In this document: positions 1-64,000 of the stretch, piece after piece
Layout of the letters: the number at the start of each line of letters is the position of its first letter
How positions within the stretch are numbered: position 1 is the stretch's first letter
Assembly (NCBI GenBank): GCA_021779375.1
Contig: JAJYAT010000005.1
Span: 1 to 64,000, forward strand
Origin: a bacterium
Lineage (GTDB): Bacteria; Patescibacteriota; Gracilibacteria; JAHISY01
Direction: 5' to 3'
Length of the DNA: 64,000 nucleotides
The notes under the pieces: model-generated
Database searches by the model: none
What the model was told of the DNA's origin: nothing
Seen by the model: the letters and a program-made list of their open reading frames with translations, nothing else
Position numbers and translations under genes: made by a program

Positions 1-931
1 AGGAAGCTTCAATCGCAGTCGGTGAACCAGTGTAAGTTCCGGTAATAACGATATTCGCATTGTTACTGCCATCACGCTGGATGACCTGATAGGATTTGGG
101 GGTTGAGAGGGTGATGGTGCTAAACACATCCTTGTTGTCAGTGACCACATTATTAAAAACAGTTACATCATCAAGAGTAAGTCTTACGCCTGATGAATAA
201 ACCTGAGACATGACATAGGCATTTGTAAACATACCCCCGCTTACACCGTTGTAATTCGCTGTAGCCAACAAATCTGTATTCTCGCCAACATCATCGAAGT
301 CCCCATCATCGTTCGCATCTTGATAAACTCTAAACTTGGCTCCCTGAATATCGCCGAGTACTATTTGTACCTTATAAAGACGATTGGCTACATAGGGTAG
401 ATTCGTAGTGTACGATTCAGCCTCAACACCATTTGCATACCTAAAAATTCTAAATACGCCAGTACTGTGAAAGTTTATAAAAACATTATTAGTATTTGTT
501 TGACTAAACCAATTCCAGTTACCGTAGCCTAAAGCCATGGCATAAGTATTTGTAGCGGAAGCTTTAACAACCCCCTCAATTGTCAGACTATCACCACGGG
601 CGAATGTCGATGTGCTTATAACACCGTTAGCATCCCAATGATTATTGCCAACGATAGTTAGGTTATTATTTTGATTAACGTTATAGCCTGTATCGCGCTC
701 AATCCATTTAGTCATATCAACATTCGTCCCGATAAAATTATCGGAAAATAGGGTTGTTGCAAAAGCAAAGGCATTTGCTTGAAAAAATCCAAATAAAAAA
801 ACTAAAAGTAGGAAAAAGCACTTTAGAACCCTGCTATTTGGTTTACATAACTTCTCATATCTTGACGACCATTTTCGTATTTGATGAGTGTTATTCATCA
901 ATTTATCCTGCGACTCAAATTTTGTAGTCAT
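1..931 (-). CDS. Secreted beta-sandwich (LamG/ConA-like) protein, 3' end beyond left edge
   Basis: The minus strand is open from an ATG at 931 to the window edge (310 codons, no stop), so this is the N-terminal part of a longer gene. Residues about 35-58 form a hydrophobic core ending in NAFAFA, a good signal peptide. The mature part begins TLFSDNFIGTN and has the strand pattern of a concanavalin-like domain (DNF...W, then a LDDVTVFN strand near residue 255), followed by the start of a second domain (YQVIQRDGS, IVITGTYTG). A second ATG at 898 (MNNTHQIRKW) would give a more ordinary signal-peptide length and may be the true start; neither has a Shine-Dalgarno sequence. Export to the cell surface is likely. 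The substrate or partner is unknown. It shares its general design with the giant protein at the other end of the window, but I see no long identical stretch. Confidence 0.75.
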   Translation of the reverse strand, partial: MTTKFESQDKLMNNTHQIRKWSSRYEKLCKPNSRVLKCFFLLLVFLFGFFQANAFAFATTLFSDNFIGTNVDMTKWIERDTGYNVNQNNNLTIVGNNHWDANGVISTSTFARGDSLTIEGVVKASATNTYAMALGYGNWNWFSQTNTNNVFINFHSTGVFRIFRYANGVEAESYTTNLPYVANRLYKVQIVLGDIQGAKFRVYQDANDDGDFDDVGENTDLLATANYNGVSGGMFTNAYVMSQVYSSGVRLTLDDVTVFNNVVTDNKDVFSTITLSTPKSYQVIQRDGSNNANIVITGTYTGSPTAIEAS

Positions 932-1069
932 ATAAATATTTTTAATTAAGGTTTGATTCTAAAAAAGATTAAACTGTTTGTCAAAAATTAGCCTGCTAAC
1001 CAGCATAAACTTAACAGCAATAATATTTTATGGTGTCTCATTTTGTCTCATTTCTAGGCGACCCACGTG

Positions 1070-1089
1070 CCTGCCTGCCGGTAGGCAGG
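1070..1089. repeat. Dispersed palindrome, CCTGCC family, copy 1
   Basis: CCTGCCTGCCGGTAGGCAGG is an almost perfect palindrome with one G/T mismatch pair. The reverse-complement form recurs at 41498-41517. It sits in the non-coding stretch 932-1204, which otherwise holds only AT-rich sequence and a short direct repeat TGTCTCATTT (near 1035-1052). Such elements are scattered through many CPR genomes; I see no gene attached to it. Confidence 0.7.
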
Positions 1090-1204
1090 TCTTCTGGCGA
1101 CTTTGAGAAAATGCCTCTAAAATCCCCGCAAGGTTGTGACACTAGACTCACCTGTTCAGCCAACATCATCTAGCCGCAAACTAATTTTTTAAAAAATTTC
1201 AGGT

Positions 1205-2044
1205 ATGCCCTCCGCAGATCATTCTGCCAAGACCAACTCGCGGAGAACGAAGAGTCAGGATGGCTACCAATTGTATTACGAGAAAAATTTCTCCAAGACC
1301 AAAAAACCAGTTCTGTTTTTTTTGCACGGTTTGGGTGGCGATCTCGATGCCTGGCGTTTTATCCGAGACCAGCTCACGCAAAAAGGCGTGCCCTCGATCG
1401 CGCTAGATCTGCGCGGACACGGCTATTCGGACCACCCGCGCAAGTTCGCGGGCTATGCCATGGATAATTTCGTCGAGGATGTCGCCGTCATCATGGAAAA
1501 AGAGAAACTCAAAAAAATCATTTTGGTCGGTCACTGTTATGGCGCCATCACGGCTCTGCACTTCGCGCTCAAGCATCCTGAGAAATTGAAAAAATTAATC
1601 GTCATCTCAGGCTCCTATGCCGGACCACCCTATCTCATCGGGAAAATTTTGAAAGCCCTGGCTGCTGGCGCTGCCAATTTGGGCGCCTGGCTCAGCCCGA
1701 AACCCTACAGGCCGCAACATTCAGACTACCCGGTCGGCAAATTTCATGCTGATTATGAGTGGATTGGACTAATGCGAACGATCACACATAATTCGCTTCG
1801 CAGCTACGCGCTGATTTCGAAGGAAATTATCAAGCTCAATCTCGAACCAAGACTCGCGCAAATCAAAACTCCGACGCTCGTAATCGTCGGCGGTAAAGAC
1901 AGTATTTTCCCCGCGGCAATCTCGAGAAAAATCCACGAGAAAATTGTCGGCTCGAAATTTAAAATTATTCCTGAAGGCAACCATGTGGTTGTTTTAAACA
2001 ACTCTGACAAAGTCGCTGATTTGATTTATAAATTTTTGAAATAA
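1205..2044 (+). CDS. Alpha/beta hydrolase with a cysteine at the nucleophile position
   Basis: A 279-residue alpha/beta-hydrolase-fold protein. The oxyanion-hole motif HGLGGD is at residues 41-46, the nucleophile elbow reads GHCYG with Cys111, the acidic residue is Asp232 in GGKDSIFP, and the catalytic His is His260 in EGNHVV. The core follows the usual order: LDLRGHGYSD (68-77), elbow, lid (about 140-210), then the Asp/His strands. Most relatives carry Ser in the elbow (GxSxG); Cys occurs in dienelactone hydrolase-type enzymes. Likely a cytoplasmic esterase, thioesterase or lactone hydrolase; the substrate cannot be told. The gene stands alone, 160 bp from the left-edge divergent gene's leader, and starts at ATG 1205 with no Shine-Dalgarno sequence. 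Confidence 0.85.
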   Translation: MPSADHSAKTNSRRTKSQDGYQLYYEKNFSKTKKPVLFFLHGLGGDLDAWRFIRDQLTQKGVPSIALDLRGHGYSDHPRKFAGYAMDNFVEDVAVIMEKEKLKKIILVGHCYGAITALHFALKHPEKLKKLIVISGSYAGPPYLIGKILKALAAGAANLGAWLSPKPYRPQHSDYPVGKFHADYEWIGLMRTITHNSLRSYALISKEIIKLNLEPRLAQIKTPTLVIVGGKDSIFPAAISRKIHEKIVGSKFKIIPEGNHVVVLNNSDKVADLIYKFLK

Positions 2045-2106
2045 TTTTTTCGAAAAGATTCTAATGAGCGACTAAATGCTCGGGGTAAAAAACTACTTTG
2101 AGTGTG

Positions 2107-2147
2107 AATTCGAGGGAATTTTTAAATGCCAAGGTATTTTCGAATTC
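2107..2147. other. Inverted repeat between hydrolase and hsp20 genes
   Basis: GAATTCGA at 2107-2114 and TCGAATTC at 2140-2147 are exact inverted repeats with a 25-base AT-rich loop. No T run follows, so it is not a clear intrinsic terminator. It lies just upstream of the hsp20 promoter candidate and could be a regulatory site or a hairpin in read-through RNA. Confidence 0.35.
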
Positions 2148-2157
2148 CAGGGTGATT

Positions 2158-2186
2158 TTGTAATCAAATCGTAATCATCCTATGGC
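2158..2186 (+). promoter_or_regulatory. Possible sigma70-type promoter of hsp20
   Basis: TTGTAA, 17 bases, TATGGC, with a second TATGCT just after it. The spacing is ideal but the -10 is only a partial match. Transcription would start near 2193, giving a leader of about 40 nt. No CIRCE repeat is visible. Confidence 0.35.
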
Positions 2187-2233
2187 TATGCTGCTAACGC
2201 CGGCAAGCAAATTAATCTCTTAACCCCTTTACC

Positions 2234-2647
2234 ATGAAGCACCTCATCCCGTCTTCACTCTCACTCCCGACTCTCTGGGAAGATGAAGCAAACACCCGTG
2301 AACTCTTCGGTTGGTCGTCCAGTCTCAAATTCCCGCAAGTCGATCTCGAGGAAACTGACCGTGCACTCGTCGTCAAAGCGGACGTGCCCGATCTAAATAA
2401 AAAAGATATTTCGATCGAGGTTCAGGATCATTCGCTGATTATCAGCGGTGAAAAAATGCAGGAAAAGGAGGAGCGCCGCAAAAAATACTATTACCGCGAA
2501 CGCAGTAGTCAGAGCTTCCGCCGAGAAATTGCGCTCCCGAAAGGAATCCTCAAAGACCAGGTTTCCGCCAAAATGCATGATGGCGTCTTGACTGTTACTT
2601 TGCCAAAATCAGAGGGCGCCAATAAAGCGATTCCGATTGAAGGTTGA
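2234..2647 (+). CDS. Small heat-shock protein (Hsp20/alpha-crystallin)
   Basis: A 137-residue ATP-independent holdase chaperone. The alpha-crystallin domain spans about residues 33-125 (PQVDLEETDRALVVKADVP, then KKDISIEV, LIISGEK), and the family signature appears as AKMHDGVLTVTLPK near residue 110-123. The C-terminus ends in IPI, the I-x-I tail motif used for oligomer assembly. The N-terminal arm is short. Length and order are typical. The start is ATG 2234, with TTAACCCC about 13 nt before it rather than a Shine-Dalgarno site. It is a separate unit from the lipoprotein genes downstream. Confidence 0.93.
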   Translation: MKHLIPSSLSLPTLWEDEANTRELFGWSSSLKFPQVDLEETDRALVVKADVPDLNKKDISIEVQDHSLIISGEKMQEKEERRKKYYYRERSSQSFRREIALPKGILKDQVSAKMHDGVLTVTLPKSEGANKAIPIEG

Positions 2648-2701
2648 CGTAATTAATACAAAATCAGTATTAATATCTTTTTGCCCTTTAACCAAGCTGC
2701 C

Positions 2702-3250
2702 ATGAAAAACATCCTAGCCTTAGGACTAGTCAGCCTCTGCTGCGCTGCTTGCGCGTCCACGCCAACTATGCCAACCGCAACGCCAACTGTAGATAATAGT
2801 CAAACCACCATGCAAATCACTAGTCCCGCTTTCGCAGCCGGTGCGATGATTCCAGTGAAATATTCTTGCAAAGGCGAAAGCGTCAATCCACCGCTGGCAA
2901 TTTCCAATGTGCCGACTGGTACCGCAAGTCTCGCCCTAATCGTCGATGACCCGGATGCGCCCTCCGGTACTTGGACGCACTGGACAGTCTGGAATATCGC
3001 GCCAACCACTGTAACCATCGGAGAAAATTCCGTACCGATGGGAGCAGTCCAGGGAACCACCAGTGCAAAAAATAATTTCTACCAAGGACCTTGTCCACCT
3101 TCCGGTACGCACCGTTATTTCTTCAAACTTTACGCACTCGACACGATGCTCGATTTACCAGCGACTGCGGATATCGCTGCGCTGAATGTCGGCATCTCCG
3201 ACCATATTCTGGCAAGCGCTGAGCTCATGGGCAAATTCTCAAGCCAATAA
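2702..3250 (+). CDS. PEBP-family lipoprotein (YbhB/YbcL-like)
   Basis: A 182-residue protein of the phosphatidylethanolamine-binding family. Residues 1-17 are a lipoprotein signal (MKNILALGLVSLCCAAC; the lipobox is slightly atypical with CAAC). The ligand-pocket signatures are present: DDPDAPSGTWTHW (about 85-97) and the second motif GTHRYFFKLYALD. Bacterial members bind anionic ligands; the real role is unclear. A TTG at 2681 in frame would add seven residues before the signal peptide and is rejected because the ATG at 2702 starts exactly at the signal sequence. TTTAACC lies 13 nt before that ATG. It sits 21 bp upstream of another lipoprotein gene, so the two probably form an operon. Confidence 0.88.
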   Translation: MKNILALGLVSLCCAACASTPTMPTATPTVDNSQTTMQITSPAFAAGAMIPVKYSCKGESVNPPLAISNVPTGTASLALIVDDPDAPSGTWTHWTVWNIAPTTVTIGENSVPMGAVQGTTSAKNNFYQGPCPPSGTHRYFFKLYALDTMLDLPATADIAALNVGISDHILASAELMGKFSSQ

Positions 3251-3271
3251 TTTTTTAATTCCCGCCAATCC

Positions 3272-3952
3272 ATGTCTGCCGAAAAATCACTCAGCGTCAA
3301 GATCTTCGCCCTAATCGTCGGCGTCATCCTCTTGGGCTGCATGCAAACGAAAACTCCGAATCCGCAGGTCTCGACAGCTCCGACGAAGAGCGGAACACAA
3401 ATACCGACAGACCAGCCCGCGCCAATTCCCAAAACCGTGCTCGCTTATCCAATCGATAATTTCACAACAGGTGTTACGAAAAAACCTTTTGGGATTTACA
3501 TCACGCCGGCGACTTCGCCCGTCCAGCCCGAACGTTTCACGGGTTATCACACCGGCGCAGATATCGAGACGAGCGCGGCGCAAAAAGACACCGGCGTTTG
3601 GGTTCACGCCATCGCAGACGGCAAGGTGGAATTAAATCGCTGGGTCAGCGGCTACGGCGGCGTAATAATTATCAGTTTTAATTTCAATGGCAAAACTTAC
3701 TCGGCACTCTACGGTCACCTCAATACTCCTGCAAATTTGAAAGTCGGCGACCGCATCACCGCGAAACAAACTTTGACGACTCTAGGCGCAGGTTATTCGC
3801 ACGCCACGGACGGCGAACGCAAACATCTACATTTCAGCCTGAGACCAGGAGTCGATTTGGACTTACGCGGTTACGTGCAAAATAAAAGTGAACTCTCGAG
3901 CTGGATTGACCCGGTCGGTTTTTTCGGGGAATTCGCAAGTTATTTAAATTGA
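3272..3952 (+). CDS. M23-family (LytM) peptidase-like lipoprotein
   Basis: 226 residues. A lipoprotein signal ends in VILLGC (residues 18-23), then a Pro/Thr-rich linker to about residue 55, then the M23 domain. Zinc ligands are visible as HTGAD (first His and Asp, about 92-96) and HLHFS (HxH, about 190-194), with the conserved YGHLN between them, so the active site looks intact. The expected role is cutting peptidoglycan cross-bridges or acting as an activator on the outside of the membrane. The gene follows the PEBP lipoprotein by 21 bp. The start context has no Shine-Dalgarno sequence. Confidence 0.88.
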   Translation: MSAEKSLSVKIFALIVGVILLGCMQTKTPNPQVSTAPTKSGTQIPTDQPAPIPKTVLAYPIDNFTTGVTKKPFGIYITPATSPVQPERFTGYHTGADIETSAAQKDTGVWVHAIADGKVELNRWVSGYGGVIIISFNFNGKTYSALYGHLNTPANLKVGDRITAKQTLTTLGAGYSHATDGERKHLHFSLRPGVDLDLRGYVQNKSELSSWIDPVGFFGEFASYLN

Positions 3953-4010
3953 AACTATTTTTGCCAACCTGCTCTGGTTTGGCTAACCTTTAAACATTAA
4001 CCTCACTAAA

Positions 4011-4598
4011 ATGTCTGATTTCACACTTCCCGCTTTGCCATTCGCTTACGATGCGCTCGCACCGCAGATTTCTGAAGAACAGTTGCGACTGCACCACAGC
4101 AAACACCACGCCGCGTATGTCGCGAATGCGAATGCGCTGTCAGAGAAGATCGCCGCCGCGCGCGCAGCTAATGCCGACGTCGATCCGAAACTCTGGCGCG
4201 CGCTGTCATTCAATGTCGCTGGTCATAAATTGCACTCGCTTTTCTGGGAAAATCTTGACCCAAAAGGCGGCGGTGAGCCAAGCGGTGCCCTGAAAAATTT
4301 ACTCGAAAAAAGTTTCGGCAGCTTCGCTAATTTCCAAAAAGAATTCACCGCCGTCGCGACAACCATCGAAGGTTCGGGCTGGGCAGCACTGTTTTATTGT
4401 CCGAAACACGAAAGGCTTTTTATCGCACCGATTGAAAATCACAACAAAATTTATTTCCCGGAAGCGAAAATTTTGCTCGTCCTCGACGTCTGGGAACACG
4501 CTTTTTACCTGGATTACAAGAATGAAAAAGCCAAATTCGTCGCGGCTTTTTGGGAAATCGTAAATTGGCCAGCGGTCGCAGCGCGTATCGCACAATGA
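4011..4598 (+). CDS. Iron/manganese superoxide dismutase
   Basis: 195 residues, the usual size. It converts superoxide to peroxide and oxygen in the cytoplasm. The N-terminal motif LPALPFAYDALAPQIS and the ligand helix LHHSKHHAAYV give the first metal His (His28); the second is in HSLFW; the remaining ligands are Asp and His in LDVWEHAFYLDY. The usual NNH of the second helix is replaced by GHKLHSLFW. Metal choice (Fe or Mn) cannot be decided by eye. TTAACCTC precedes the ATG by 13 nt. The stop overlaps the start of the flavin reductase gene (ATGA), so the two are probably translated together. Confidence 0.93.
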   Translation: MSDFTLPALPFAYDALAPQISEEQLRLHHSKHHAAYVANANALSEKIAAARAANADVDPKLWRALSFNVAGHKLHSLFWENLDPKGGGEPSGALKNLLEKSFGSFANFQKEFTAVATTIEGSGWAALFYCPKHERLFIAPIENHNKIYFPEAKILLVLDVWEHAFYLDYKNEKAKFVAAFWEIVNWPAVAARIAQ

Positions 4599-5146
4599 TT
4601 TTTTGCACGAATTTTATGTTTCAACTCACCCTCATTCTTGGCACGGCTCGTGTCGGTCGCCAGAGCGAAAAAGTCGCTAACTATATTTTGAAAAAAATCG
4701 CAGGTCGTTCTGATTTGGAAGTTACTTTCGTCGATGTCAAAGATCACATTCACGGTCGCACCATTCCGCCCTGGGAAAATAGCGAACTTACGCGACCCTG
4801 GCGCGATTTGGTGAAAGCGAGCGACGGTTTTTGGATTGTCACGCCAGAATACAATTACAACTTTCCGTCCGAACTCAAAATGCTGCTCGATCAAGAGCTC
4901 GGGAATTACGCTGGTAAACCGGTCGCTTTCGCGAGCGTCTCTTCCGGCGGTTTCGGCGGCGTGCGCGCCATCGAGCATCTCGTCCCACTCGCTCGCCGCA
5001 TCGGTCTCATTCCGCTCTTGGCTGATTTGAATTTTTCGAAAGTCGCCGAGCTTTTTGAAAAAAGCGAAGCCGAACTCGACGCGAGTTACGCCGTAAAAAT
5101 CACAACCATCATCGACAAGCTTCTAAATTTTGGAGCGAAAAAATAG
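4595..5146 (+). CDS. NADPH-dependent FMN reductase-like flavoprotein
   Basis: 183 residues from ATG 4595, which overlaps the sod stop as ATGA. An alternative ATG at 4616 (MFQLTLILGTARVG) begins directly at the flavodoxin-like fold and may be the real start. The phosphate loop is GTARVGRQSE. The flavin-binding PEYNYNFPSELKMLLD and the GKPVAFASVSSGGFGG loop match the FMN_red family. The expected job is two-electron reduction of a quinone, azo compound or flavin with NAD(P)H. The link with superoxide dismutase suggests a redox-defence pair (inference). Confidence 0.85.
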   Translation: MIFCTNFMFQLTLILGTARVGRQSEKVANYILKKIAGRSDLEVTFVDVKDHIHGRTIPPWENSELTRPWRDLVKASDGFWIVTPEYNYNFPSELKMLLDQELGNYAGKPVAFASVSSGGFGGVRAIEHLVPLARRIGLIPLLADLNFSKVAELFEKSEAELDASYAVKITTIIDKLLNFGAKK

Positions 5147-5180
5147 ACGCGGATTCGCCAACATAAATCTTGAAACTGGT

Positions 5181-5207
5181 CTTATTTTGGAAAATAGGAT
5201 TTTTTTT
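5181..5207 (+). terminator. Intrinsic terminator after the sod-flavin reductase pair
   Basis: CTTATT, loop TTGGAA, AATAGG, followed by A and eight T. The stem is short but the T run is strong, and it lies 35 bp after the stop codon. Confidence 0.6.
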
Positions 5208-5305
5208 GACGAACACCAATAATCAACTGACCCACTGACCTCCGAACCCAGTGACCAACGACCATCCGAACCCAATGACCCGAACCAATTGAAATTTTTT
5301 ACAAT
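5208..5305. other. Degenerate ACC-rich low-complexity spacer
   Basis: The stretch between the two convergent terminators consists of imperfect copies of CTGACC/CGAACCCARTGACC (for example 5248-5262 and 5266-5280). No open reading frame or RNA gene is visible. Confidence 0.5.
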
Positions 5306-5307
5306 AA

Positions 5308-5334
5308 AAGAGGCAGCCTTTTAAGCTACCTCTT
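5308..5334 (-). terminator. Intrinsic terminator of tuf
   Basis: On the minus strand the stem AAGAGGTAGC pairs with GCTGCCTCTT (one G-U pair), followed by TTTTATTGT. It lies 32 bp after the tuf stop and faces the terminator at 5181. Confidence 0.75.
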
Positions 5335-5365
5335 CTATTATGATTTATGATTTAAGACTTATGAC

Positions 5366-6556
5366 TTATTCGATGACTTTGATGACGACTCCGGCTCCGA
5401 CTGTGCGACCACCTTCACGAATCGCGAAGCGTGTATTGTTGTCGAGCGCGACCGGCACACCGAGCGTGACGACCAAATTAACTTTGTCACCAGGCATGAC
5501 CATCTCAGTACCAGCTGGTAATTCGACATCACCCGTCACGTCAGTCGTGCGAATGTAGAATTGTGGTTTGTAACCTTTGAAGAATGGAGTGTGGCGTCCA
5601 CCTTCGTCTTTCGTGAGGATATAAACTTCGCACTCGAATTTTTTGTGTGGAGTGATTGAACCTGGTTTCGCAAGCACTTGACCACGTTCGACCTGATCTT
5701 TTTCAATACCGCGGAGGAGAATACCAGCATTGTCGCCAGCCTCACCGCGATTGAGTGTTTTGCGGAACATTTCGACGCCAGTGACGACGGATTTTTGTGT
5801 GTCGCGGATACCGATGATTGCAACTTCGTCATTCACATTGACGACACCCTGCTCGATACGACCAGTGACGACCGTACCACGACCTTTGATCGAGAAGACA
5901 TCTTCGACCGGCATGAGGAATGGTTTGTCGAGATCACGTACTGGGTCAGCGATGTACTCGTCGAGCGCAGCGATCAAGCGATCAATCGACTGCGTGCCGA
6001 GTTCGGAATTTTCGCCCTCGAGCGCTTTGAGCGCGGAGCCACGAATAATCGGCGATTTGGCTGGATCGAAGTCATTTTTCTTGAGCAACTCTTTGATTTC
6101 TTCCTCGACGAGCTCAATCATTTCGTTGTCATCGACCATGTCGCATTTGTTGAGATAGACGACGATGTTCGGAACGTTGACTTGGTGCGCGAGCAAAATG
6201 TGCTCTTTCGTCTGAGGCATCGGTCCATCCGCAGCGGAAACGACGAGAATCGCGCCGTCCATTTGGGCAGCACCCGTAATCATGTTTTTGACGTAATCGG
6301 CGTGGCCCGGGCAGTCGACGTGCGCGTAGTGACGTTTGGTTGACTCGTACTCTTGGTGCGAAGTCGCGATGGTGATACCACGCTCGCGCTCTTCTGGAGC
6401 ATTGTCGATTTCGTCAAATTTGCGAGCCTTCGCTTGTCCTTTGGTCGCGAGGTAAGTACAAATCGCGGCAGTCAAAGTCGTTTTACCGTGGTCGACGTGA
6501 CCGATCGTACCGACATTGACGTGCGGCTTGCTGCGGTCGTAAGTTCCTTCAGCCAT
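5366..6556 (-). CDS. tuf: Elongation factor Tu
   Basis: 396 residues, full length. It brings aminoacyl-tRNA to the ribosome using GTP. The G1 motif GHVDHGKT is at residues 19-26, switch I has RGITI, G3 is DCPGH, G4 is NKCD and G5 GSALKAL; domains 2 and 3 follow intact ([12 protein letters not shown], then [10 protein letters not shown] to VVIKVIE). The gene stands alone: there is no fusA or rpsJ beside it. It is divergent from secE-nusG-rplK instead of upstream in the same direction. The leader has TTAACCCC about 15 nt before ATG and no Shine-Dalgarno sequence, remarkable for one of the most highly translated genes in a cell. Confidence 0.98.
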
Positions 6557-6610
6557 TTTATGGGGGGGTTAAAAATTAAACTTTCGCTCGCCAGAAATGG
6601 GAGCCGGGAG

Positions 6611-6639
6611 AGTATAGAGATTTTGACTAATAAGCGCAA
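6611..6639 (-). promoter_or_regulatory. tuf promoter
   Basis: On the minus strand TTGCGC, 17 bases, TATACT. Transcription would start near 6604 and give a leader of about 48 nt. Confidence 0.75.
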
Positions 6640-6701
6640 CCCATTTTGCGTAAAAAAATTATTCAGTCAAGTAAAAATTTTTCGAACAAAAAAAATCCTG
6701 C

Positions 6702-6770
6702 CTGCCCTCGCGAAATTCAGAAAGCTTGCCCTTGTAAAATTCGAGGAGCTTGCCCTCGCGAAAGCGGGAC
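6702..6770 (+). repeat. Three imperfect 23-24-bp tandem copies between tuf and secE promoters
   Basis: Copies begin at 6702, 6725 and 6749 with the shared core TTGCCCTCGCGAAA (variants CTGCCCTCGCGAAATTC and TTGCCCTTGTAAAATTC). The last ends at the -35 of the secE promoter. Function unknown; an upstream activating array or simple slippage product are both possible. Confidence 0.5.
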
Positions 6771-6799
6771 TTGCTTTTCGTATTCGACTAATTTACAAT
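6771..6799 (+). promoter_or_regulatory. Promoter of secE-nusG-rplK
   Basis: TTGCTT, 17 bases, TACAAT. The expected start near 6806 gives a leader of about 55 nt to the secE ATG. It is back to back with the tuf promoter, about 130 bp apart. Confidence 0.75.
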
Positions 6800-6860
6800 C
6801 TCGCTCGAATTCGCGGAAGCTTTTTAGAGGTGGTAAAATTCGCGGGTTAAAAAAATTGAA

Positions 6861-7061
6861 ATGAATATCCTAAATTACTTTCGCGAAGCAATCTCGGAAT
6901 TACACCGAGTGAGCTGGCCGACGCGCCAACAGGCAGTCCGCATCTCACTCATCGTCCTCGCGGTCACCTTCGTCTTCGCATTCGTCCTCGGTTTCCTCGA
7001 TACATTCCTCGCCTGGGGTTACCAACAATTATTAAAATTAGCCATCGTAAAAAATGGGTAA
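6861..7061 (+). CDS. secE: Preprotein translocase subunit SecE
   Basis: 66 residues with a single membrane span. It clamps the SecY channel. The conserved amphipathic segment AISELHRVSWPTRQQAVR (about 10-27) precedes the transmembrane helix ISLIVLAVTFVFAFVLGFLD. The single-span short form is normal outside gamma-proteobacteria. The end overlaps nusG by 8 bp, so the two are coupled. Confidence 0.95.
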   Translation: MNILNYFREAISELHRVSWPTRQQAVRISLIVLAVTFVFAFVLGFLDTFLAWGYQQLLKLAIVKNG

Positions 7062-7599
7062 ACAAGCTGAAAATACCGGAAAAAACTGGTACGTGATTCA
7101 CACGTATTCAGGCTACGAAGATGCCGTGAAGAGTGCGCTCGAGCAACGCATCGACAGCTGCAACATGCAGGATTATATTTTCCGCGTCGAAGTCCCGAAA
7201 GTCGAAGAAGTCACGATTCGCCGTGGTGAAAAAGTCAGCGAGAAAAAACGACTTTTCCCGGGCTACGTCCTGGTCGAGATGATCGTCACGGATGAATCCT
7301 GGTACGTCGCGCGCAACACGCCGAATGTCACCGGTTTCGTCGGCAGCGGCAATATCCCTGTCCCTGTCACACCGGAAGAATTTGGCATCATCGAGAAACA
7401 CGTCGGCGCAACCGAGACCAGCTTCAAGATCGAGATGAAGATTGGCGATGTAGTCGTCATCCTGGACGGTCCATTCGCGAGCTACGAAGGTGTGGTCAGC
7501 TTGGTCGATACCGCAAAGGGCAAAGTCAAAGTCAATGTTTCGATTTTCGGACGCGACACGCCCGTCGAGCTCGACTTCGTCCAAGTCAAGAAGAAATAA
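7054..7599 (+). CDS. nusG: Transcription termination/antitermination factor NusG
   Basis: 181 residues. The NGN domain (NWYVIHTYSGYEDAVKSALE to about 115, with LFPGYVLVEM) binds the RNA polymerase clamp. The C-terminal KOW domain (GDVVVILDGPFASYEGVV, then KVKVNVSIFGRDTPVELDF) contacts NusE or Rho. Length and order are standard. Start overlaps secE; rplK follows after a 68-bp AT-rich gap. Confidence 0.97.
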   Translation: MGKQAENTGKNWYVIHTYSGYEDAVKSALEQRIDSCNMQDYIFRVEVPKVEEVTIRRGEKVSEKKRLFPGYVLVEMIVTDESWYVARNTPNVTGFVGSGNIPVPVTPEEFGIIEKHVGATETSFKIEMKIGDVVVILDGPFASYEGVVSLVDTAKGKVKVNVSIFGRDTPVELDFVQVKKK

Positions 7600-7667
7600 T
7601 AAGTCATAAATCATAAATAATAAATCACTTTTATTACTTAACACTTAATATTTAACACTTAGTTCCA
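7600..7667 (+). repeat. AT-rich leader before rplK, similar to the uvrA leader
   Basis: The spacer consists of CATAAATCATAA-type units followed by ACTTAACACTTAATATTTAAC. A very similar composition (ATAAATCATAAG, then ACTTATTACTTAATACTTAA) fills 10427-10500 in front of uvrA, and a fragment (TGATTTATGATTTAAGAC) lies at 5341-5359 after tuf. These may be a repeat family or relaxed AT-rich translation leaders. Confidence 0.45.
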
Positions 7668-8090
7668 ATGGCTAAAGCAATCAAAGCGAAGATCAAACTG
7701 CAAATCCCTGCCGGTGCTGCGAATCCTGCGCCGCCAGTCGGCTCGGCACTCGGTCAGCACGGTGTCGCGATTCAGGATTTTTGTTCGCAATTCAATGCGC
7801 GCACGAAAGATCAGAAAGGCGATATTATCCCTGTAATTATCACCGTTTTCGACGATCGCAGTTTTACTTTCATCACGAAGACTCCCCCGACCGCGGAACT
7901 CATCAAGAAAGAACTCGGACTGAAAAAAGGCAGCGGCACGCCGAACAAAGACAAAGTCGGCGAAATCACCGATGCGCAGCTCGCGAAAATCGCTGCCATC
8001 AAGATGCCGGACATCAATGCCAATGACATCGAAGCCGCCAAGAAAATCATCGCTGGCACGGCGAAGTCGATGGGATTGAGGGTGAAATAA
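7668..8090 (+). CDS. rplK: Ribosomal protein L11
   Basis: 140 residues, full length. It forms the GTPase-associated centre of the large subunit with 23S rRNA. The N-terminal [20 protein letters not shown] and the [17 protein letters not shown] stretch are canonical, as are the linker [11 protein letters not shown] and the C-terminal RNA-binding [11 protein letters not shown]. In nearly all bacteria rplA follows directly, but here the next gene is a restriction enzyme, so the usual rplK-rplA-rplJ-rplL order is broken. Confidence 0.97.
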
Positions 8091-8136
8091 CTGAATCCTA
8101 GTCAAGAAAAGGCTAATTGGGTTTATGTTTTTTTGC

Positions 8137-8173
8137 TTGGAAAAATTCCAATTTTATGGAAATGAAATACAAT
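8137..8173 (+). promoter_or_regulatory. Candidate promoter with overlapping palindromic operator for the HaeIII-type cassette
   Basis: TTGGAA AAA TTCCAA is a perfect palindrome at 8137-8151. Its right arm could serve as a weak -35 (TTCCAA), 16 bases before TACAAT at 8168-8173. Transcription would start about 20 nt before the ATG at 8198. A palindrome over a -35 is a common way of limiting restriction-gene expression, but no control-protein gene is present. Confidence 0.4.
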
Positions 8174-8197
8174 AACAGTGTCTAATTTGAAAAAACC

Positions 8198-9178
8198 ATG
8201 ACCACTACGAAATCAAGACAAATGACAGCCGGGAAATCCTTTGAATATGCCCTCCTTGTTCAATTTGAGGAAAAACTAAAAGGTAAAACCAATCTTGAAG
8301 TTATAAAAGATTCATCTTTTATGGTCGCAAAGGGATGTTTTGAGAATGTGAGCGCAGCAGAAAAAAGTGACTGCTTACTCTCTGCTAGTTTTGCGGTCAA
8401 TTTTCTTATGGACATAGAGCCACGACTTTCAAACGAAGTTAGTAAAGACGACATTTTACAACTTCAAATATTATCCGATTATCATGGAAAATCTGGCGAT
8501 GTGAGAGATGTCTTAATTATTCGATTGTTACAAAAATGGGAAATTGGCGTGTCTGCCAAAAATAATCATCATGCAGTAAAGCATTCTCGTTTATCAGCGA
8601 ATATTGATTTCGGCGAGAAATGGCTTGGAATAAAGTCATCTAAAAAATATTTTGAAACCATAACACCTATTTTTAAAAAACTCGAAAAGCTGAGGAGGGA
8701 AAGTAACGCAAATAAAAAATGGAGCGAGCTTAGCAATCACCACTCGACAATTTATGTTCCTATCTTAAAAGCTTTCATAAATGAACTAAAGAACATCCAT
8801 AAAAAAGACCCGAAAAAAGTAGCTTCCAGCCTCATCACATATCTTGTTGGCAAAAAAGACTTTTATAAAGTCATAAAAGGAAAAAATAACATAGAGATAT
8901 ATGCGTACAATTTATACGGAACACTAAATTTGCCATTCAAAAATATTCCGCCGAAATATAAAACCCCTCAAATACCCCTACCAACAGAAATCACTAATGT
9001 CGGACTCAAGGCGGATAGCAATACAACTGCCATAGTAACAATGGATAACGACTGGACGCTTTCTTTTCGTATTCACAATGCTAGCTCACGAGTCGAATCA
9101 TCATTAAAATTCGACATCAATCTTTTAAAATCACCCAAGAAATTATTCAAAAACACGCTAAACATTAGCCACGACTAA
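8198..9178 (+). CDS. HaeIII-type restriction endonuclease
   Basis: 326 residues. By memory of the family it matches the HaeIII restriction enzyme group (cuts GGCC): GKSFEYALL near residue 12, GDVRDVLI (100-107), and the long signature WEIGVSAKNNHHAVKHSRLS (114-133), probably the PD-(D/E)xK-type nuclease core with Asp101/104, Glu115 and Lys121. The assignment is strengthened by the next gene, an M.HaeIII-like methyltransferase only 2 bp downstream. Base composition is clearly more AT-rich than in rplK or uvrA, which suggests acquisition. Recognition of GGCC is an inference. Confidence 0.8.
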   Translation: MTTTKSRQMTAGKSFEYALLVQFEEKLKGKTNLEVIKDSSFMVAKGCFENVSAAEKSDCLLSASFAVNFLMDIEPRLSNEVSKDDILQLQILSDYHGKSGDVRDVLIIRLLQKWEIGVSAKNNHHAVKHSRLSANIDFGEKWLGIKSSKKYFETITPIFKKLEKLRRESNANKKWSELSNHHSTIYVPILKAFINELKNIHKKDPKKVASSLITYLVGKKDFYKVIKGKNNIEIYAYNLYGTLNLPFKNIPPKYKTPQIPLPTEITNVGLKADSNTTAIVTMDNDWTLSFRIHNASSRVESSLKFDINLLKSPKKLFKNTLNISHD

Positions 9179-9180
9179 CT

Positions 9181-10239
9181 ATGAGATTAGCTTCACTATT
9201 CACGGGCGCAGGAGGACTTGATTTAGGTTTTAAAAAAGCTGGTTTCCATACTGTCTGGGCAAACGAATATGATCCGACTATTTGGGAAACTTTTGAATAT
9301 AATTTTCCGAGAACAAAGCTAGATAAAAGAAGCGTCGTTGATATTCCTGCCTCTGACATTCCAGATGTCGATGGAATTATCGGCGGACCACCATGCCAAA
9401 GCTGGAGCGAAGCAGGTGCTGGTCGTGGGATAAACGACAAAAGAGGTCAGCTCTTTTACGATTACATTCGCATACTGAAAGAGAAGCAGCCAAAGTTTTT
9501 TCTTGCAGAAAATGTTTCAGGGATTTTGCATCCAAAACATAAAGAAGCTTTTTCAAACATAATCAAAGAATTTGAGAATGCGAGTTATGAAATTTCATGG
9601 AAGCTACTAAATGCTAACGATTATGATGTCCCGGAAGACAGACTTCGTGTCATTATCGTCGGTTATCATAAAAATCTAAAAAAGAAATTTGAGTTTCCCG
9701 GACCTCAAAAATACAAACCTGTTTTAAGAGACGCAATTTTTAATTTACGCTTGGCAAAACCAGCAAAAGATAAAAATAAGACAAACGGAAGTATGTTAAA
9801 AATTCCAAACCATGAATATATGAATGGTGGCTTTTCCTCAATTTACATGTCAAGAAATCGAGTGCGTTCTTGGGATGAACCGTCTTTCACAATTCAGGCA
9901 GGTGGTCGGCACGCCCCAATTCATCCACAAGCGCCAAAAATGAAATTCATTGAACAAAACAAAAGAATTTTTGCTCCGGGGAAAGAGCACCTATATCGCC
10001 GTTTATCTGTTCGTGAATGCGCAAGAATTCAAACATTTCCTGATGACTTTATTTTCAAGTATCGTGATATAGCTGACGGATACAAAATGATTGGGAATGC
10101 TGTGCCGGTAGAATTTGCCCATCACCTCGCACAAAAAATCGCAGGTGATCTGAAAAATTATTTACACACTCCAGAATCAATTTATGGACAAGTTCGCCAA
10201 AACAAAGCTGAAAAAGATTTAGCACAATACCAAGTCTGA
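9181..10239 (+). CDS. Cytosine-5 DNA methyltransferase, M.HaeIII-like
   Basis: 352 residues. It transfers a methyl group from SAM to C5 of cytosine. Motifs in order: I LFTGAGGLDLGF (6-17), IV GGPPCQSWSEAG with catalytic Cys72, VI AENV, VIII DRLRV, IX RRLSVRECARIQTFPDDF, X GYKMIGNAVPV. Segments such as KTNG, IPNHEY, YMSRNRVRSW and GKEHLYRRL recall M.HaeIII closely, so GGCC methylation is expected. It protects the host from the nuclease encoded just upstream; the pair is co-transcribed with a 2-bp gap. About 20 residues at the C-terminus extend beyond the family core. Confidence 0.93.
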   Translation: MRLASLFTGAGGLDLGFKKAGFHTVWANEYDPTIWETFEYNFPRTKLDKRSVVDIPASDIPDVDGIIGGPPCQSWSEAGAGRGINDKRGQLFYDYIRILKEKQPKFFLAENVSGILHPKHKEAFSNIIKEFENASYEISWKLLNANDYDVPEDRLRVIIVGYHKNLKKKFEFPGPQKYKPVLRDAIFNLRLAKPAKDKNKTNGSMLKIPNHEYMNGGFSSIYMSRNRVRSWDEPSFTIQAGGRHAPIHPQAPKMKFIEQNKRIFAPGKEHLYRRLSVRECARIQTFPDDFIFKYRDIADGYKMIGNAVPVEFAHHLAQKIAGDLKNYLHTPESIYGQVRQNKAEKDLAQYQV

Positions 10240-10252
10240 AGTTTCGGTCTTC

Positions 10253-10378
10253 TTAAACCAACAAATTAAACCCATACCCGATCAAAATTATCCCAATCGT
10301 CACGACTCCGAAGAAGGTCGCGAGTAGTTGCCATTGATTAGAAAAATATCTCGTTTTTTTCTTGACGAAATAGAACAA
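10253..10378 (-). CDS. Possible 41-residue membrane peptide
   Basis: The minus strand has a short frame with a TTG start at 10378 reading (M)FYFVKKKTRYFSNQW and then a hydrophobic stretch, TFFGVVTIGIILIGYGFNL. A basic N-terminus plus one membrane span is a believable small protein, and codon choice resembles the neighbours. There is no ATG and it overlaps the uvrA promoter in antisense, so it may be chance. Confidence 0.3.
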   Translation of the reverse strand: MFYFVKKKTRYFSNQWQLLATFFGVVTIGIILIGYGFNLLV

Positions 10379-10390
10379 GCACGATAAACT
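10362..10390 (+). promoter_or_regulatory. uvrA promoter
   Basis: TTGACG, 17 bases, TAAACT. The expected start near 10397 leaves a leader of about 105 nt. No LexA-type SOS box is visible. Confidence 0.65.
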
Positions 10391-10401
10391 CCACCGGTTA
10401 A

Positions 10402-10426
10402 AATCGCGCTTTTTGCGTGCGCGATT
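10402..10426 (+). other. 5'-leader hairpin of uvrA
   Basis: AATCGCGC (10402-10409) pairs exactly with GCGCGATT (10419-10426), directly after the predicted transcription start. A stable 5' stem could protect the RNA. No alternative pairing or T run points to attenuation. Confidence 0.5.
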
Positions 10427-10501
10427 AAATCATAAATCATAAGTTTTAAATCATAAATTAAAGATTTAATACTTATTACTTAATACTTAAACTCGTGTTC
10501 C

Positions 10502-13375
10502 ATGAATAAAATCCGTGTGAAAGGTGCGCGCACTCACAATCTCAAAAACATCGATGTCGAAATTCCGCGCGACAAATTGACCGTGATTACCGGACTTTCC
10601 GGCTCGGGCAAATCCAGTCTCGCCTTCGACACGATTTACGCCGAAGGTCAGCGGAGATATGTCGAGAGTCTTTCGACTTACGCGCGACAATTTCTCGGCT
10701 TGACGAATAAGCCGGATGTCGATTCGATTGACGGATTGTCGCCTGCGATTTCGGTCGATCAGAAATCCGCGAGCCGCAATCCCCGCTCGACTGTCGGCAC
10801 AGTCACGGAAATTTACGATTACCTGCGCCTGCTCTTCGCGAAAATCGGTGAACCGCATTGTCCGAAGTGCGGCAAGAAAATCGAACGGCAGTCTGCCAGC
10901 CAAATCGTCGACCTGATCGCCGCCATGCCGGAGGACAAGAAAATTCTCCTGCTCGCGCCCATCGTCAGCGACCGCAAAGGCGAACACCGCGCCGAAATCG
11001 ACAAGATCAAAAAGGACGGCTTCGTGCGTTATCGCGTCGATGGCAAGGTCGTGACGATCAGTGAAGAACTCGCGCTCGACCCGAAAAAAAAGCACTCAAT
11101 CGAAATCGTCGTCGACCGCCTCGTGACGAAAAATTTGCAGCCGATTATCAAAAAACTCTCGACGGGCGAAAAAATCGAGCAACCGAATCCGGACCGCTCG
11201 CGGCTCGCCGACTCGGTCGAGCTCGCGCTGAAGCACGGCAACGGCGTGATCAAAATCGTCGACGCGGACAATCCGCAAGTCGAGCAAGTTTTTTCGGAAG
11301 CCTTCGCCTGCGCTGATTGTGAAATCAGTCTGCCGGAAATTTTGCCGCGCATGTTCAGCTTCAATTCACCGCACGGCGCGTGTCCCGACTGCCACGGTCT
11401 CGGCTCGAAGCTGACTGTCGATGAGAAAAAAATAATTCCGAATCCCGATCTCTCCGTCGAAGAAGGCGCGATTCTGCCTTGGGTCACGCTCGCGTCGAAT
11501 GATTATTATGGGAATATTTTGCGCGCAGTCGCGCAGCGTCACGGCTTCGATTTGAAAAAACCTTGGCGCAAATTGTCAGACGATGACCGCAACGTTATTT
11601 TGCGTGGCACGGGCGACGAGCGTTACGAAGTGGAATTCGCAAGCGAGCGTTTCGCGGGCGAATATTCGACGAAATTCGAAGGTGTCATCACGAATGTCGA
11701 ACGCCGCTACCGCGAGACTGATTCGGACTTCGTGCGCAACAAATTGGAAAAATTCATGCTGCTCAAGAATTGCGAAACCTGCGGCGGCAAACGCTTGCGC
11801 CAGGATGTACTCGGCATCTTGCTCGGCGAGAAAAATATTATTGAAACGACCGCACTCTCCATCACAGAAGCGCGCGCTTTTTTCAAAAGCTTGAAACTCA
11901 CCCCGAATGAGAAAAAAGTCGCCGACTTGGTTTTGAAGGAAGTCGATGCTCGTCTGAGCTTCCTCGAAAATGTCGGCATCGCCTACCTCACGCTCGACCG
12001 TGCCGCGAACACACTCTCGGGCGGCGAAGCGCAGCGCATCCGACTCGCGACGCAAATCGGCTCGAAATTGCAGGGCGTGCTTTATGTCCTCGACGAACCG
12101 TCGATCGGATTGCACCAACGCGACAATGCGAAATTAATTCAAACGCTCGTCGAGCTGCGCGACATCGGCAATACGGTCATCGTCGTCGAACACGACGAGG
12201 AAATCATGCGCGAGGCGGATTACATCGTCGACATCGGACCCGGCGCGGGACGCCACGGCGGCAAAGTGGTCTGCTCGGGTACACCGAAAGAAATCATGAA
12301 AAATACGAAATGCAAAACGGGCGCGTATTTGTCCGGGAAAGAGAGAATCGAGACGCCGAAAAAACGCCGTCCCGGCAACGGCAAATTTTTGAAAATCGTC
12401 GGCGCGACGGAACACAATCTACGCAACGTCGACGCGACGTTTCCACTCGGAACTTTCATCGGCATCTCAGGCGTCTCCGGCTCTGGGAAATCGAGTCTGA
12501 TTAATTTCATTCTCGCGAAAAGGTTGTTACGTGACTTGAATCGCTCGAAAGATGTGCCCGGCGCGCACCGAGATTTCATCGGCATCGAGAATCTCGACAA
12601 AGCAATCGTCATCGACCAAAACCCCATCGGGCGCACTCCCCGCTCGAATGCCGCGACTTACACCGGCGTCTTCACCGATGTCCGCGACCTCTTCGCGGCG
12701 ACTTCCGAAGCGAAATTGCGCGGCTACAAATCCGGGCGTTTCTCTTTCAATGTAAAAGGCGGACGCTGCGAAGCCTGCGGCGGCGACGGTTTGAAGAAAA
12801 TTGAAATGCATTTTTTGCCTGATATTTATGTGGAATGCGAAGAATGCCGCGGTCGCCGCTACAATCGCGAAGCGCTCGAAATCACCTACCGCTCGAAAAA
12901 TATTGCCGATGTGCTGGAAATGACAGTCGAAGATGCAGCGGAATTTTTCACGGCACAGCCGGCAATCAAAAAGAAACTCGACACACTCGTCGATGTCGGA
13001 CTCGGATACCTCGGACTCGGACAATCAGCGACGACGCTGTCGGGCGGCGAAGCGCAAAGAATCAAATTGGCGACCGAACTCTCGAAACGCGCGACGGGTA
13101 AGACGCTCTACATCCTCGATGAACCGACGACCGGACTGCACTTCGACGATGTGAAAAGATTGATTGAAGTCCTGCAAAGATTGGTCGACGCCGGCAACAC
13201 GATGGTCGTGATCGAACACAATCTCGACGTTTTGAAATCCTGCGACTACTTGATCGACCTCGGACCGGAAGGCGGCTCGGGCGGCGGCGAAATCCTCGCG
13301 AGCGGCACGCCGGAAGAAGTCGCGAAAGTCGCGCGCAGCTTCACAGGTCAGTATTTGAAGAAGATGCTGAAGTAG
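10502..13375 (+). CDS. uvrA: Excinuclease ABC subunit A
   Basis: 957 residues, typical length. It is the damage-sensing ATPase of nucleotide excision repair. Two ABC modules: Walker A GLSGSGKS at 31-38 and GVSGSGKS near 657; ABC signatures [12 protein letters not shown] and [12 protein letters not shown]; Walker [12 protein letters not shown] and [11 protein letters not shown]. The zinc sites are CADC...CPDC (near 272-298) and CEAC...CEEC (near 757-783). All expected parts are intact. Its own promoter and AT-rich leader lie upstream. No uvrB or uvrC is nearby. Confidence 0.98.
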
Positions 13376-13459
13376 TCGAACGAAAAATGTGATTAGGTGA
13401 ATTTGCTTTAATAATCCTAAAACTAGAGAATTGAAGTCAGCTTTTAAAAAACGTCCAAG

Positions 13460-13723
13460 ATGTATACAAAACCAGACGAAATAGTCCACTTTGTTGGACT
13501 GCCTGACGGACAGAGCGAAACAGGTTATCCTCCTTTAGCTAGATTGAATTTATCTGCCGCGTTTGATCTTAACCCTGAGACAATTAACAAGAGAATGGCT
13601 GGACCCATAGACGATTTACCTACAGACGATTTACCTACAAAGGATGATAAGCAGACTTTAATCAGTCGCTTTGTTTCAAGTTACCGGAACATACGCAATC
13701 AAGCGAGGCGAGAGATAGAGTAA
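13460..13723 (+). CDS. Small hypothetical protein with a DDLPT repeat
   Basis: 87 residues, soluble, with no family I recognise. The middle has a tandem DDLPTDDLPTKDD (51-63) and the end is Arg-rich (RNIRNQARREIE). The N-terminus (MYTKPDEIVHFVGLPDGQSE) followed by PLARLNLSAAFDLNPETINK looks like a real folded sequence. It lies 85 bp after uvrA in the same direction and may be read through from it. No Shine-Dalgarno sequence. Confidence 0.55.
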   Translation: MYTKPDEIVHFVGLPDGQSETGYPPLARLNLSAAFDLNPETINKRMAGPIDDLPTDDLPTKDDKQTLISRFVSSYRNIRNQARREIE

Positions 13724-13768
13724 AAACATTCTAAAATTTTGAAGAAGATGCTGCGCTAAAATACAGGC

Positions 13769-14332
13769 GTGGTCGATAAATTCCTCGGAAAATATCGCAT
13801 CAAATCTGCTCGGCTGAGAAGTTGGGATTACTCAGCGAGCGGCTACTATTTCATAACAATTTGCACGAAAAACAGAGAAAATTTTTTGGGCGAGATTTGT
13901 AATAAAAAAATGTTTCTGTCGCCGATTGGAAAAATTGTTCAGAAATATTGGCAGGCAATTCCGCAGCATTTTCCAAATACGAAATTAGATGAATTTGTCG
14001 TAATGTCGAACCATGTTCATGGGATTTTAATCATTGATAATTGGAATGATGAGACCGTAGAGACGCCCCAATGGGGCGTCTCTACCAACATGGTAAAAAC
14101 ATGTAACCCTCACCACAATCCAAAATGGAAATCTGGGACAATCGGCGTGATTATCAATCAATTCAAATCAATCTGCACCAAACACGCTCGCGAAATTCGC
14201 CAAGATTTTGCTTGGCAGCCACGCTACTACGATCACATTATTTGTGATGACAAAGAACACAATAACATTCAGACCTATATTCTCAGCAACCCGGCAAACT
14301 GGGAAAAAGATGTTGAGAATTTGCGCAATTAA
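13769..14332 (+). CDS. REP-associated tyrosine transposase (RAYT, HUH superfamily)
   Basis: 187 residues from GTG 13769. A Y1-type single-strand DNA transposase relative. The N-terminal RSWDYSASGYYFITICTKNR and the HUH metal motif (MSNHVHGILII, His82 and His84) are canonical; the catalytic Tyr is 153 or 154 in QPRYYDHII. RAYTs act on REP palindromes in single-stranded DNA and are usually single-copy domesticated genes. A perfect 13-bp-arm palindrome lies inside this frame (residues about 96-106) where relatives have a variable loop. A related palindrome is at 44338. The catalytic core is not broken by the insertion. Confidence 0.9.
   Translation: MVDKFLGKYRIKSARLRSWDYSASGYYFITICTKNRENFLGEICNKKMFLSPIGKIVQKYWQAIPQHFPNTKLDEFVVMSNHVHGILIIDNWNDETVETPQWGVSTNMVKTCNPHHNPKWKSGTIGVIINQFKSICTKHAREIRQDFAWQPRYYDHIICDDKEHNNIQTYILSNPANWEKDVENLRN
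14057..14085. repeat. REP-like perfect palindrome inside the RAYT gene
   Basis: GTAGAGACGCCCC (14057-14069), loop AAT, GGGGCGTCTCTAC (14073-14085). Arms are fully complementary over 13 bp. It reads in frame as VETPQWGVST, so the gene stays open. The copy at 44338-44364 has the same core. Confidence 0.9.
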
Positions 14333-14369
14333 TCTGTATTCTTTAGCCTGTATCCTGTATTCTTCCCGC

Positions 14370-15263
14370 GTGACTATCGAAAAATTCCTTGCCGACACAC
14401 CTGAAAATCTGCGGGGCACGATTCTGGCGTTTGCTGATTCGGTCAAAAAAATCACTGCCGAAATCGGAACAGCTGAGACGAGCGAAGCCGGCAGTCAAAA
14501 TACTTTCGGTGAAAATCAACTCAAGCTCGATGTCCTCGCCGACCAAATTATTTTTGGAGAATTGGAGGCCTGCCCGCCAGTCGCGATTGCCGCGAGCGAA
14601 GAGCAGTCGAATGAAAAAGTCTTGCACGCCGACGGCGAGTTTTCCGTCGCCTTCGATCCGCTCGATGGCTCGAGTCTCGTCGATTCGAATCTCGCGGTCG
14701 GGACGATTTTCGGAATCTGGAAAGGCAAGGGTTTCATCGGCAAAACCGGTCGCGCGATTATCGCCGCAGGCTACGCGATTTACGGACCGCGCACGACATT
14801 CACGCTTTCCCTCGGCGAGAAACCGGTCGAATTCACGCTGCAAAAAAACGGCGAGTGGAAACTTTCGCTTGCGAAAATGGAAATCGGCGAAGGCAAAATG
14901 TTCGCGCCGGGCAATCTGCGCGCCTGCGCCGAGAACAAAAATTACCTCGCGCTGCTCGATTTTTGGGCGGAAAATGGCTATCAATTAAGATATTCTGGTG
15001 GCATGGTGCCCGACGTGCATCAGATTTTGGTTAAGAGCAAAGGCATTTTCAGCTATCCAGGCAGCGCAAGTTGCCCGCCGAAATTGCGCCTGATTTACGA
15101 GTGCGCGCCGCTGGCTTTCATCGTCGAAGCCGCAGGCGGCGCGAGCACCAATTTGGAAACTTCTATTCTCGATGAAAAAGTCCTCGATCTCGACCAGCGC
15201 ACCGTCATCGCCGTCGGCTCACAAAAAGAAGTCGACCGCTTTCGGAAGTTTTTGACAGTCTAA
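14370..15263 (+). CDS. fbp: Class I fructose-1,6-bisphosphatase-like protein
   Basis: 297 residues from GTG 14370. It removes the 1-phosphate of fructose bisphosphate (or sedoheptulose bisphosphate). The metal-binding motif FDPLDGSSLVDSNLAVGTIFG (about 95-115) and the substrate-binding stretches YSGGMVPDVHQIL and ECAPLAFIVEAAGGAST are conserved. It is shorter than the E. coli enzyme, mainly at the N-terminus. The frame is open upstream to 14208, but that extension overlaps the transposase gene and its sequence is unlike the family, so GTG 14370 is preferred. A role in gluconeogenesis or the pentose phosphate cycle is likely. The end overlaps the convergent PP-loop gene by 4 bp. Confidence 0.88.
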   Translation: MTIEKFLADTPENLRGTILAFADSVKKITAEIGTAETSEAGSQNTFGENQLKLDVLADQIIFGELEACPPVAIAASEEQSNEKVLHADGEFSVAFDPLDGSSLVDSNLAVGTIFGIWKGKGFIGKTGRAIIAAGYAIYGPRTTFTLSLGEKPVEFTLQKNGEWKLSLAKMEIGEGKMFAPGNLRACAENKNYLALLDFWAENGYQLRYSGGMVPDVHQILVKSKGIFSYPGSASCPPKLRLIYECAPLAFIVEAAGGASTNLETSILDEKVLDLDQRTVIAVGSQKEVDRFRKFLTV

Positions 15264-16213
15264 ATTTCACGCACTTCTGAAACCGCGCCAGAAATTGCGA
15301 ACTTGATTTCGTCATGCAAATTTTTGGACTCGCGTCCGCGACTCCGAATCTCGGCAGCAACTAGCGGAAATATTTTGGCGAATTCGTCGGGTTGATGAAT
15401 TTTGACGAGCGCACTCGGTCCGACGAGTTCGGCCATTTGAATGACATAATTTGTGGAGTCCGCAAGCGCTTCCAATTTTTCATTCTCCGCAGAATCACGA
15501 CCGAGCACCGCGAAACTTTTCGCACCGAGCGGCAGAAAACGCCCAATTTTAAGTAGTTTCACGTCGTCCGCCGTCGCAGCTGAATCACGGTCAAGCAGAA
15601 TTTTTAATTTTTCTGTAAAGGTCGGCTCGGTCAGCAGGCAGCCACCCGCCGGCATCGGAAAATCGCGGATGCCAAACTGCGTCGCCAGTTCAAATTGCGA
15701 CTGGCGCGAACGCCCGGAAAAATCGAGCAATTTGGCACGCTCGACCAAGCCATTCTTCTCAAACGAGGTTTCGGGCAAAAGCCGGGCTGAGAGCGGTCGG
15801 AGAATTTCGACTCCGGCGATTTTGGCGACGCGACGCAAGGCAACTGCGTTTTGGGAAAAAGGTCTCTGCCCGAGTACCTCCCCGCTCGCGATAATTTGGA
15901 AACAATTTTCAGTCGCAAAATCGGAAGCGCGCCGAAACATCGCCGCGTGGCAGTCGAGGCAGGGATTCAAGTTTTTGCCGAAACCGTGCGGCGGATTCTT
16001 GACCAGCGCCAAAATCGTCTCAGAAAAATCTTGAACAAAAAGTTCGATGCCTAAGTTTTGCGCCGAGACGCGCGCCTTTTCGGCGGTAAAAAATGGCGAT
16101 TCGAAAGTCAGCGCCGCGACTTCGCAACCAGCATTTTGCAAAATCTTGACCGCGAGCATCGAATCCAGCCCGCCCGAGAAAACGACTAGCGCGCGAATTT
16201 TTGGCAAGTTCAT
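15260..16213 (-). CDS. PP-loop ATPase of the tRNA thiolation type (ThiI/MnmA-like)
   Basis: 317 residues. The PP-loop FSGGLDSMLAVK (13-24) activates a substrate with ATP. A CLDCH pair (about 84-88) and GEVLGQRPFSQNA follow, with PAGGCLLTEPTF in the middle third. This set of motifs belongs to a ThiI/MnmA-related family often annotated as tRNA thiouridine synthase. The THUMP domain of true ThiI is missing. The C-terminal third (ALVKIHQPDEFAKIFPLVAAE) looks like the small domain found in these proteins. A tRNA sulfur-insertion role is inferred. ATG overlaps the dnaE stop by 4 bp, so it is the last gene of the glycosyltransferase-dnaE operon. Confidence 0.75.
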   Translation of the reverse strand: MNLPKIRALVVFSGGLDSMLAVKILQNAGCEVAALTFESPFFTAEKARVSAQNLGIELFVQDFSETILALVKNPPHGFGKNLNPCLDCHAAMFRRASDFATENCFQIIASGEVLGQRPFSQNAVALRRVAKIAGVEILRPLSARLLPETSFEKNGLVERAKLLDFSGRSRQSQFELATQFGIRDFPMPAGGCLLTEPTFTEKLKILLDRDSAATADDVKLLKIGRFLPLGAKSFAVLGRDSAENEKLEALADSTNYVIQMAELVGPSALVKIHQPDEFAKIFPLVAAEIRSRGRESKNLHDEIKFAISGAVSEVREI

Positions 16214-19200
16214 TGTGCGTTTTTAATCACGATCCCTGTCGCCAGACCTTGAATCGCTTTTTCTAAGTCCTCGCCAATCGCGACCTGGAAAGGAACTTTC
16301 ACGCGTTTCACTTTCTTCGTATCTTCGGCAATCAAAATCTCGACCAGCGCGCCAACCTCACTTTTCGCCGCGACGAGCAGCTGTTTTAATTGTGGCAAAA
16401 TCGCGGGGTCGGCATCGGCAGGCAGGGAAATTTGGAGCGGCGTCGCGAGCTTGACCTCGAGCAGCGGCTCGCTGATTTTCGGCGCAGACTTGCCATTCGA
16501 ATCATCGATAAAGCCATTTTCCTCGGCATTTTTACGCAGCCTTTCAAGGTCAATTTTTTTGATTTCGTTAGCGGAGATTTGGAAAACATCATTGCGGAAT
16601 TCGAGTCGACCAGTCGCCGTGACGAGTTCATCTTTTTCAATTTGCTCGCCAAACTGGGCGAAAACTTTCGGAAACAGCGAAACTTCGATGACACCAGTCG
16701 GATCTTCGAGCGTGACGAAGGCCATCATTTGCCCGGATTTTTTCGTCAGAATTTTGCGGAAATTCGTGATGATACCGCCGACGGTGAAAGTTTTACCGAC
16801 ATTTTTTTTCTCCAATTTTTCGACCAAGTGAAATTTTTTACCGAGCGCTTTTTTGAGTCCGGCAAGCGGGTGCGCGGAAATGTACATGCCGAGCAGTTCT
16901 TTTTCCCATTTTAATTTTTGGGAACGAGTCGCGGGCGTGACTTTTTCGAGTTGAAATTCGAGCTTCGGTGCGACGACGGAATCACCGAACAGCGAACCCT
17001 GCGCAGTCTCGAGCGAATTGCGACTGGCTTTGGCGAACTCAGACAAGCTCGCCGCGCTCGCCGCGATGGCCGCGCGTTCGCCGAGATCGTCGAGCGCTCC
17101 GCCGAAAGCCAGCGCCTCCAGCGTGCGTTTATTGATCACGCTCGGTTCGACGCGACTCGCGAAGTCCGCGAGCGATTCGAATTTTCCGCCGGATTTGCGC
17201 GCGTCCAAGATCGCGCGAATCGGACCTTCGCCGACGCCTTTGATGGCATTCAGACCGAAGCGAATATCGCCGCCACCGACGACGGTAAAATTTGCGAGCG
17301 ATTCATTGACCGACGGCGGCAGTACGCGAATGCCCATTTTCGAAGCCTCTTCGATGTCGATCGCGAGCCGGTCGAGATTGCCATGATCCGAAGTCAAAAG
17401 TGCCGCGAGAAATTCGGAGGGAAAATGCGCCTTCAGATAACCGGTCTCGTAAGCAATCAGCGCGTAACACGCCGCGTGGGATTTATTGAAACCATAACCG
17501 GCAAAAGGTTCGATGATGGCGAAAAGTTTTTCCGCCTCTTTTTTGGTGTGACCCTTCTTGATTGCGCCGTTGATGAAATTTTCGCGCTGCTTCTCGAGCA
17601 GCTCGGGAATTTTCTTCGCGACCGCCTTAATCATGAGGTAACCCTCACCGAGCGAAAACCCGGCAAAAGACTGGGCAATCTGCTGCACCTGCTCCTGGTA
17701 AACCGCGATTCCGTGCGTCTCCTGTAGAAATTCCTCGAGAATCGGATAAGGATATTTGACCGAATCGGGGTTGTTTTTGCCGCGAATGTAAGCGGGAATG
17801 TTTTCCATCGGACCGGGACGAAAGAGCGCGACCATCGCAATCAAGTCTTCAAAGCGCGTTGGCGACAGGTCTTTCAAATAGCGACGCATCCCGCTCGACT
17901 CAAATTGGAAGACACCCGTCGTCTCCGCCTTTTGAAAAAGCTCGAATGTTTTTTTGTCGTCCATCGGCAACGCGGAAATGTCGATTTCCGTTTTGCGAGT
18001 GCGACGAATGATGTTGAGACACTTTTGGATGATTGTGAGATTGCGCAGTCCGAGAAAGTCCATTTTGAGCAGTCCGATGTCATCAATCGGGTGCATCGAA
18101 AACTGCGTGATGATTTCGGCAGAATCGCCCGGTGCGGTCTGCAGCGGTGTGTAATTGGGCAAACTTTTGTCGGCAATCACGACGGCGCAAGCGTGCACAC
18201 CCGCCTGCCGAATCACACCTTCCAGCTTTTGGGCAATCGTCCAGACTTTTTTGAAAGGCTCTTTTTGGACCGCTTCGCGTAGTGCCGGTTCGGCCTCAAG
18301 TGCTTCATTTAAAGTAATTCCCGGGCGCGCAGGAATTAATTTAGTGAAAGAATTCATCTCGGCGAACGAGATGCCGAAGACCCGACCCGTGTCTTTGACT
18401 GCTGCCTTCGCGGCGAGCGTGCCGAAAGTAATGATGCGGGCGACATGGTCGCGACCGTATTTTTGCGCAACATATTCGAGCACTTCGTCACGGCGGTTGT
18501 CAGCGAAATCAATGTCGATATCTGGCATCGACACACGCTCGGGATTAAGGAAGCGTTCGAAGAGCAGACCGTAAGTAAGCGGATTGAGATCGGTGATGCC
18601 GAGCGCGAAAGCAATCAAACTCCCCGCCGCCGAGCCACGTCCTGGTCCAACTGTAATCCCCGCCTCCTTCGCGTATTTGACGAAATCCCAGACGATCAAG
18701 AAGTAACTCGCGAAACCCATCTTGTTAATCACGTCCAATTCGTATTCCAAGCGCGCGAGAATTTTTTTCGTCTCGTCTTTCGAGGGCGGACTTTGGACGA
18801 TTTTGGCAGCGACTTCCGCACCATCGACGCGCTGAAATTCGGCAGGAATCGGAATGCCGAAGCGGTGGTTGATTCCCTCGTAGCAAAGCTCGCGCAAATA
18901 GTCTTCCGGTTTTTTTTGAAATGGTGTCGCGTAAGTCGGCAGTAAACGCTTGCCGAGCGGCAACTCGACATTGCATTTTTCAGCTATTTTTAAAGTGTTT
19001 TCAATTGATTCGGGAATATCCGCAAACGCCGCCCGCATATCGTCAGGCGAACGCAGAGAATAATCGTCCGCCGTCATGCGCATGCGATTTTCGTCGGCAA
19101 CCAGACTGCCGGTCTGCACGCAGAGCAAGACATCCTGCGCCTCCGCATCCTCGCGTTCGACGTAGTGGCAGTCATTGGTCGCGACGAGCGGAACGCTGAG

Positions 19201-19788
19201 CTTGCGCGCCAACGCGACCAAACGCTCATTGGCAATTTTCTGATCGGGCAGCGACGGATGCGACTGGACTTCGAGGTAAAAATTTTCCGCCCCGAAAAAT
19301 TTTTGGTAGCGGCGCACCGCCTCCTCCGCCTCGGCGTAATTTTCGGATAAGAGTTTTTGCGGAATCTCGCCCTGCAAGCAAGCGGACATGCCGATCAGCC
19401 CGCTGCCAAATTGTTCGAGTAATTCGAAATCGATGCGCGGCTTGTAATAAAAACCCTCTAAATTAGACTTCGTGACGAGCTGGAGAATGTTTTGGTAACC
19501 CTCGAGATTGCGCGCGAGCAAGACGAGGTGCCACGGCTTCGTGTCCACGCCAGAGCGTTTTTGATGACGTCCGTAACGCGCGACGTAAGCTTCGACGCCC
19601 AAAATCGGTTTGATGCCAGCAGCCTGCGCCTTTTGGTAAAAATCAATCAAACCAAAAGCATTGCCGTGGTCAGTAATCGCCAGTGCCGGCATTTGTAATT
19701 TTTGTGCCCGCGCCAAATAATCCTCCGGCTTGCCAAGTCCGTCGAGGAGAGAAAAATGCGTGTGCGTATGCAGATGCACGAAAGTCAT
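16210..19788 (-). CDS. dnaE: DNA polymerase III alpha subunit
   Basis: 1192 residues, full length, the replicative polymerase of the DnaE type. The PHP domain starts at FVHLHTHTHFSLLDG and keeps its metal-binding His residues (HLHTHTH, ITDHGN, TNDCHY). The palm has GPGRGSAAGSLIAFALGIT and PDIDIDFAD (about residue 420) with the catalytic aspartates. Fingers, tandem HhH (GLNAIKGVGEGPIRAIL) and an OB domain (FTVGGIITNFRKILTKKSG) follow. No intein is present. It lies 36 bp after a small DUF5665-like gene and overlaps the next gene by 4 bp. Confidence 0.97.
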   Translation of the reverse strand: MTFVHLHTHTHFSLLDGLGKPEDYLARAQKLQMPALAITDHGNAFGLIDFYQKAQAAGIKPILGVEAYVARYGRHQKRSGVDTKPWHLVLLARNLEGYQNILQLVTKSNLEGFYYKPRIDFELLEQFGSGLIGMSACLQGEIPQKLLSENYAEAEEAVRRYQKFFGAENFYLEVQSHPSLPDQKIANERLVALARKLSVPLVATNDCHYVEREDAEAQDVLLCVQTGSLVADENRMRMTADDYSLRSPDDMRAAFADIPESIENTLKIAEKCNVELPLGKRLLPTYATPFQKKPEDYLRELCYEGINHRFGIPIPAEFQRVDGAEVAAKIVQSPPSKDETKKILARLEYELDVINKMGFASYFLIVWDFVKYAKEAGITVGPGRGSAAGSLIAFALGITDLNPLTYGLLFERFLNPERVSMPDIDIDFADNRRDEVLEYVAQKYGRDHVARIITFGTLAAKAAVKDTGRVFGISFAEMNSFTKLIPARPGITLNEALEAEPALREAVQKEPFKKVWTIAQKLEGVIRQAGVHACAVVIADKSLPNYTPLQTAPGDSAEIITQFSMHPIDDIGLLKMDFLGLRNLTIIQKCLNIIRRTRKTEIDISALPMDDKKTFELFQKAETTGVFQFESSGMRRYLKDLSPTRFEDLIAMVALFRPGPMENIPAYIRGKNNPDSVKYPYPILEEFLQETHGIAVYQEQVQQIAQSFAGFSLGEGYLMIKAVAKKIPELLEKQRENFINGAIKKGHTKKEAEKLFAIIEPFAGYGFNKSHAACYALIAYETGYLKAHFPSEFLAALLTSDHGNLDRLAIDIEEASKMGIRVLPPSVNESLANFTVVGGGDIRFGLNAIKGVGEGPIRAILDARKSGGKFESLADFASRVEPSVINKRTLEALAFGGALDDLGERAAIAASAASLSEFAKASRNSLETAQGSLFGDSVVAPKLEFQLEKVTPATRSQKLKWEKELLGMYISAHPLAGLKKALGKKFHLVEKLEKKNVGKTFTVGGIITNFRKILTKKSGQMMAFVTLEDPTGVIEVSLFPKVFAQFGEQIEKDELVTATGRLEFRNDVFQISANEIKKIDLERLRKNAEENGFIDDSNGKSAPKISEPLLEVKLATPLQISLPADADPAILPQLKQLLVAAKSEVGALVEILIAEDTKKVKRVKVPFQVAIGEDLEKAIQGLATGIVIKNAQ

Positions 19789-19824
19789 CCTGCCGATTTT
19801 AACACGCAGAAAACAGCACTAAAT

Positions 19825-20154
19825 CTAGTGCCCCAGACTCTTGAGCGTCGAGGCACCCTCCTGTAGATCGCTCACGAAATTGCCAACCCCTTGAAAAAAT
19901 TCACCGACGATCGGCAAGCTACCAAGCACTTGCACGAGAATGTAAACCGTAATCGCGATCACGACCGTCGCCCCGATGATGAAGCCCAGTCCGCGAAAAA
20001 TCCCCGCCAGCAAATTGGACCAAATAATCCGCCACGGCGAGTGGAGGTAGCGCACGAAATCATCCAAACCGGTCGCGCTGACTTTTTCCGCGATGCGCCG
20101 CTCGGAAATTTTGACCTTGTGTTCGTCGTGAATCTTCCGAATTTCTTCAATCAT
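19825..20154 (-). CDS. Small DUF5665-like membrane protein
   Basis: 109 residues from ATG 20154. The N-terminal half is charged and helical (MIEEIRKIHDEHKVKISERR). The segment GLDDFVRYLHSPWRIIWSNLLAGIFRGLGFIIG leads into one or two membrane spans (VVIAITVYILVQVLGSLPIVG). The spacing and the NLLAGIFRGLGF motif fit DUF5665, a family of unknown function. A longer frame to 20259 overlaps the glycosyltransferase and is not credible. The start overlaps the glycosyltransferase stop by 8 bp. Confidence 0.75.
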   Translation of the reverse strand: MIEEIRKIHDEHKVKISERRIAEKVSATGLDDFVRYLHSPWRIIWSNLLAGIFRGLGFIIGATVVIAITVYILVQVLGSLPIVGEFFQGVGNFVSDLQEGASTLKSLGH

Positions 20155-21271
20155 CGACGGAAATTTTAGCAAATTCTTCCGCGATGATACGACGAATTGC
20201 GCGCTCGAAAACCTGGCGCGAAAATTGGTGGGCGTGCGCCCGAATTTTCTTCGGCTCAAACTTTTTTTCCTGGGAAAAAAATAGGGCTAGGCCATTTTCG
20301 AGACTCTCTGGCGTCTGCTCAGGGAAAAGAATCCCCGTCTTTTTGTGAATGACTGTCTCCGTGGCGCCACCTTTGCCGAAAGCCAAAACCGGCTTACCAG
20401 CTGCCATCGCCTCGACTGGAGCAATGCCGAAATCATCCTCGCCGGGAAAAATGAAGCCGCGGCAATTTTGCAGCAGCTCGTGAATCTCCGCGTCGCTGCG
20501 CCAACCGAGAAATTCGATTGTCGAGCCTGCAATCGATTCGAGAAATTCGCGCCGCGGACCATCGCCGACTATGACCAGCCGCCGCCGCAACTTATTGAAA
20601 ACGGAAATTGCGAGCTCAATTTTTTTGTAGCCGGCGAGCTGCGACACGATGAGAAAATAATTTTCGTGGTGATCGCCCAGTTTAATTTTGTTGACTTCGA
20701 CCGGCGGATGGACGACCTCCGAATCGGTACGAAAATATTTTTGAATACGCTTTTGCACAGTCAGCGAATTCGCCAGGAAACGGTCGACGCGCCGCGCCGA
20801 CAAACGGCTCCAAATTCGCAGATCCTTCAGCTTGGCATTCAGCAGAATTTTTTTCAGTCCGGTGATTTTATTCTCACGCAGATACTCGTGCGAATAGTCC
20901 CAGAGAAAACGCGCCGGCGAATGACAATAGCAAATATGCCTATTTTTCACGGGTAAAATCAATCCATGCGCAAAAGCTGACGAGGAGGAAATCACGAGAT
21001 CGTAGTCATCGAAATCGAAACTTTCGATTGCACTCGGAATGAAAGGCAGTAAAAATTTCGGACGAGCGCGCAAAAATTTCGGGAAATTTTGGAGACGCGA
21101 AGTCTCGACGCGCCACGCCGGGAAATCTTTGCCGCACTTCGCCTCATCGTAAAGCAAAGTGAAAACCCGCGCCGCCGGAAAAAGATCGGCGAGCACTTTC
21201 ACAGTTTTTTCCGCTCCGCCCATCCGGGTCAGATATTCGTGGACAATCGCGATGCGCGGCGCTTTTGGCAT
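20147..21271 (-). CDS. Family 4 glycosyltransferase
   Basis: 374 residues, GT-B fold. The N-terminal domain starts RIAIVHEYLTRMGGAEKTV, typical of GT4 enzymes. The C-terminal nucleotide-sugar domain has VVHPPVEV, LIVSQLAGYKKIELAI, VGDGPRREFL and the EX7E motif in EDDFGIAPVEAMAAGKPV, with GGATETV after it. It transfers a sugar from an activated donor to a lipid or polysaccharide acceptor, probably in envelope glycan assembly. It is the first gene of a four-gene minus-strand run that ends with dnaE and the PP-loop gene. Confidence 0.92.
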   Translation of the reverse strand: MPKAPRIAIVHEYLTRMGGAEKTVKVLADLFPAARVFTLLYDEAKCGKDFPAWRVETSRLQNFPKFLRARPKFLLPFIPSAIESFDFDDYDLVISSSSAFAHGLILPVKNRHICYCHSPARFLWDYSHEYLRENKITGLKKILLNAKLKDLRIWSRLSARRVDRFLANSLTVQKRIQKYFRTDSEVVHPPVEVNKIKLGDHHENYFLIVSQLAGYKKIELAISVFNKLRRRLVIVGDGPRREFLESIAGSTIEFLGWRSDAEIHELLQNCRGFIFPGEDDFGIAPVEAMAAGKPVLAFGKGGATETVIHKKTGILFPEQTPESLENGLALFFSQEKKFEPKKIRAHAHQFSRQVFERAIRRIIAEEFAKISVDD

Positions 21272-21417
21272 TTTCGATTTTGGTAATTTTAAAGCATTTT
21301 AATTTTTTGTTTTCTCGATTCCTGGTTCTTAACCTACAGCTTAAGTAGTGGGTTAACCAGTTTCCGTTTGTCTCTCAAGAGAGTACTGTTTCCAAGCTAT
21401 TGAACCCATTACGCGTG

Positions 21418-21435
21418 TTTGATTTATAAATCAAA
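21418..21435. promoter_or_regulatory. 18-bp perfect palindrome upstream of a small gene
   Basis: TTTGATTTATAAATCAAA, 46 bp before the ATG at 21481 and about 150 bp from the divergent glycosyltransferase. It could be an operator or AT-rich promoter region. The rest of 21272-21480 holds only a weaker inverted repeat (TTAACC...GGTTAA, near 21330-21357). Confidence 0.45.
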
Positions 21436-21480
21436 ATATGTTAAAATCAAAATAGATTTTTACTAAATAACCTCAACACT

Positions 21481-21735
21481 ATGGAGCAAGAAACAATTAC
21501 AGCTCAAGAAATATTCGAAGAGCTCGCAAAAAAAGGTCATTCTCTCAAGGAGCGCGATACCTTGCTTGAAAAGGTTCAGCAATTAAGTCCCCAACAAAAA
21601 GCTGAATTTCTCCGACTGTGTGAAACAAAAAGAGGGGAGCTTGAGACAATATTAGAAGAGAGAGGGCGTCAAGAATCAAAGATCAACGGAAAAATCCCAG
21701 TTCCAGCTTGGTGGGAAAAAGCAGTCGAAAAATAA
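21481..21735 (+). CDS. Small charged hypothetical protein
   Basis: 84 residues, soluble and helical, rich in Glu and Lys (ITAQEIFEELAKKGHSLKER, LSPQQKAEFLRLCETKRGEL). No family recognised. It ends with a Pro/Trp motif, KIPVPAWWEKAVEK. AATAACCTC precedes the ATG at the same 13-nt distance as in several core genes, which supports the start. It may be co-transcribed with the tiny frame after it. Confidence 0.6.
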   Translation: MEQETITAQEIFEELAKKGHSLKERDTLLEKVQQLSPQQKAEFLRLCETKRGELETILEERGRQESKINGKIPVPAWWEKAVEK

Positions 21736-21761
21736 TTGCCGAAATACGACACAAACTAAAA

Positions 21762-25820
<4,059 letters not shown>

Positions 25821-25823
25821 AAA

Positions 25824-27197
25824 ATGTTTTCATTTGAAAAAAATCTCGCCCAAAATTTGACTCAGCGGCTCGTCTGGAAAAATTCAGCGGAAAATCCGCC
25901 AGTCGCCGAGACGCAAGCAATTGCGGATAAAAATTTAGAAAAAAAATCTGCACCGGCAAAATTAAACACACCAGGGCAAAAAAAGGAAATGCAAGAGCTG
26001 CAAGCTCGTGAGCAAGAGTCGAAAACTGAAGACCAAAAAAAACTCACTGTAATCGAGCAGAAAATCGCCGCAGCAGGAACAGATCCAGAAAAAAACAAAA
26101 ACTCTGAAGACCTCAAGGCGGCAGTCGAGTCGCGCGAAATTCCAGCCGAACTGCAAAAAATGTCACGAGCGCAGATTCGTAATCTCGAACGCAAAAACCC
26201 AGAACTGCTTTTGAAAACTTGTTTTTGGAAAATCGAGGAAGGCGACAAGCTCACGCCAATCGCAAATTCTGGCGAGCTCAAGGTCGGCGACAAAGTTCGT
26301 TTTTCGGTTAAAGAAGCAAACAGCAAAAATAAAAATCTCGAAATGGGTGCTGGTTTACGCACTTTGCCGGGAAATATCAAAGTCGTCGAAATCGGCGGCG
26401 AGAAATTTTTCCGCGTAAGCGAAGGCGGACCATTCGTCGACAAAAATGGCGAATACCGCGCGGTCCGCTCGCATACAAACGAGACAATCACACTCGTCGA
26501 GCCGACTGCGGACGATCAAAAAACAATCGACCAACTCCGCAAAACTCGCGGTCAAGAATTTGCGCGCAATGATGTCGGATTCGCGCTCGATGATTTTTTG
26601 GCAAAAGCAAATCTCACACTCACGCCAGAGTCGGTCGATAAATTCTTGGCTGAAATGCAAAAAGATCCAACCGCCAGCGCAGACATGAAAGCCGTCGCCA
26701 AGGAACAAGCCGAATCGATAAAAAAATTCGCTGAACTTTGGAAAGATTTTAATGTCGCGACCTACAAACAAGGTATTGCCTCAATTGAAAGTGGCGGACG
26801 CTACGACGCCGATAACCATGGTCGCGGCGCAAACGATACTTGGAATAAACGCGCGCTTGGCAAATATCAATTCACTGTCGAGACGCTGAATGAAATGGAC
26901 GTGCCAATCAAAAATGAAGCTGATATCACTGCATTCAAGCAGAACGACCAATTACAAGAAGAAATCATGGATCGCTTCACGAGCGAGCACATTAGTCGCG
27001 TTCGCGACAACCCTAATGTCGTCGCGCAAATCGGTAAGGGCACTTATTCGATTGATCAAGTGCTAGGTGCGATGCATCTCGGCGGTCCAGGAGCACTAAG
27101 CAAAGTCGAACGCGGTCAACTGGGTGGAACTGATTACATGGGAACTTCTTATGCTAATTACATGGACAGGCTAAAACAACCGAACAAAACAACCTGA
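25824..27197 (+). CDS. Protein with a C-terminal lysozyme/transglycosylase-like domain
   Basis: 457 residues. The N-terminal third is a charged coiled region (QKKEMQELQAREQESKTEDQ). A middle beta-rich part (about 135-220, with GDKLTPIANSGELKVGDKV and FFRVSEGGPFV) is unassigned. From about residue 313 a lytic-transglycosylase-type fold appears: GIASIESGGRYDA with candidate catalytic Glu322, ALGKYQFTVETLNEM, and YSIDQVLGAMHLGGPGALS. It probably cuts or binds peptidoglycan, yet no signal peptide is present, so delivery would need another route. It begins 3 bp after the previous gene. Confidence 0.75.
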   Translation: MFSFEKNLAQNLTQRLVWKNSAENPPVAETQAIADKNLEKKSAPAKLNTPGQKKEMQELQAREQESKTEDQKKLTVIEQKIAAAGTDPEKNKNSEDLKAAVESREIPAELQKMSRAQIRNLERKNPELLLKTCFWKIEEGDKLTPIANSGELKVGDKVRFSVKEANSKNKNLEMGAGLRTLPGNIKVVEIGGEKFFRVSEGGPFVDKNGEYRAVRSHTNETITLVEPTADDQKTIDQLRKTRGQEFARNDVGFALDDFLAKANLTLTPESVDKFLAEMQKDPTASADMKAVAKEQAESIKKFAELWKDFNVATYKQGIASIESGGRYDADNHGRGANDTWNKRALGKYQFTVETLNEMDVPIKNEADITAFKQNDQLQEEIMDRFTSEHISRVRDNPNVVAQIGKGTYSIDQVLGAMHLGGPGALSKVERGQLGGTDYMGTSYANYMDRLKQPNKTT

Positions 27198-27244
27198 GAT
27201 AACAGCTGAAAATCTGATTTTCCAAAAAATAATTTGATCTAAAA

Positions 27245-27718
27245 ATGACCGACCAAACTCAAACTTCCGGTTTCGCTCCACTCCCCGACGAAAGTTCGAG
27301 CGGCAAAATACCCTTCGCCCAAATCGCGACACAACAAATCGCCATCACGCGCGCGGATCTCGAGAAATTTGGGATTGACGAAAATCTGGCGCGCGAAAAT
27401 CCGGCGCTCATTGATTTGATCCTCAAAACCGAGTCGATGAAAGACGAGGAGCGCAAATACTGGTTTCAGCTCCTGCCGGTGATGAGCGAAGAACAAGTCA
27501 GTAAATTGCAAAACATCCTGCAAAACGAGCGCGATCAGCTCACCGAACTTGATAAAAAATATGAGACCGAAGTCGCCCAGCTAAATACGAATGCGCCGAG
27601 CTGGGATCCGGCGAAATTCCGGGCGAAACGCGAAGCGGTCGCTGAGGCGGAAAAAGAAGAAGACGCCAAAGAAAAAGACAGTGAAGCCGATATTTTGAAC
27701 CAGCTCAACAATCTCTGA
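27245..27718 (+). CDS. Acidic coiled-coil hypothetical protein
   Basis: 157 residues. After a polar start there is ADLEKFGIDENLARENPALID, then ERKYWFQLLPVMSEEQVSKL and a long charged helix ending in KEEDAKEKDSEADILNQL. No family recognised. Its stop is followed by the ATG of the next gene after one base. It is probably a partner or adaptor of the large proteins around it (inference from position). Confidence 0.65.
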   Translation: MTDQTQTSGFAPLPDESSSGKIPFAQIATQQIAITRADLEKFGIDENLARENPALIDLILKTESMKDEERKYWFQLLPVMSEEQVSKLQNILQNERDQLTELDKKYETEVAQLNTNAPSWDPAKFRAKREAVAEAEKEEDAKEKDSEADILNQLNNL

Positions 27719-27719
27719 A

Positions 27720-30700
27720 ATGAAAATTCACGCAACTTTTCCCGGAAATGAAATCAACCCGCGCGAATCGCGGCTGATTTTTGTCGATGCGAATGCTGGT
27801 GGAGAAGCTGATCAAACAACGGAAAACACTGAGGTTGATTATCGACCGGATGTCGAAGACTGGGAAAATGAATCTTACGAAGCCTACGAGAAACACTTAA
27901 TTGAAGCGGGACGTTTAGGTAAAGTTGAAGCAGCCAATATTCCTGGAATGCTCGCGACTGCAAAGCGGCGATTTGAAAAATGGAAGCGCGAAAAACGAGA
28001 AGCCGCTTCGATTTCAGCTGAGACAATCAAAAAAAAGATCGAGAAGGCGCGTAAAAATCGCGATGATAAAAAATTGGAAGCAAAGACAGTCGATGCGGTG
28101 AAGGAGGGATTTTTGACCGATGTGGCTGAGATTCGCAATTTCGTGCGCCGGGAGATTAATAGTTTTTTAACAATCGAAGCCAAGGACATCGCTAATTTCC
28201 GAGACGATGCCTTCGAAGAATTTTTGAATTTCGAGACTGAGATTTTGAACAGCATCACGGCACTGCTGAAAGACAATAAATATGCCGCAATCCAACAATC
28301 CATCGAGCGCGACAAACAACGCGCGAAGAAGTGTTATCAAAAATTACGAGAGATTTTTCACGACGAGAAAAAGCGGAAATTTCTCGAGCTGCTTTCTGAC
28401 ACGAAAGGCATCCCGGCGATGGAAAAAATGCAGATCAAATCGCTAAGCGCGCTCGCGCGCAGAATGGAGGGACGCTGGGAAAAGAGCGAATCGCTAATCG
28501 GAATCGTCGACGGTCGCGAGCTGAGCCAGCTCGAACAGGCACTCGATGCCATCAATATGATTTTCGAGAAATGGGAAAAAATCAAAGACAAAGATATCAA
28601 GAGCCGCGATGCGCTGCTGAGCGAATTTTTCGAGTACGAAAAAAAGCTCGAGAGCTTCGCCGTGGACATGCAGGAAAATCCACCGCGCTCAATAGAGTCC
28701 GCACCATTCATAGAAATTTGGCCGGATCATTTACAGCGCCGCCGCAACGATGCTAAGAAGCTCAAAGAGCTAATCACGGCCGACAAGAGCAAATCGAATT
28801 TACGCATTGCTCAAGCTTTTTTGGATGGCAGCACGAAAGAACTGAAGGAACTGGAAGATGAACGCGCCCGCGTCGGTGCGAGAGAGAGAATCGCCGATAA
28901 AGATGAACCCAAAAAGGACGACAAGCCGACGCCTGAGAAACTCAGCACCAGCGCACCGGAGCTAGGTATGAAAGGCGCGACCGGGCACGAGCACAGCAAC
29001 GCAATCAATAATTTCGGCAAGGCGTTCTTCGGTTTCGTAACAGCGCACGGTCGCATCCAGTGGTACAGCTTCCACGACATCAGTGAAACTTTCAAGCTCA
29101 TCGGGAAATCCTGGGCGAAACACACTGAGTCTTATACCGAAGATAAATCCGGAGCTTTGGCAAAGGAATTAATGTTTTGGAAACAAGAAGTTAAGCGCCG
29201 CGTCCATGAGACTGATTTGATTGCCGAGAAAGGACGCGCCGATGAACGCAAAAAACGCTACAAAAACCTTTCTTACGAAGAGCTCGTCGCGGAACTTTGC
29301 GATCTTCCACCGCGAGACAAAAGGCGCGCGATTCTCGAGACGCTCGCCGAGCGCGGCAACCTGCGTATGAGCGATCACCGTCTCATCAATAAGGTAACGA
29401 ATAATTCAATCACGGAAGAACAATGGATTTATGCTGACTCGACTTGTGACTACATTGAGATTATTCGAAAATTCAAGGAAAAAATTGATCACTATTTCCT
29501 AGACGAAGTGGGCTACGGTCAGCAGCTCATCGATATGCAGACGAGCGGGCAAGCAAATAAGGAATCACTCGGCGAGAAATTGGGCGATCACAGCATCACT
29601 GGCTCACCGGCAGCCGAGTCCGCGATGGTCGCAGTCCAGATCGACAACGCCGGTCTCGAAGGCGACAATGTCGTGACCGGACTGATTAAAAAAGGTTTTG
29701 GTCGTGGCAATAAATTCGCCGACAACGGCGCGATGACCACGATGGAGATGCGAACAGAGCGCAGCGAAAAAGAGCAGATTCGCGACAACGCCAGCGCTGG
29801 TCTCGATGCGCTAAAAATCGTGGACGGCTATCTCAAAGGTCTGCTCTCAGGTCAAACCATCCAAGGTCTCAGTAAAAAGAATGAGGGGGGCTATACACCG
29901 TATGCCGCTTTTCAAGATGTTTTGATTACGAAAGACAAACGCGATCCAAATGACCCGACCCGTGCAGTCTCGAGCTTCGAGCTCTGGGGCTGGATTCGGG
30001 ATGGCAAAATCACCAATCTCGGTCGGCGCCAAATTATTAATTTCTTCGATAGCCGAGTTGCTTTCGATAAGGATGGAAAGATTATTCACATTGCGAACGA
30101 CAATATATCGGGAACTTATGGACGCCATTCGACGAAATACACTTCGATTTCAGCATTTCGTAATCTAGGCATCCCGGTCGCCGATAAAATGCGCACGACC
30201 TGTATCAAGTCTAACGGACTTGAAATTTATGATAATGCCACTCAGCGGTCACAAACCAACAATGAGCTTATCGGCACTCAGCAAGAAGTGACTTTCCTCA
30301 TCAAGGCCGCCTGCGAAGAAATCGAGGACGGCGTCACGATGATGCACTACGGACAGCAGGATCCGAAGAACAAAGTCGATGTAAAGAAAGAGGGTTCTGA
30401 CCGCCTCGAGAAAGGCACAAAAGCGCTCGAAATTATGTTCGGCAATATCGTGAAAAATACTGAAGATCGCAAAAATTTCACCCGAGCTAGTGGTAATCCG
30501 GCTTACAACATCATGCGCCGCAAAAAAGATATCAATGATTTAGAAAATTACGGCAAAATCATCGAGGAGAAGAATAGCAATAAAGAGGGGCTCAAAGGAT
30601 TCCTAGATTATTATCTCGTCAATCTCGCCCACCTCGACCAATTTTCGCCAAGTCACTACAATCGCGTGATGCGCGCTTACAACAATCTCATCGACGAGAG

Positions 30701-30785
30701 CAAGATTCTCTCCCGCGATTTGCGCGACGCGAAAAACAACGCCGACAAAGCGGCATTGCAGCGACAATTCAAAGATGCGGCTTAA
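27720..30785 (+). CDS. 1021-residue hypothetical protein
   Basis: No signal peptide or membrane span is visible. Residues about 1-410 are strongly helical and charged (long runs such as RRFEKWKREKREAASISAET), then a disordered Lys/Asp/Pro linker (about 390-415). The C-terminal 600 residues look globular, with aromatic and Gly-containing segments (FGKAFFGFVTAHGRIQWYSF, FELWGWIRDGKITNLGRRQI, ISGTYGRHSTKYTSISAFRN). I recognise no domain. The size, helical front and globular tail suggest a scaffold or structural protein working with the lysozyme-like gene. It converges with the FecR gene with a 4-bp overlap. Confidence 0.7.
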   Translation: MKIHATFPGNEINPRESRLIFVDANAGGEADQTTENTEVDYRPDVEDWENESYEAYEKHLIEAGRLGKVEAANIPGMLATAKRRFEKWKREKREAASISAETIKKKIEKARKNRDDKKLEAKTVDAVKEGFLTDVAEIRNFVRREINSFLTIEAKDIANFRDDAFEEFLNFETEILNSITALLKDNKYAAIQQSIERDKQRAKKCYQKLREIFHDEKKRKFLELLSDTKGIPAMEKMQIKSLSALARRMEGRWEKSESLIGIVDGRELSQLEQALDAINMIFEKWEKIKDKDIKSRDALLSEFFEYEKKLESFAVDMQENPPRSIESAPFIEIWPDHLQRRRNDAKKLKELITADKSKSNLRIAQAFLDGSTKELKELEDERARVGARERIADKDEPKKDDKPTPEKLSTSAPELGMKGATGHEHSNAINNFGKAFFGFVTAHGRIQWYSFHDISETFKLIGKSWAKHTESYTEDKSGALAKELMFWKQEVKRRVHETDLIAEKGRADERKKRYKNLSYEELVAELCDLPPRDKRRAILETLAERGNLRMSDHRLINKVTNNSITEEQWIYADSTCDYIEIIRKFKEKIDHYFLDEVGYGQQLIDMQTSGQANKESLGEKLGDHSITGSPAAESAMVAVQIDNAGLEGDNVVTGLIKKGFGRGNKFADNGAMTTMEMRTERSEKEQIRDNASAGLDALKIVDGYLKGLLSGQTIQGLSKKNEGGYTPYAAFQDVLITKDKRDPNDPTRAVSSFELWGWIRDGKITNLGRRQIINFFDSRVAFDKDGKIIHIANDNISGTYGRHSTKYTSISAFRNLGIPVADKMRTTCIKSNGLEIYDNATQRSQTNNELIGTQQEVTFLIKAACEEIEDGVTMMHYGQQDPKNKVDVKKEGSDRLEKGTKALEIMFGNIVKNTEDRKNFTRASGNPAYNIMRRKKDINDLENYGKIIEEKNSNKEGLKGFLDYYLVNLAHLDQFSPSHYNRVMRAYNNLIDESKILSRDLRDAKNNADKAALQRQFKDAA

Positions 30786-32383
30786 CCGCCGATGTATTCA
30801 CTCACGCGCGCTTCCATCGCCGCGATTTTTTGACCAATTGCTTCGGCAAATTTCGGAGCAACCGAGTCTTGCAGTTTCTCAAGCACCGGAATGAAAATCG
30901 GTTGGTTTTGCATTTCACTCAGCAGCTGATCCGCACTCTTCAGCGAAGCAGTACTATCGAGCTTGCCGAAAAGTTCGGCGGTCAAGTCGGCGGAGAGATG
31001 GTCGACGAGCGGCTGGACTTCAGCGTGCGCGAGCTCCCCGGCGCGCAGGATGGCGAATAAATTGCGGAGTCGTCCGGACGGCGCGTAGCCATCACGCGCG
31101 AGAATCTGGAACGCCGGCACGCCGCGCAGTTTTTGCGGCGCAGTGAAATAATAATTCAGGATTTGACCGACCTTGGCAGCCTGCTGCAAATCCGCCAGTG
31201 CGCTCGCGCGTCCCGGACCGTCGGGATAATTTTGCTGGAGAAAATCCGTAAAGGCCGCAATCTCGTCACCCTCGACCGACTCAGCTCCACCCGCTATGAG
31301 CAGGTCGGATAATTTGGCGCGATTCGTCTCGAGTGTTTGCTGTGCCACAGTTTGATCACCGTTTTCTGCGGCAATCAGCGCATCGAAACTCCACACTTTG
31401 ACTAGTTCAAGGTCGGTTTGAATTTTACTCAAAGCCGGCAACTCAGGAATTTCTGCCACAGCAACCGTGGGCGCCGTATCGGCGAAAGTGACCGACTCAC
31501 CCGCTGCGAGTGCGACCGCTTCGGAATCGTTGGCGGATTTGACCGCGACGGAATCTTCGGAAGTCTCGATCTTGGTGCTGCCAGTCGTCGGATTCACCGC
31601 GACCGAAAATTTCGCGCTCGTCGCCTCGACTATCCCGGTCGAAGTTTCGACGGCGAAAGAGGAATCCGACTTCGCGACTTCGGCATCGACCGCACCGGAA
31701 AGCAACGCGACTTTGACCGAGCTATTTTCGCGAGTCAGCAAATCCGGCTTGAAATCAGTGATCTCAACTTCGGTTGATTCAGTGAGAAACATTTTGCTCG
31801 CATCGTAAAAAGCTAGTTCGGCGGTGGAATTTTCCCCGACGCGAATCGTGTCGCCGAGCCGCACCGTCGCGAATTCGCGCACGTCTTCGAAAAAAGGTGA
31901 ATCGGCAACGCGGATTTTGACGACGCCAGAACTAACGGAAAGCTGTGCGACCGCAGTCTGCGCCTGAGAAATGAAAGTCGTAAGCGTGATGCCACCGACG
32001 AAAACGAGCAGTACGACGAAAGCTGTCGTCTGCCGCAAGACTGCAAACAAGCGGAAAAAAATCCGCGGCTGGAAATGCTCACGCGTCGCCTCGCGCAAAT
32101 TGTGGCGCGGCAAAACCTTCGGCAGATTGAGCAAAGCCTCGGCAATCGCCGCGAGCAAGTCAAGCAAGCCCGACGAATGAACTTTCTGCCCGGACAATTT
32201 CAGATCAAGCAACTCTGCACTTCTCAATTCTTCACACTCCGCGGCGATATGATTTAAAACCCTTTTTTTGATGTTCGCGCGCGTCGCGGCATCGAGCCGC
32301 GGGCGCACAAAAAGACGCAGCAGCGAACGCTCGAAACGCGCCGGTCGCGGAGATTCGGAAAATTTGCGCCAAAAACTAAACAT
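30782..32383 (-). CDS. FecR-domain membrane protein, likely anti-sigma partner
   Basis: 533 residues from ATG 32383. The N-terminal cytoplasmic part (to about 115) is basic and helical. A single membrane span follows (FVVLLVFVGGITLTTFI). A FecR-type beta domain comes after it (VRLGDTIRVGENSTAELAFYD, then LLSGAVDAEV and ESVTFADTAP), and the last 230 residues are helical. FecR proteins relay outside signals to a sigma factor. Its start overlaps the sigma gene's stop by 8 bp, which supports such a pair. A GTG 30 nt upstream is possible but lies deeper in the sigma gene. Confidence 0.8.
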   Translation of the reverse strand: MFSFWRKFSESPRPARFERSLLRLFVRPRLDAATRANIKKRVLNHIAAECEELRSAELLDLKLSGQKVHSSGLLDLLAAIAEALLNLPKVLPRHNLREATREHFQPRIFFRLFAVLRQTTAFVVLLVFVGGITLTTFISQAQTAVAQLSVSSGVVKIRVADSPFFEDVREFATVRLGDTIRVGENSTAELAFYDASKMFLTESTEVEITDFKPDLLTRENSSVKVALLSGAVDAEVAKSDSSFAVETSTGIVEATSAKFSVAVNPTTGSTKIETSEDSVAVKSANDSEAVALAAGESVTFADTAPTVAVAEIPELPALSKIQTDLELVKVWSFDALIAAENGDQTVAQQTLETNRAKLSDLLIAGGAESVEGDEIAAFTDFLQQNYPDGPGRASALADLQQAAKVGQILNYYFTAPQKLRGVPAFQILARDGYAPSGRLRNLFAILRAGELAHAEVQPLVDHLSADLTAELFGKLDSTASLKSADQLLSEMQNQPIFIPVLEKLQDSVAPKFAEAIGQKIAAMEARVSEYIGG

Positions 32384-32990
32384 CCTCTGCTGTTTTAAAC
32401 GCCAAATGTTCACTTTCGTTACTACTTTGTCGCTGTTTCTCGAGTAAATCTTTTAATCGATTGAGCGCGCGGAACTGGATGACCCGCACGGCACCGACCG
32501 ATTTTTCGAGAATCTCGGCAATCTCGTCGTTTTCGAAACCATTGACGAACTTGAGCACGACAACTTGCTGCTGCAATTCCGGCAACTCGCGCAAAGCGCG
32601 AATCAGTTTTTTTTGTTCAAATTTATTTTCGAGCGTCGCGCTCGGATCGGCGGAACGACGCATCTCGGGCAAGTCGTCGGAAAGCTCAACTAATTCCGTC
32701 TTGGCATTCACGCGGTAAAAATCGACGACGGCATTGTGTGCGATGCGAAAAAGCCAGGCGTTGAATGAATTACCTTTTTGCTTGTGATACGAATGGCGCT
32801 TCTCCCACGCCCGCAGAAAAACAGTCTCCGCCAAATCCTCCGCTTCGTTTTTCGGTACACGGTAATAAATATAGCGGTAAATCGTCACAACGAAACGATC
32901 GTAAATTTCGCCGAACGCCTCCGCATCATCTTTTTGGGCACGCCGAACGAGGGATTCAATTTCGCGAAGTTCTTTTTTTGTGAGTGCCAT
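32376..32990 (-). CDS. ECF-type RNA polymerase sigma factor
   Basis: 204 residues. Region 2 is seen in AFGEIYDRFVVTIYRYIYYR, AEDLAETVFLRAW and NAWLFRIAHNAVVDFYR. Region 4 is LIRALRELPELQQQVVVLKF, GFENDEIAEILEKSVGAVRV, with the helix-turn-helix recognition helix at SVGAVRVIQFRAL. No region 1 or 3 is present, as is usual for ECF factors. The overlap with the FecR gene points to membrane-signal control. Target promoters are unknown; the nearby surface genes would be candidates only by guess. Confidence 0.93.
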   Translation of the reverse strand: MALTKKELREIESLVRRAQKDDAEAFGEIYDRFVVTIYRYIYYRVPKNEAEDLAETVFLRAWEKRHSYHKQKGNSFNAWLFRIAHNAVVDFYRVNAKTELVELSDDLPEMRRSADPSATLENKFEQKKLIRALRELPELQQQVVVLKFVNGFENDEIAEILEKSVGAVRVIQFRALNRLKDLLEKQRQSSNESEHLAFKTAEDV

Positions 32991-33090
32991 TTCGCCATTA
33001 GTTTAGCGAATTCCGTGAAAAGAAAGCGAATCTGATTTGTTCGTAATCCCTAATCATTTTCTCGCAAAAAACCTCAAATGAATCTACGCG

Positions 33091-33119
33091 CAAAAAACAG
33101 GGCTCTTACGAAACCCTGT
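33091..33119 (-). terminator. Intrinsic terminator of the 16S rRNA unit
   Basis: On the minus strand ACAGGG, an 11-base loop, CCCTGT, then six T. It lies just beyond the processing stem that encloses the 16S gene, so transcription is expected to stop here with no 23S or tRNA included. Confidence 0.75.
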
Positions 33120-33138
33120 GCTATAAGTTTCTAATGTC

Positions 33139-33156
33139 CAAAATGTAGCGGGAAAA
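33139..33156 (-). other. 3' arm of the 16S processing stem
   Basis: These 18 bases (core AAAATGTAGCGGGAAAA on the plus strand) are the exact reverse complement of 35004-35021 on the far side of the 16S gene. In the precursor RNA the two arms would pair and bring the 16S ends together, as RNase III substrates do. Confidence 0.8.
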
Positions 33157-33181
33157 TTGCCTCCACAAATGCGAAGGACTT

Positions 33182-33201
33182 AACCCCGCCGAGGCGGGGT
33201 T
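33182..33201 (-). other. GC-rich hairpin in the 16S 3' trailer
   Basis: AACCCCGCC, loop of two, GGCGGGGTT: a 9-bp perfect stem between the 16S 3' end and the processing arm. No T run follows on either strand. It may help fold the trailer. Confidence 0.6.
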
Positions 33202-33255
33202 TCGATCATAACTAGTGATTAGCGGCTAAAAGCCACTCACTAATTTAACTCCCTA

Positions 33256-34867
33256 GAAAGGAGGTGATCCATCCGCAGGTTCTCCTACGGATACCTTGTT
33301 ACGACTTAGCCCCAATCAAGAGTTTCACCGTGGTCCCTCGTTACCGAGAGCCTTCGGGTGCCCCTCTCTTTCATGGCTTGACGGGCGGTGAGTACAAGAC
33401 CCGGGAACACATTCACCGTATCATGGCTGATACACGGTTACTAGCGATTCCAACTTCATGGAGGCGAGTTGCAGCCTCCAATCCGAACTGAGGCCGGCTT
33501 TATCAGGATTGGCTCCCCCTCGCGGGTTGGCTACCCTTTGTACCGACCATTGTAGCACCGGTGTCGCCCAGAACATAAGGGCCATGCTGATCTGACGTCA
33601 TCCACGCCTTCCTCCGGCTTAGGGCCGGCAGTCTCGTGTGAAAAAGTAACACACGACGTGGGTTGCGCTCGTTTACGGACTTAACCGAACACCTCAAGGC
33701 ACGAGCTGACGACGACCATGCAGCACCTGTCACTGAGTTCTTTGCAGCACTCCCGTATTTCTACAGGATTCTCAGGATGTCAAGTCCTGGTAAGGTTCCT
33801 CGCTTATTATCGAATTAAACCCGATGCTCCACCGCTTGTGCGGGTCCCCGTCTATTCCTTTGAGTTTTAATCTTGCGATCGTACTCCCCAGGCGGATTAC
33901 TTAACGCGTTAGCTTGGACTCGCAAAGGGATCGAATCCCTCGCAAATCGAGTAATCATAGTTTAGGGCGTGGACTACGGGGGTATCTAATCCCCTTCGCT
34001 CCCCACGCTTTCGTCCCTGACCGTCAGTGTCGACCCAGTACGCTGCCTTCGCGTTTGGTGTTCCTCCGATTATCTACGGATTTTACCCCTACAATCGGAA
34101 TTCCACGTACCCCTGTCGAACTCTAGAAATACAGTTTTCGGAACGCTTTCAGAGTTAGGCTCTGAAATTTCACTCCAAACTTACATTTCCGGCTGCGGAC
34201 GCTTTACGCCCAGTGATTCCGGATAACGCTTGCACCTCTCGTATTACCGCGGCTGCTGGCACGAGATTAGCCGGTGCTTATTCGTGTGGTTGACTCAAAA
34301 ATTTGCTCCCACACAAAAGAGGTTTACATTCGTAAGAACTTCATCCCTCACGCGGTGTCGCTCCATCAGACTTTCGTCCATTGTGGAAGATTCTTTACTG
34401 CTGCCTCCCGTAGGAGTATGGGCCGTGTCTCAGTCCCATTCTGGCTGGTCGATCTCTCAATCCAGCTACCCGTCATTGTCTTGGTAAGCCATTACCTCAC
34501 CAACAAACTGATAGGCCGCAGGCCCCTCCGATACCGATAAATCTTTACCCCGTAGGGACTATCGAGTATTAATCCGGATTTCTCCGAGCTATCCTCGAGT
34601 ATCGGGCAGGTACCAACGTGTTACTCAGCCGTCTGCCGCTCCCAGCACTTCACCTTCGGTGAAATTTTTAATTTTTGAATTTTTATAATTTTTAAATAAA
34701 TCTTAATTTCCAATTTTTAAAAATTTGGATTTTGGACTTATTTACAAAATTAAAAATTACAAAATTTAAAAATTCAATTTGTCGAAGACAAAGTGCTGGG
34801 CGCTCGACTTGCATGTATTAAACGCACCGCTAGCGTTCATCCTGAGCCAGGATCAAACTCTTCGTAA
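33256..34867 (-). rRNA. 16S ribosomal RNA
   Basis: Complete gene on the minus strand, about 1.61 kb. The 5' end is just before AGAGTTTGATCCTGGCTCAG (from 34862 downward). Landmarks: GTGCCAGCAGCCGCGGTAA, ATTAGATACCCCCGTAGTCC, GCAACGAGCGCAACC-like region as GAGCGCAACCCACG, and the 3' tail GGATCACCTCCTTTCT with an intact anti-Shine-Dalgarno core. The core site normally AAACTCAAAGGAATTGACGG reads AATAGACGG at its end. Extra length is caused by an AU-rich expansion of helix 6 (34643-34798). Ends are placed by comparison and may be off by a few bases. No 23S or 5S gene is linked. Confidence 0.97.
34643..34798 (-). other. AU-rich expansion of 16S helix 6 (V1)
   Basis: In RNA sense CAGCACTT (34798-34791) pairs with AAGTGCTG (34650-34643). 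Between them are about 140 nt, over 80% A/U by eye, instead of a short loop. Two small hairpins (TTTGTC-TTC-GACAAA and TTTCACC-GAA-GGTGAAA) flank two long A/T tracts that are largely complementary to each other. There is no open reading frame. It may be an extended stem kept in the ribosome or an intervening sequence that is cut out. Confidence 0.8.
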
Positions 34868-35003
34868 AAACGAATTGTTACTTACTCGAAAGTAAGAAAC
34901 GCCTCGTAAAGAAAAGTTTGTGTCGGAACCGAAGTTCCAACAAAAATTTTAAATATAGATCCCCATTTTCATGGGGACATGTTTTCCGAACCATTCGGAA
35001 TAC
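34868..35003 (-). other. 16S leader with four hairpins
   Basis: Short perfect stems follow each other: CTTAC/GTAAG near 34883-34898, GGAAC/GTTCC near 34925-34938, TCCCCAT/ATGGGGA near 34959-34976, and TTCCGAA/TTCGGAA at 34984-35000. They lie between the processing arm and the 16S 5' end and may guide folding or processing. Confidence 0.6.
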
Positions 35004-35021
35004 TTTTCCCGCTACATTTTG
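35004..35021 (-). other. 5' arm of the 16S processing stem
   Basis: Exact reverse complement of 33139-33156. A TATAAG box at 35027-35032 on the minus strand is a candidate -10 just upstream, but no convincing -35 is seen at the right distance. Confidence 0.75.
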
Positions 35022-35155
35022 AATACTAACTTATATTTTTTGCCGAGAAATCAAGGAGCAACGCTCGCCTCCCAGGAAGAGCGCGCTAAAAAAGCCGATG
35101 GAGTTTAATCGCGTCGATTTGGAAAGTCAAATCTTTTTTTTGCTAAAATCTGGAC

Positions 35156-35407
35156 ATGCTTTCTAAAATTTTTTGGTCGCTGCTGATGCTCGCAGTCGGC
35201 CTCGGACTCATCATCAAAACCAAGCAAGTGAAGGATTTCACTGGCAACTTCGGCTTCGCGGAAAAATGGTTCGGCATCGGCGGAACCTACTCGTTTTTGA
35301 AATTGCTCGGCGTACTCATCATGGTCGCAACTTTTCTATGGCTCACCGGTACGATTGATCGCATCGTCCCCGACTTCCTGAAAAATCCCGGCATCACGGC
35401 ACAATAA
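35156..35407 (+). CDS. Small two-span membrane protein
   Basis: 83 residues. First span LLMLAVGLGLIIK (about 7-20), a loop KDFTGNFGFAEKWFGIGGTYSF, second span LLGVLIMVATFLWLTGTI. I recall similar short proteins in CPR genomes but no named family. It is preceded by TGCTAAAAT 12 nt before the ATG, which could be an extended -10 of a leaderless transcript. It stands between the 16S leader and the tRNA cluster. Confidence 0.7.
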   Translation: MLSKIFWSLLMLAVGLGLIIKTKQVKDFTGNFGFAEKWFGIGGTYSFLKLLGVLIMVATFLWLTGTIDRIVPDFLKNPGITAQ

Positions 35408-35446
35408 TTTGGCAGGCAAAAGAATGACGCGTAAAATCCGCGAACT

Positions 35447-35481
35447 GGATCGGTAGCCCCGCTTAGCGGGACAGTCGGCTC
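35447..35481 (+). pseudogene. Partial copy of the tRNA-Lys 5' half
   Basis: GGATCGGTAGC (35447-35457) and CAGTCGGCTC (35472-35481) are identical to the tRNA-Lys gene 52 bp downstream. The D-arm between them is replaced by the hairpin CCCCGC-TTA-GCGGGA. The anticodon and 3' half are missing. Confidence 0.75.
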
Positions 35482-35498
35482 CAGGTAAGAAGAAAAAT

Positions 35499-35574
35499 GG
35501 ATCGGTAGCTCAGCTGGTAGAGCAGTCGGCTCTTAACCGAAAGGTCCTGGGTTCAATCCCCAGCCGATCCACCA
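35499..35574 (+). tRNA. tRNA-Lys (anticodon CTT)
   Basis: Acceptor GGATCGG pairs with CCGATCC. D-arm GCTC/GAGC, anticodon loop CTCTTAA (anticodon CTT), T-arm CTGGG-TTCAATC-CCCAG, discriminator A and an encoded CCA. The top pair of the anticodon stem is a G-A mismatch. The last 23 bases are repeated exactly at 40714-40736, which marks the 3' end as an integration site. Confidence 0.95.
35552..35574 (+). repeat. Attachment-site-like repeat, left copy (tRNA-Lys 3' end)
   Basis: 23 bp from TTCAATCCCC to the encoded CCA, identical to 40714-40736. The flanking bases on both sides differ between the copies. Confidence 0.85.
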
Positions 35575-35597
35575 TTCTTCGCCCCGCCAAGCGGGAC

Positions 35598-35652
35598 TTC
35601 GAATGGCTTCGCCATTTTAGCCCTCCGCGTTTCGAATGGCTTCGCCATTTTA
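35598..35652 (+). repeat. Two direct copies of a 22-bp hairpin unit
   Basis: The unit begins TTCGAATGGC and ends CGCCATTTTA (35598-35619 and 35631-35652); each holds the stem AATGGC-TTC-GCCATT. A further hairpin, CCCCGC-CAA-GCGGG (35582-35595), lies directly after the tRNA. The rest of 35653-35921 has no gene, only AT-rich sequence and the repeat at 35798. Confidence 0.75.
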
Positions 35653-35797
35653 TCGATTGCCAACCTTCCACAAATCAAAAACACAAAAGCGAAGAAGGTT
35701 CTTTTGGTGATTGCGCTGGAGACGAGAAACCAGTCAGCACGAGCACCAATTAAAAAATAATTTGAATTTTGTTTTTTTATTTATTAGAAAGGGGCAT

Positions 35798-35826
35798 CCG
35801 CCTTCGCTAAAGCTACGACGGACAGG
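35798..35826 (+). repeat. CTTCGCTAAAGC-family repeat, copy left of the DpnII module
   Basis: CCTTCGCTAAAGCTACGACG with flanking CCG and GACAGG. The partner at 39775-39804 (CCTTCGCTAAAGCTGCGGCG, GGCAGG) lies on the other side of the three defence genes in the same orientation. The element can fold as CCGCC...GGCGG around CTTCGCTAAAG. Confidence 0.7.
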
Positions 35827-35883
35827 TAAGGTGTTTTCTTCCGCGGAGTTTACCCCCACCATATTGCAGGGCTACGAAAACGA

Positions 35884-35912
35884 TTTATTTATAATTTTTT
35901 AAAGGATATAAT
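35884..35912 (+). promoter_or_regulatory. Possible promoter of the DpnII-type module
   Basis: A consensus TATAAT at 35907-35912 with a weak TTTATT 17 bases upstream. Transcription would start near 35919, almost at the GTG at 35922, so the message could be leaderless. Confidence 0.4.
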
Positions 35913-35921
35913 CGAACTACT

Positions 35922-36740
35922 GTGCAAAAGCCATTTTACGAAAAACCGAGATTTAAACTATACCAAGCAGATTGTTTGGAGCTTTTAAATTCCCTGCCTG
36001 AAAGCTCGGTAGATATGATTTTTGCAGATCCTCCTTATTTTTTATCTAGCGGTAGTTTTACTTGTCAAAATGGCAAAATGGTAAGCGTAAAAAAGGGCGA
36101 CTGGGATTTAACCAATGGAACAAAAAAGAATTTTGAATTTCATAACGAATGGATAAAAGCATGCCGTCGAGTTTTGAAACCGAACGGAACAATTTGGATT
36201 AGTGGCACCTATCACTCAATTTATCAATGTGGTTTTGCCTTAGAAATAAACAAATATCATTTCCTAAATGATATTGCATGGTTTAAGCCTAACGCTTCGC
36301 CAAATTTGTCATGCCGATTTTTTACAGCCAGTCATGAAACTTTACTTTGGGCGAGAAAAGAGAAAAAAGGCAAACACACTTTCAATTATGATTTAATGAA
36401 AAATGGCGACTGGCCAGAGGATCAAATGAAAAAGCCAGGTTTGCAAATGAGGTCTGTTTGGTCAATTAACACGCCAAAACCGATTGAAAAGAAATTTGGC
36501 AAGCACCCAACACAGAAATCTTTTGATTTACTTAAAAGAATTGTTTTAGCAAGCACAAACAAGGGTGATGTGATTTTAGATCCTTTTACCGGAAGCTCAA
36601 CAACAGGACTTGCCGCCTATCTTTACGGAAGAAATTTCATTGGTATAGATACGGAAAAACAATATCTTGATTTATCTATCAAAAGATTTGAAGAACTGGA
36701 CAAGAATTTAAAAAATAAGCTTTCTAAAAAAATAATATGA
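35922..36740 (+). CDS. N6-adenine DNA methyltransferase, DpnA-like
   Basis: 272 residues from GTG 35922. Motif IV DPPYFLSSG (about 35-43) lies before the SAM-binding motif DPFTGSSTTGLAAYLYGRNF (about 221-240), the beta-class order. GDWD, NASPNLSCRFFTASHETLLWARK and GKHPTQK match the DpnA type, which methylates adenine in GATC, also on single-stranded DNA. The alpha-class DpnM that normally accompanies it is absent. Its stop overlaps the nuclease start as ATGA. Composition is very AT-rich, unlike the neighbouring core genes. Confidence 0.93.
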   Translation: MQKPFYEKPRFKLYQADCLELLNSLPESSVDMIFADPPYFLSSGSFTCQNGKMVSVKKGDWDLTNGTKKNFEFHNEWIKACRRVLKPNGTIWISGTYHSIYQCGFALEINKYHFLNDIAWFKPNASPNLSCRFFTASHETLLWARKEKKGKHTFNYDLMKNGDWPEDQMKKPGLQMRSVWSINTPKPIEKKFGKHPTQKSFDLLKRIVLASTNKGDVILDPFTGSSTTGLAAYLYGRNFIGIDTEKQYLDLSIKRFEELDKNLKNKLSKKII

Positions 36741-37654
36741 AAAATTTATCTTTTTATAACGATACTTTAAAGTGCAAATCCGATGATGAGGTTTTTGATT
36801 TTTTAATATCCAATTTAAAACCAAGCAATATGCTTTGGTCTTATTTTGTAAATTGGGAAAAGGTTTTACGCAATACAAAACAAATTGAATTGGCATTAAA
36901 CAACCTAAATTATCTTATTGGCAAAGATGATTTTGACAAAGAATTTAAGTTTTTACTCAAAGAAAATCCAAATTTGGCAAAAGTTATTCCCGCATTAGTT
37001 GTTAGAGACGGCTCAAACAAGAAGAATTTCAAAATTTTGGTAGATTACAAAAATAAAAAGTTGGTTTATGAAGATTATGATTTTACAAAGGAAAAATTAT
37101 CAGACGAAGATATTGAAAAATATCTAATTTTTGTAAAAGAAGCTGGTTTAAAAGATTTAATCATAAATAAAAAGATCAAAAATTTAGTTGATTACATGAT
37201 CGGAGTTGAGGCGGGGCTAGACAGTAACGGAAGAAAAAATCGCGGAGGTCATGCTATGGAAGATATTGTTGAAGCTTTTATCATTGATTTGTGTAATAAA
37301 AAGAAATTTAGATATTTGAAAGAAGCAAACGCAGAAAAAATTAAACGAGAATTTGACTATGATGTGCCAGTTGATAAATCTTCGAGAAGATATGATTTTG
37401 TTATAGACAACGGGAAAGAACTTTTTATTTTTGAAACAAATTTTTACGGCGGAGGTGGGTCAAAACTAAAATCAACCGCAGGCGAATATAGAAACTTGTT
37501 TGATGTTTTGGACGGAAAATATAAATTCATTTGGATCACCGACGGACTTGGCTGGAAAACAACCGGGAAACCACTCAGCGAAACATTTAATCACAACGAT
37601 TACCTTTTTAGCTTGGTAATGTTGGAAAAAGGAGTTTTAGAATTTTTAATATAA
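36737..37654 (+). CDS. DpnII-family restriction endonuclease
   Basis: 305 residues. The family signatures are GLDSNGRKNRGGHAMED (about 159-175), RRYDFVID with an acidic active-site residue, and FETNFYGGGGSKLKSTAGEY (about 231-250) holding the catalytic Glu. The end GLGWKTTGKPLSETFNHNDY is also characteristic. DpnII enzymes cut GATC when it is unmethylated, so the upstream methyltransferase is its protector. Coupled by an ATGA overlap. The N-terminal half is helical and less conserved. Specificity for GATC is inferred from the family. Confidence 0.9.
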   Translation: MKNLSFYNDTLKCKSDDEVFDFLISNLKPSNMLWSYFVNWEKVLRNTKQIELALNNLNYLIGKDDFDKEFKFLLKENPNLAKVIPALVVRDGSNKKNFKILVDYKNKKLVYEDYDFTKEKLSDEDIEKYLIFVKEAGLKDLIINKKIKNLVDYMIGVEAGLDSNGRKNRGGHAMEDIVEAFIIDLCNKKKFRYLKEANAEKIKREFDYDVPVDKSSRRYDFVIDNGKELFIFETNFYGGGGSKLKSTAGEYRNLFDVLDGKYKFIWITDGLGWKTTGKPLSETFNHNDYLFSLVMLEKGVLEFLI

Positions 37655-37660
37655 AATATT

Positions 37661-39751
37661 ATGGCAAATTTAAGACTTCAAAACATTTTAAAAAATAAAG
37701 TAGATACAATTTGCGGAGAGTGTAATTGTCAGCCCTCAATTGGCTTTATAAAATTAATGCTAAAAGAGGTTTTTGAATTAGATGAAAATGACATTGATGA
37801 GTCCATAACAGATGGATCTATGGATAAAGGTATTGATGCGATATTTGAACAGCAAAACGAAGACGGAGAAAATATTTTATATATAACTCAATCTAAATAT
37901 TTCCAAAATCCAGATAAATCACTTGATGAATCAGCTGTAAATAAAGCAATTTTAGCTGTTTCTAATTATATTTTAGGAGATTCACCTTCTGCAAACCTTA
38001 GTCCAAAGCTAAAGGATAAGACTGACCTATATAAAGAAAGACTGTCAAATGGAAAAATTGATTTAGTTTCTCTTGTATTTATAACAAATGGGCAAAGGGT
38101 TAATCCTAGTTTGATAAAAGAACTCGAGCAATTCAAGTCGCAACAAGGCGGGCAGATAAAATACGAAGTTTATACAGAGAGCGATCTGTCTTATGTTTTT
38201 TTGCCTACTTCTGCAACACCAGTAAAGCAAATAAATTTAAAAATCGTCAAAGATATAGGTGGCGGAGATAAAACTTTTATTGGTTTAACTGATTTGGGGT
38301 TCGTGCAAGGTAGAGTTGTAAAAATTGATGTTTGCGATTTAGCCGAGATTGTAAAGCAAAACCCAAATATCTTTAATTCAAATGTAAGAGCATACCAATC
38401 AATAAGAAACAAAGTTAATGAAGCTATTGCCTCCAGTTTGGGCAATGAAGAATCGGCAAAAATGTTTATCTACTTAAACAATGGAATTACTTTGTTATGC
38501 GACAATATTGAAATTAAACCAGGTAATGAAGTGGCTGTTATTGACAATCCTTCTATAATAAATGGCTGTCAAACAGCAAGTACAATACTGGAAATTTACA
38601 ATCAAGGAAAATTAAAATCAAATACAGCTTTTGTGTTAATGAGAATTATTAAGTCAAAAGACGAGGATATAAAAAGGCAAGTTATCATCTCAAGCAACAC
38701 TCAAACTGCTGTTAAAAATCGCGACTTAATAAGTGAAGAACAAATTCAAAAAGAACTTGAAAAACAATTTGAAATTCTAGGTTACTTTTATGAAAGAAAA
38801 AAGGGACTTCATCGCGGTAAACCAGAAGACAAAATAATTGACCTAGAAAAAGCTGCTCAATATTATCTTGCTCTTTATTTGCAAAAACCAGCTGAAGCAA
38901 AAAATAAAAAAAGTGAAATATACAAAAGCTATAAAGAGCAAATATTTGGCGATGATTTAACGGCAAAACAGCTCTTGGTTGGTTATATTTTATTTGACAA
39001 AATAAACGAAAAAATTAAAGAAATGAAAAAATCGGCAAATGAATCTAGAAAAAGCATACTTGGTAATAGTACTCTTCATTTGTTGCCATTATTTAGAGAA
39101 TGGGCAATTGAAGAATCTGGGAAATTTTTATCAGATTTAGAAGATAATTTATTAGAGTTAGAAAATATTTTTGATAATAAAATTGATTCCGTTATTTCTA
39201 AATTAGAAGATTCAATAAAGGGAATATCAAAAAAAGAGAAAGATGTGTTTAATCCCCAATATTTCTTTAAAAGTACCGATTCATTAGAAAAAATATTAAA
39301 CCTGCCAGAAAGAAAAAAGAAAGATATTTCAAAGCCGCTAGAACTAAATTTTGATAATTTTAAACGTCAAAAAGATTTAAGATATTACAAGCCAGATCAA
39401 TATTCATTAGACGGAATAAAATATTATGAAATAACGTATTGGAACGATTTATTTATAAAGCTAATGGAATTTTATGCAAAAACAGATCAAATAAAAGAAG
39501 GTAACATTGATTTCATAGAAAGTGGCACAAGAACTCTACTTCTAAATAACCCAGACGATTCAGAAAAAAAGCTAAGAAAGAAGATGAAAAATGATCTCTG
39601 GATATTAACCAATTTTAGCTCAAATTATTTATGTAGATTTTGTTTTGCTATCGCGAAAAAATTAAAAATGAACTTATTAATAAGATTAAGGCCAACTAGA
39701 TTCAGGAAACAAAACAAATATAAAAAATACAAAAAGAATAAGAAAAAATAA
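37661..39751 (+). CDS. AIPR-family abortive-infection protein
   Basis: 696 residues. The core is recognised by MDKGIDAIFEQQ near residue 50, ILYITQSKYF, then YLNNGITLLCDNIEI, and INGCQTASTILEIYNQGKL with SSNTQTAVKNRDLIS (residues about 265-365), all typical of AIPR (abortive phage resistance) proteins. The C-terminal 300 residues are helical and Lys-rich and form an extension I do not recognise, ending in a basic tail. It starts 6 bp after the nuclease gene, so the three genes are one operon. In related systems AIPR proteins back up restriction by stopping growth of infected cells; this is inference here. Confidence 0.88.
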   Translation: MANLRLQNILKNKVDTICGECNCQPSIGFIKLMLKEVFELDENDIDESITDGSMDKGIDAIFEQQNEDGENILYITQSKYFQNPDKSLDESAVNKAILAVSNYILGDSPSANLSPKLKDKTDLYKERLSNGKIDLVSLVFITNGQRVNPSLIKELEQFKSQQGGQIKYEVYTESDLSYVFLPTSATPVKQINLKIVKDIGGGDKTFIGLTDLGFVQGRVVKIDVCDLAEIVKQNPNIFNSNVRAYQSIRNKVNEAIASSLGNEESAKMFIYLNNGITLLCDNIEIKPGNEVAVIDNPSIINGCQTASTILEIYNQGKLKSNTAFVLMRIIKSKDEDIKRQVIISSNTQTAVKNRDLISEEQIQKELEKQFEILGYFYERKKGLHRGKPEDKIIDLEKAAQYYLALYLQKPAEAKNKKSEIYKSYKEQIFGDDLTAKQLLVGYILFDKINEKIKEMKKSANESRKSILGNSTLHLLPLFREWAIEESGKFLSDLEDNLLELENIFDNKIDSVISKLEDSIKGISKKEKDVFNPQYFFKSTDSLEKILNLPERKKKDISKPLELNFDNFKRQKDLRYYKPDQYSLDGIKYYEITYWNDLFIKLMEFYAKTDQIKEGNIDFIESGTRTLLLNNPDDSEKKLRKKMKNDLWILTNFSSNYLCRFCFAIAKKLKMNLLIRLRPTRFRKQNKYKKYKKNKKK

Positions 39752-39774
39752 GGAGTTTTGGGCTTCGGGCAATT

Positions 39775-39804
39775 CCCACCTTCGCTAAAGCTGCGGCGGG
39801 CAGG
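39775..39804 (+). repeat. CTTCGCTAAAGC-family repeat, copy right of the AIPR gene
   Basis: CCTTCGCTAAAGCTGCGGCG with flanking CCCA and GGCAGG, 23 bp after the AIPR stop. Partner of 35798-35826. The pair brackets exactly the three AT-rich defence genes and leaves out the SOUL gene. Confidence 0.7.
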
Positions 39805-39886
39805 CACCCCTTTAATTCCCCTCTTGCCCATCAATCAAAATGATTAAAACCAAAGCTCACAATTAAATCCTTTAACCCGTGCTCTC

Positions 39887-40588
39887 ATGCCAAAAAAAAT
39901 ATTATCTAATCATAAAAAAATGAATATGCTCTGGATCATTGCCATCATCGCGGCTGTTCTCTTCTCGGTCTGGGTCGCCTTCGGTTACTTCGGAAGCCGC
40001 GTGGAAACACTCTCTTACACCGTTTTGAGCAGCGACAAAGAATATGAAATCCGAGAGCTGCCGGAGCACATCATTGCCGAAACCACGGTCAGCGGTGATT
40101 TTGACGACGCCAGCGGTGAGGCCTTTAATATTCTGGCTGGATATATTTTCGGGAACAATAAGAAGAAACAATCCATAAGTATGACCAGTCCGGTGATCGA
40201 AAATGAATACGAAAAGATCGCCATGACCGCCCCCGTGATCGAAAGTGAGTCGGAGAAAATAGCCATGACCACCCCGGTTGTTGAACAAGATTCAGGGGCA
40301 AATCAAAAAGTTTTTTCCTTTGTCATGCCAGCTGAATATACATTGGAAAAACTACCCGAGCCATTGGATAAAAGAATCACCATAAAAAAAGTGGAAAGTA
40401 AAAAAATAGCGGTTTTCACTTTCAGCGGTTTTTATTCTGAAAAGAAAATTAATGAAAAAAAACAACTGCTCAAGCAATATCTGGATCGTGATGACCTGGA
40501 ATATTCCACCGTTTCCTGGGCTGGATACAACCCACCCTGGACACCGCCTTTTATGCGCCGACTGGAAGTCTGGGCGGAGCTAAAATAA
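39887..40588 (+). CDS. Membrane-anchored SOUL heme-binding protein
   Basis: 233 residues. An N-terminal span (MLWIIAIIAAVLFSVWVAFG) anchors the protein with the domain outside. The SOUL domain runs from about residue 45 (YTVLSSDKEYEIRELPEHII) to the end (GYNPPWTPPFMRRLEVWAEL). A stretch with three imperfect units, ISMTSPVIE, IAMTAPVIE and IAMTTPVVE (about residues 103-135), is an expansion of the usual single MTxPV motif. Binding of heme or another tetrapyrrole is expected. TTTAACCC lies 14 nt before the ATG. Base composition is closer to the host than to the restriction genes. Confidence 0.88.
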   Translation: MPKKILSNHKKMNMLWIIAIIAAVLFSVWVAFGYFGSRVETLSYTVLSSDKEYEIRELPEHIIAETTVSGDFDDASGEAFNILAGYIFGNNKKKQSISMTSPVIENEYEKIAMTAPVIESESEKIAMTTPVVEQDSGANQKVFSFVMPAEYTLEKLPEPLDKRITIKKVESKKIAVFTFSGFYSEKKINEKKQLLKQYLDRDDLEYSTVSWAGYNPPWTPPFMRRLEVWAELK

Positions 40589-40640
40589 TTTTCTCACTTT
40601 GATATCTCTGAATGAAGCCGGCTATCATTCAGAACTTATC

Positions 40641-40672
40641 AAGCCATTCTGGGCTCCCCCACATGGCTTTTT
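40641..40672 (+). terminator. Intrinsic terminator after the SOUL gene
   Basis: AAGCCAT (40641-40647), a 15-base loop, ATGGCTT, with a run of five T. A second strong inverted repeat, CTGAATGA/TCATTCAG, lies at 40608-40632 between the stop and this hairpin. Confidence 0.65.
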
Positions 40673-40713
40673 GGTCCGATTGATCGCAAAAACAGCGCAT
40701 ACGCTGAGCCAGC

Positions 40714-40736
40714 TTCAATCCCCAGCCGATCCACCA
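40714..40736 (+). repeat. Attachment-site-like repeat, right copy (tRNA-Lys 3' end)
   Basis: 23 bp identical to the end of the tRNA-Lys gene including CCA, with no other part of the tRNA. It ends the putative island. Confidence 0.85.
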
Positions 40737-40822
40737 AGATAGTTGTTAGTTAATAGTTGGTAGTTTGTAGTTGATGGTTTTTTAAGTTTTCTAGAAACTA
40801 ATCACTATGAACTATCAACTCC

Positions 40823-40897
40823 TGGAGGCCACGCCCGGATTTGAACCGGGGAATGGCGGTTTTGCAAACCGCTGCCTTACCACTTGGCTACGTGGCC
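40823..40897 (-). tRNA. tRNA-Cys (anticodon GCA)
   Basis: On the minus strand acceptor GGCCACG pairs with CGTGGCC, anticodon loop TTTGCAA (GCA) on stem GCGGT/ACCGC, T-loop TTCAAAT. The discriminator is T and CCA is encoded (40823-40825). A U discriminator is the normal identity element for tRNA-Cys. Confidence 0.95.
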
Positions 40898-40912
40898 GGG
40901 AAGTTTTTTTGC

Positions 40913-40990
<78 letters not shown>

Positions 40991-41020
40991 AAATTTATTC
41001 GCTATTTCAATTTTTGGACC

Positions 41021-41082
41021 ATCGAACCCCTGACCCTCCCGATATCACATCGGGATGCTCTAGCCAACTGAGCTACAGCCCC
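41021..41082 (-). pseudogene. Truncated tRNA-Ala-like remnant
   Basis: The first 27 bases (GGGGCTGTAGCTCAG..., ending GAGCA) equal tRNA-Ala, but the anticodon arm is TCCCGATGTGATATCGGGA, two bases longer, with no proper loop. The sequence stops in the T-loop (GGGGTTCGA) without the 3' acceptor strand. It cannot form a tRNA. Confidence 0.75.
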
Positions 41083-41247
41083 ATTTAGTTTTTAGTTTGT
41101 AGTCAATAGTTTGTAGAGCTACTGCCAACTACAATCTACCAACTACCTACTTTAAAAGAGCCGGGGAATTTTACCCGAAAACTTTTAGCTTTGCTAAAAT
41201 CGCTTCACCAAATTTTCAATATCAAATTCAGAAATTTTAAATTGTTT

Positions 41248-41335
41248 GCCGGGGTGGTGAAATGGTAGACACGGGAGACTTAAAATCTCTTGGGGATCAA
41301 ACCTCGTGCGGGTTCAAGTCCCGCCCCCGGCACCA
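41248..41335 (+). tRNA. tRNA-Leu (anticodon TAA)
   Basis: Acceptor GCCGGGG pairs with CCCCGGC. The anticodon stem GGAGA/TCTCT holds loop CTTAAAA (TAA). A long variable arm (TGGGGATCAAACCTCGTG region) marks a class II tRNA. The T-loop is TTCAAGT and CCA is encoded at 41333-41335. Confidence 0.95.
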
Positions 41336-41488
41336 AAATTAAAATAAATTATTTTTGTCCGCCGCGAAGTTCCGGGGATTTTGGCTTGGGGTGAACGCGA
41401 AATCGCAAAGGAACAAAACCAAAAAAAGCACGAGTGTGACGGCGCGCGCCGCGATGGAATTTTGTTTTTCGCAAAACTCGCAGCTAGC

Positions 41489-41541
41489 TTCAAGTCCCCT
41501 GCCTACCGGCAGGCAGGCGCCCCCGGCACCAAAATTAAAAT
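41489..41541 (+). repeat. tRNA-Leu 3'-end copy split by a palindrome
   Basis: 41489-41498 (TTCAAGTCCC) and 41519-41541 (from GCCCCCGGCACC on) repeat 41313-41345, the 3' end of tRNA-Leu plus its flank. Exactly 20 bases, CTGCCTACCGGCAGGCAGGC (41499-41518), are inserted between them. That insert is the CCTGCC palindrome also seen at 1070. The region 41346-41837 holds no other convincing gene; a CTCGAC/GTCGAG hairpin lies near 41766-41783. Confidence 0.85.
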
Positions 41542-41837
41542 CAAATTGTTTTAATCATTGCGGCTTCCTGTTCGGGTGATTTTTTGGAGCTGACATGAAT
41601 CGAGAAAACAGCTAGAAACATCAGCGAAGTTTGTTTTACAAGCGAAAATAACAATTAACGAATTTTAAATGTTTATTTATAAAACTGGATTATAATAAAA
41701 ATGTCAATGTAAAAAAATTGACTAAGCATTGCTGTATTTCCACAATCATAAGTGCTCGGAGCCTCGACGCTCATGTCGAGAGCCTCTGCGCCCCGAAAAG
41801 GAGTGGGCATCGCAAGATGCAAACTCTTTTTCATTTT

Positions 41838-42644
41838 TCACCGTGTTGGAACAGGAATATGTCCAGGTTCTGACGGCACCCTACTACGACTAATGTAGCA
41901 CATTCTTTCGTTGCCTAATCTTCCTATTTTAGAAGACCTGTAAAGATCTCCTATGTCATGATTCGGCAAGGTGTTGTCATAATAGTGCAGAACAACATAA
42001 GAAATATGATCTACTGCTTGTAAAAAATAAGAGTTATTGGCACGCTTAAAAAGAGGGTCTTCAATCATTTTATCGAGCGTAAATCTACTGCCTTGTACAA
42101 AATTAAAAACTCTTTTTTTACGCAACAAACGAATGATTGCTCCATCTTCCTGTCCGTCGTGAACAATTACATAATTACCTTTTAAGTCTTTCTCGATACG
42201 ATTTAGCAAATTCTCATAGGCAAACTCCTTACATGTTTTTGGATTAAACCTACAGCTAAAATCGGTGCAAGTTTTATCTACATAAACAGCACCGTAATAG
42301 CAATATCTTCTTAACTGACTATACTCATGAAGAAGATTCTTAAGCAATTTAATTCTTTTTAACCTTGTAAAATTTCTGCGACTATTATGTCTCCATGCAC
42401 CATTGCCCGTCACTAACTCAGTTGCATGTATATACTCTTTGAGAGAAATACCATAAATTTCTTTCATGTTTTCCCGAATATTCTTAAGCTTTTTAAAAAG
42501 AACTTTCCAATCAGACTCATCCACAACTAACGCCGTCAGTACAAAATATCTTGATTCGCGCCCGCCCTTAGGCTGCCATCCTATCTGCCCATTGTAGCTA
42601 CCATCAGAGCTACTCCCAGACTCGTCAATATAAACAATGTACAT
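41838..42644 (-). CDS. DUF3800 protein
   Basis: 268 residues. It starts with MYIVYIDESGSSSDG, the hallmark of DUF3800, followed by RYFVLTALVV, KEYIHATELV, VIVHDGQEDGAIIRLL and QAVDHISYVVLHYYD. The conserved acidic residues suggest an RNase H-like fold. These proteins often accompany mobile elements and defence loci; their reaction is not settled. The gene is AT-rich and stands alone between the tRNA-Leu remnant and the helicase. No obvious promoter or terminator. Confidence 0.85.
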   Translation of the reverse strand: MYIVYIDESGSSSDGSYNGQIGWQPKGGRESRYFVLTALVVDESDWKVLFKKLKNIRENMKEIYGISLKEYIHATELVTGNGAWRHNSRRNFTRLKRIKLLKNLLHEYSQLRRYCYYGAVYVDKTCTDFSCRFNPKTCKEFAYENLLNRIEKDLKGNYVIVHDGQEDGAIIRLLRKKRVFNFVQGSRFTLDKMIEDPLFKRANNSYFLQAVDHISYVVLHYYDNTLPNHDIGDLYRSSKIGRLGNERMCYISRSRVPSEPGHIPVPTR

Positions 42645-42864
42645 TATAAAATTTAAGATTTTTCCCTTTTTTCTACAAACTCACCAAGCCAATTATTCAT
42701 CCCCTAAATTATACTCACAATCCCCCATCGCCGCGCTGCCGTCAAAAGCAAGCGCACAAAATCATTTCAGGCTAAACTCCGCGCAGCGATCACAACGGAT
42801 AACTTCAAAAAATTGAATGGTGTCCGTGTTCGCCCCGGCGAATTATCGACCCATTAATTTTCTT

Positions 42865-44121
42865 ATGAATCCACCTACACAAACTTTTGACGGTCTCGGC
42901 ATCGCGCCGGGAATGCTCGCTCGTCTCGACAGCTTGAAGTTCAAAATTCCGACACCAATCCAGGTCAAAGCCATCCCAATCGCAATCGAGGGTAAAGATT
43001 TGATTGGCATCGCGCAGACCGGCACAGGTAAGACGCTCGCTTTCGGCGTGCCGCTAATCCAGCGACTCGCGGCGATGCCCGCGACCAGCCAAGGACTCGT
43101 GCTACTACCGACGCGCGAACTCGCCGAGCAAGTGCAGATGAGCCTGAAACAAATCGCGCCGGGACTACCAATCGCACTCGTGATCGGTGGCGCACCCGCA
43201 CGGCTGCAAGTCGCCGCACTACGCCGCCAGCCAAAAATCATCATCGCGACACCAGGACGCTTGATTGACCTGATGCAAGAGCGCGTAGCGAATTTGCGGA
43301 ATGTCGCAATCCTGATTCTCGACGAGGCCGACCGTATGCTCGACATGGGCTTCGCGCCGCAGATCAAGAAAATTCTCGCGGAAGTTCCGAAGCAAAAACA
43401 AACGCTGCTTTTTTCCGCGACGATGCCGACGGAGATTGGCAAACTCGCGACGCAATACATGCAGCTGCCACTGCGCATCGAAGTCGCCGTCTCCGGCACC
43501 GCGAGCGAAATCGTCGAGCAAGAAGTTTTCGTCGTACCGCGCGATCGCAAAACACAGCTCCTCGAAAAAATCCTCACGGAATACCGCGGCACGATTTTAA
43601 TTTTTTCCCGCACGAAACACGGCGCACGCAAACTCGCGATTTTGATTCGCGAGATGGGACACACCGCCGATGAGATTCACGCCAATCGTAGCCTCGGTCA
43701 GAGACGCAGTGCGCTCGCAGGATTCAAGTCCGGCAAATACCGCATCCTCGTCGCGACCGACATCGCCGCACGTGGCATCGACGTCACTGGAATTGAGCTC
43801 GTGATTAATTATGATTTACCGGAAAATCCGGAAGACTATGTTCACCGTATCGGTCGCACTGGTCGCGCCGGACATGCGGGCAAAGCGATTTCTTTCGCGG
43901 CGCCCGACCAAGCACGCGATGTGAATGCCATCGAACGGCTGATTCGGATTCGCCTGCCACTCAGCAAAACTCCGGCGGTACTTCCACCGCCACGCGTGAT
44001 GCCTCCGCAGTCGCATGATCGCGCCATGCCGCCGCCGCGCCGCAATAGTGGTGGTCGCAGCAGCAGTGGTCGGAGCAGTAGTGGTCGGAGCAGTAGTGCC
44101 GGCGGATTTCGCCGACGCTAA
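42865..44121 (+). CDS. DEAD-box RNA helicase, RhlE-like
   Basis: 418 residues from ATG 42865. It unwinds RNA with ATP, for example in ribosome assembly or cold adaptation. Motifs: Q motif FDGLG...IPTPIQ, I AQTGTGKT, Ia PTRELAEQ, Ib TPGRLID, II DEAD, III SAT, V ARGID, VI HRIGRTGRAG. The C-terminus is a short low-complexity tail in which GGRSS/GRSSS is repeated (15-bp DNA units near 44050-44096) and which ends in FRRR, probably for RNA binding. An ATG at 42817 adds 16 residues unlike the family and is less likely. Confidence 0.93.
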   Translation: MNPPTQTFDGLGIAPGMLARLDSLKFKIPTPIQVKAIPIAIEGKDLIGIAQTGTGKTLAFGVPLIQRLAAMPATSQGLVLLPTRELAEQVQMSLKQIAPGLPIALVIGGAPARLQVAALRRQPKIIIATPGRLIDLMQERVANLRNVAILILDEADRMLDMGFAPQIKKILAEVPKQKQTLLFSATMPTEIGKLATQYMQLPLRIEVAVSGTASEIVEQEVFVVPRDRKTQLLEKILTEYRGTILIFSRTKHGARKLAILIREMGHTADEIHANRSLGQRRSALAGFKSGKYRILVATDIAARGIDVTGIELVINYDLPENPEDYVHRIGRTGRAGHAGKAISFAAPDQARDVNAIERLIRIRLPLSKTPAVLPPPRVMPPQSHDRAMPPPRRNSGGRSSSGRSSSGRSSSAGGFRRR

Positions 44122-44337
44122 ATCTAAACCAGCAAAAATCGCAGATTCTTATAACGCGAACCTCGAAGTTAATTCGAGGCTTGAGCGGCGCAAAATTTCA
44201 AATTTCGAATTTTAAAACAATTTCAAATTTTCAATTTCGGATGTTTCAAAATTTTAAATTCGACCTTCAGTCTTGTTTTAAAATTTAAGCTTTAAAATTA
44301 AAAATTTTGGCTTCGTAATTTACGAAATAATTTTCAT

Positions 44338-44364
44338 TAGAAACGCCCCACCGGGGCGTTCCTA
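44338..44364. repeat. REP-like palindrome related to the one in the RAYT gene
   Basis: TAGAAACGCCCC, loop ACC, GGGGCGTTCCTA with one mismatch pair. It shares the ACGCCCC/GGGGCGT core with 14057-14085 and lies in the non-coding region 44122-44694. Confidence 0.75.
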
Positions 44365-44398
44365 CCGCTCACTACCTCACGACGCTAAATCTCCCCAA

Positions 44399-44424
44399 CC
44401 CCTCTTTGCGAAAGAGGGGCTTTT
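44399..44424 (+). terminator. Intrinsic terminator of the helicase gene
   Basis: CCCCTCTTT, loop GCG, AAAGAGGGG, then CTTTT. The 9-bp stem is perfect. Confidence 0.75.
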
Positions 44425-44434
44425 CAAATTCCCT

Positions 44435-44677
44435 CCATGTTCCATGTTGTTGAATTTCGAGACTCGCATTTAATAGTAAATTTCGATGGCTAGCATTGCC
44501 CCGCTTACATGTCTGTTATCTGGATCCCCGCTTTCGCGGGGAAGACAAAAAGGAAGGTAATTCCAATCAGAGAAGTTTTGAGCTTTATTTGAAAATTTGA
44601 AAATCGTAAATTTGAAAATTCCCTCCATGTTGCATGTTTCATGCTCCATGTTCCATGTTGTTGAATTTCGAGACTCG
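44435..44677. repeat. Pair of 32-bp direct repeats with CATG-rich filler
   Basis: 44435-44466 and 44646-44677 are identical (beginning CCATGTTCCATGTTG and ending CGAGACTCG). In front of the second copy are degenerate CATGTT units. Between them lie AT-rich stretches and the palindrome at 44525. This fills most of the gap after the surface operon, and no gene is visible. Confidence 0.7.
44525..44542. repeat. GGATCCCCGC-type hairpin repeat
   Basis: TCCCCGC, loop TTTC, GCGGGGA, preceded by CTGGA and followed by AGAC. This layout resembles a palindromic repeat widespread in bacterial genomes. One copy here. Confidence 0.55.
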
Positions 44678-44694
44678 AGTTACTCAGCTATAAA

Positions 44695-45987
44695 TCACGA
44701 ACTCATTTTCGCGTGACGTGATTTTTTGCGACGCACGAGCAGGACAATCACAGTGACGAGCAAAATCGCAATCACGACTCCCCCGCCGATCAGTCCGAGC
44801 AAAATGAAATCGATTGCGCTTGAGGAAAATTGGACTTCCGCTGTGAGCGGCGTATTGGCAAAGCCGAAATTCGCAGCCAGCTTCGCGGTGTAGTCACCGC
44901 GCGGCACAGTTTTTTCTAACCACGGAATCGTAATCACCGCAGTCGAACCCGGCGCGACGTATTCGACATTGTCCGGAATCTGCGGCGAAGCGACCAACTC
45001 ATCGTAGGCATTGCGGATCTCAATCACGCCTTTTGGTCGTTCGAAAACATTGCCGGAATTGGTCAGCGTGAGGGAAAAGTCAGTCGATTTTTCGAGCTGA
45101 TTGATGACGAAAGAATCAACTGCTAAACCTTCTTTGATCTCGACTTCGGTCGTCTGGGTGATCGTCGGCTGGTCGGCGTAATCCAGCGTGAGCTTCGCGG
45201 TAAATTTACCGGGGCGCAGATTGTGGTTCCATTCGCCCGTGAAAATGCGTTCGTTACCGGGCAAAACATTACCACCACCAAGATTGAGTGGAACTTCATC
45301 TAAGATAACAGTCGCGCCTGAGTCTCTATCGACATAACTCGCAACTCCTGTAAGTACCTTGCCAGCAGCATCGGTGAGCGAAACTGAAGCGCGCGGTTTT
45401 TCGTGGACATTGCCGGCGTTTTGGAAATCGCAGCCAAAAACTAAACCTTTGTCGCTCAGAATTTTGTCGTTTTTGAATGTGAAGCTCGTGACTGTACCTG
45501 CGTGAATTTCCTCACCGCTGACTTTGATCAAGATGAGACTCCGCACAGCTGTTTGGATTTTGATGCCAGTCGCGTTTTCGTCGGCGACCGTCGTGTACAA
45601 AAGCGAAGCGTAGCGACCGCCCGGCTCAGCACCATCTGGCACTGTGACTGTGAAATTCACAATCTTTTCCGAGCGCGGCGCCAGCGTGATGACATTCTTG
45701 TCAAAAGCAATCCAGCTGGAGATATTGCGCGGATCATCCGCTGCGAGATCCTCGACTATCGGATAACCATCTTCGTCATTCTTGGTGTAGACCGTCAGCT
45801 CGGGTTTGACCGTAATCGGGATAGATTCAGGATTGATGACGCGAATCGTCGCCGTCACAGCCGCGCCGGGATCAATGTCGAGCTCAGTGCGCACCGGCTT
45901 CACACCAACCGCGAAAACTGTCGAGACAGTCAATACACAAGCGGCGAAGCTTGAAAGTGTGAGCGAGAAAGTTTTTGTGAGAGACAT
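44695..45987 (-). CDS. Membrane-anchored beta-sandwich protein, DUF916/WxL-interacting-like
   Basis: 430 residues. A signal peptide (MSLTKTFSLTLSSFAACVLT, ending VFA) is followed by a first Ig-like domain (PVRTELDIDPGAAVTATIRV, FTVTVPDGAEPGGRYASLLY) and two more beta domains (VSLTDAAGKVL, then FSLTLTNSGNVFERPKGVIE). Near the C-terminus is one membrane span (LLGLIGGGVVIAILLVTVIV) and a basic tail RRKKSRH. This order, with an extracellular Ig-like front and a C-terminal anchor, resembles DUF916-type proteins that hold WxL-domain partners at Gram-positive cell surfaces. The family link is tentative. Third gene of the surface operon, 49 bp after the preceding one. Confidence 0.7.
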   Translation of the reverse strand: MSLTKTFSLTLSSFAACVLTVSTVFAVGVKPVRTELDIDPGAAVTATIRVINPESIPITVKPELTVYTKNDEDGYPIVEDLAADDPRNISSWIAFDKNVITLAPRSEKIVNFTVTVPDGAEPGGRYASLLYTTVADENATGIKIQTAVRSLILIKVSGEEIHAGTVTSFTFKNDKILSDKGLVFGCDFQNAGNVHEKPRASVSLTDAAGKVLTGVASYVDRDSGATVILDEVPLNLGGGNVLPGNERIFTGEWNHNLRPGKFTAKLTLDYADQPTITQTTEVEIKEGLAVDSFVINQLEKSTDFSLTLTNSGNVFERPKGVIEIRNAYDELVASPQIPDNVEYVAPGSTAVITIPWLEKTVPRGDYTAKLAANFGFANTPLTAEVQFSSSAIDFILLGLIGGGVVIAILLVTVIVLLVRRKKSRHAKMSS

Positions 45988-46036
45988 TTTAGCTTGTTAG
46001 ATTATTGGATTATTGAAACATTTAATCATTGAATTA

Positions 46037-47308
46037 TTAGAATGTTGGGAGCGCAACATAGGTAATCGTCCCCTCATAAGTCCCGGCCGGAATGAGATAG
46101 TCGACATTGAAAGCGTAATAAATCGTGTGTGTTTGTGAATTCGTCGGACCGGCGTAGCCGACGTCATTCGCCGTACCATTGTAAAGCGCGAGATTCGCTG
46201 CCGTGCCAGCAGCGAAGGCCGCCGGCGTACCTTCTGCCTTGAGCTCGGTTTTAGTTTTGGAATTTTCGGTGGAATTGTAAGCGATGTAGCCGAAACGGTT
46301 TTCGGTCGACTTAGCATTGCCACTCGTGATCACAGCAGTATTACCCGCATCAGTCCCATCGAGCTCCGCGAGTGCCGGATTTTCCGCACCAGCGAGCTTC
46401 GCCTGAATTTTGTAGCCCGTATTCGCATTAGTCTTGGCAGTGAGAATGGTCTTTTGCGAATAATCCTCGCCGCTATCAACGGAGGGATCGACATTGAGAT
46501 CGACCGTAGCATCGTCAATCGTGAGCACAAGTGCCTCGGCGACCGTCGCTCGCACGCGAATGGAATTCGCCCAGCCGAGCGCAGCATAACCAGTCTCGAG
46601 CACTTGACCGGCGGAATTTTTGACGGCGATATTAAGAGCGTAATTACCTGGTTGTACTGGCATTTGCAATTTGTGCGCTCCGCCAATGTTGAGCGTGACG
46701 GCTTCATTCGCATCCGCGAAAGCGCTATCGGCTGTAAGCGTGATAGTCTGTGCCGCCGTATCAAAAGTCTCGGTCGCGGACAGCGAACCGGTCGACTCGA
46801 GAGTCGCGGAAACATCACTCGCCGTGAGACTCGCGAAATTAGTGAAATCTTCCGGCACAGAAATCACAATCTGGTCACCGGACTGAATCACATGATCACC
46901 ACTTTCGAAAACGACTTGCACGCTCTGCGCAAGTTTGCGCACAGTCTCACCGGATTGGTGCGCCGCTGCAGTCGTCGCGGTGAAATTGGGTGTCGTCCCG
47001 CGCGTCATCGCCGAAATCGTATTGCCGGAAACAGTCGTGAGTGTGGCGACTTCATTGCCAATCAAAACGAGATCACCGCTCGCGAAACCTGTCCCGCTCG
47101 TGAGTGTCGCAGTCGTCGCGCCAGCGGTGAGATTGTCGGCGAGCGTCGTCGCAACTTCGGACACAATCGTCACGACCGGTTTGCCGGTCGCACCACTGCC
47201 TGTCAATTCGTCAGCAGCGGCGACTGCCGGAGGCAGCGCAGCGCACAGAAGTGCCAGAACACTCATGAGTGCAGTGAATCGCGTACGAAAGTTTATTTTT
47301 TGAGTCAT
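46037..47308 (-). CDS. Secreted protein with a C-terminal domain like that of the giant protein
   Basis: 423 residues. The signal peptide ends at AVAAADEL (about residue 33). A repeat-type unit follows (TLTSGTGFASGDLVLIGNEV, AMTRGTTPN), then a beta domain with EDFTNFASLTASDVSATLES and LNIGGAHKLQMPVQPGNYAL. The last 150 residues start ALVLTIDDATVDLNVDPSVD and end PAGTYEGTITYVALPTF. The giant protein ends with a domain of the same plan (LNLDLDPSVSTGDS ... YSTGAGNYESNLELSGV). A shared attachment role is inferred. It lies 33 bp after the giant gene and 49 bp before the membrane-anchored protein. Confidence 0.7.
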   Translation of the reverse strand: MTQKINFRTRFTALMSVLALLCAALPPAVAAADELTGSGATGKPVVTIVSEVATTLADNLTAGATTATLTSGTGFASGDLVLIGNEVATLTTVSGNTISAMTRGTTPNFTATTAAAHQSGETVRKLAQSVQVVFESGDHVIQSGDQIVISVPEDFTNFASLTASDVSATLESTGSLSATETFDTAAQTITLTADSAFADANEAVTLNIGGAHKLQMPVQPGNYALNIAVKNSAGQVLETGYAALGWANSIRVRATVAEALVLTIDDATVDLNVDPSVDSGEDYSQKTILTAKTNANTGYKIQAKLAGAENPALAELDGTDAGNTAVITSGNAKSTENRFGYIAYNSTENSKTKTELKAEGTPAAFAAGTAANLALYNGTANDVGYAGPTNSQTHTIYYAFNVDYLIPAGTYEGTITYVALPTF

Positions 47309-47341
47309 AAATTTAGATTTTGATTATAATTGGAGAGTGAA

Positions 47342-50300
47342 TTAAAACTCGACCGAAACTCCACTTAGTTCGAGATTACTTTCATAATTACCTGCTCCGG
47401 TTGAATAGTCGACCGCCGAATGGAGATTGAGTGTGAAATTTTGCGTGCCTTGGCAGGCAGTTCCCGCGCAAGTGAAGACTGGCGTCGGAGACACAAGACC
47501 GGTGAAAGCTGTCGTCGTCGCAGTACCGCCAGTCGTACCGGAATTAGCATTGTCCCAACCTAATCCTGTCGTACCATTCCAATTGGCAATCGTATCCGTA
47601 GCAAGTGTCAGCCAGGAATGCGGCGTCGCACCAATCGCGAAGCTCGCGGCATTGGTCGTGACTGCGATAGTCGTCACAGCAGAATCACCCGTGCTGACAG
47701 AAGGATCGAGGTCGAGATTGAGATTCGCCGGAGTAAGCGTGAATTGGAAAACCTCGCGCTCGGTCGCAGTGAAAGTACGATCCGCTACCAGCGTCTCGCA
47801 ACCATCGAAGTCCGCGACGACTGTGTAATCACCCGCGCGGTCACCGAGCGTAAGCGCGACTGAGGCATAACCGTCTGCATCGGTCGTCACAGTTTTGACA
47901 ATCTCAGTCCCGCCGAAAGTCGTGCCAAAGGAAGCATCCGTGAGAACTTGTCCCACCGCCGTCGGACTCTCCGGCACAGAGTAAAGGGTGAATGTCACCT
48001 CTTTCTCACCAGCCCCGGCGAAAACTTCATTCGAAACTGCGCCATTACCGACACGCACTTTTAGCTCAGTCGGCAGAGTCTCGTCGATACCACCGAGCTG
48101 ATTATTACCTTCGACGATGTGCAATGTATTGAGGCTAGCCGAAACAGAAAGATTGAAATCTGCATCGGATGTGTCACTCGCAGTATTGCCGACGAGGTCA
48201 GTCGCTGAGACTCGAATGCGCATTCCAGCATCAGCAAGTGCCGGAGTCGTCCAAGAATATGTGCCATCATTCGCCTCGCCCGTCGCGATCGTCGTCCAGG
48301 TCGCACCGCTGTCAGTCGAGTACGCAAGCGTGATTGGATTCGCTGCGAGACCGGAGCCAGCATCAGTGAAGTCAGTAGAATCCCAAGTAATCGGATAAGT
48401 CGCCGCGCTGCCACCAGTCCAAGCCTCACCGCCATTTGGTGAAGTCAGTGTATTGGTCTGGACAGTCGGCGCTGTCTTGTCATATTTGACTGTGAAGATC
48501 CGCTCGGTACCCCAGACACCCGAGCCGGTCTGCGGGCGGACATGGAGATAAGAGGTGCCCTCGGAGACTGGTATTGTATCGACAAAGTTGTTGGTTGTCG
48601 TTAATCTTCTCTGATACTCTGCTCCAATCTCAGCCGCGGTGAGAGCGCGGTTGAAGATCTTGACTTCGTCGATGGAGCCGGGGAAATAGTAGCCCGTATT
48701 AGTCGCGTCACCCCTGCGACCAATTGAAATATTATCAGCAGTAGTATTAATCGTAACGGCGAAACTACCCGACTTCTTCAACACGCCATTGAGATAATAT
48801 TGCCAACCGGAAACACCATCAAATACGAAATTCATGAGGCTCCACTGACCCGCGACAGGAACTTGGTCACCAGTAATGGTAATGTTATTGGTACTATTTT
48901 TGCCATCTGTGAACAGGTAAGAAGTACCGGAAATAGTTGCTGCGTTGAGAATAAAACTTTGACCCGACGCATCCGAATCATTTAAGGCCATGACTACTCC
49001 CCCGGGATTGGCATTGCTTGGATTGATCCAAGCGGACAAAGTCCGCGCTGACCGACCACTCGGGATTGATGTCACCGAAGCACTCGAAACATAGTCATTC
49101 ACTCCGTCGAAGCTACCAGCACTGCTGATCCTGCCGCTCGTCGTGAAAGTTGCGCCATTGGCAGCCGTTCCAGTATTCGTGCCAGCTGAATCAGTCCAGT
49201 CACCATCCATCTTCCACCAGGAGACGAGACCTGTAGTCGGCAGTGAATTTAGATTATCAAAGGTATTGGTCGAGGTCGTATTCAGGTCGTAGTAGAAAGT
49301 ATCATCACTCGCGGAATTCGGATCGATCCAGCTGAAGGAAGCAGCGTCATCATTACCAGCTGCAGCATAATTAAACCAAGTGCCGGAAGTAAGTGAAGTG
49401 CGATCAGAGCTCGAAGCGCCCGCGTCGAGCGGAGCGATGTCAGGAGTCGCCGAGTCCAGTTTGTAAGCTCCATTCCAAGTCGCGACATTCGCAGCGGTAT
49501 CGGCAGCACAGAGATATAGCGTATGCGTACCATTAGTCGAGAGTGGGATTTGAGTAGCATTCGTGAAAGTCGTACCACCGCTCGAGCAATCTGCCGCGAG
49601 CGTATTGGTATCCCAGACATAGCGCGCCGTCGCGAGACCAGCAGTCGCGTCACTCGCCGATAGCGTGATGGTTTGATTCGTGGTGTACCAAGTCGCACTC
49701 GCCTTGTCTGCTGAGACAGTCGGAGCAGTCTTGTCGTACTTGACCGTGAAGATCCGCTCTGTGCCCCAGACACCCGAGCCGGTCTGCGGGCGGACGTGGA
49801 GGTAAGAGGTGCCTTCGGAGAGAGCGACGGAGTCGAGGTAAGGAGTGGTAACAGAAGCTGAAGCGTATGTGGTGATGGTGAGCGAACCATTGGTGGCAGC
49901 AGCCGCGCCAGCACCCAGTGTTGTCGAGGCTTCTGTGAGAGAGGCGCTGAGATAGCCAGAGCCACCACCACCCGCATCATAATCAACCATATTAACCCCT
50001 CCTCCTCCGCCGCCATAATATCCACCGCCACCGCCACCGCCACCGCCGTAAGTAGAATAAGTACCACCAGTACCGCCCTGTCCGGCAGATCCGGCAGTCA
50101 TACCCGATGCATACGTATTAGCACCAGCAGCGCCACCAGCATTTTGTGTGCCAGCACCACCATGACCTACGCCAGTACCAACTCCGCCAGTAATACCTCC
50201 ACCAGAACCAGCAGCCGCACTTACGCCACCACCACCGCCACCACCCGCCACAAGCAGAACCGTGTTTTGCGCAAAAGATTGAGCTGGAGAAAACCATGTC

Positions 50301-53300
50301 ATCCCGCCTCCTCCCGCACCTAAATTCGCACCGCTACTACCACCATTACCGCCACCGCCATATCCGCCAGTAGTACCGGATCCAGTACGTCCAACAAGAA
50401 TGTAATATGTTGCACCAGGAGTAACAGACAATGTTCCTGTACTTGAACCACCCGCACCACCAGAATAACCATTAGTTCCGCCACCTGCACCTTTCGCAGT
50501 AATCGTGATACTCGTCACACCCGCAGGAACAGTATAGCTCTGGATCGTGCCCGTATATGAGAAATCAGTCGTGCTTGTTACTGGTGCCGAGGACACCAAG
50601 CTATCGCTAGAAGTCGCATTCAGCGCATAGTAGAAAGCATCGTCGCTCGCAGAATTCGGATCCGTCCAGCCGAAGGAAGCTTGGTCGTCACCACCGATGG
50701 CAGCAGCTCCGAACCAGATGTCAGAAGTGAGCGAGACGCGGTCAGATGAGCTCGCACCAGCGTCAACTGCGACGATGTCTGGGACAGCTTCGACTTTGGT
50801 CGTATTCGCACTCGTGTAAGTCGCTTCGTTACCAACTGCATCTTTGACGATGTATTGGAATTGGTAACAATTGCCAGTCGGAGCTGTGACATTGTAAGTC
50901 GTCGCAGCGGCAGTCTCCGTAGCACCAGTATCTAGCCAATCTCCGTAAGTTCCGCAACCCGCCGGACTCAAAGCAGCCGAGCGGTACTCGAGGAGATAGT
51001 CGGAATCAGTCGTAGATAGTCCGCTCAGTGCATCTGTACCACGGCTGACTGTGACCGGAATCGTGGTCGTATTCTGGACACTGTCTGAATGTGCCACCGA
51101 TCCACCTGTCGGAGCAGTCTTGTCATATTTGACTGTGAAGATCCGCTCTGTGCCCCAGGCGCCCGCACCAGTCTTCGGGCGGACGTGGAGGTAGGAGGTG
51201 CCTTCGGAGACTGGTATTGTATCGACAAAGTTGTTGGTTGTCGTTAATCTTCTCTGATACTCTGCTCCAATCTCAGCCGCGGTGAGAGCGCGGTTGAAGA
51301 TCTTGACTTCGTCGATAGAGCCAGTGAAGAAAGAAGTGTTTGTCGAGCTGTATATTCTATTACCAATCCTGGCTGCATTTTGAGAATCTATGTTGCTAAA
51401 TTCATTAGTCGTAGCACTTCCGACTCTGTATGTTATCGGTTGCGAGACCCCATCAACATAAATTGCATTGGCTCCGTCACCAGTCTTAACTACAACATGG
51501 TGCCAATTGTTATCCAAATAATAACTTTCTCCTTTCCTCACAAACATAGCTAGTTTTTCGACATTTGTACGCCACAGTACAAAAGTCAAACTTTCATCTG
51601 TATAACTTGAAGTGCTCGCCCCAACGAGCAATGATACAAAATCGGTGGCTGTACTCGAATTGCTAATTCCATACAAATTACCAACACTGGTTCCTTTGAA
51701 CCAGACACTGATTGTACCTGCATTTAGGCCTTCGAGCGTATTGACACCAGTCAAATTCACATAGTCATCCACTCCATCGAAGCTACCTGCACTCGCAATC
51801 TTGCCACTCGTCGTGAAGGTCGCACCACCAGCGGCGGTGCCAGTATTCGTGCCAGCGGAATCGGTCCAGTCACCGTCCATCTTCCACCAGCTGACGAGAC
51901 CAGTAGTCGGCAGTGAATTTAGATTGTCAAAAGTATTGGTCGAAGTCGTATTTAAGTCGTAATAGAAACTATCGTCGCTGGCGGAATTCGGATCTGCCCA
52001 GCTGAATGAAACAGCGTCATCACTGCCAGCCGCAGCATAATTAAACCATGTATCAGAGGTAAGTGAAGTGCGATCAGAGCTCGAAGCGCCCGCGTCGAGC
52101 GGAGCGATGTCAGGAATTAATTCGAAGTTGGCGGTGACACTCTTGTTGGCAACTACAGTCGTATCAGTGCGCGGATTTTGAGTCGAAGAATCAGACCAAT
52201 TAACGAACTGATAGCCAGCGTTTGGGACAGCAGTGACTGCCGTACCAGACGCACCCTCGGCGACTGTCTGTGGTGAAGTGCCGGTAATGGAACCGCCGGC
52301 TCCGGCAGTATAGGTAAGCGTGTACGTGGGAGGAATATACTCATCCGCACCAATATCCCAAGTTCCAGTTCTAGTGTCCTTGTCTAAATCATCGCTGAAA
52401 GGAAAAACTGTTTCAGTAGACGGGGAAATGCCGGATAAATTGGTGCCATGGTCTTTGGCAACGGCGTCATTGTAGGCGAGATGATAACCATCCGCTATGA
52501 AGGTCACGCCGGAAGTGGCGTTGGTGGTTTGATTGATTGTTCCGCCATTTGATGTTTGAAAATTTGCAAGGGTGTTGCTTTGGGCAATACAATTCTTAGC
52601 ATAAACGGTCGTTGCCGTACCAGAACCCTGATAAGTCGCGACTCCATTTCTGTTGCTGACAGAACTGCAATTATAGAGATATGCAGTTTCATTACCATAG
52701 CCTGTTCCGTACGAGATGACAGAAAATCCACTGCCATCCTGGGTAGAGCTTACCCTTCCTGATGATGTGTTTTTTGCTACACAGTTTATGGCGTATTGAG
52801 TGATAGCGGGAACAAGCAAATTCTGGAACATAAATCCTGTTGCCTGAGCGTCTGTGGCAGACGTTGTGACATCATAAGCAGTGCAGCCAACAAATTTGGT
52901 ATTACTTACGCTAGCAGCCAAAAAACCATAAACATGAACCCCTGCGCCGGTCGATGTGACTTTTGATGCTATATCAAAAATAGCAGAATAATTTTCACCA
53001 ATAGCTAAACCACCAGCCCATGCTGTTGCAGCCACTTTTTCGAATCTCACCCCGCTCGTCGGCGTGCCTCTCTGCCCTGTCGCGGCACGGATGACTCGAT
53101 AAAAACTGCTGCTGGTCGTCGCACCTGCCATTAAAACCGAATCATCATACGGCGCGGCATCGGCGTAGGCAGTCAAGACGAAACCAGTCTTGAGCGCTGT
53201 GCCGGATGGAATAGTCCCAGAGATGTTTGAGACTGTAAGCGAGACGCCTGGTGTCACGCCCGTGATAGTGAGGATTTGTCCGGCGACTGAGACAGTGGAT

Positions 53301-56300
53301 TCATTAAGCACGGCGTTGTCGAAGACTGTCGTATCAGCGATGTAGAGCGTGTTGCCGGAGCTGTCCTGGTCGGTCGTCGTGACAGCGGAGAGATTGACAG
53401 TGGTCAGGTCTTCCCAAGCTGCGAGTGATTGGAATGTCCTACCAGCTGCCAGTGAACCGTAAGTATGGACCGTGTAAGCGAGCGGAAGGCGGCGGGCTGA
53501 GACAGTCGAGCGGAAGACAGCCGAGACTGAAATATCAGCAACCACATTGGCATCTGTCCTCGCAGCCGTCGTGACACCATCCGACCAGCCGACGAAATAG
53601 TAGCCTGTACTCGGGACAGCAGTGACCGCTGTGCCAGATGTTCCCTCAGCGACCGTCTGTGGTGAAGTGCCGGTGATCGAGCCACCTGTCCCGGCAGTAT
53701 AGGTAAGAGTGTGAGAAGATATTTTGGTTACGCTGGCAGAGGTGAAGGTCGCTTCGTTGCCGACGGCATCTTTGACCGTGTAGCTGAATTGGTAGCAGTA
53801 GCCGGTCGGGACGGTGACGTTGTAAGTGGTTGTCGCAGCAGTCTCGGTAGCACCTGTATCTAGCCAATCGCCCGCGAATGCAGCACAAGTACCAGCGGTC
53901 AGGACGGCAGAACGGTATCGGAGAGTGTAGTCGGAATCAGTCGTGCTCAATCCACTGCCCGCATCAGTACCACGGCTAACTGTGACGGCGACCGTGGTCG
54001 AAGCTTGCACACCATTCAGATGCGTGACCGAGCCACCAGCTGGAGCAGTCTTATCGTATTTGACTGTGAAGATCCGCTCTGTGCCCCAGACACCTGAGCC
54101 AGTCTGCGGGCGGACGTGGAGGTAAGAGGTGCCTTCGGAGAGGGAGATATTATCAGCGTAGGCATTTGTCGTCGGAGTACCGCGAGCGTACTCTGCGGCA
54201 ATCTCAGCTGCCGAGAGCGCGCGATTCCAAATTTTAACTTCGTCGATGGAACCGGAGAAGTAGCTTGCAGAAGCTGCGCTCTCTCCTATAAAAATTCTAG
54301 TATAGCTTGGTGCCGTACCAGAGACTGTCCCAACGTATGCTCCATCCACATACAAATAATAATTTGTACTACTTCTGGTAATGACTGCCTGGTGCCACAA
54401 TCCGTCTGCTTTACTGGATGACGTCACGACACTTGTCGTTGGACCTCCACTATTGTCAATCCCCAGCGTCCCTGTTGTCGCAAATAGACATAGTTGTAAA
54501 CCCACACCAGATGCTTGAGCTAAATCAATAATTCTCTGCTGAGAAACTGGATTGCTACTTGACTTAACCCAAGTAGACAAAGTTAAATCACTAGAAAATG
54601 AGGTACTTAAAGCGGTCTTGGCAACATAATCATTCACTCCATCGAAACTACCTGCACTGCTAATCTTGCCGCTCGCGGTGAAGGTCGCACCATTGGCAGC
54701 CGTGCCAGTATTTGTACCTGCGGAATCAGTCCAGTCGCCGTCCATCTTCCACCAACTGACGAGACTAGAGTCTGTATAATCATAATAGAAGCTATCATCG
54801 CTCAGTGAATTCGGATCAGTCCACGCGAAAGAAGCGGCGTCGTCACTGCCAATCGCGGCAGGATTGAACCATTGTCCGGAAGTGAGAGAAGTACGGTCAG
54901 AGCTCGAAGCGCCAGCCGTAACTGCGACAATGTCTGGAGTGGTTTCGACTTTGGTTGTATTGGCAGAAGTGAGGATTGTGGAATTGCCGACGGTGTCTTT
55001 GACCGTATAGCGGAATTGGTAGCATTTACCAGCTGGAGCTGTCACACTGTAGGTCGTCGCCGCAGCAGTCTCAGTAGCACCAGTATCCGTCCAAGCACTG
55101 TAAGCGCCGCAGCCAGCCGGAGTCAGATCCGCTGAGCGGTACTCGAGGAGATAGTCGGAATCAGTCGTAGATAGTCCGCTCAGTGCATCTGTGCCACGGC
55201 TGACTGTGACCGGAATCGTAGTCGAGATTTGGGCACTATCGGAATGTGTGACTGAGCCACCGACTGGACCAGATTTGTCGTATTTGAGCGTGAAAGTGCG
55301 CTCAGTACCCCAGACACCCGCACCAGTCTTCGGGCGGACGTGGAAGTAAGAAGTGCCTTCCGAGAGAGCGACGGAGTCGAGATAAGGAGTAGCCGTCGTC
55401 CCAGCTGATCCGACTGAGTAAAAAGTGGCAGGTGAATTTTGGTTGGCGTATTCGGCAGCGATCTCAGCTGCCGAGAGAGCGCGGCTCCAGACTTTGACTT
55501 CGTCGATGGAGCCATTGAAAGTATAACCAACAGAATCATATCTTCCTATGTACAAATTTCTAGTAGATGATGCTGGAGAACTAAATGATGGCGTACCCAC
55601 AGTCGCGTCTTGTCCATTGATGTACCATTTCGCAACACTTCCTTGCCTAACAAAAATAATATTATTCCATTGGTTGCTTTGAATTGACGCCGTAGAACTA
55701 ATTGTTTGATGCGCACCAGACTGGGAGAATACTATAACAACACTATTCGTACTACTTCCAGCTATTTGAATATAATAACCATCTGTATTGTATGTGCCCC
55801 TGGAGAGAAGAATGTCACCACTCCCAGATCTAGTTGCTTCTGGATTAACCCACATACTTATAACAAAATCTCCATTAACAAAATTAAAATTACTTGACGT
55901 TCCTATGTTTATATAATCATCCGTCCCGTCGAAACTCTGAGCTTCGCCGATTTTTCCGGCAGCTGCTTTCAGCGGATTGCCGGCAGCTGCTTTCGTGCCA
56001 GTATTCGCATTCACTGTCGAATCCGTAGTCGTCGAAGTAGTCGCATCATTCATGTGCTGCACCATCTTGTAATTCGTGTCCCAGACATTATTGCGACCGT
56101 AGGTCGCGGTCACAGCATAGGCGGTAGCAGCGGCATTGCCGTAGTAAATGTAGAAAGTCGTATTAGATGTCGCAGACAGTGAATCCGCTTTGAAATAAAG
56201 CTCACCTGTCTTGGCAGTGGTATTGATCGAGACCAATTCGTAAGGTAATTCCGTACCTGCGGCATTAGTAAGACGAATGTCCGAGCCGTCGGTTTTCACT

Positions 56301-59300
56301 GCTGCGAAGAAGTCGGTACCAAGATCGGCGAGATTAACATAGACTGGGAAATTCGTAATTGTCGAGCTAATTTTGGTGCGATCGATCGTGATGGATTTGC
56401 GAGCCGACCAAGCGGAGAATGAGCCGAAGCCAGCGGAATCTGCCGCAGTCGAATTCAGCGCGTAGTAGAAAGTATCGTCACTCGTGGAATTCGGATCGGT
56501 CCAGCCGAAAGAAGCATCATCGTCACCGCCAATCGCAGCGGGATTGAACCAGGTTCCAGAAGTCAGTGAAGTGCGGTCAGAGCTCGAAGCACCAGCCGTG
56601 ACTGCGACGATATCCGAAGCTAATTCGAAATTAGCAGTGACAGAGACATTGGCTAAAACATTTGTATCTGTACGCGGATTCACGAGAACTCCATCAGACC
56701 ATCTGCTGAAACCATAGCCAGCATCCGGCACGGCGGTGACAGTAGTCCCGCTCACTCCGGAGAGTACCGTCTGTGAAGTCGTCCCTGTCAGCGAGCCATG
56801 GCTGCCCGCAGCGTAACTTAGACTGTAACTGTCCAATTCGAAATTAGCGACATAGGAAGCATTACTCGTCACATTCGAATCAGTCCTCACCGCAGTCAGG
56901 ACTCCATCGCTCCAAGATGTGAAATGAAAATGCGCATTTGGCACAGCCGTCACGGCAGTGGCATTGCCACCACTCGTCAGGGTTTGAGTGTTTTTGCCGG
57001 AGATAGTTCCATTGGCTCTGGCTGAGTAATTGAGAGTCACGGCATTGGCGGTGTATTCATCCGCGCCGATATCCCAATCATTGTCCCAGCCATACCGAGA
57101 CTCGCCATCGATGTCTTCGCCAAATTTGAAGGCTGAGTCCGTCGATAAATCTGTGCCGTTGTTTTTGGCGACTGTGTCAGTAGGATCGAGATGATAGCCG
57201 TCCGCTGCGAAAACTACGCCCGTGGTGGCATTGGTGGTTTGCTCAATCACCCCACCATAAATACCATAAAATGTAGAGCCATTCGATTGAGATATGCAGT
57301 TTTTAGTCACCATCACCGGATTGCTGACATTTTGTCCGGCACTGAAAAATCCCGCCTTGCTGCAACCTACAGCCGTACAATTGTAGAAATAATTAACATT
57401 GTTCCCAGCTGTATCCTTGAAAACATTAAATCCGCCGTAATCATGCACTGGCGAGTCGATATTGTAAGCTAGGCAGTTAATAAATTTTGCATAGTAGCTA
57501 ATCGGACCGGCGGTAAACCCTGAGCTTGAATCTGTCGCTCCCGAAAAATCATAAGCTGTACAACCACTAAATATGTTGTAGCTGCCGCTATTGTAAAAAC
57601 CATAGATGTAAGCGTTAGCGTAAGAAACACTAACTGCGACACCGTAAACCGAAGAATAATTCTCGTTAATATAAATGCCGGTAGGACTTAGCGTCTCGGC
57701 AAATCTCACGCCGCTCGTCGGCGTGCCGCGTTGTCCACTCGCCGCGCGCAGAACTCGATAGTAATTGCTGTCCGTCGTCGCGCCAGTGAAATTTATGATG
57801 TCGTTGTACGGCGCAGCATCAGCGTAGGCAGTCAAAACGAAACCGGTCTTGAGAGCTGTACCGGATGGGATAGTCCCGGAGATGTTTGAGACTGTGAGCG
57901 AGACTCCCGGTGTCACACCAGTGATAGTGAGGATTTGTCCGGCGACCGAGACTGTAGATTCATTGAGAACACAGGTATTGAAGACTGTCGTGTCGGCGAC
58001 GTAGAGAATGTTGCCTGAGCTATCTTGATCAGTCGTCGTGACAGCGGAGAGATTAATATCTGTCATATCTTCCCAAGCTGCGAGCGATTGGAAAGTCCGA
58101 CCCGCTGCCAGTGAACCGTAAGTATGGACTGTGTAAGCGAGCGGGAGACGGCGGGATGAAGCAATCGGAGCGAAGCTGGCAGTAACGGAGATATTTCCCA
58201 ATACGGTCGTGTCAGTTCTAGGATTCTGAGTCGAGCCATCCGACCAGCCAGCGAAATAATAACCAGCACTCGGCACTGCCGTGACCGCCGTGCCAGAAGC
58301 ACCTTCATTGACTGTCTGACTGAGAGTACCGGTGATAGTGCCATTAGCGCCAGCAGTATAATTCACATCATATGAAACATTACTGTAATAAGCGACTCGC
58401 AAAATTGGCGGCGTCGTCCCCTCGCGACTGTGATAAGTATCAGTCGCAACCGCCTTACCATCATTAGCATAATTCATAATCAATGTCGTCCCATTGTTGA
58501 CATAGGTCGGTGTGAAAGCGACACCATTATCGAGATAGACTGAATAGTAAGTGTTCCTATCCGTGTAGTCTTTCACCAGCCCATCCGTGCTACTACCCAG
58601 GACATTCCAAGTCTCTGTCGTACCAGCACCGGAAGTGATTGTAGAAAGAACGCTACCATAGCTGCCACCCGTGAAAACACTGACTGCGCTAGCCTCATTC
58701 CAGGTTTGATTGATAAATCTTCGGGCATTTATCGCAGTAGCCATATTCGCCGCATGAGTAAGCGTGAGATTGGCACTGATTATTCTTTTGTCCGCCGGGA
58801 TGCCAGAAATGTCGAACTTGAGATAAGCGCGACCTGTACTATTATTGGTCGCACAAGTACTCTCCGAACACAGACTCACATCCGGAGCTTGGACGACATT
58901 GAAGTCCGGATCGAGCACGAGGGGGAAAGCCCCATCGTCACTTGCCATCCAACCATAGTCGAGTGTGATTTCGAGGTAATAATTACCTTGCTCGTTCTTG
59001 AGCTCACTGCCAACCTGATAAGTTCTCTGAACTTGATCATAGATGAAAGGCTGAGAGGTAGAAAAAATATTCTGACCGTCTTGCTTGAAGAAAATTTGAT
59101 CATTGTGCATTTCAGGAGTGACACCCTCCGGCACGCTGATTTTCGTCCGTAGAATAACTTTGCCCTTGAAGTGGTCCGGCTCGCTGACTTCTTTGAGCAC
59201 GTCGAGATTATTGAAGAACAATTCTTCTTTGACACCATTTTTCGTCGAGTGGTATTTCAGATCGACACCCGGGAAGATATTTCTGAACTTGGTTGATTTG

Positions 59301-62300
59301 TACGAATGCATGATATCTCCTGCCTGCGCATTGGCGAGGACGATAGTTCGATTGGGGTCTTGGTAAGCGATATTTTCCAAAGAGAAGCTAAATTCCTTAC
59401 CATCTTTGACATACTTGATGATGTTTTTATTTTCCACGTCCGAGCCGACGAAAATATCATAAGGCTTGATTTGATACTGTTTGCCAGCTTTCGCTTTGTC
59501 CTGAGCAATCGTCTCCGGCTGACCTAGATAATCATCGACCTTCTCCCACTCACCATCGATCTGGATATTTTCCGGAGCAGCATAAATCAAAGCCTCTTTC
59601 GTCCCATCTCCATTGTCATAGATATCGGTATTCGCCGTCCGTTTGATAAGCTTGCGCGTTTCCTTGTCTGCCCTCGGAGGATTATTCTTCGCGGCTTCTT
59701 CCGCCGCATTTTTGGCTTCTTTGATTTTTACAGCATCATTATCGTAGGCATAGTCTGCTTCCGTCCAAGTTCGACTGAGAATAGCGTCCCGGTCAAATTC
59801 CAAAACGGTCTCAGATACGCGTTTGGCTTTCAGGACGTCCAACATGAAGCCTTCCATCCAAACGCCTCTTTGGATATTTACTTCTACCTTATCAAGATCG
59901 CGATCACGAGCTAATTCAAAAAGGACAGTCGTAATCTTTACCATTATCTCCGACCAAAGCTTTTCGGAAATATCGACATTGAGGAAAGTAAATTGACCAA
60001 TCGCCTTGCCTTGATAAGCCAAACCCATGGTCACAGCCACCATTTTTCCGTCCAGATCCAGCACGCGGATGTAGATATTTTCCGTGCCATATTTATCGAC
60101 GAAAGCTTGGTAGCCTTTGAGGATTTCCCAATTGCTTGTTTTGTGTGGTAAATCACACCAAACACCTTTTTTTAAGCCTTTGTTATAAAGCTCGACCACC
60201 GCCGGTAAATCACTGACTTTCGCCTCGCGGATCTTGATACGCTTCAGGTCATCGCGCGTGATATTAGCCAGTCCTTCTGTAGCCGAAGTGTCTTTGAAAT
60301 TAGCCAAAATATAATTGGCATCAGCGTCTATGTTGATTTGATCGATGGCAGGACCTTCCGTCGGCACCGCGTCGTAAGCTTCGGTCGGCGGAGTGAAATC
60401 CTTAGTCCAGCGCGCGATGCCTTTCGAGATGCGCAGCTCGTCGAGATAGCCGTTGAAGAAATAGTTATTCTCTTCGCCACCGATCGTGAGCGCGACTTTG
60501 TCGTTGTAGATCGAAATGTCGGACTGCGTCGAACCACTCGCGCTGCCATTGATATAAAACTCGAAGTCCGCGCCATTGCGCACCAGCGCAAAATGACTCC
60601 ACTCGTTAATTGGTAAGACGTCAGTGCTAGTGAAATTAATCGCCCAAGCTGCGGAATTGTCATCATCAGCGATAAATTGCAGTTTGTTTTCAGCAGTGAC
60701 GATCAGACTGAAGCCATTGAAACCATCGACTGTCCGATGCGCGATGATGGAAGCACCTTGCGTCGCCGCCGAGAGATTGATCCAGCCGTCGATGGTGAAA
60801 TTAGCGTCGCCGAAATCCCAATCAGTGGAGTCAGCTAGCGCAAGCGAATCGCCCGCGCCATCGAAGCGCAAGGAAGTTGCGCCGAATTTTTTAGCAGCAG
60901 TCGTGTAATGTGTGTCACCGTTCACGGTAATCGTGTGCGCTGAGAGAGAAGCATCTGCGAAAATCGTCGAGCCGTCCGCCGCACCAGACTGGATGAGTAA
61001 TTTTGTGTAGGAGTCATTCCCGCCGGGCGTTTTTTCCAGATCAATCGGATTGTCTGGAATCGTCTCAGGATTCAGATCGGCGAGCGGATTGGCGTAAGCA
61101 ATCGTGCTGCTCGCACTCGGGGCGAATAAAGGCGTATGTCCATTCGCCAGGAAAGCCGAAATCCAAGTCCGCGCGCTGGCAGTAGAATTTTTGCCAGCCG
61201 CGATATTCGCGACAATGCGCAAAGTGTGGAGCGCATCGGTCAAGCCTGTCGCCAGCGATTTAATCTTGTCGGTCTCCGTAGTTTTGCTCGCATCGACGAG
61301 CAGGCTTTTTTCGGTGCGTGTGCCTTCGTCCAGGACGAACTGCGTGACACCACCGTTGTCGAGTGCTTGGTCAAGCACAGCGGAAATTTCCGTGCCGCGC
61401 AGTTTCGCGAACGCCGTCTGTCCGACAAGCGCAGTGCTTCGGTCAGAATCCGTACCGATTTTCGCCCAACCTGTCGCTACGTCATTCGCCTCGTCGAGGA
61501 AGAAAATCGAACTTTCCGAATCACTGGAATCACGCTCGACTGCATCACCTGCGAAATTGTATTTCACGAAAAGGTCTGAATTCTTAGCGGGAGCTTGCGC
61601 GAGTGTCACTGCTCCGGCGATTTCGACAATCGTCTGATCACCGAAGTCGCCCGCAACCGTGCCGTCAATACCGCGTTTCAAATTCGAGAAAGTCCCGCCG
61701 GAATATTCTCCGAAATAAACTTTCTCGCGCTTGAATTGCGCGGACGGATTGCCGAGCCAGAGAAATCCACTGCTCGGGATTTGGTCGGCTGCAGAAATCG
61801 AATCAACTCTGAATGAAGTGGCAGCGGCAGAAATTCCCTCAGGCGAATCAATCCGGGCGAATGAACCGGCTTGCGCCGATGTGACCGCGACAGCGACTCC
61901 ATCGACGTAAGCCTCGACGGAATTCGCGAGCGGATAACTTTCGTAAATCTGGAAAATGAAATCAGCGGCTGACTCTGCCCACTCCGCACCTTTGATTTCA
62001 GCCGTCCCATCAGCGAAGCTTGGCGCGCTCGCATCCGCAGCCCACACAATATAATTCGAGGCGGAAGATTTGAAAGTGCCTTCCAAGACCAAGTGATAAG
62101 CCGTGCCAGCCGTGAGACTGGGCGGCGTCGCGAAATTGAAATTCACCCACTCGTAATCACGAGTGGAAAGCGCATCAACTGCGAAGCTCACCGCAGTACC
62201 ATTCGCGACAGTCGTGCCACTCGGCAAACCGTCCGCGTCAGTCTGAATCGAGAGCGCGATGTTGCCCGTCGGCGTACCAACTTTTTTGAGCCACAGACCG

Positions 62301-64000
62301 ACTGACGGGATCGCACCGTCCGCAGCGAGTCGGAATTCCTGTGCGAGCGCAGCATTGGCATTCGTGCCAAAATCTGTGTCCCGATTCGTCGGCGCGTAAT
62401 TTTTCGCCGGCAAAACTTTGGACTTGAGTGCTCCCCGCTCGAGCGGGAAGGTCGTCTTCGCACCATCGGTGAAATTGATATTTGTATCTGTGTCAATCTT
62501 CGTGCCTAAAATTTGCTCTGTTTTCGTAGCGCGCGAATTCGCAGCCAGCCAAACTTGCGAGTCCGGCGTCGCAAATGAGCCGAGCGCTGCTCCACCATCG
62601 GTGAACGCATCCGCGTAAATCGCGAAGTCAAAAATCGAGCCAGTGAAAGCGGCAGTCGCATCCGGCGTCGCATCATTACCCAAAATAATTTGGGAATGCT
62701 GGCTCGGCGTGAAGTTTTGCGCAATTTTTTCCGCAATCTTTTGACCGTTCAGATAGAGGCTCAGACCAAAAGTCGTCGCAGTCGGCTGCCACCAGCGTGC
62801 GAGGATGTGATTCGCCGCAGTAGCGGAATAATTCTCCGCGAAATCCGAATCCGTAATCGAGATTGCCGCACTCGCATTTTTGAATTCGAAAGTGAGCGCA
62901 CTGGCAGAATCCATGTAAATTCGCGCGCCATTATTACCAGAGTCATCACGCGTATCGACGAAATGGTCACTGTCCATCAGCGCGCCCGTCGCCCAGAATT
63001 CGAGCGTACCTGTATTTTGAACTTCAGAAATATTGCCCTTGTCCGGGAAGGTCAGACCATGCGGGAATTGAACGAAATCAGGTGAAATCACATCATCGAT
63101 GATGCGGGAATTCATTGTGAGCGCATTGCTCGGAATTGAACTCGTCGAATTCGTCTCGATAAATTGCGGAACGATGAGCGCGGCGGTCGCGCTGAGATTT
63201 TTGAGACCGGAATTTTCGATTCTGACCGTGTGCTCTTTCGCCACCAAATTCGTCGCGACGAGGAAGCGTTGATCACGCGCAGCACTCGCCGCAAAAGTAT
63301 CGACCTCAGTCGTGATCTCACTCGGCGTGCCGCCGTCAATCGTGATTTGCGTGATGCCGCGATTTGGTCCTATATCGAGTCCGGCGATGATTTCCGTCGC
63401 GACTGAAGTCTTGGCAATCGGTGAATTATCAGCTGACGTGTAAATCGCCGCAACCTCAGCCGCAGTGAGCGGTCGCGCGAAGAGTGCCAGTTCGTCAATT
63501 TTTCCGTCGAAGAAAGTCGTTTTTTTACCTATTTTCAAATCACTCGCAGTGAATGATGTCGCTGTCGTCACCACGATGTGGTGCCAAGCATTTCTGGAAA
63601 TTTCCGTACCCTCGGTGCCATCGACGAAGATTGTCGGCGAGTCAAAACCCGTCGCAATCAACTGGCGACTCACGATGGAAAGCGCGTGCGTCCCGCCATC
63701 GAAGTCGATGATGTCGCGCGAAACATTGTCGGCGAAAATCCAAAAACTCACCGCGTTCACCGGCTGTGAAATCGCGCCGATATTGAGATAGTCATCGCTG
63801 CCGTCGAAGATCGCTGCCTTGGCGAAATGGCCATCGATGAATGTCGTACCACCGTTCGCAGCCGCATCGGACGCAGCGAAAGATGAGTCTGTGAAATCAC
63901 CGTCCATTTTCCAGAAGCCTGCGAGATCTTGTGAATTCACGATGCCGCTCAGTTGACCGAGCGGATCACCGTTGAATTCTAAGTCTGTGACAGAGCCAAC
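47342..64000 (-). CDS. Giant modular surface protein, at least 5,552 residues, 5' end beyond right edge
   Basis: The frame is open to the edge (20 more codons beyond the GTG at 63940), so the true N-terminus is missing. Modules in protein order, by window position: LamG 1 (64000-63430), LamG 2 (63070-62540), an anchor-type beta domain (62350-61900), LamG 3 (61030-60420), a GNAT-like domain (60250-59770), a pre-DNRLRE region and DNRLRE domain (59560-58390), InlB B-like repeats (five: near 58370, 57040, 56820, 53700, 52300), two near-identical beta-helix-like blocks (58150-57050 and 53500-52320), DUF2341 (56420-56090), four more LamG domains (near 56080, 54770, 51930, 49230), five AGASSSDR units, five YDK-P Ig-like units, a Gly-rich block (50560-49860), and a C-terminal domain shared with the next gene. 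Probably a surface adhesin or carbohydrate-binding fibre. No protease or transmembrane anchor is visible in this part. Confidence 0.9.
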   Translation of the reverse strand, partial: VGSVTDLEFNGDPLGQLSGIVNSQDLAGFWKMDGDFTDSSFAASDAAANGGTTFIDGHFAKAAIFDGSDDYLNIGAISQPVNAVSFWIFADNVSRDIIDFDGGTHALSIVSRQLIATGFDSPTIFVDGTEGTEISRNAWHHIVVTTATSFTASDLKIGKKTTFFDGKIDELALFARPLTAAEVAAIYTSADNSPIAKTSVATEIIAGLDIGPNRGITQITIDGGTPSEITTEVDTFAASAARDQRFLVATNLVAKEHTVRIENSGLKNLSATAALIVPQFIETNSTSSIPSNALTMNSRIIDDVISPDFVQFPHGLTFPDKGNISEVQNTGTLEFWATGALMDSDHFVDTRDDSGNNGARIYMDSASALTFEFKNASAAISITDSDFAENYSATAANHILARWWQPTATTFGLSLYLNGQKIAEKIAQNFTPSQHSQIILGNDATPDATAAFTGSIFDFAIYADAFTDGGAALGSFATPDSQVWLAANSRATKTEQILGTKIDTDTNINFTDGAKTTFPLERGALKSKVLPAKNYAPTNRDTDFGTNANAALAQEFRLAADGAIPSVGLWLKKVGTPTGNIALSIQTDADGLPSGTTVANGTAVSFAVDALSTRDYEWVNFNFATPPSLTAGTAYHLVLEGTFKSSASNYIVWAADASAPSFADGTAEIKGAEWAESAADFIFQIYESYPLANSVEAYVDGVAVAVTSAQAGSFARIDSPEGISAAATSFRVDSISAADQIPSSGFLWLGNPSAQFKREKVYFGEYSGGTFSNLKRGIDGTVAGDFGDQTIVEIAGAVTLAQAPAKNSDLFVKYNFAGDAVERDSSDSESSIFFLDEANDVATGWAKIGTDSDRSTALVGQTAFAKLRGTEISAVLDQALDNGGVTQFVLDEGTRTEKSLLVDASKTTETDKIKSLATGLTDALHTLRIVANIAAGKNSTASARTWISAFLANGHTPLFAPSASSTIAYANPLADLNPETIPDNPIDLEKTPGGNDSYTKLLIQSGAADGSTIFADASLSAHTITVNGDTHYTTAAKKFGATSLRFDGAGDSLALADSTDWDFGDANFTIDGWINLSAATQGASIIAHRTVDGFNGFSLIVTAENKLQFIADDDNSAAWAINFTSTDVLPINEWSHFALVRNGADFEFYINGSASGSTQSDISIYNDKVALTIGGEENNYFFNGYLDELRISKGIARWTKDFTPPTEAYDAVPTEGPAIDQINIDADANYILANFKDTSATEGLANITRDDLKRIKIREAKVSDLPAVVELYNKGLKKGVWCDLPHKTSNWEILKGYQAFVDKYGTENIYIRVLDLDGKMVAVTMGLAYQGKAIGQFTFLNVDISEKLWSEIMVKITTVLFELARDRDLDKVEVNIQRGVWMEGFMLDVLKAKRVSETVLEFDRDAILSRTWTEADYAYDNDAVKIKEAKNAAEEAAKNNPPRADKETRKLIKRTANTDIYDNGDGTKEALIYAAPENIQIDGEWEKVDDYLGQPETIAQDKAKAGKQYQIKPYDIFVGSDVENKNIIKYVKDGKEFSFSLENIAYQDPNRTIVLANAQAGDIMHSYKSTKFRNIFPGVDLKYHSTKNGVKEELFFNNLDVLKEVSEPDHFKGKVILRTKISVPEGVTPEMHNDQIFFKQDGQNIFSTSQPFIYDQVQRTYQVGSELKNEQGNYYLEITLDYGWMASDDGAFPLVLDPDFNVVQAPDVSLCSESTCATNNSTGRAYLKFDISGIPADKRIISANLTLTHAANMATAINARRFINQTWNEASAVSVFTGGSYGSVLSTITSGAGTTETWNVLGSSTDGLVKDYTDRNTYYSVYLDNGVAFTPTYVNNGTTLIMNYANDGKAVATDTYHSREGTTPPILRVAYYSNVSYDVNYTAGANGTITGTLSQTVNEGASGTAVTAVPSAGYYFAGWSDGSTQNPRTDTTVLGNISVTASFAPIASSRRLPLAYTVHTYGSLAAGRTFQSLAAWEDMTDINLSAVTTTDQDSSGNILYVADTTVFNTCVLNESTVSVAGQILTITGVTPGVSLTVSNISGTIPSGTALKTGFVLTAYADAAPYNDIINFTGATTDSNYYRVLRAASGQRGTPTSGVRFAETLSPTGIYINENYSSVYGVAVSVSYANAYIYGFYNSGSYNIFSGCTAYDFSGATDSSSGFTAGPISYYAKFINCLAYNIDSPVHDYGGFNVFKDTAGNNVNYFYNCTAVGCSKAGFFSAGQNVSNPVMVTKNCISQSNGSTFYGIYGGVIEQTTNATTGVVFAADGYHLDPTDTVAKNNGTDLSTDSAFKFGEDIDGESRYGWDNDWDIGADEYTANAVTLNYSARANGTISGKNTQTLTSGGNATAVTAVPNAHFHFTSWSDGVLTAVRTDSNVTSNASYVANFELDSYSLSYAAGSHGSLTGTTSQTVLSGVSGTTVTAVPDAGYGFSRWSDGVLVNPRTDTNVLANVSVTANFELASDIVAVTAGASSSDRTSLTSGTWFNPAAIGGDDDASFGWTDPNSTSDDTFYYALNSTAADSAGFGSFSAWSARKSITIDRTKISSTITNFPVYVNLADLGTDFFAAVKTDGSDIRLTNAAGTELPYELVSINTTAKTGELYFKADSLSATSNTTFYIYYGNAAATAYAVTATYGRNNVWDTNYKMVQHMNDATTSTTTDSTVNANTGTKAAAGNPLKAAAGKIGEAQSFDGTDDYINIGTSSNFNFVNGDFVISMWVNPEATRSGSGDILLSRGTYNTDGYYIQIAGSSTNSVVIVFSQSGAHQTISSTASIQSNQWNNIIFVRQGSVAKWYINGQDATVGTPSFSSPASSTRNLYIGRYDSVGYTFNGSIDEVKVWSRALSAAEIAAEYANQNSPATFYSVGSAGTTATPYLDSVALSEGTSYFHVRPKTGAGVWGTERTFTLKYDKSGPVGGSVTHSDSAQISTTIPVTVSRGTDALSGLSTTDSDYLLEYRSADLTPAGCGAYSAWTDTGATETAAATTYSVTAPAGKCYQFRYTVKDTVGNSTILTSANTTKVETTPDIVAVTAGASSSDRTSLTSGQWFNPAAIGSDDAASFAWTDPNSLSDDSFYYDYTDSSLVSWWKMDGDWTDSAGTNTGTAANGATFTASGKISSAGSFDGVNDYVAKTALSTSFSSDLTLSTWVKSSSNPVSQQRIIDLAQASGVGLQLCLFATTGTLGIDNSGGPTTSVVTSSSKADGLWHQAVITRSSTNYYLYVDGAYVGTVSGTAPSYTRIFIGESAASASYFSGSIDEVKIWNRALSAAEIAAEYARGTPTTNAYADNISLSEGTSYLHVRPQTGSGVWGTERIFTVKYDKTAPAGGSVTHLNGVQASTTVAVTVSRGTDAGSGLSTTDSDYTLRYRSAVLTAGTCAAFAGDWLDTGATETAATTTYNVTVPTGYCYQFSYTVKDAVGNEATFTSASVTKISSHTLTYTAGTGGSITGTSPQTVAEGTSGTAVTAVPSTGYYFVGWSDGVTTAARTDANVVADISVSAVFRSTVSARRLPLAYTVHTYGSLAAGRTFQSLAAWEDLTTVNLSAVTTTDQDSSGNTLYIADTTVFDNAVLNESTVSVAGQILTITGVTPGVSLTVSNISGTIPSGTALKTGFVLTAYADAAPYDDSVLMAGATTSSSFYRVIRAATGQRGTPTSGVRFEKVAATAWAGGLAIGENYSAIFDIASKVTSTGAGVHVYGFLAASVSNTKFVGCTAYDVTTSATDAQATGFMFQNLLVPAITQYAINCVAKNTSSGRVSSTQDGSGFSVISYGTGYGNETAYLYNCSSVSNRNGVATYQGSGTATTVYAKNCIAQSNTLANFQTSNGGTINQTTNATSGVTFIADGYHLAYNDAVAKDHGTNLSGISPSTETVFPFSDDLDKDTRTGTWDIGADEYIPPTYTLTYTAGAGGSITGTSPQTVAEGASGTAVTAVPNAGYQFVNWSDSSTQNPRTDTTVVANKSVTANFELIPDIAPLDAGASSSDRTSLTSDTWFNYAAAGSDDAVSFSWADPNSASDDSFYYDLNTTSTNTFDNLNSLPTTGLVSWWKMDGDWTDSAGTNTGTAAGGATFTTSGKIASAGSFDGVDDYVNLTGVNTLEGLNAGTISVWFKGTSVGNLYGISNSSTATDFVSLLVGASTSSYTDESLTFVLWRTNVEKLAMFVRKGESYYLDNNWHHVVVKTGDGANAIYVDGVSQPITYRVGSATTNEFSNIDSQNAARIGNRIYSSTNTSFFTGSIDEVKIFNRALTAAEIGAEYQRRLTTTNNFVDTIPVSEGTSYLHVRPKTGAGAWGTERIFTVKYDKTAPTGGSVAHSDSVQNTTTIPVTVSRGTDALSGLSTTDSDYLLEYRSAALSPAGCGTYGDWLDTGATETAAATTYNVTAPTGNCYQFQYIVKDAVGNEATYTSANTTKVEAVPDIVAVDAGASSSDRVSLTSDIWFGAAAIGGDDQASFGWTDPNSASDDAFYYALNATSSDSLVSSAPVTSTTDFSYTGTIQSYTVPAGVTSITITAKGAGGGTNGYSGGAGGSSTGTLSVTPGATYYILVGRTGSGTTGGYGGGGNGGSSGANLGAGGGGMTWFSPAQSFAQNTVLLVAGGGGGGGVSAAAGSGGGITGGVGTGVGHGGAGTQNAGGAAGANTYASGMTAGSAGQGGTGGTYSTYGGGGGGGGGYYGGGGGGVNMVDYDAGGGGSGYLSASLTEASTTLGAGAAAATNGSLTITTYASASVTTPYLDSVALSEGTSYLHVRPQTGSGVWGTERIFTVKYDKTAPTVSADKASATWYTTNQTITLSASDATAGLATARYVWDTNTLAADCSSGGTTFTNATQIPLSTNGTHTLYLCAADTAANVATWNGAYKLDSATPDIAPLDAGASSSDRTSLTSGTWFNYAAAGNDDAASFSWIDPNSASDDTFYYDLNTTSTNTFDNLNSLPTTGLVSWWKMDGDWTDSAGTNTGTAANGATFTTSGRISSAGSFDGVNDYVSSASVTSIPSGRSARTLSAWINPSNANPGGVVMALNDSDASGQSFILNAATISGTSYLFTDGKNSTNNITITGDQVPVAGQWSLMNFVFDGVSGWQYYLNGVLKKSGSFAVTINTTADNISIGRRGDATNTGYYFPGSIDEVKIFNRALTAAEIGAEYQRRLTTTNNFVDTIPVSEGTSYLHVRPQTGSGVWGTERIFTVKYDKTAPTVQTNTLTSPNGGEAWTGGSAATYPITWDSTDFTDAGSGLAANPITLAYSTDSGATWTTIATGEANDGTYSWTTPALADAGMRIRVSATDLVGNTASDTSDADFNLSVSASLNTLHIVEGNNQLGGIDETLPTELKVRVGNGAVSNEVFAGAGEKEVTFTLYSVPESPTAVGQVLTDASFGTTFGGTEIVKTVTTDADGYASVALTLGDRAGDYTVVADFDGCETLVADRTFTATEREVFQFTLTPANLNLDLDPSVSTGDSAVTTIAVTTNAASFAIGATPHSWLTLATDTIANWNGTTGLGWDNANSGTTGGTATTTAFTGLVSPTPVFTCAGTACQGTQNFTLNLHSAVDYSTGAGNYESNLELSGVSVEF

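Follow-up and report, generated by a model that had tools for sequence, protein, structure and literature searches.

Genes for predicted defence proteins lie downstream of tRNA-Lys(CTT) in the window (the whole 64-kb stretch of DNA that was analysed, from a tiny, uncultured member of the Gracilibacteria), and a direct repeat of the tRNA 3' end is present at both borders of the interval that holds them. Repeats of this kind are a standard flag for integrated islands, and genomic islands and integrative elements that target tRNA genes, bounded by direct repeats from the T-loop to the CCA, are a known kind. The question raised by this locus is whether the repeat records site-specific integration, as the initial annotation had proposed, or has another origin.

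The tRNA-Lys repeat and the genes that it encloses

The last 23 bases of tRNA-Lys(CTT), including the CCA, do recur exactly as first described, at 35552-35574 and 40714-40736, with no match in 100 shuffles. These are the only two sites in the 14-contig, 1.07-Mb genome (98.3% complete), even with up to 3 mismatches allowed. The tRNA-Lys(CTT) is the sole one among 33 distinct tRNAs read from 30 tRNA loci (46 tRNAs in the genome were over the cut-off). To the right of the copy, from position 40737, the sequence begins AGATAGTTG. The features of the interval are as follows.

35499-35574, + strand: intact tRNA-Lys(CTT) (ARAGORN)
35670-35725, + strand: tentatively, what may remain of a Lys tail unit's 5' part: hairpin AACCTTC..GAAGGTT, T-run and TTGGTGATTG (score 8.4 bits; E 0.022, with 346 bases searched)
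35798-35826, + strand: 29-bp repeat flanking the AT-rich module, left copy
35922-36740, + strand: N6/N4 DNA methyltransferase (PF01555; GC 0.349)
36737-37654, + strand: DpnII-family restriction endonuclease (PF04556; GC 0.300)
37661-39751, + strand: AIPR/AbiU-like protein (PF10592, PADLOC AbiU; GC 0.291)
39776-39804, + strand: right-hand member of the 29-bp repeat pair (86% identity between the two)
39887-40588, + strand: SOUL haem-binding protein (PF04832; GC 0.436)
40706-40713, + strand: octamer GAGCCAGC, directly before the Lys copy
40714-40736, + strand: repeat of tRNA-Lys nt 54-76, exact from T-loop to CCA; interpreted as a tRNA-tail unit's 3' end

Pfam matches bear out the four gene identities given in the initial annotation, and the methyltransferase, DpnII and AIPR genes are indeed very AT-rich, against a window GC of 0.477. 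The DpnII-family endonuclease gene adjoins a DNA methylase gene, as a type II (DpnII-like) restriction-modification system requires, and that methylase gene is the only one in the cluster. The most likely role of the module is that of a restriction-modification pair accompanied by an abortive-infection-type protein. The three-gene block looks foreign from its AT-richness and patchy distribution; the composition of the SOUL gene differs from that of the block, so that at least two acquisition events are probable. A left flank common to the AIPR module and an Mrr-type gene on contig 4 was considered and found unconvincing, as the right flank alone matches.

The DpnII protein had no match in four genomes of the same genus and one of the same family (two of them just 71% and 85% complete), and SOUL had none in the five family relatives searched. 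Across the class, DpnII was matched in 17 of 353 genomes, its own included. The nearest copy, 81-86% identical, is in a genome of a different family (G338), where a DpnII relative (81%) is located behind tRNA-Ala; it comes with a DUF5655 protein and an AAA/AbiEii-like ATPase, without an AIPR match, and no exact repeat of at least 12 bp of that tRNA-Ala was found in the 19.9-kb locus. DpnII matches in plasmids (18 records) and AIPR matches in phages (21 records) were all below 60% identity, and the viral contigs searched with both proteins yielded no relatives.

Recombinases and the search for an empty site

None of the four interval genes, as scanned with Pfam, is a recombinase. The earlier statement that no integrase is present thus stands for these genes, though the genome as a whole does encode a protein with the tyrosine recombinase domain: the genome-wide search that the initial annotation had suggested returned a single PF00589 match, a 311-aa Xer-type protein on another contig. 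A cognate tyrosine integrase was accordingly found neither among the interval genes nor, beyond this Xer-like protein, elsewhere in the genome.

A comparison with relatives carrying a single tRNA-Lys copy had also been suggested. A contig search with the neighbouring small protein gave only three loci, matching the three usable relatives (G001, G003 and G005). No exact copy of at least 12 nt was found within 4 kb of tRNA-Lys(CTT) in G003 and G005, or in the 1.6 kb covered for G001, and a Lys unit is therefore not documented in those ranges; the gene order that follows tRNA-Lys, however, differs in all three. No clean empty site could be drawn by synteny from these relatives because the order of the tRNA cluster differs, running small gene-Ala-(Cys)-Leu-Lys in each of them and small gene-Lys-genes-Cys-Ala-Leu here.

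The tRNA-tail unit family

In this Gracilibacteria family, tRNA genes often have a unit of about 140 nt behind them, and the unit closes with a stretch that duplicates the 3' end of the tRNA in question. Among the genomes examined, the unit is found only in this one bacterial family, and it is a more interesting result than the island itself. We collected 29 units, 23 of which have a tRNA on the same strand within 150 bp upstream; in 20 of the 23, that upstream tRNA is the one, among all tRNAs of those loci, that the tail fits best, and seven tails are exact over 23 nt. One example is in the genome under study, where nt 54-76 of tRNA-Ala(CGC) recur exactly, as a 23-nt copy, 145 bp behind the gene; the octamer GAGCCAGC precedes this copy, and the interval between gene and copy is touched only by mechanical ORFs of at most 90 aa. 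Units like this one were also seen behind Val, Leu and Ser tRNAs of relatives, and one further unit lies 33 bp behind a tmRNA gene, its tail being 11 nt of the tmRNA 3' end. The Val-GAC tRNA differs between G003 and G005, and each unit copy matches the tRNA of its own genome. Tandem units also occur in G005, in a 10-kb stretch without a tRNA; a separate candidate (G004:C31) was dropped, its locus having no tRNA.

A model of the unit (R2) matched 6 of 6 family genomes and none of 347 others at E <= 0.001, with 9 candidates scored per genome, whereas a second model (R1) gave weak matches in 10 of 14 other-family genomes (best E 0.086). Of 28 units, 10 have a junction octamer that fits RAGCYARC, the strict consensus, and 23 show GCYA[ACG]; the octamer is exactly GAGCCAGC in two of the 28, and this sequence is common to the Lys copy, the tRNA-Ala(CGC) copy of the same genome and a tRNA-Leu(GAG) copy in G004. 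In the modelled structure, end helices included, 81.2% of cells are paired, vs 40.7-51.6% when it is slid. Two points weigh against the unit reading: the RNAalifold covariation term of a five-sequence alignment is unfavourable (+1.92), and A4 had been fitted to the structure. Pairing of the unit 5' strand with its own rather than other partners is weakly supported, at a permutation p of 0.02 over 24 of 28 units, four rows having been omitted (L209, L200:758, L204). On five unit loci, only the tRNAs reach the Rfam gathering score; weak matches to sX4 and permuted tmRNA overlap the unit starts.

GIY-YIG ORFs flanked by tRNA copies are also found in this family. In G004 the order is tRNA-Met, copy, GIY-YIG ORF, copy, unit, copy, and of 27 small GIY-YIG matches that were checked, 15 have a tRNA no more than 300 bp away, in every case on the same strand. 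The 64-kb window gave no GIY-YIG match, so none lies beside the Lys copy; the one match on the contig (C5:83929-84156) is in a 714-aa frame of UvrC size.

Origin of the Lys repeat

The Lys copy shares with the tRNA-Ala(CGC) unit the start of its tail at nt 54 and the preceding octamer, and like the tails of the family it runs from nt 54 of the host tRNA to the CCA, behind a junction (GAGCCAGC) of the RAGCYARC-like type. The models did not recover a unit body at Lys: R2 gave no match at E <= 10, and R1 finds the terminal hairpin alone (8.2 bits). A distance of 5.1 kb, instead of some 0.2 kb, separates the copy from its tRNA, which places it outside the 150 bp within which 23 of the 29 units fall. 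On the left, the TTGGTGATTG segment within 35670-35725 is partly complementary to the tRNA-Lys 3' end; this remnant is weak (duplex -20.3 kcal/mol, z -2.0, equalled by 3.2% of shuffles), and on the right side shuffled sequences pair no worse than the real one (16.8%). The Lys repeat is best read as a unit end with acquired genes inside, and we infer that the copy was once part of a full unit.

Three things are seen directly here: the Lys copy, the tRNA-linked unit family, and genes that are foreign in composition and patchily distributed. They are probably to be explained by the 23-bp copy being the 3' end of a tRNA-tail unit, with the acquired genes lying between tRNA-Lys and that end. Under this explanation, the tRNA cluster, rich in repeats and rearranged, would have included a unit behind tRNA-Lys, and horizontally acquired genes (the AT-rich methyltransferase-DpnII-AIPR module and SOUL) would have landed between the tRNA and the unit end, destroying the middle of the unit. 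Instead of an integrase, ordinary recombination or the joining of ends at local repeats may have brought the genes in; one 29-bp pair of repeats lies on either side of the AT-rich module.

An element that entered the T-loop of tRNA-Lys, with its recombinase acting in trans or since lost, would instead have left the intact tRNA as attL and the 23 bp as attR. This would account for an exact T-loop-to-CCA repeat with two genomic copies only, for the foreign AT-rich genes between the copies, and for DpnII and SOUL genes without match in near relatives; an integrase acting at the T-loop would also leave an exact 23-bp end at nt 54, and our recombinase search covered the tyrosine type (PF00589) alone, leaving a serine route. 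We nevertheless consider such an integration unlikely, as copies of the same type follow other tRNAs without an island, the only tyrosine recombinase of the genome is Xer-like, the related cassette of G338 sits behind tRNA-Ala without a tRNA repeat, and the GC difference between SOUL and the AT-rich module argues against a single unit. Because like copies, starting at nt 54 behind a similar or identical octamer, follow tRNAs without islands both here and in relatives, the Lys repeat is not good evidence for classic tRNA-targeted integration, and its interpretation as the footprint of such an event is unsupported; this goes far toward the situation that the initial annotation had itself named as refuting, a copy that is one of many tRNA fragments. 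What survives of the island reading is a foreign-looking AT-rich block beside a tRNA, not the repeat as its scar.

Neither the start of the copy at nt 54 nor its octamer would result from chance breakage; both are features of the unit family. It is thus quite improbable that the copy is a by-product of rearrangement in the tRNA cluster (tRNA-Lys having been duplicated in part or translocated, without any link to units or integration), even though the tRNA order differs from that of G001, G003 and G005 and the window holds further tRNA fragments. The units might, alternatively, be mobile and able to carry genes between a tRNA and its copied end, the island being a unit with cargo. The family junction of the Lys copy with genes inside it, the GIY-YIG ORF between tRNA-Met end copies in G004, the placing of small GIY-YIG genes close to tRNAs and on their strand, and the tandem units of G005 are all consistent with this; the G004 locus is, however, the one further case of cargo, no recombinase or GIY-YIG gene was recognised in the Lys interval, and the defence genes have flanking repeats of their own, and we regard the proposal as very unlikely. 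A broader claim, that of a new class of element (a unit of about 140 nt, probably RNA-structured, behind tRNA and tmRNA genes, with a tail kept in step with the host tRNA and a spread helped by GIY-YIG endonucleases whose ORFs lie between partial tRNA copies, the defence island being a cargo-bearing member), is in our view rather doubtful.

Like tRNA-targeting islands in general, the locus has genes of foreign composition that are flanked on one side by an intact tRNA and on the other by 23 bp that repeat the 3' end of this tRNA exactly; it differs in that no integrase was recognised in the interval, the genome's sole tyrosine recombinase being Xer-like, and in that like copies stand behind other tRNAs without islands. 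As in DpnII-type systems with an AIPR/AbiU-like partner, PF04556 is found beside PF01555 and PF10592, but with a single methylase gene in the cluster. Genomic islands of Patescibacteria have been described as bearing restriction-modification genes (PMC12455944), which agrees with the presence of such genes on horizontally acquired regions in the same superphylum; the system there is of type I, and the cited portion of that study does not mention a tRNA-tail repeat. The fungal mitochondrial mORFs combine an endonuclease ORF with a duplicated gene 3' end (PMC3630166), and in the SPAM9 element too an endonuclease ORF adjoins the gene that it targets, part of which is duplicated (PMC8208691). The GIY-YIG ORFs flanked by tRNA copies resemble both, whereas the targets described there are mitochondrial protein genes and exons, not bacterial tRNA genes with gene-free units and pairing ends, and the Lys interval is without a GIY-YIG gene.

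Since this family has many tRNA-end repeats without an island, island calling based on such repeats could mislead there. The locus illustrates one way in which the reduced genomes of Patescibacteria may collect defence genes by tRNAs, and a testable question is why the tail of a unit stays identical to its tRNA and whether GIY-YIG nucleases drive that identity.

Fragments of tRNA-Lys, tRNA-Ala and tRNA-Leu close to the island, missed in the initial annotation, are given here with the adjacent tRNA-Leu gene.

35447-35481, + strand: tRNA-Lys 5' fragment, GGATCGGTAGC followed by hairpin CCCGCTTAGCGGGA in place of the D-arm and CAGTCGGCTC, 17 bp upstream of the intact gene (from sequence; repeat family D17)
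41014-41082, - strand: partial tRNA-Ala(TGC) whose anticodon arm is replaced by hairpin TCCCGATGTGATATCGGGA; located 5' of the intact gene
41248-41335, + strand: tRNA-Leu(TAA) (ARAGORN)
41369-41531, + strand: tRNA-tail unit of tRNA-Leu (model match 41369-41508, 47.3 bits, E 7e-9)

A 28-nt exact repeat at 41056-41083 contains the first 27 nt of tRNA-Ala, and the 3'-end copy of the tRNA-Leu unit (41489-41531) is split by a 20-bp palindrome.

The tRNA-Lys locus and the meaning of its repeat

The genome measures 1.07 Mb in 14 contigs; contig 5 supplies the window, which covers its first 64 kb. The last 23 nt of tRNA-Lys(CTT) recur exactly downstream of the gene and, allowing up to three mismatches, nowhere else in the genome. 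The 23-nt match, the Pfam assignments, and the GC values bear out the description of the repeat and its four enclosed genes in the initial annotation.

Features of the tRNA-Lys locus (GC to be compared with 0.477 for the window)
35499-35574, tRNA-Lys(CTT), identified by ARAGORN
between tRNA-Lys and the 23-nt copy, methylase (PF01555), GC 0.349
between tRNA-Lys and the 23-nt copy, DpnII (PF04556), GC 0.300
between tRNA-Lys and the 23-nt copy, AIPR (PF10592; AbiU in PADLOC), GC 0.291
between tRNA-Lys and the 23-nt copy, SOUL (PF04832), GC 0.436
40714-40736, exact copy of the last 23 nt of tRNA-Lys

By analogy with their families, from which we assume these roles, the methylase would pair with DpnII as a restriction-modification system, and AIPR would be an abortive-infection-type partner.

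The 23-bp repeat had been taken as the footprint of site-specific integration at tRNA-Lys, with the proposal that a tyrosine recombinase be sought elsewhere in the genome. One PF00589 protein is indeed encoded, but it is the sole member and a Xer-type protein of 311 aa. The window also carries other tRNA fragments with no island, namely, from tRNA-Ala, whose first 27 nt are contained in a 28-nt repeat, from the 5' part of tRNA-Lys, and from the tail of tRNA-Leu, the copy of which is interrupted. A first comparison within this genome (overlapping loci totalling 212,313 bases, with 34 tRNAs) revealed an exact copy of nt 54-76 of tRNA-Ala(CGC) just 145 bp behind that gene; the interval is touched solely by mechanical ORFs of at most 90 aa, and the octamer GAGCCAGC precedes both this copy and that of tRNA-Lys. 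Finally, a junction search of 353 genomes of the class (31 with matches) found further tRNA tail copies in the family of this genome only; hits were sorted by reading the listed letters, and the remaining hits looked like ordinary T-stems or chance matches. These four results speak against the repeat being an integration scar. Nor are islands as such unusual in CPR bacteria, as had been suggested, since Patescibacteria genomic islands with restriction-modification genes are already in print (PMC12455944).

A family of tRNA-tail units

The tail and octamer at tRNA-Lys agree with a family of repeats of about 140 nt that stand behind tRNA genes and end in a copy of that tRNA's 3' end (nt 54-76); the terms "unit" and "tail" were coined in this analysis. 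A starting alignment and model were built from five copies, which follow tRNAs for Val, Leu, Ser, Leu, and Ala. The covariance model R1, with at most 150 candidates scored per genome, was run on 20 genomes; at E <= 0.001, it gave 22 matches in family relative G005, 3 in G003, and 1 each in this genome, G001, G002, and G004, and in other families it gave weak matches only, in 10 of 14 genomes (best E, 0.086). A second model, R2 (21 sequences), run with stricter filters and just 9 candidates scored per genome, matched all six family genomes and none of 347 others at E <= 0.001. In Rfam searches of five unit loci, tRNAs alone reached the gathering score. A literature search, which took in PMC13059738, found no tRNA-tail unit family in Patescibacteria, which is not proof of absence.

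Loci carrying tRNA-tail units
G005: L160, L161, L193-L205
G003: L158, L207, L210
G004: L159
this genome: L121 and window 41369-41531

The unit set comprised 28 aligned matches and the tRNA-Leu unit of the window. A same-strand tRNA lies within 150 bp upstream of 23 of these 29 units, at 27-44 bp in 20 cases, and 20 of the 23 tails fit their upstream tRNA better than any other tRNA of those loci. Seven tails are exact over 23 nt; among the remainder, some have a T-loop one base shorter and some are broken by a palindrome. The acceptor strand of tRNA-Val(GAC) differs between G003 and G005, and because each tail agrees with the tRNA of its own genome, the tail stays in step with its tRNA. A further unit, on contig 12 of G005 (L213 2045-2207, minus strand), stands 33 bp behind a tmRNA gene (L213 2240-2666); its tail reproduces the opening 11 of the tmRNA's final 23 nt until a palindrome interrupts it. 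Three tandem units with an Ile-like tail lie on contig 6 of G005 (L212 2728-3210, minus strand), and ARAGORN found no tRNA near them in a 10-kb stretch.

In the copies read, the unit starts after a hairpin and T-run, and its 5' strand is able to pair with the tail. Across 28 sequences, in an alignment fitted to the structure and hence biased towards it, 81.2% of cells were paired in the modelled structure versus 40.7-51.6% with the partner slid, and two-sided changes occupied 82 cells versus at most 29; pairing reached 73-83% in the end helices, 99% in the inner hairpin, and 70.5% in the tail hairpin. For a plain five-sequence alignment, RNAalifold gave two-sided changes in 17 of 38 pairs and a covariation term of +1.92, which is unfavourable. 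Own and foreign tails differed in pairing with a p of 0.02 (24 units). On the pairing counts, the fitted alignment, RNAalifold, and the tail comparison together, it is likely, not proven, that the units form an RNA structure.

Origin and possible entry of the island genes

The island genes are very likely foreign. DpnII has matches in 17 of 353 class genomes, this one included, and none in four genomes of the same genus and one of the same family (two only 71% and 85% complete); SOUL has matches in 9 of 60 genomes, again including this one, and none in five family relatives. The closest DpnII (81-86% identity; methylase, 78%) is in G338, of a different family, where the pair stands behind tRNA-Ala(GGC) and between genes that we take from their translations to be tufA and nusA. 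A DUF5655 protein and an AAA/AbiEii-like ATPase accompany it there, with no AIPR match; DpnII is broken into two overlapping frames (L081 8996-9894, on contig 44), and the methylase frame is open. No exact stretch of at least 12 bp of this tRNA-Ala recurs within the 19.9-kb locus. Thus, the methylase-DpnII pair moves, swaps partners, and can adjoin a tRNA without a tRNA repeat.

At tRNA-Lys, R2 found no unit body at E <= 10 and R1 matched the terminal hairpin only. The stretch left of the genes at 35670-35725 contains a hairpin, a T-run, and TTGGTGATTG, and may, tentatively, be where a Lys unit begins: it scored 8.4 bits (E, 0.022 over 346 bases), and 3.2% of shuffled sequences paired equally well. 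To the right of the genes, pairing did not exceed that of shuffles. No exact copy of at least 12 nt of tRNA-Lys was found within 4 kb in G003 and G005 or within 1.6 kb in G001. The cluster order in relatives is small gene, Ala, (Cys), Leu, Lys, with a homologue of the 44695-45987 protein further on past tRNA-Lys in G003 and G005; here it is Lys, the four genes, Cys, Ala, Leu, two more genes, and then that protein, so the tRNA cluster is rearranged.

A 29-bp direct repeat pair, the sole two copies in the window at up to three mismatches, flanks the AT-rich module, and the sequence 3' of AIPR (39737-39824) matches that downstream of a contig 4 gene of Mrr type, where the 29-bp repeat is absent. 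We therefore think that the island genes entered a tail unit of tRNA-Lys through recombination at local repeats, probably by two or more steps whose order we infer. The Mrr-type restriction gene is itself AT-rich, and its matching flank lies at about L120 7710-7768 (contig 4, 49709-49767), minus a palindromic repeat.

Tail copies and GIY-YIG ORFs beside other tRNAs

In other families, for 6 of 43 distinct tRNAs (90 loci), the 1.5 kb downstream likewise contains a copy of at least 15 nt of the tRNA's 3' end. Five were inspected: four are unit-like with a different body (Met and Ala in G006, Asn in G010, Trp in G166), and the fifth (Cys) is less clear.

Outside-family copies 76-169 bp behind their tRNA
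G006: L029, L041
G010: L031
G166: L135

In G006, a stretch antisense to the T-arm precedes the tRNA 3'-end copy, and therefore other families may have a tail unit of a different kind. Tail copies may thus extend more widely than the family, in which case the family-only result of R2 concerns this unit body alone.

The six family genomes have 38 PF01541 (GIY-YIG) matches, 6 of them UvrC-sized. Among the small matches, 27 of 32 were checked; 15 of the 27 have a tRNA within 300 bp, in every case on the same strand, and these 15 plus one at 405 bp were examined for tRNA copies. In eight of nine cases with the ORF upstream of the tRNA, the sequence just before the ORF repeats the first 12-26 nt of that tRNA exactly.

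tRNA-adjacent GIY-YIG ORFs with partial tRNA copies beside them
L230, L225, L241, L231, L236, L232, L238, L228
L222

In G004, a GIY-YIG ORF stands behind tRNA-Met between two copies of that tRNA's end, and a unit whose tail is a third copy comes next; apart from tRNA-Lys, this is the only case found in which a tRNA and a copy of its end enclose a gene. The closest published likeness that we met is the mORFs of fungal mitochondria, which are endonuclease ORFs with duplicated gene ends (PMC3630166; PMC8208691).

Fragments of tRNAs with one arm swapped for a short palindrome were also seen, at 35447-35481 and 41014-41082 in the window and at L115/L123 (Ala-GGC), L125 (Phe), and L093 (Asn); for example, CCCGCTTAGCGGGA replaces a D-arm and TCCCGATGTGATATCGGGA an anticodon arm.

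What the first reader, a model, noticed from the sequence alone, without database searches (positions are those of the whole stretch)
44695..64000. Three-gene surface-display locus: giant protein, small look-alike and membrane holder
The giant protein and the small secreted protein end in domains of the same plan (LDPSV or VDPSV near the start; GNYESNLEL or GTYEGTITY near the end). The third gene encodes a membrane-anchored Ig-like protein resembling DUF916-type WxL-interacting proteins. Together they suggest a CPR counterpart of the WxL surface-attachment system, with the shared domain as the docking part. The strict W-x-L motif is absent.
Basis: partly seen in the sequence, partly recalled or inferred. 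Interest (0 to 1): 0.75.

Follow-up and report, generated by a model that had tools for sequence, protein, structure and literature searches.

The report
WxL-like surface display system in CPR
Three neighbouring genes of an ultra-small CPR bacterium encode a giant, probably sugar-binding, surface protein, a smaller protein with the same C-terminal domain, and a membrane-anchored partner; the partner is a relative of the Gram-positive WxL-interacting protein, and the pair recurs across the Candidate Phyla Radiation, where NCBI has named part of it a 'Pam pilus'.

Summary
The giant gene runs past the window and encodes 7,058 residues. It and the small protein end in one homologous domain (hhalign E 2e-6). 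The only two such domains in this genome lie next to its only third-type gene, in an operon-like array with 33 and 49 bp gaps.

The third protein is a genuine WxLIP (DUF916/DUF3324) homologue: hhalign 98.9%, E 1.5e-17 against enterococcal WxLIP, and a predicted fold matching solved WxLIP (9i25).

The pairing is CPR-wide. Of 97 genomes, 49 hold WxLIP-like genes and 39 the domain; 38 hold both, and 76 of 94 domain hits lie within 5 kb of a WxLIP-like gene (about 2% expected).

The shared domain does not match WxL directly and lacks W-x-L. Other CPR genomes, mostly those without this domain, carry WxL-type domains beside the same WxLIP family, and these connect the two (E 1e-12 to WxL, 1e-5 to the window's domain). 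Part of the domain family is NCBI's 'CPR Pam pilus pilin'.

Most likely it is a divergent WxL/WxLIP-type display system working by strand complementation. Docking is inferred; whether it polymerises is open.

The parts
44695..45987 (-). Third gene: WxLIP-like membrane-anchored protein (430 aa): signal peptide, three beta-sandwich domains, C-terminal transmembrane helix (about residues 391-418) and a basic tail
45510..45918 (-). First domain of the third protein (about residues 24-160), counterpart of DUF916/WxLIP_PGBD, with the conserved W92 and DGAEPGGRY (118-126)
   Evidence: Pfam WxLIP_PGBD at residues 36-123; hhalign with enterococcal WxLIP; invariant columns
46037..47308 (-). Second gene: small secreted protein (423 aa): signal peptide, N-terminal beta-sandwich (127-246) and the C-terminal shared domain
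46040..46540 (-). Shared C-terminal domain of the small protein (about residues 257-423); proximal motif TNANTGYKIQA (293), distal motif AGTYEGTITYVALPTF (408-423)
   Evidence: NCBIfam NF058581 at 267-423, E 6e-6, below cut-off
47342..64000 (-). First gene: giant secreted protein, 7,058 aa, cut by the window edge (continues to contig position 68518); LamG/ConA-like lectin domains, InlB-type B-repeats, DUF2341
   Evidence: Pfam Laminin_G_3 5e-66 and 2e-82, Flg_new_2 1e-32 and 1e-23
47345..47791 (-). Shared C-terminal domain of the giant (about residues 6910-7058)
   Evidence: hhalign with 107 small proteins, E 2.1e-6; hit of profile A5, which includes it
47345..48601 (-). Conserved last 420 residues of the giant (60% and 51% identical in two relatives), unlike the repetitive rest

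Best explanation
This is a divergent WxL/WxLIP-type surface display operon. The giant lectin-rich protein and the small two-domain protein are secreted and end in an Ig-like beta-sandwich related to WxL domains and to NCBIfam's 'Pam pilin' domain. The third protein stays in the cytoplasmic membrane through its C-terminal helix. Its array of Ig-like domains, a WxLIP homologue with a pilus-chaperone-like fold, completes the incomplete sandwich of the shared domain with a strand of its own, and so captures, stabilises and presents the giant adhesin and the small subunit on the cell surface, where the LamG domains would bind glycans of a host or partner cell. Shown: the homologies, the predicted folds of the small and third proteins, gene order, and conservation across the CPR. 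Inferred: strand complementation, presentation at the membrane, glycan binding.
For: WxLIP homology by profile (98.9%, E 1.5e-17), Pfam counts, PDB sequence hit and fold. Shared domain in giant and small protein. Linkage in 97 evenly drawn genomes and in 80 contigs, domain always at the extreme C-terminus. CPR intermediates link the domain to WxL. The tree of WxLIP-like proteins splits by partner type. Enterococcal WxLIP is predicted to complete the WxL sandwich with a strand (PMC10599100), and a WxLIP-WxL complex is solved (9i25). Pilin-like and chaperone-like folds.
Against: No complex was predicted or measured here. The shared domain does not match WxL directly and lacks W-x-L. The small protein carries an extra domain that small WxL proteins lack. 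Foldseek TM-scores are low (at most 0.49 to WxLIP), and Ig-like folds are common. The WxL paper itself argues that the TM helix inserts in a host membrane.
Confidence: 0.68

Rival explanations
1. A true polymeric pilus, the 'Pam pilus' named in NCBIfam: subunits polymerise by strand exchange through the shared domain, the WxLIP-like protein is chaperone or base, and the giant is a terminal adhesin.
For: 31 of 47 small relatives match CPR_Pam_pilin_C and 16 of 47 CPR_pilus_PamT. The small protein's model resembles chaperone-usher adhesins and pilins, the third protein's the chaperone CfaA. Some CPR loci hold three tandem subunits.
Against: The window has a single small gene, which scores 26 of 55 bits for the pilin model, and the giant matches none. 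No paper on this pilus could be found. Polymerisation cannot be tested by sequence.
Confidence: 0.3
2. Peptidoglycan attachment: the shared domain itself binds the cell wall, as proposed for WxL, and the third protein only assists.
For: WxL domains are held to bind peptidoglycan (PMC9772566), and the domain is remotely related to WxL.
Against: The two tryptophans, reported as a buried hydrophobic surface in WxL, are replaced. In all 97 genomes only one has the domain without the WxLIP-like gene, which suggests that the domain depends on that protein.
Confidence: 0.15
3. Coincidence: common Ig-like secreted proteins that happen to be neighbours, with no shared mechanism.
For: Ig-like folds are common; the third protein's model also matches unrelated Ig arrays such as ciliary and integrin chains.
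Against: Co-occurrence and adjacency far above chance in an even genome sample (Fisher p 9e-16; 76 of 94 within 5 kb); partner-type groups in the tree.
Confidence: 0.04

Closest known systems
WxL (Csc) gene clusters of Firmicutes: small WxL, large WxL and WxLIP (DUF916-DUF3324-TM)
   Same: One WxLIP homologue with C-terminal TM helix next to one small and one large secreted protein that share a C-terminal domain; large protein with ConA-like lectin domains, as in some CscC proteins (PMC1534035).
   Different: No W-x-L motif and no Pfam WxL match in the window proteins; extra N-terminal domain in the small protein; the third protein has an extra Ig-like domain; no LPXTG protein encoded next to it; the large protein is 7,058 aa against typically 500-900.
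NCBIfam 'Pam pilus system' of CPR (NF058581 CPR_Pam_pilin_C, NF058579 CPR_pilus_PamT)
   Same: The shared domain belongs to the same extended family: E 6e-6 for the window's small protein, far above cut-off in many relatives beside the same WxLIP-like gene.
   Different: The window's small protein scores 26 bits against a cut-off of 55 and the giant matches neither model. No NCBIfam model covers the WxLIP-like partner.
Chaperone-usher pili (CFA/I, Pap, Csu, type 1)
   Same: Predicted folds: two-domain adhesin-plus-pilin shape of the small protein; chaperone-like tandem Ig fold of the third.
   Different: The partner is membrane-anchored, not a soluble periplasmic protein; no usher was looked for; similarity is by fold only, at 10-16% identity.

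Membership tests
WxL/Csc cluster | WxLIP: DUF916 + DUF3324 + C-terminal TM helix | tested here: met
   Family-level profile and fold evidence; P0001 alone is below both Pfam cut-offs
WxL/Csc cluster | Two W-x-L motifs in the C-terminal domain | tested here: not met
   No W-x-L in the small protein or in the giant's last 250 residues; Y/F-x-aliphatic stands at both places in most relatives
WxL/Csc cluster | C-terminal domain matches the WxL model (PF13731) | tested here: not met
   0 of 47 relatives, none in this genome; linked only through CPR WxL-type intermediates
WxL/Csc cluster | One small and one large protein with the same C-terminal domain next to WxLIP | tested here: met
   but the small one is not a bare domain
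Pam pilus system (NCBIfam) | Pilin C-terminal domain above the curated cut-off of NF058581 | tested here: not met
   26.4 bits against 55 for P0002; relatives in other CPR lineages pass
Pam pilus system (NCBIfam) | PamT (NF058579) | tested here: not met
   P0002 and the giant have no match
Pam pilus system (NCBIfam) | Subunits polymerise into a filament | not testable with these tools
   Needs microscopy or biochemistry
Sortase-assembled pili | C-terminal LPXTG-type sorting signal with hydrophobic tail on the subunits | tested here: not met
   Giant ends ...SGVSVEF, small protein ...YVALPTF, without tail; the genome's one sortase lies on another contig
Chaperone-usher pili | Outer-membrane usher | not tested
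   No usher search was made

The most novel reading that the evidence does not exclude
WxL clusters of Firmicutes, the CPR 'Pam pilus' and this locus are branches of one ancient display machine: a membrane-anchored, chaperone-like WxLIP that captures secreted adhesins through a C-terminal incomplete Ig domain. It is present in about half of CPR genomes, with lineage-specific domain types (WxL-type or Pam-type) that co-diversified with their WxLIP.
Probability: 0.5. Interest if true: 0.75.

Novelty: new variant of a known kind. Interest (0 to 1): 0.62.

Why it matters
All cultivated CPR bacteria live attached to other microbes, yet how they display adhesins is largely unknown beyond type IV pili. 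If this reading is right, about half of sampled CPR genomes carry a WxLIP-based display system. A 'pilus' named by NCBI and the WxL system of enterococci and lactobacilli then become one testable mechanism, and any CPR protein that ends in this domain can be predicted to be surface cargo.

Tried and rejected
Direct profile comparison of the shared domain with WxL: not significant in local mode (E 0.06) and no signal in global mode. It aligned both W-x-L positions with Y/F-x-aliphatic, but I did not take that as proof and looked for CPR intermediates instead. The first small-versus-large comparison had large proteins on both sides, so it was repeated with small proteins only. A 17-sequence WxLIP alignment was too divergent for the contig scan, so a narrower one was used. 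PDB sequence searches with the two proteins singly gave nothing useful. No paper describing the Pam pilus was found, nor any on WxL in the CPR. A sortase-dependent pilus was rejected because the proteins lack sorting signals.

Full report
Setting. The window is bases 1-64000 of contig 5 of a 1.07-Mb, 98%-complete genome. Its nearest named relative is a Candidatus Gracilibacteria MAG (60% identity in the third protein); several genomes placed in the same class carry in-frame TGA codons in this gene. The three genes lie on the minus strand in the order giant, small, membrane protein, 33 and 49 bp apart. The giant continues beyond the window to contig position 68518 and encodes 7,058 residues with a signal-peptide-like start.

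The third protein. P0001 (430 aa) matches Pfam WxLIP_PGBD (DUF916, E 7e-4) and WxLIP_HBD (DUF3324, E 3e-3) in the right order, both below cut-off. Its family does better: PF06030 is the commonest hit, in 15 of 17 class relatives (best 6e-12) and in 33 of 40 CPR-wide members. A profile of 40 CPR members against seven WxLIPs of Enterococcus and Vagococcus, taken from annotated WxL clusters, gives hhalign 98.9%, E 1.5e-17 over 229 columns that cover both domains; against a single WxLIP it still gives 95%. The profile hits solved EfmWxLIP1 (9i1y, 9i25) at E 4e-4. AlphaFold (pLDDT 89) shows three beta-sandwich domains and a C-terminal helix. Foldseek finds WxLIP 9i25_C at E 3.4e-10 (target TM 0.49) and the fimbrial chaperone CfaA at target TM 0.54-0.58, among many other Ig arrays. 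The third domain resembles the second: the family profile matches the gene twice.

The shared domain. Comparing 107 small proteins with the three large proteins of the window's family gives E 2.1e-6 over 133 columns, score 40.8 against a maximum of 16.5 in 30 shuffles. The last 420 residues of the giant are 60% and 51% identical in two relatives, while the rest is repetitive and variable. NCBIfam calls part of this domain family 'Pam pilus system pilin subunit': the window protein matches at E 6e-6 but with 26 of 55 bits, while 31 of 47 relatives match, best 8e-51. AlphaFold of the small protein shows two beta-sandwiches. Its best PDB matches include chaperone-usher tip adhesins (PapG, CfaE, CsuE) and the pilin CfaB, with low TM-scores over the whole chain, and staphylococcal adhesins for comparison.

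Conservation. A contig scan with the WxLIP-like family found 160 relatives; the 80 best loci are nearly all CPR, from Gracilibacteria to Saccharibacteria, Microgenomates, CPR2, WWE3 and Parcubacteria. Around them lie 101 proteins with the shared domain, all with the domain at the extreme C-terminus, 44 of them immediately upstream. In an even draw of 97 genomes of the phylum, 49 have the WxLIP-like gene, 39 the domain and 38 both (Fisher p 9e-16). 76 of 94 domain hits lie within 5 kb of a WxLIP-like gene against about 2% expected, 45 directly upstream on the same strand. In the window's genome the only two domains and the only WxLIP-like gene are these three neighbours. Large, small and WxLIP-like genes are adjacent in two relatives with very different large proteins (2,048 aa, and more than 3,610 aa at a contig end).

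Relation to WxL. Direct comparison is not significant (0.9%, E 0.06), although the local score exceeds all 40 shuffles and the unconstrained alignment puts both WxL tryptophans on Tyr/Phe of the CPR domain. Pfam WxL itself rings in 8 of 97 CPR genomes, three over cut-off; six of the eight lack the window-type domain, and most of the hits lie near a WxLIP-like gene. These CPR WxL-type proteins match Firmicute WxL at 97.7%, E 1.4e-12. They match the window-type domain at 81%, E 1.3e-5 over 138 columns (score 41.9 against a maximum of 11.0 in shuffles), and some single sequences match both models weakly. hhalign E-values of single pairs are not database-calibrated, so the shuffles carry the weight. 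A tree of the WxLIP-like proteins falls into three supported groups: partners of the window-type domain (98/96), partners of CPR WxL-type domains (95/91) and Firmicutes (100/100). The rows came from different searches, so this split should be retested on a neutral sample.

Mechanism. In enterococci a disordered WxLIP strand is predicted to fill a gap in the WxL sandwich (PMC10599100), and 9i25 is a solved WxLIP-WxL complex. The chaperone-like and pilin-like folds found here fit the same logic. I therefore favour capture of the giant lectin and the small subunit by a membrane-anchored, chaperone-like holder. Homology, fold and linkage are shown; strand insertion, localisation and glycan binding are inferred. 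Whether subunits also polymerise into the 'Pam pilus' is open: some CPR loci have three tandem subunits, the window has one.

Classification. By the tested features the locus is not a WxL cluster in the strict sense (W-x-L motifs and model match not met), nor, by score, a member of the Pam pilin family. It works like a WxL cluster and shares its WxLIP by descent. The novel part is the connection between WxL clusters, the Pam family and CPR giant adhesins. I could not read the source of the Pam name, so part of this may already be published.

Noticed in passing
window 59767-60250 (giant residues about 2757-2918): A stretch of the giant reads like a GNAT acetyltransferase (KIREAKVSDLPAVVELYNKGLKKG...), odd inside a secreted lectin-rich protein. 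Resemblance by eye only; Pfam found no such match.
   Followed up: partly
window about 49900-50500 (giant residues about 6000-6200): A strongly glycine-rich segment (GGGGGGGYYGGGGGG) between repeat units of the giant.
   Followed up: no
L096, L106, L082, L076 (downstream of the WxLIP-like gene): In Parcubacteria and CPR2 loci the genes after the WxLIP-like gene end in dockerin-like repeats (DINFDGIVNIVDFSIMMYWW) and, in L096 and L106, cohesin-like proteins follow, suggesting a scaffold coupled to the display system (by eye). A dockerin protein is essential in a cultured saccharibacterium (PMC10633639).
   Followed up: no
L153-L163; genomes G100, G117, G133, G138, G146, G158: Some CPR lineages carry domains that match Pfam WxL, usually near a WxLIP-like gene; the WxL reviews read here describe the domain as mainly Firmicute.
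   Followed up: yes
L079, L084, L092, L096 and others: Many CPR loci have two or three WxLIP-like genes around one domain protein (W-C-W order), so WxLIP-like copies may have separate jobs.
   Followed up: no
L140 (Bacterium BMS3Abin01) and L127 (MAG labelled Methylomirabilis): The domain plus WxLIP-like pair occurs in two records not labelled CPR; transfer, wider distribution or mis-binning cannot be told apart.
   Followed up: no
G083 contig 38, 18096-18614: The one sampled genome with the domain but no WxLIP-like hit has it at the end of a 5,552-aa open frame, another giant; that genome is 87% complete.
   Followed up: no
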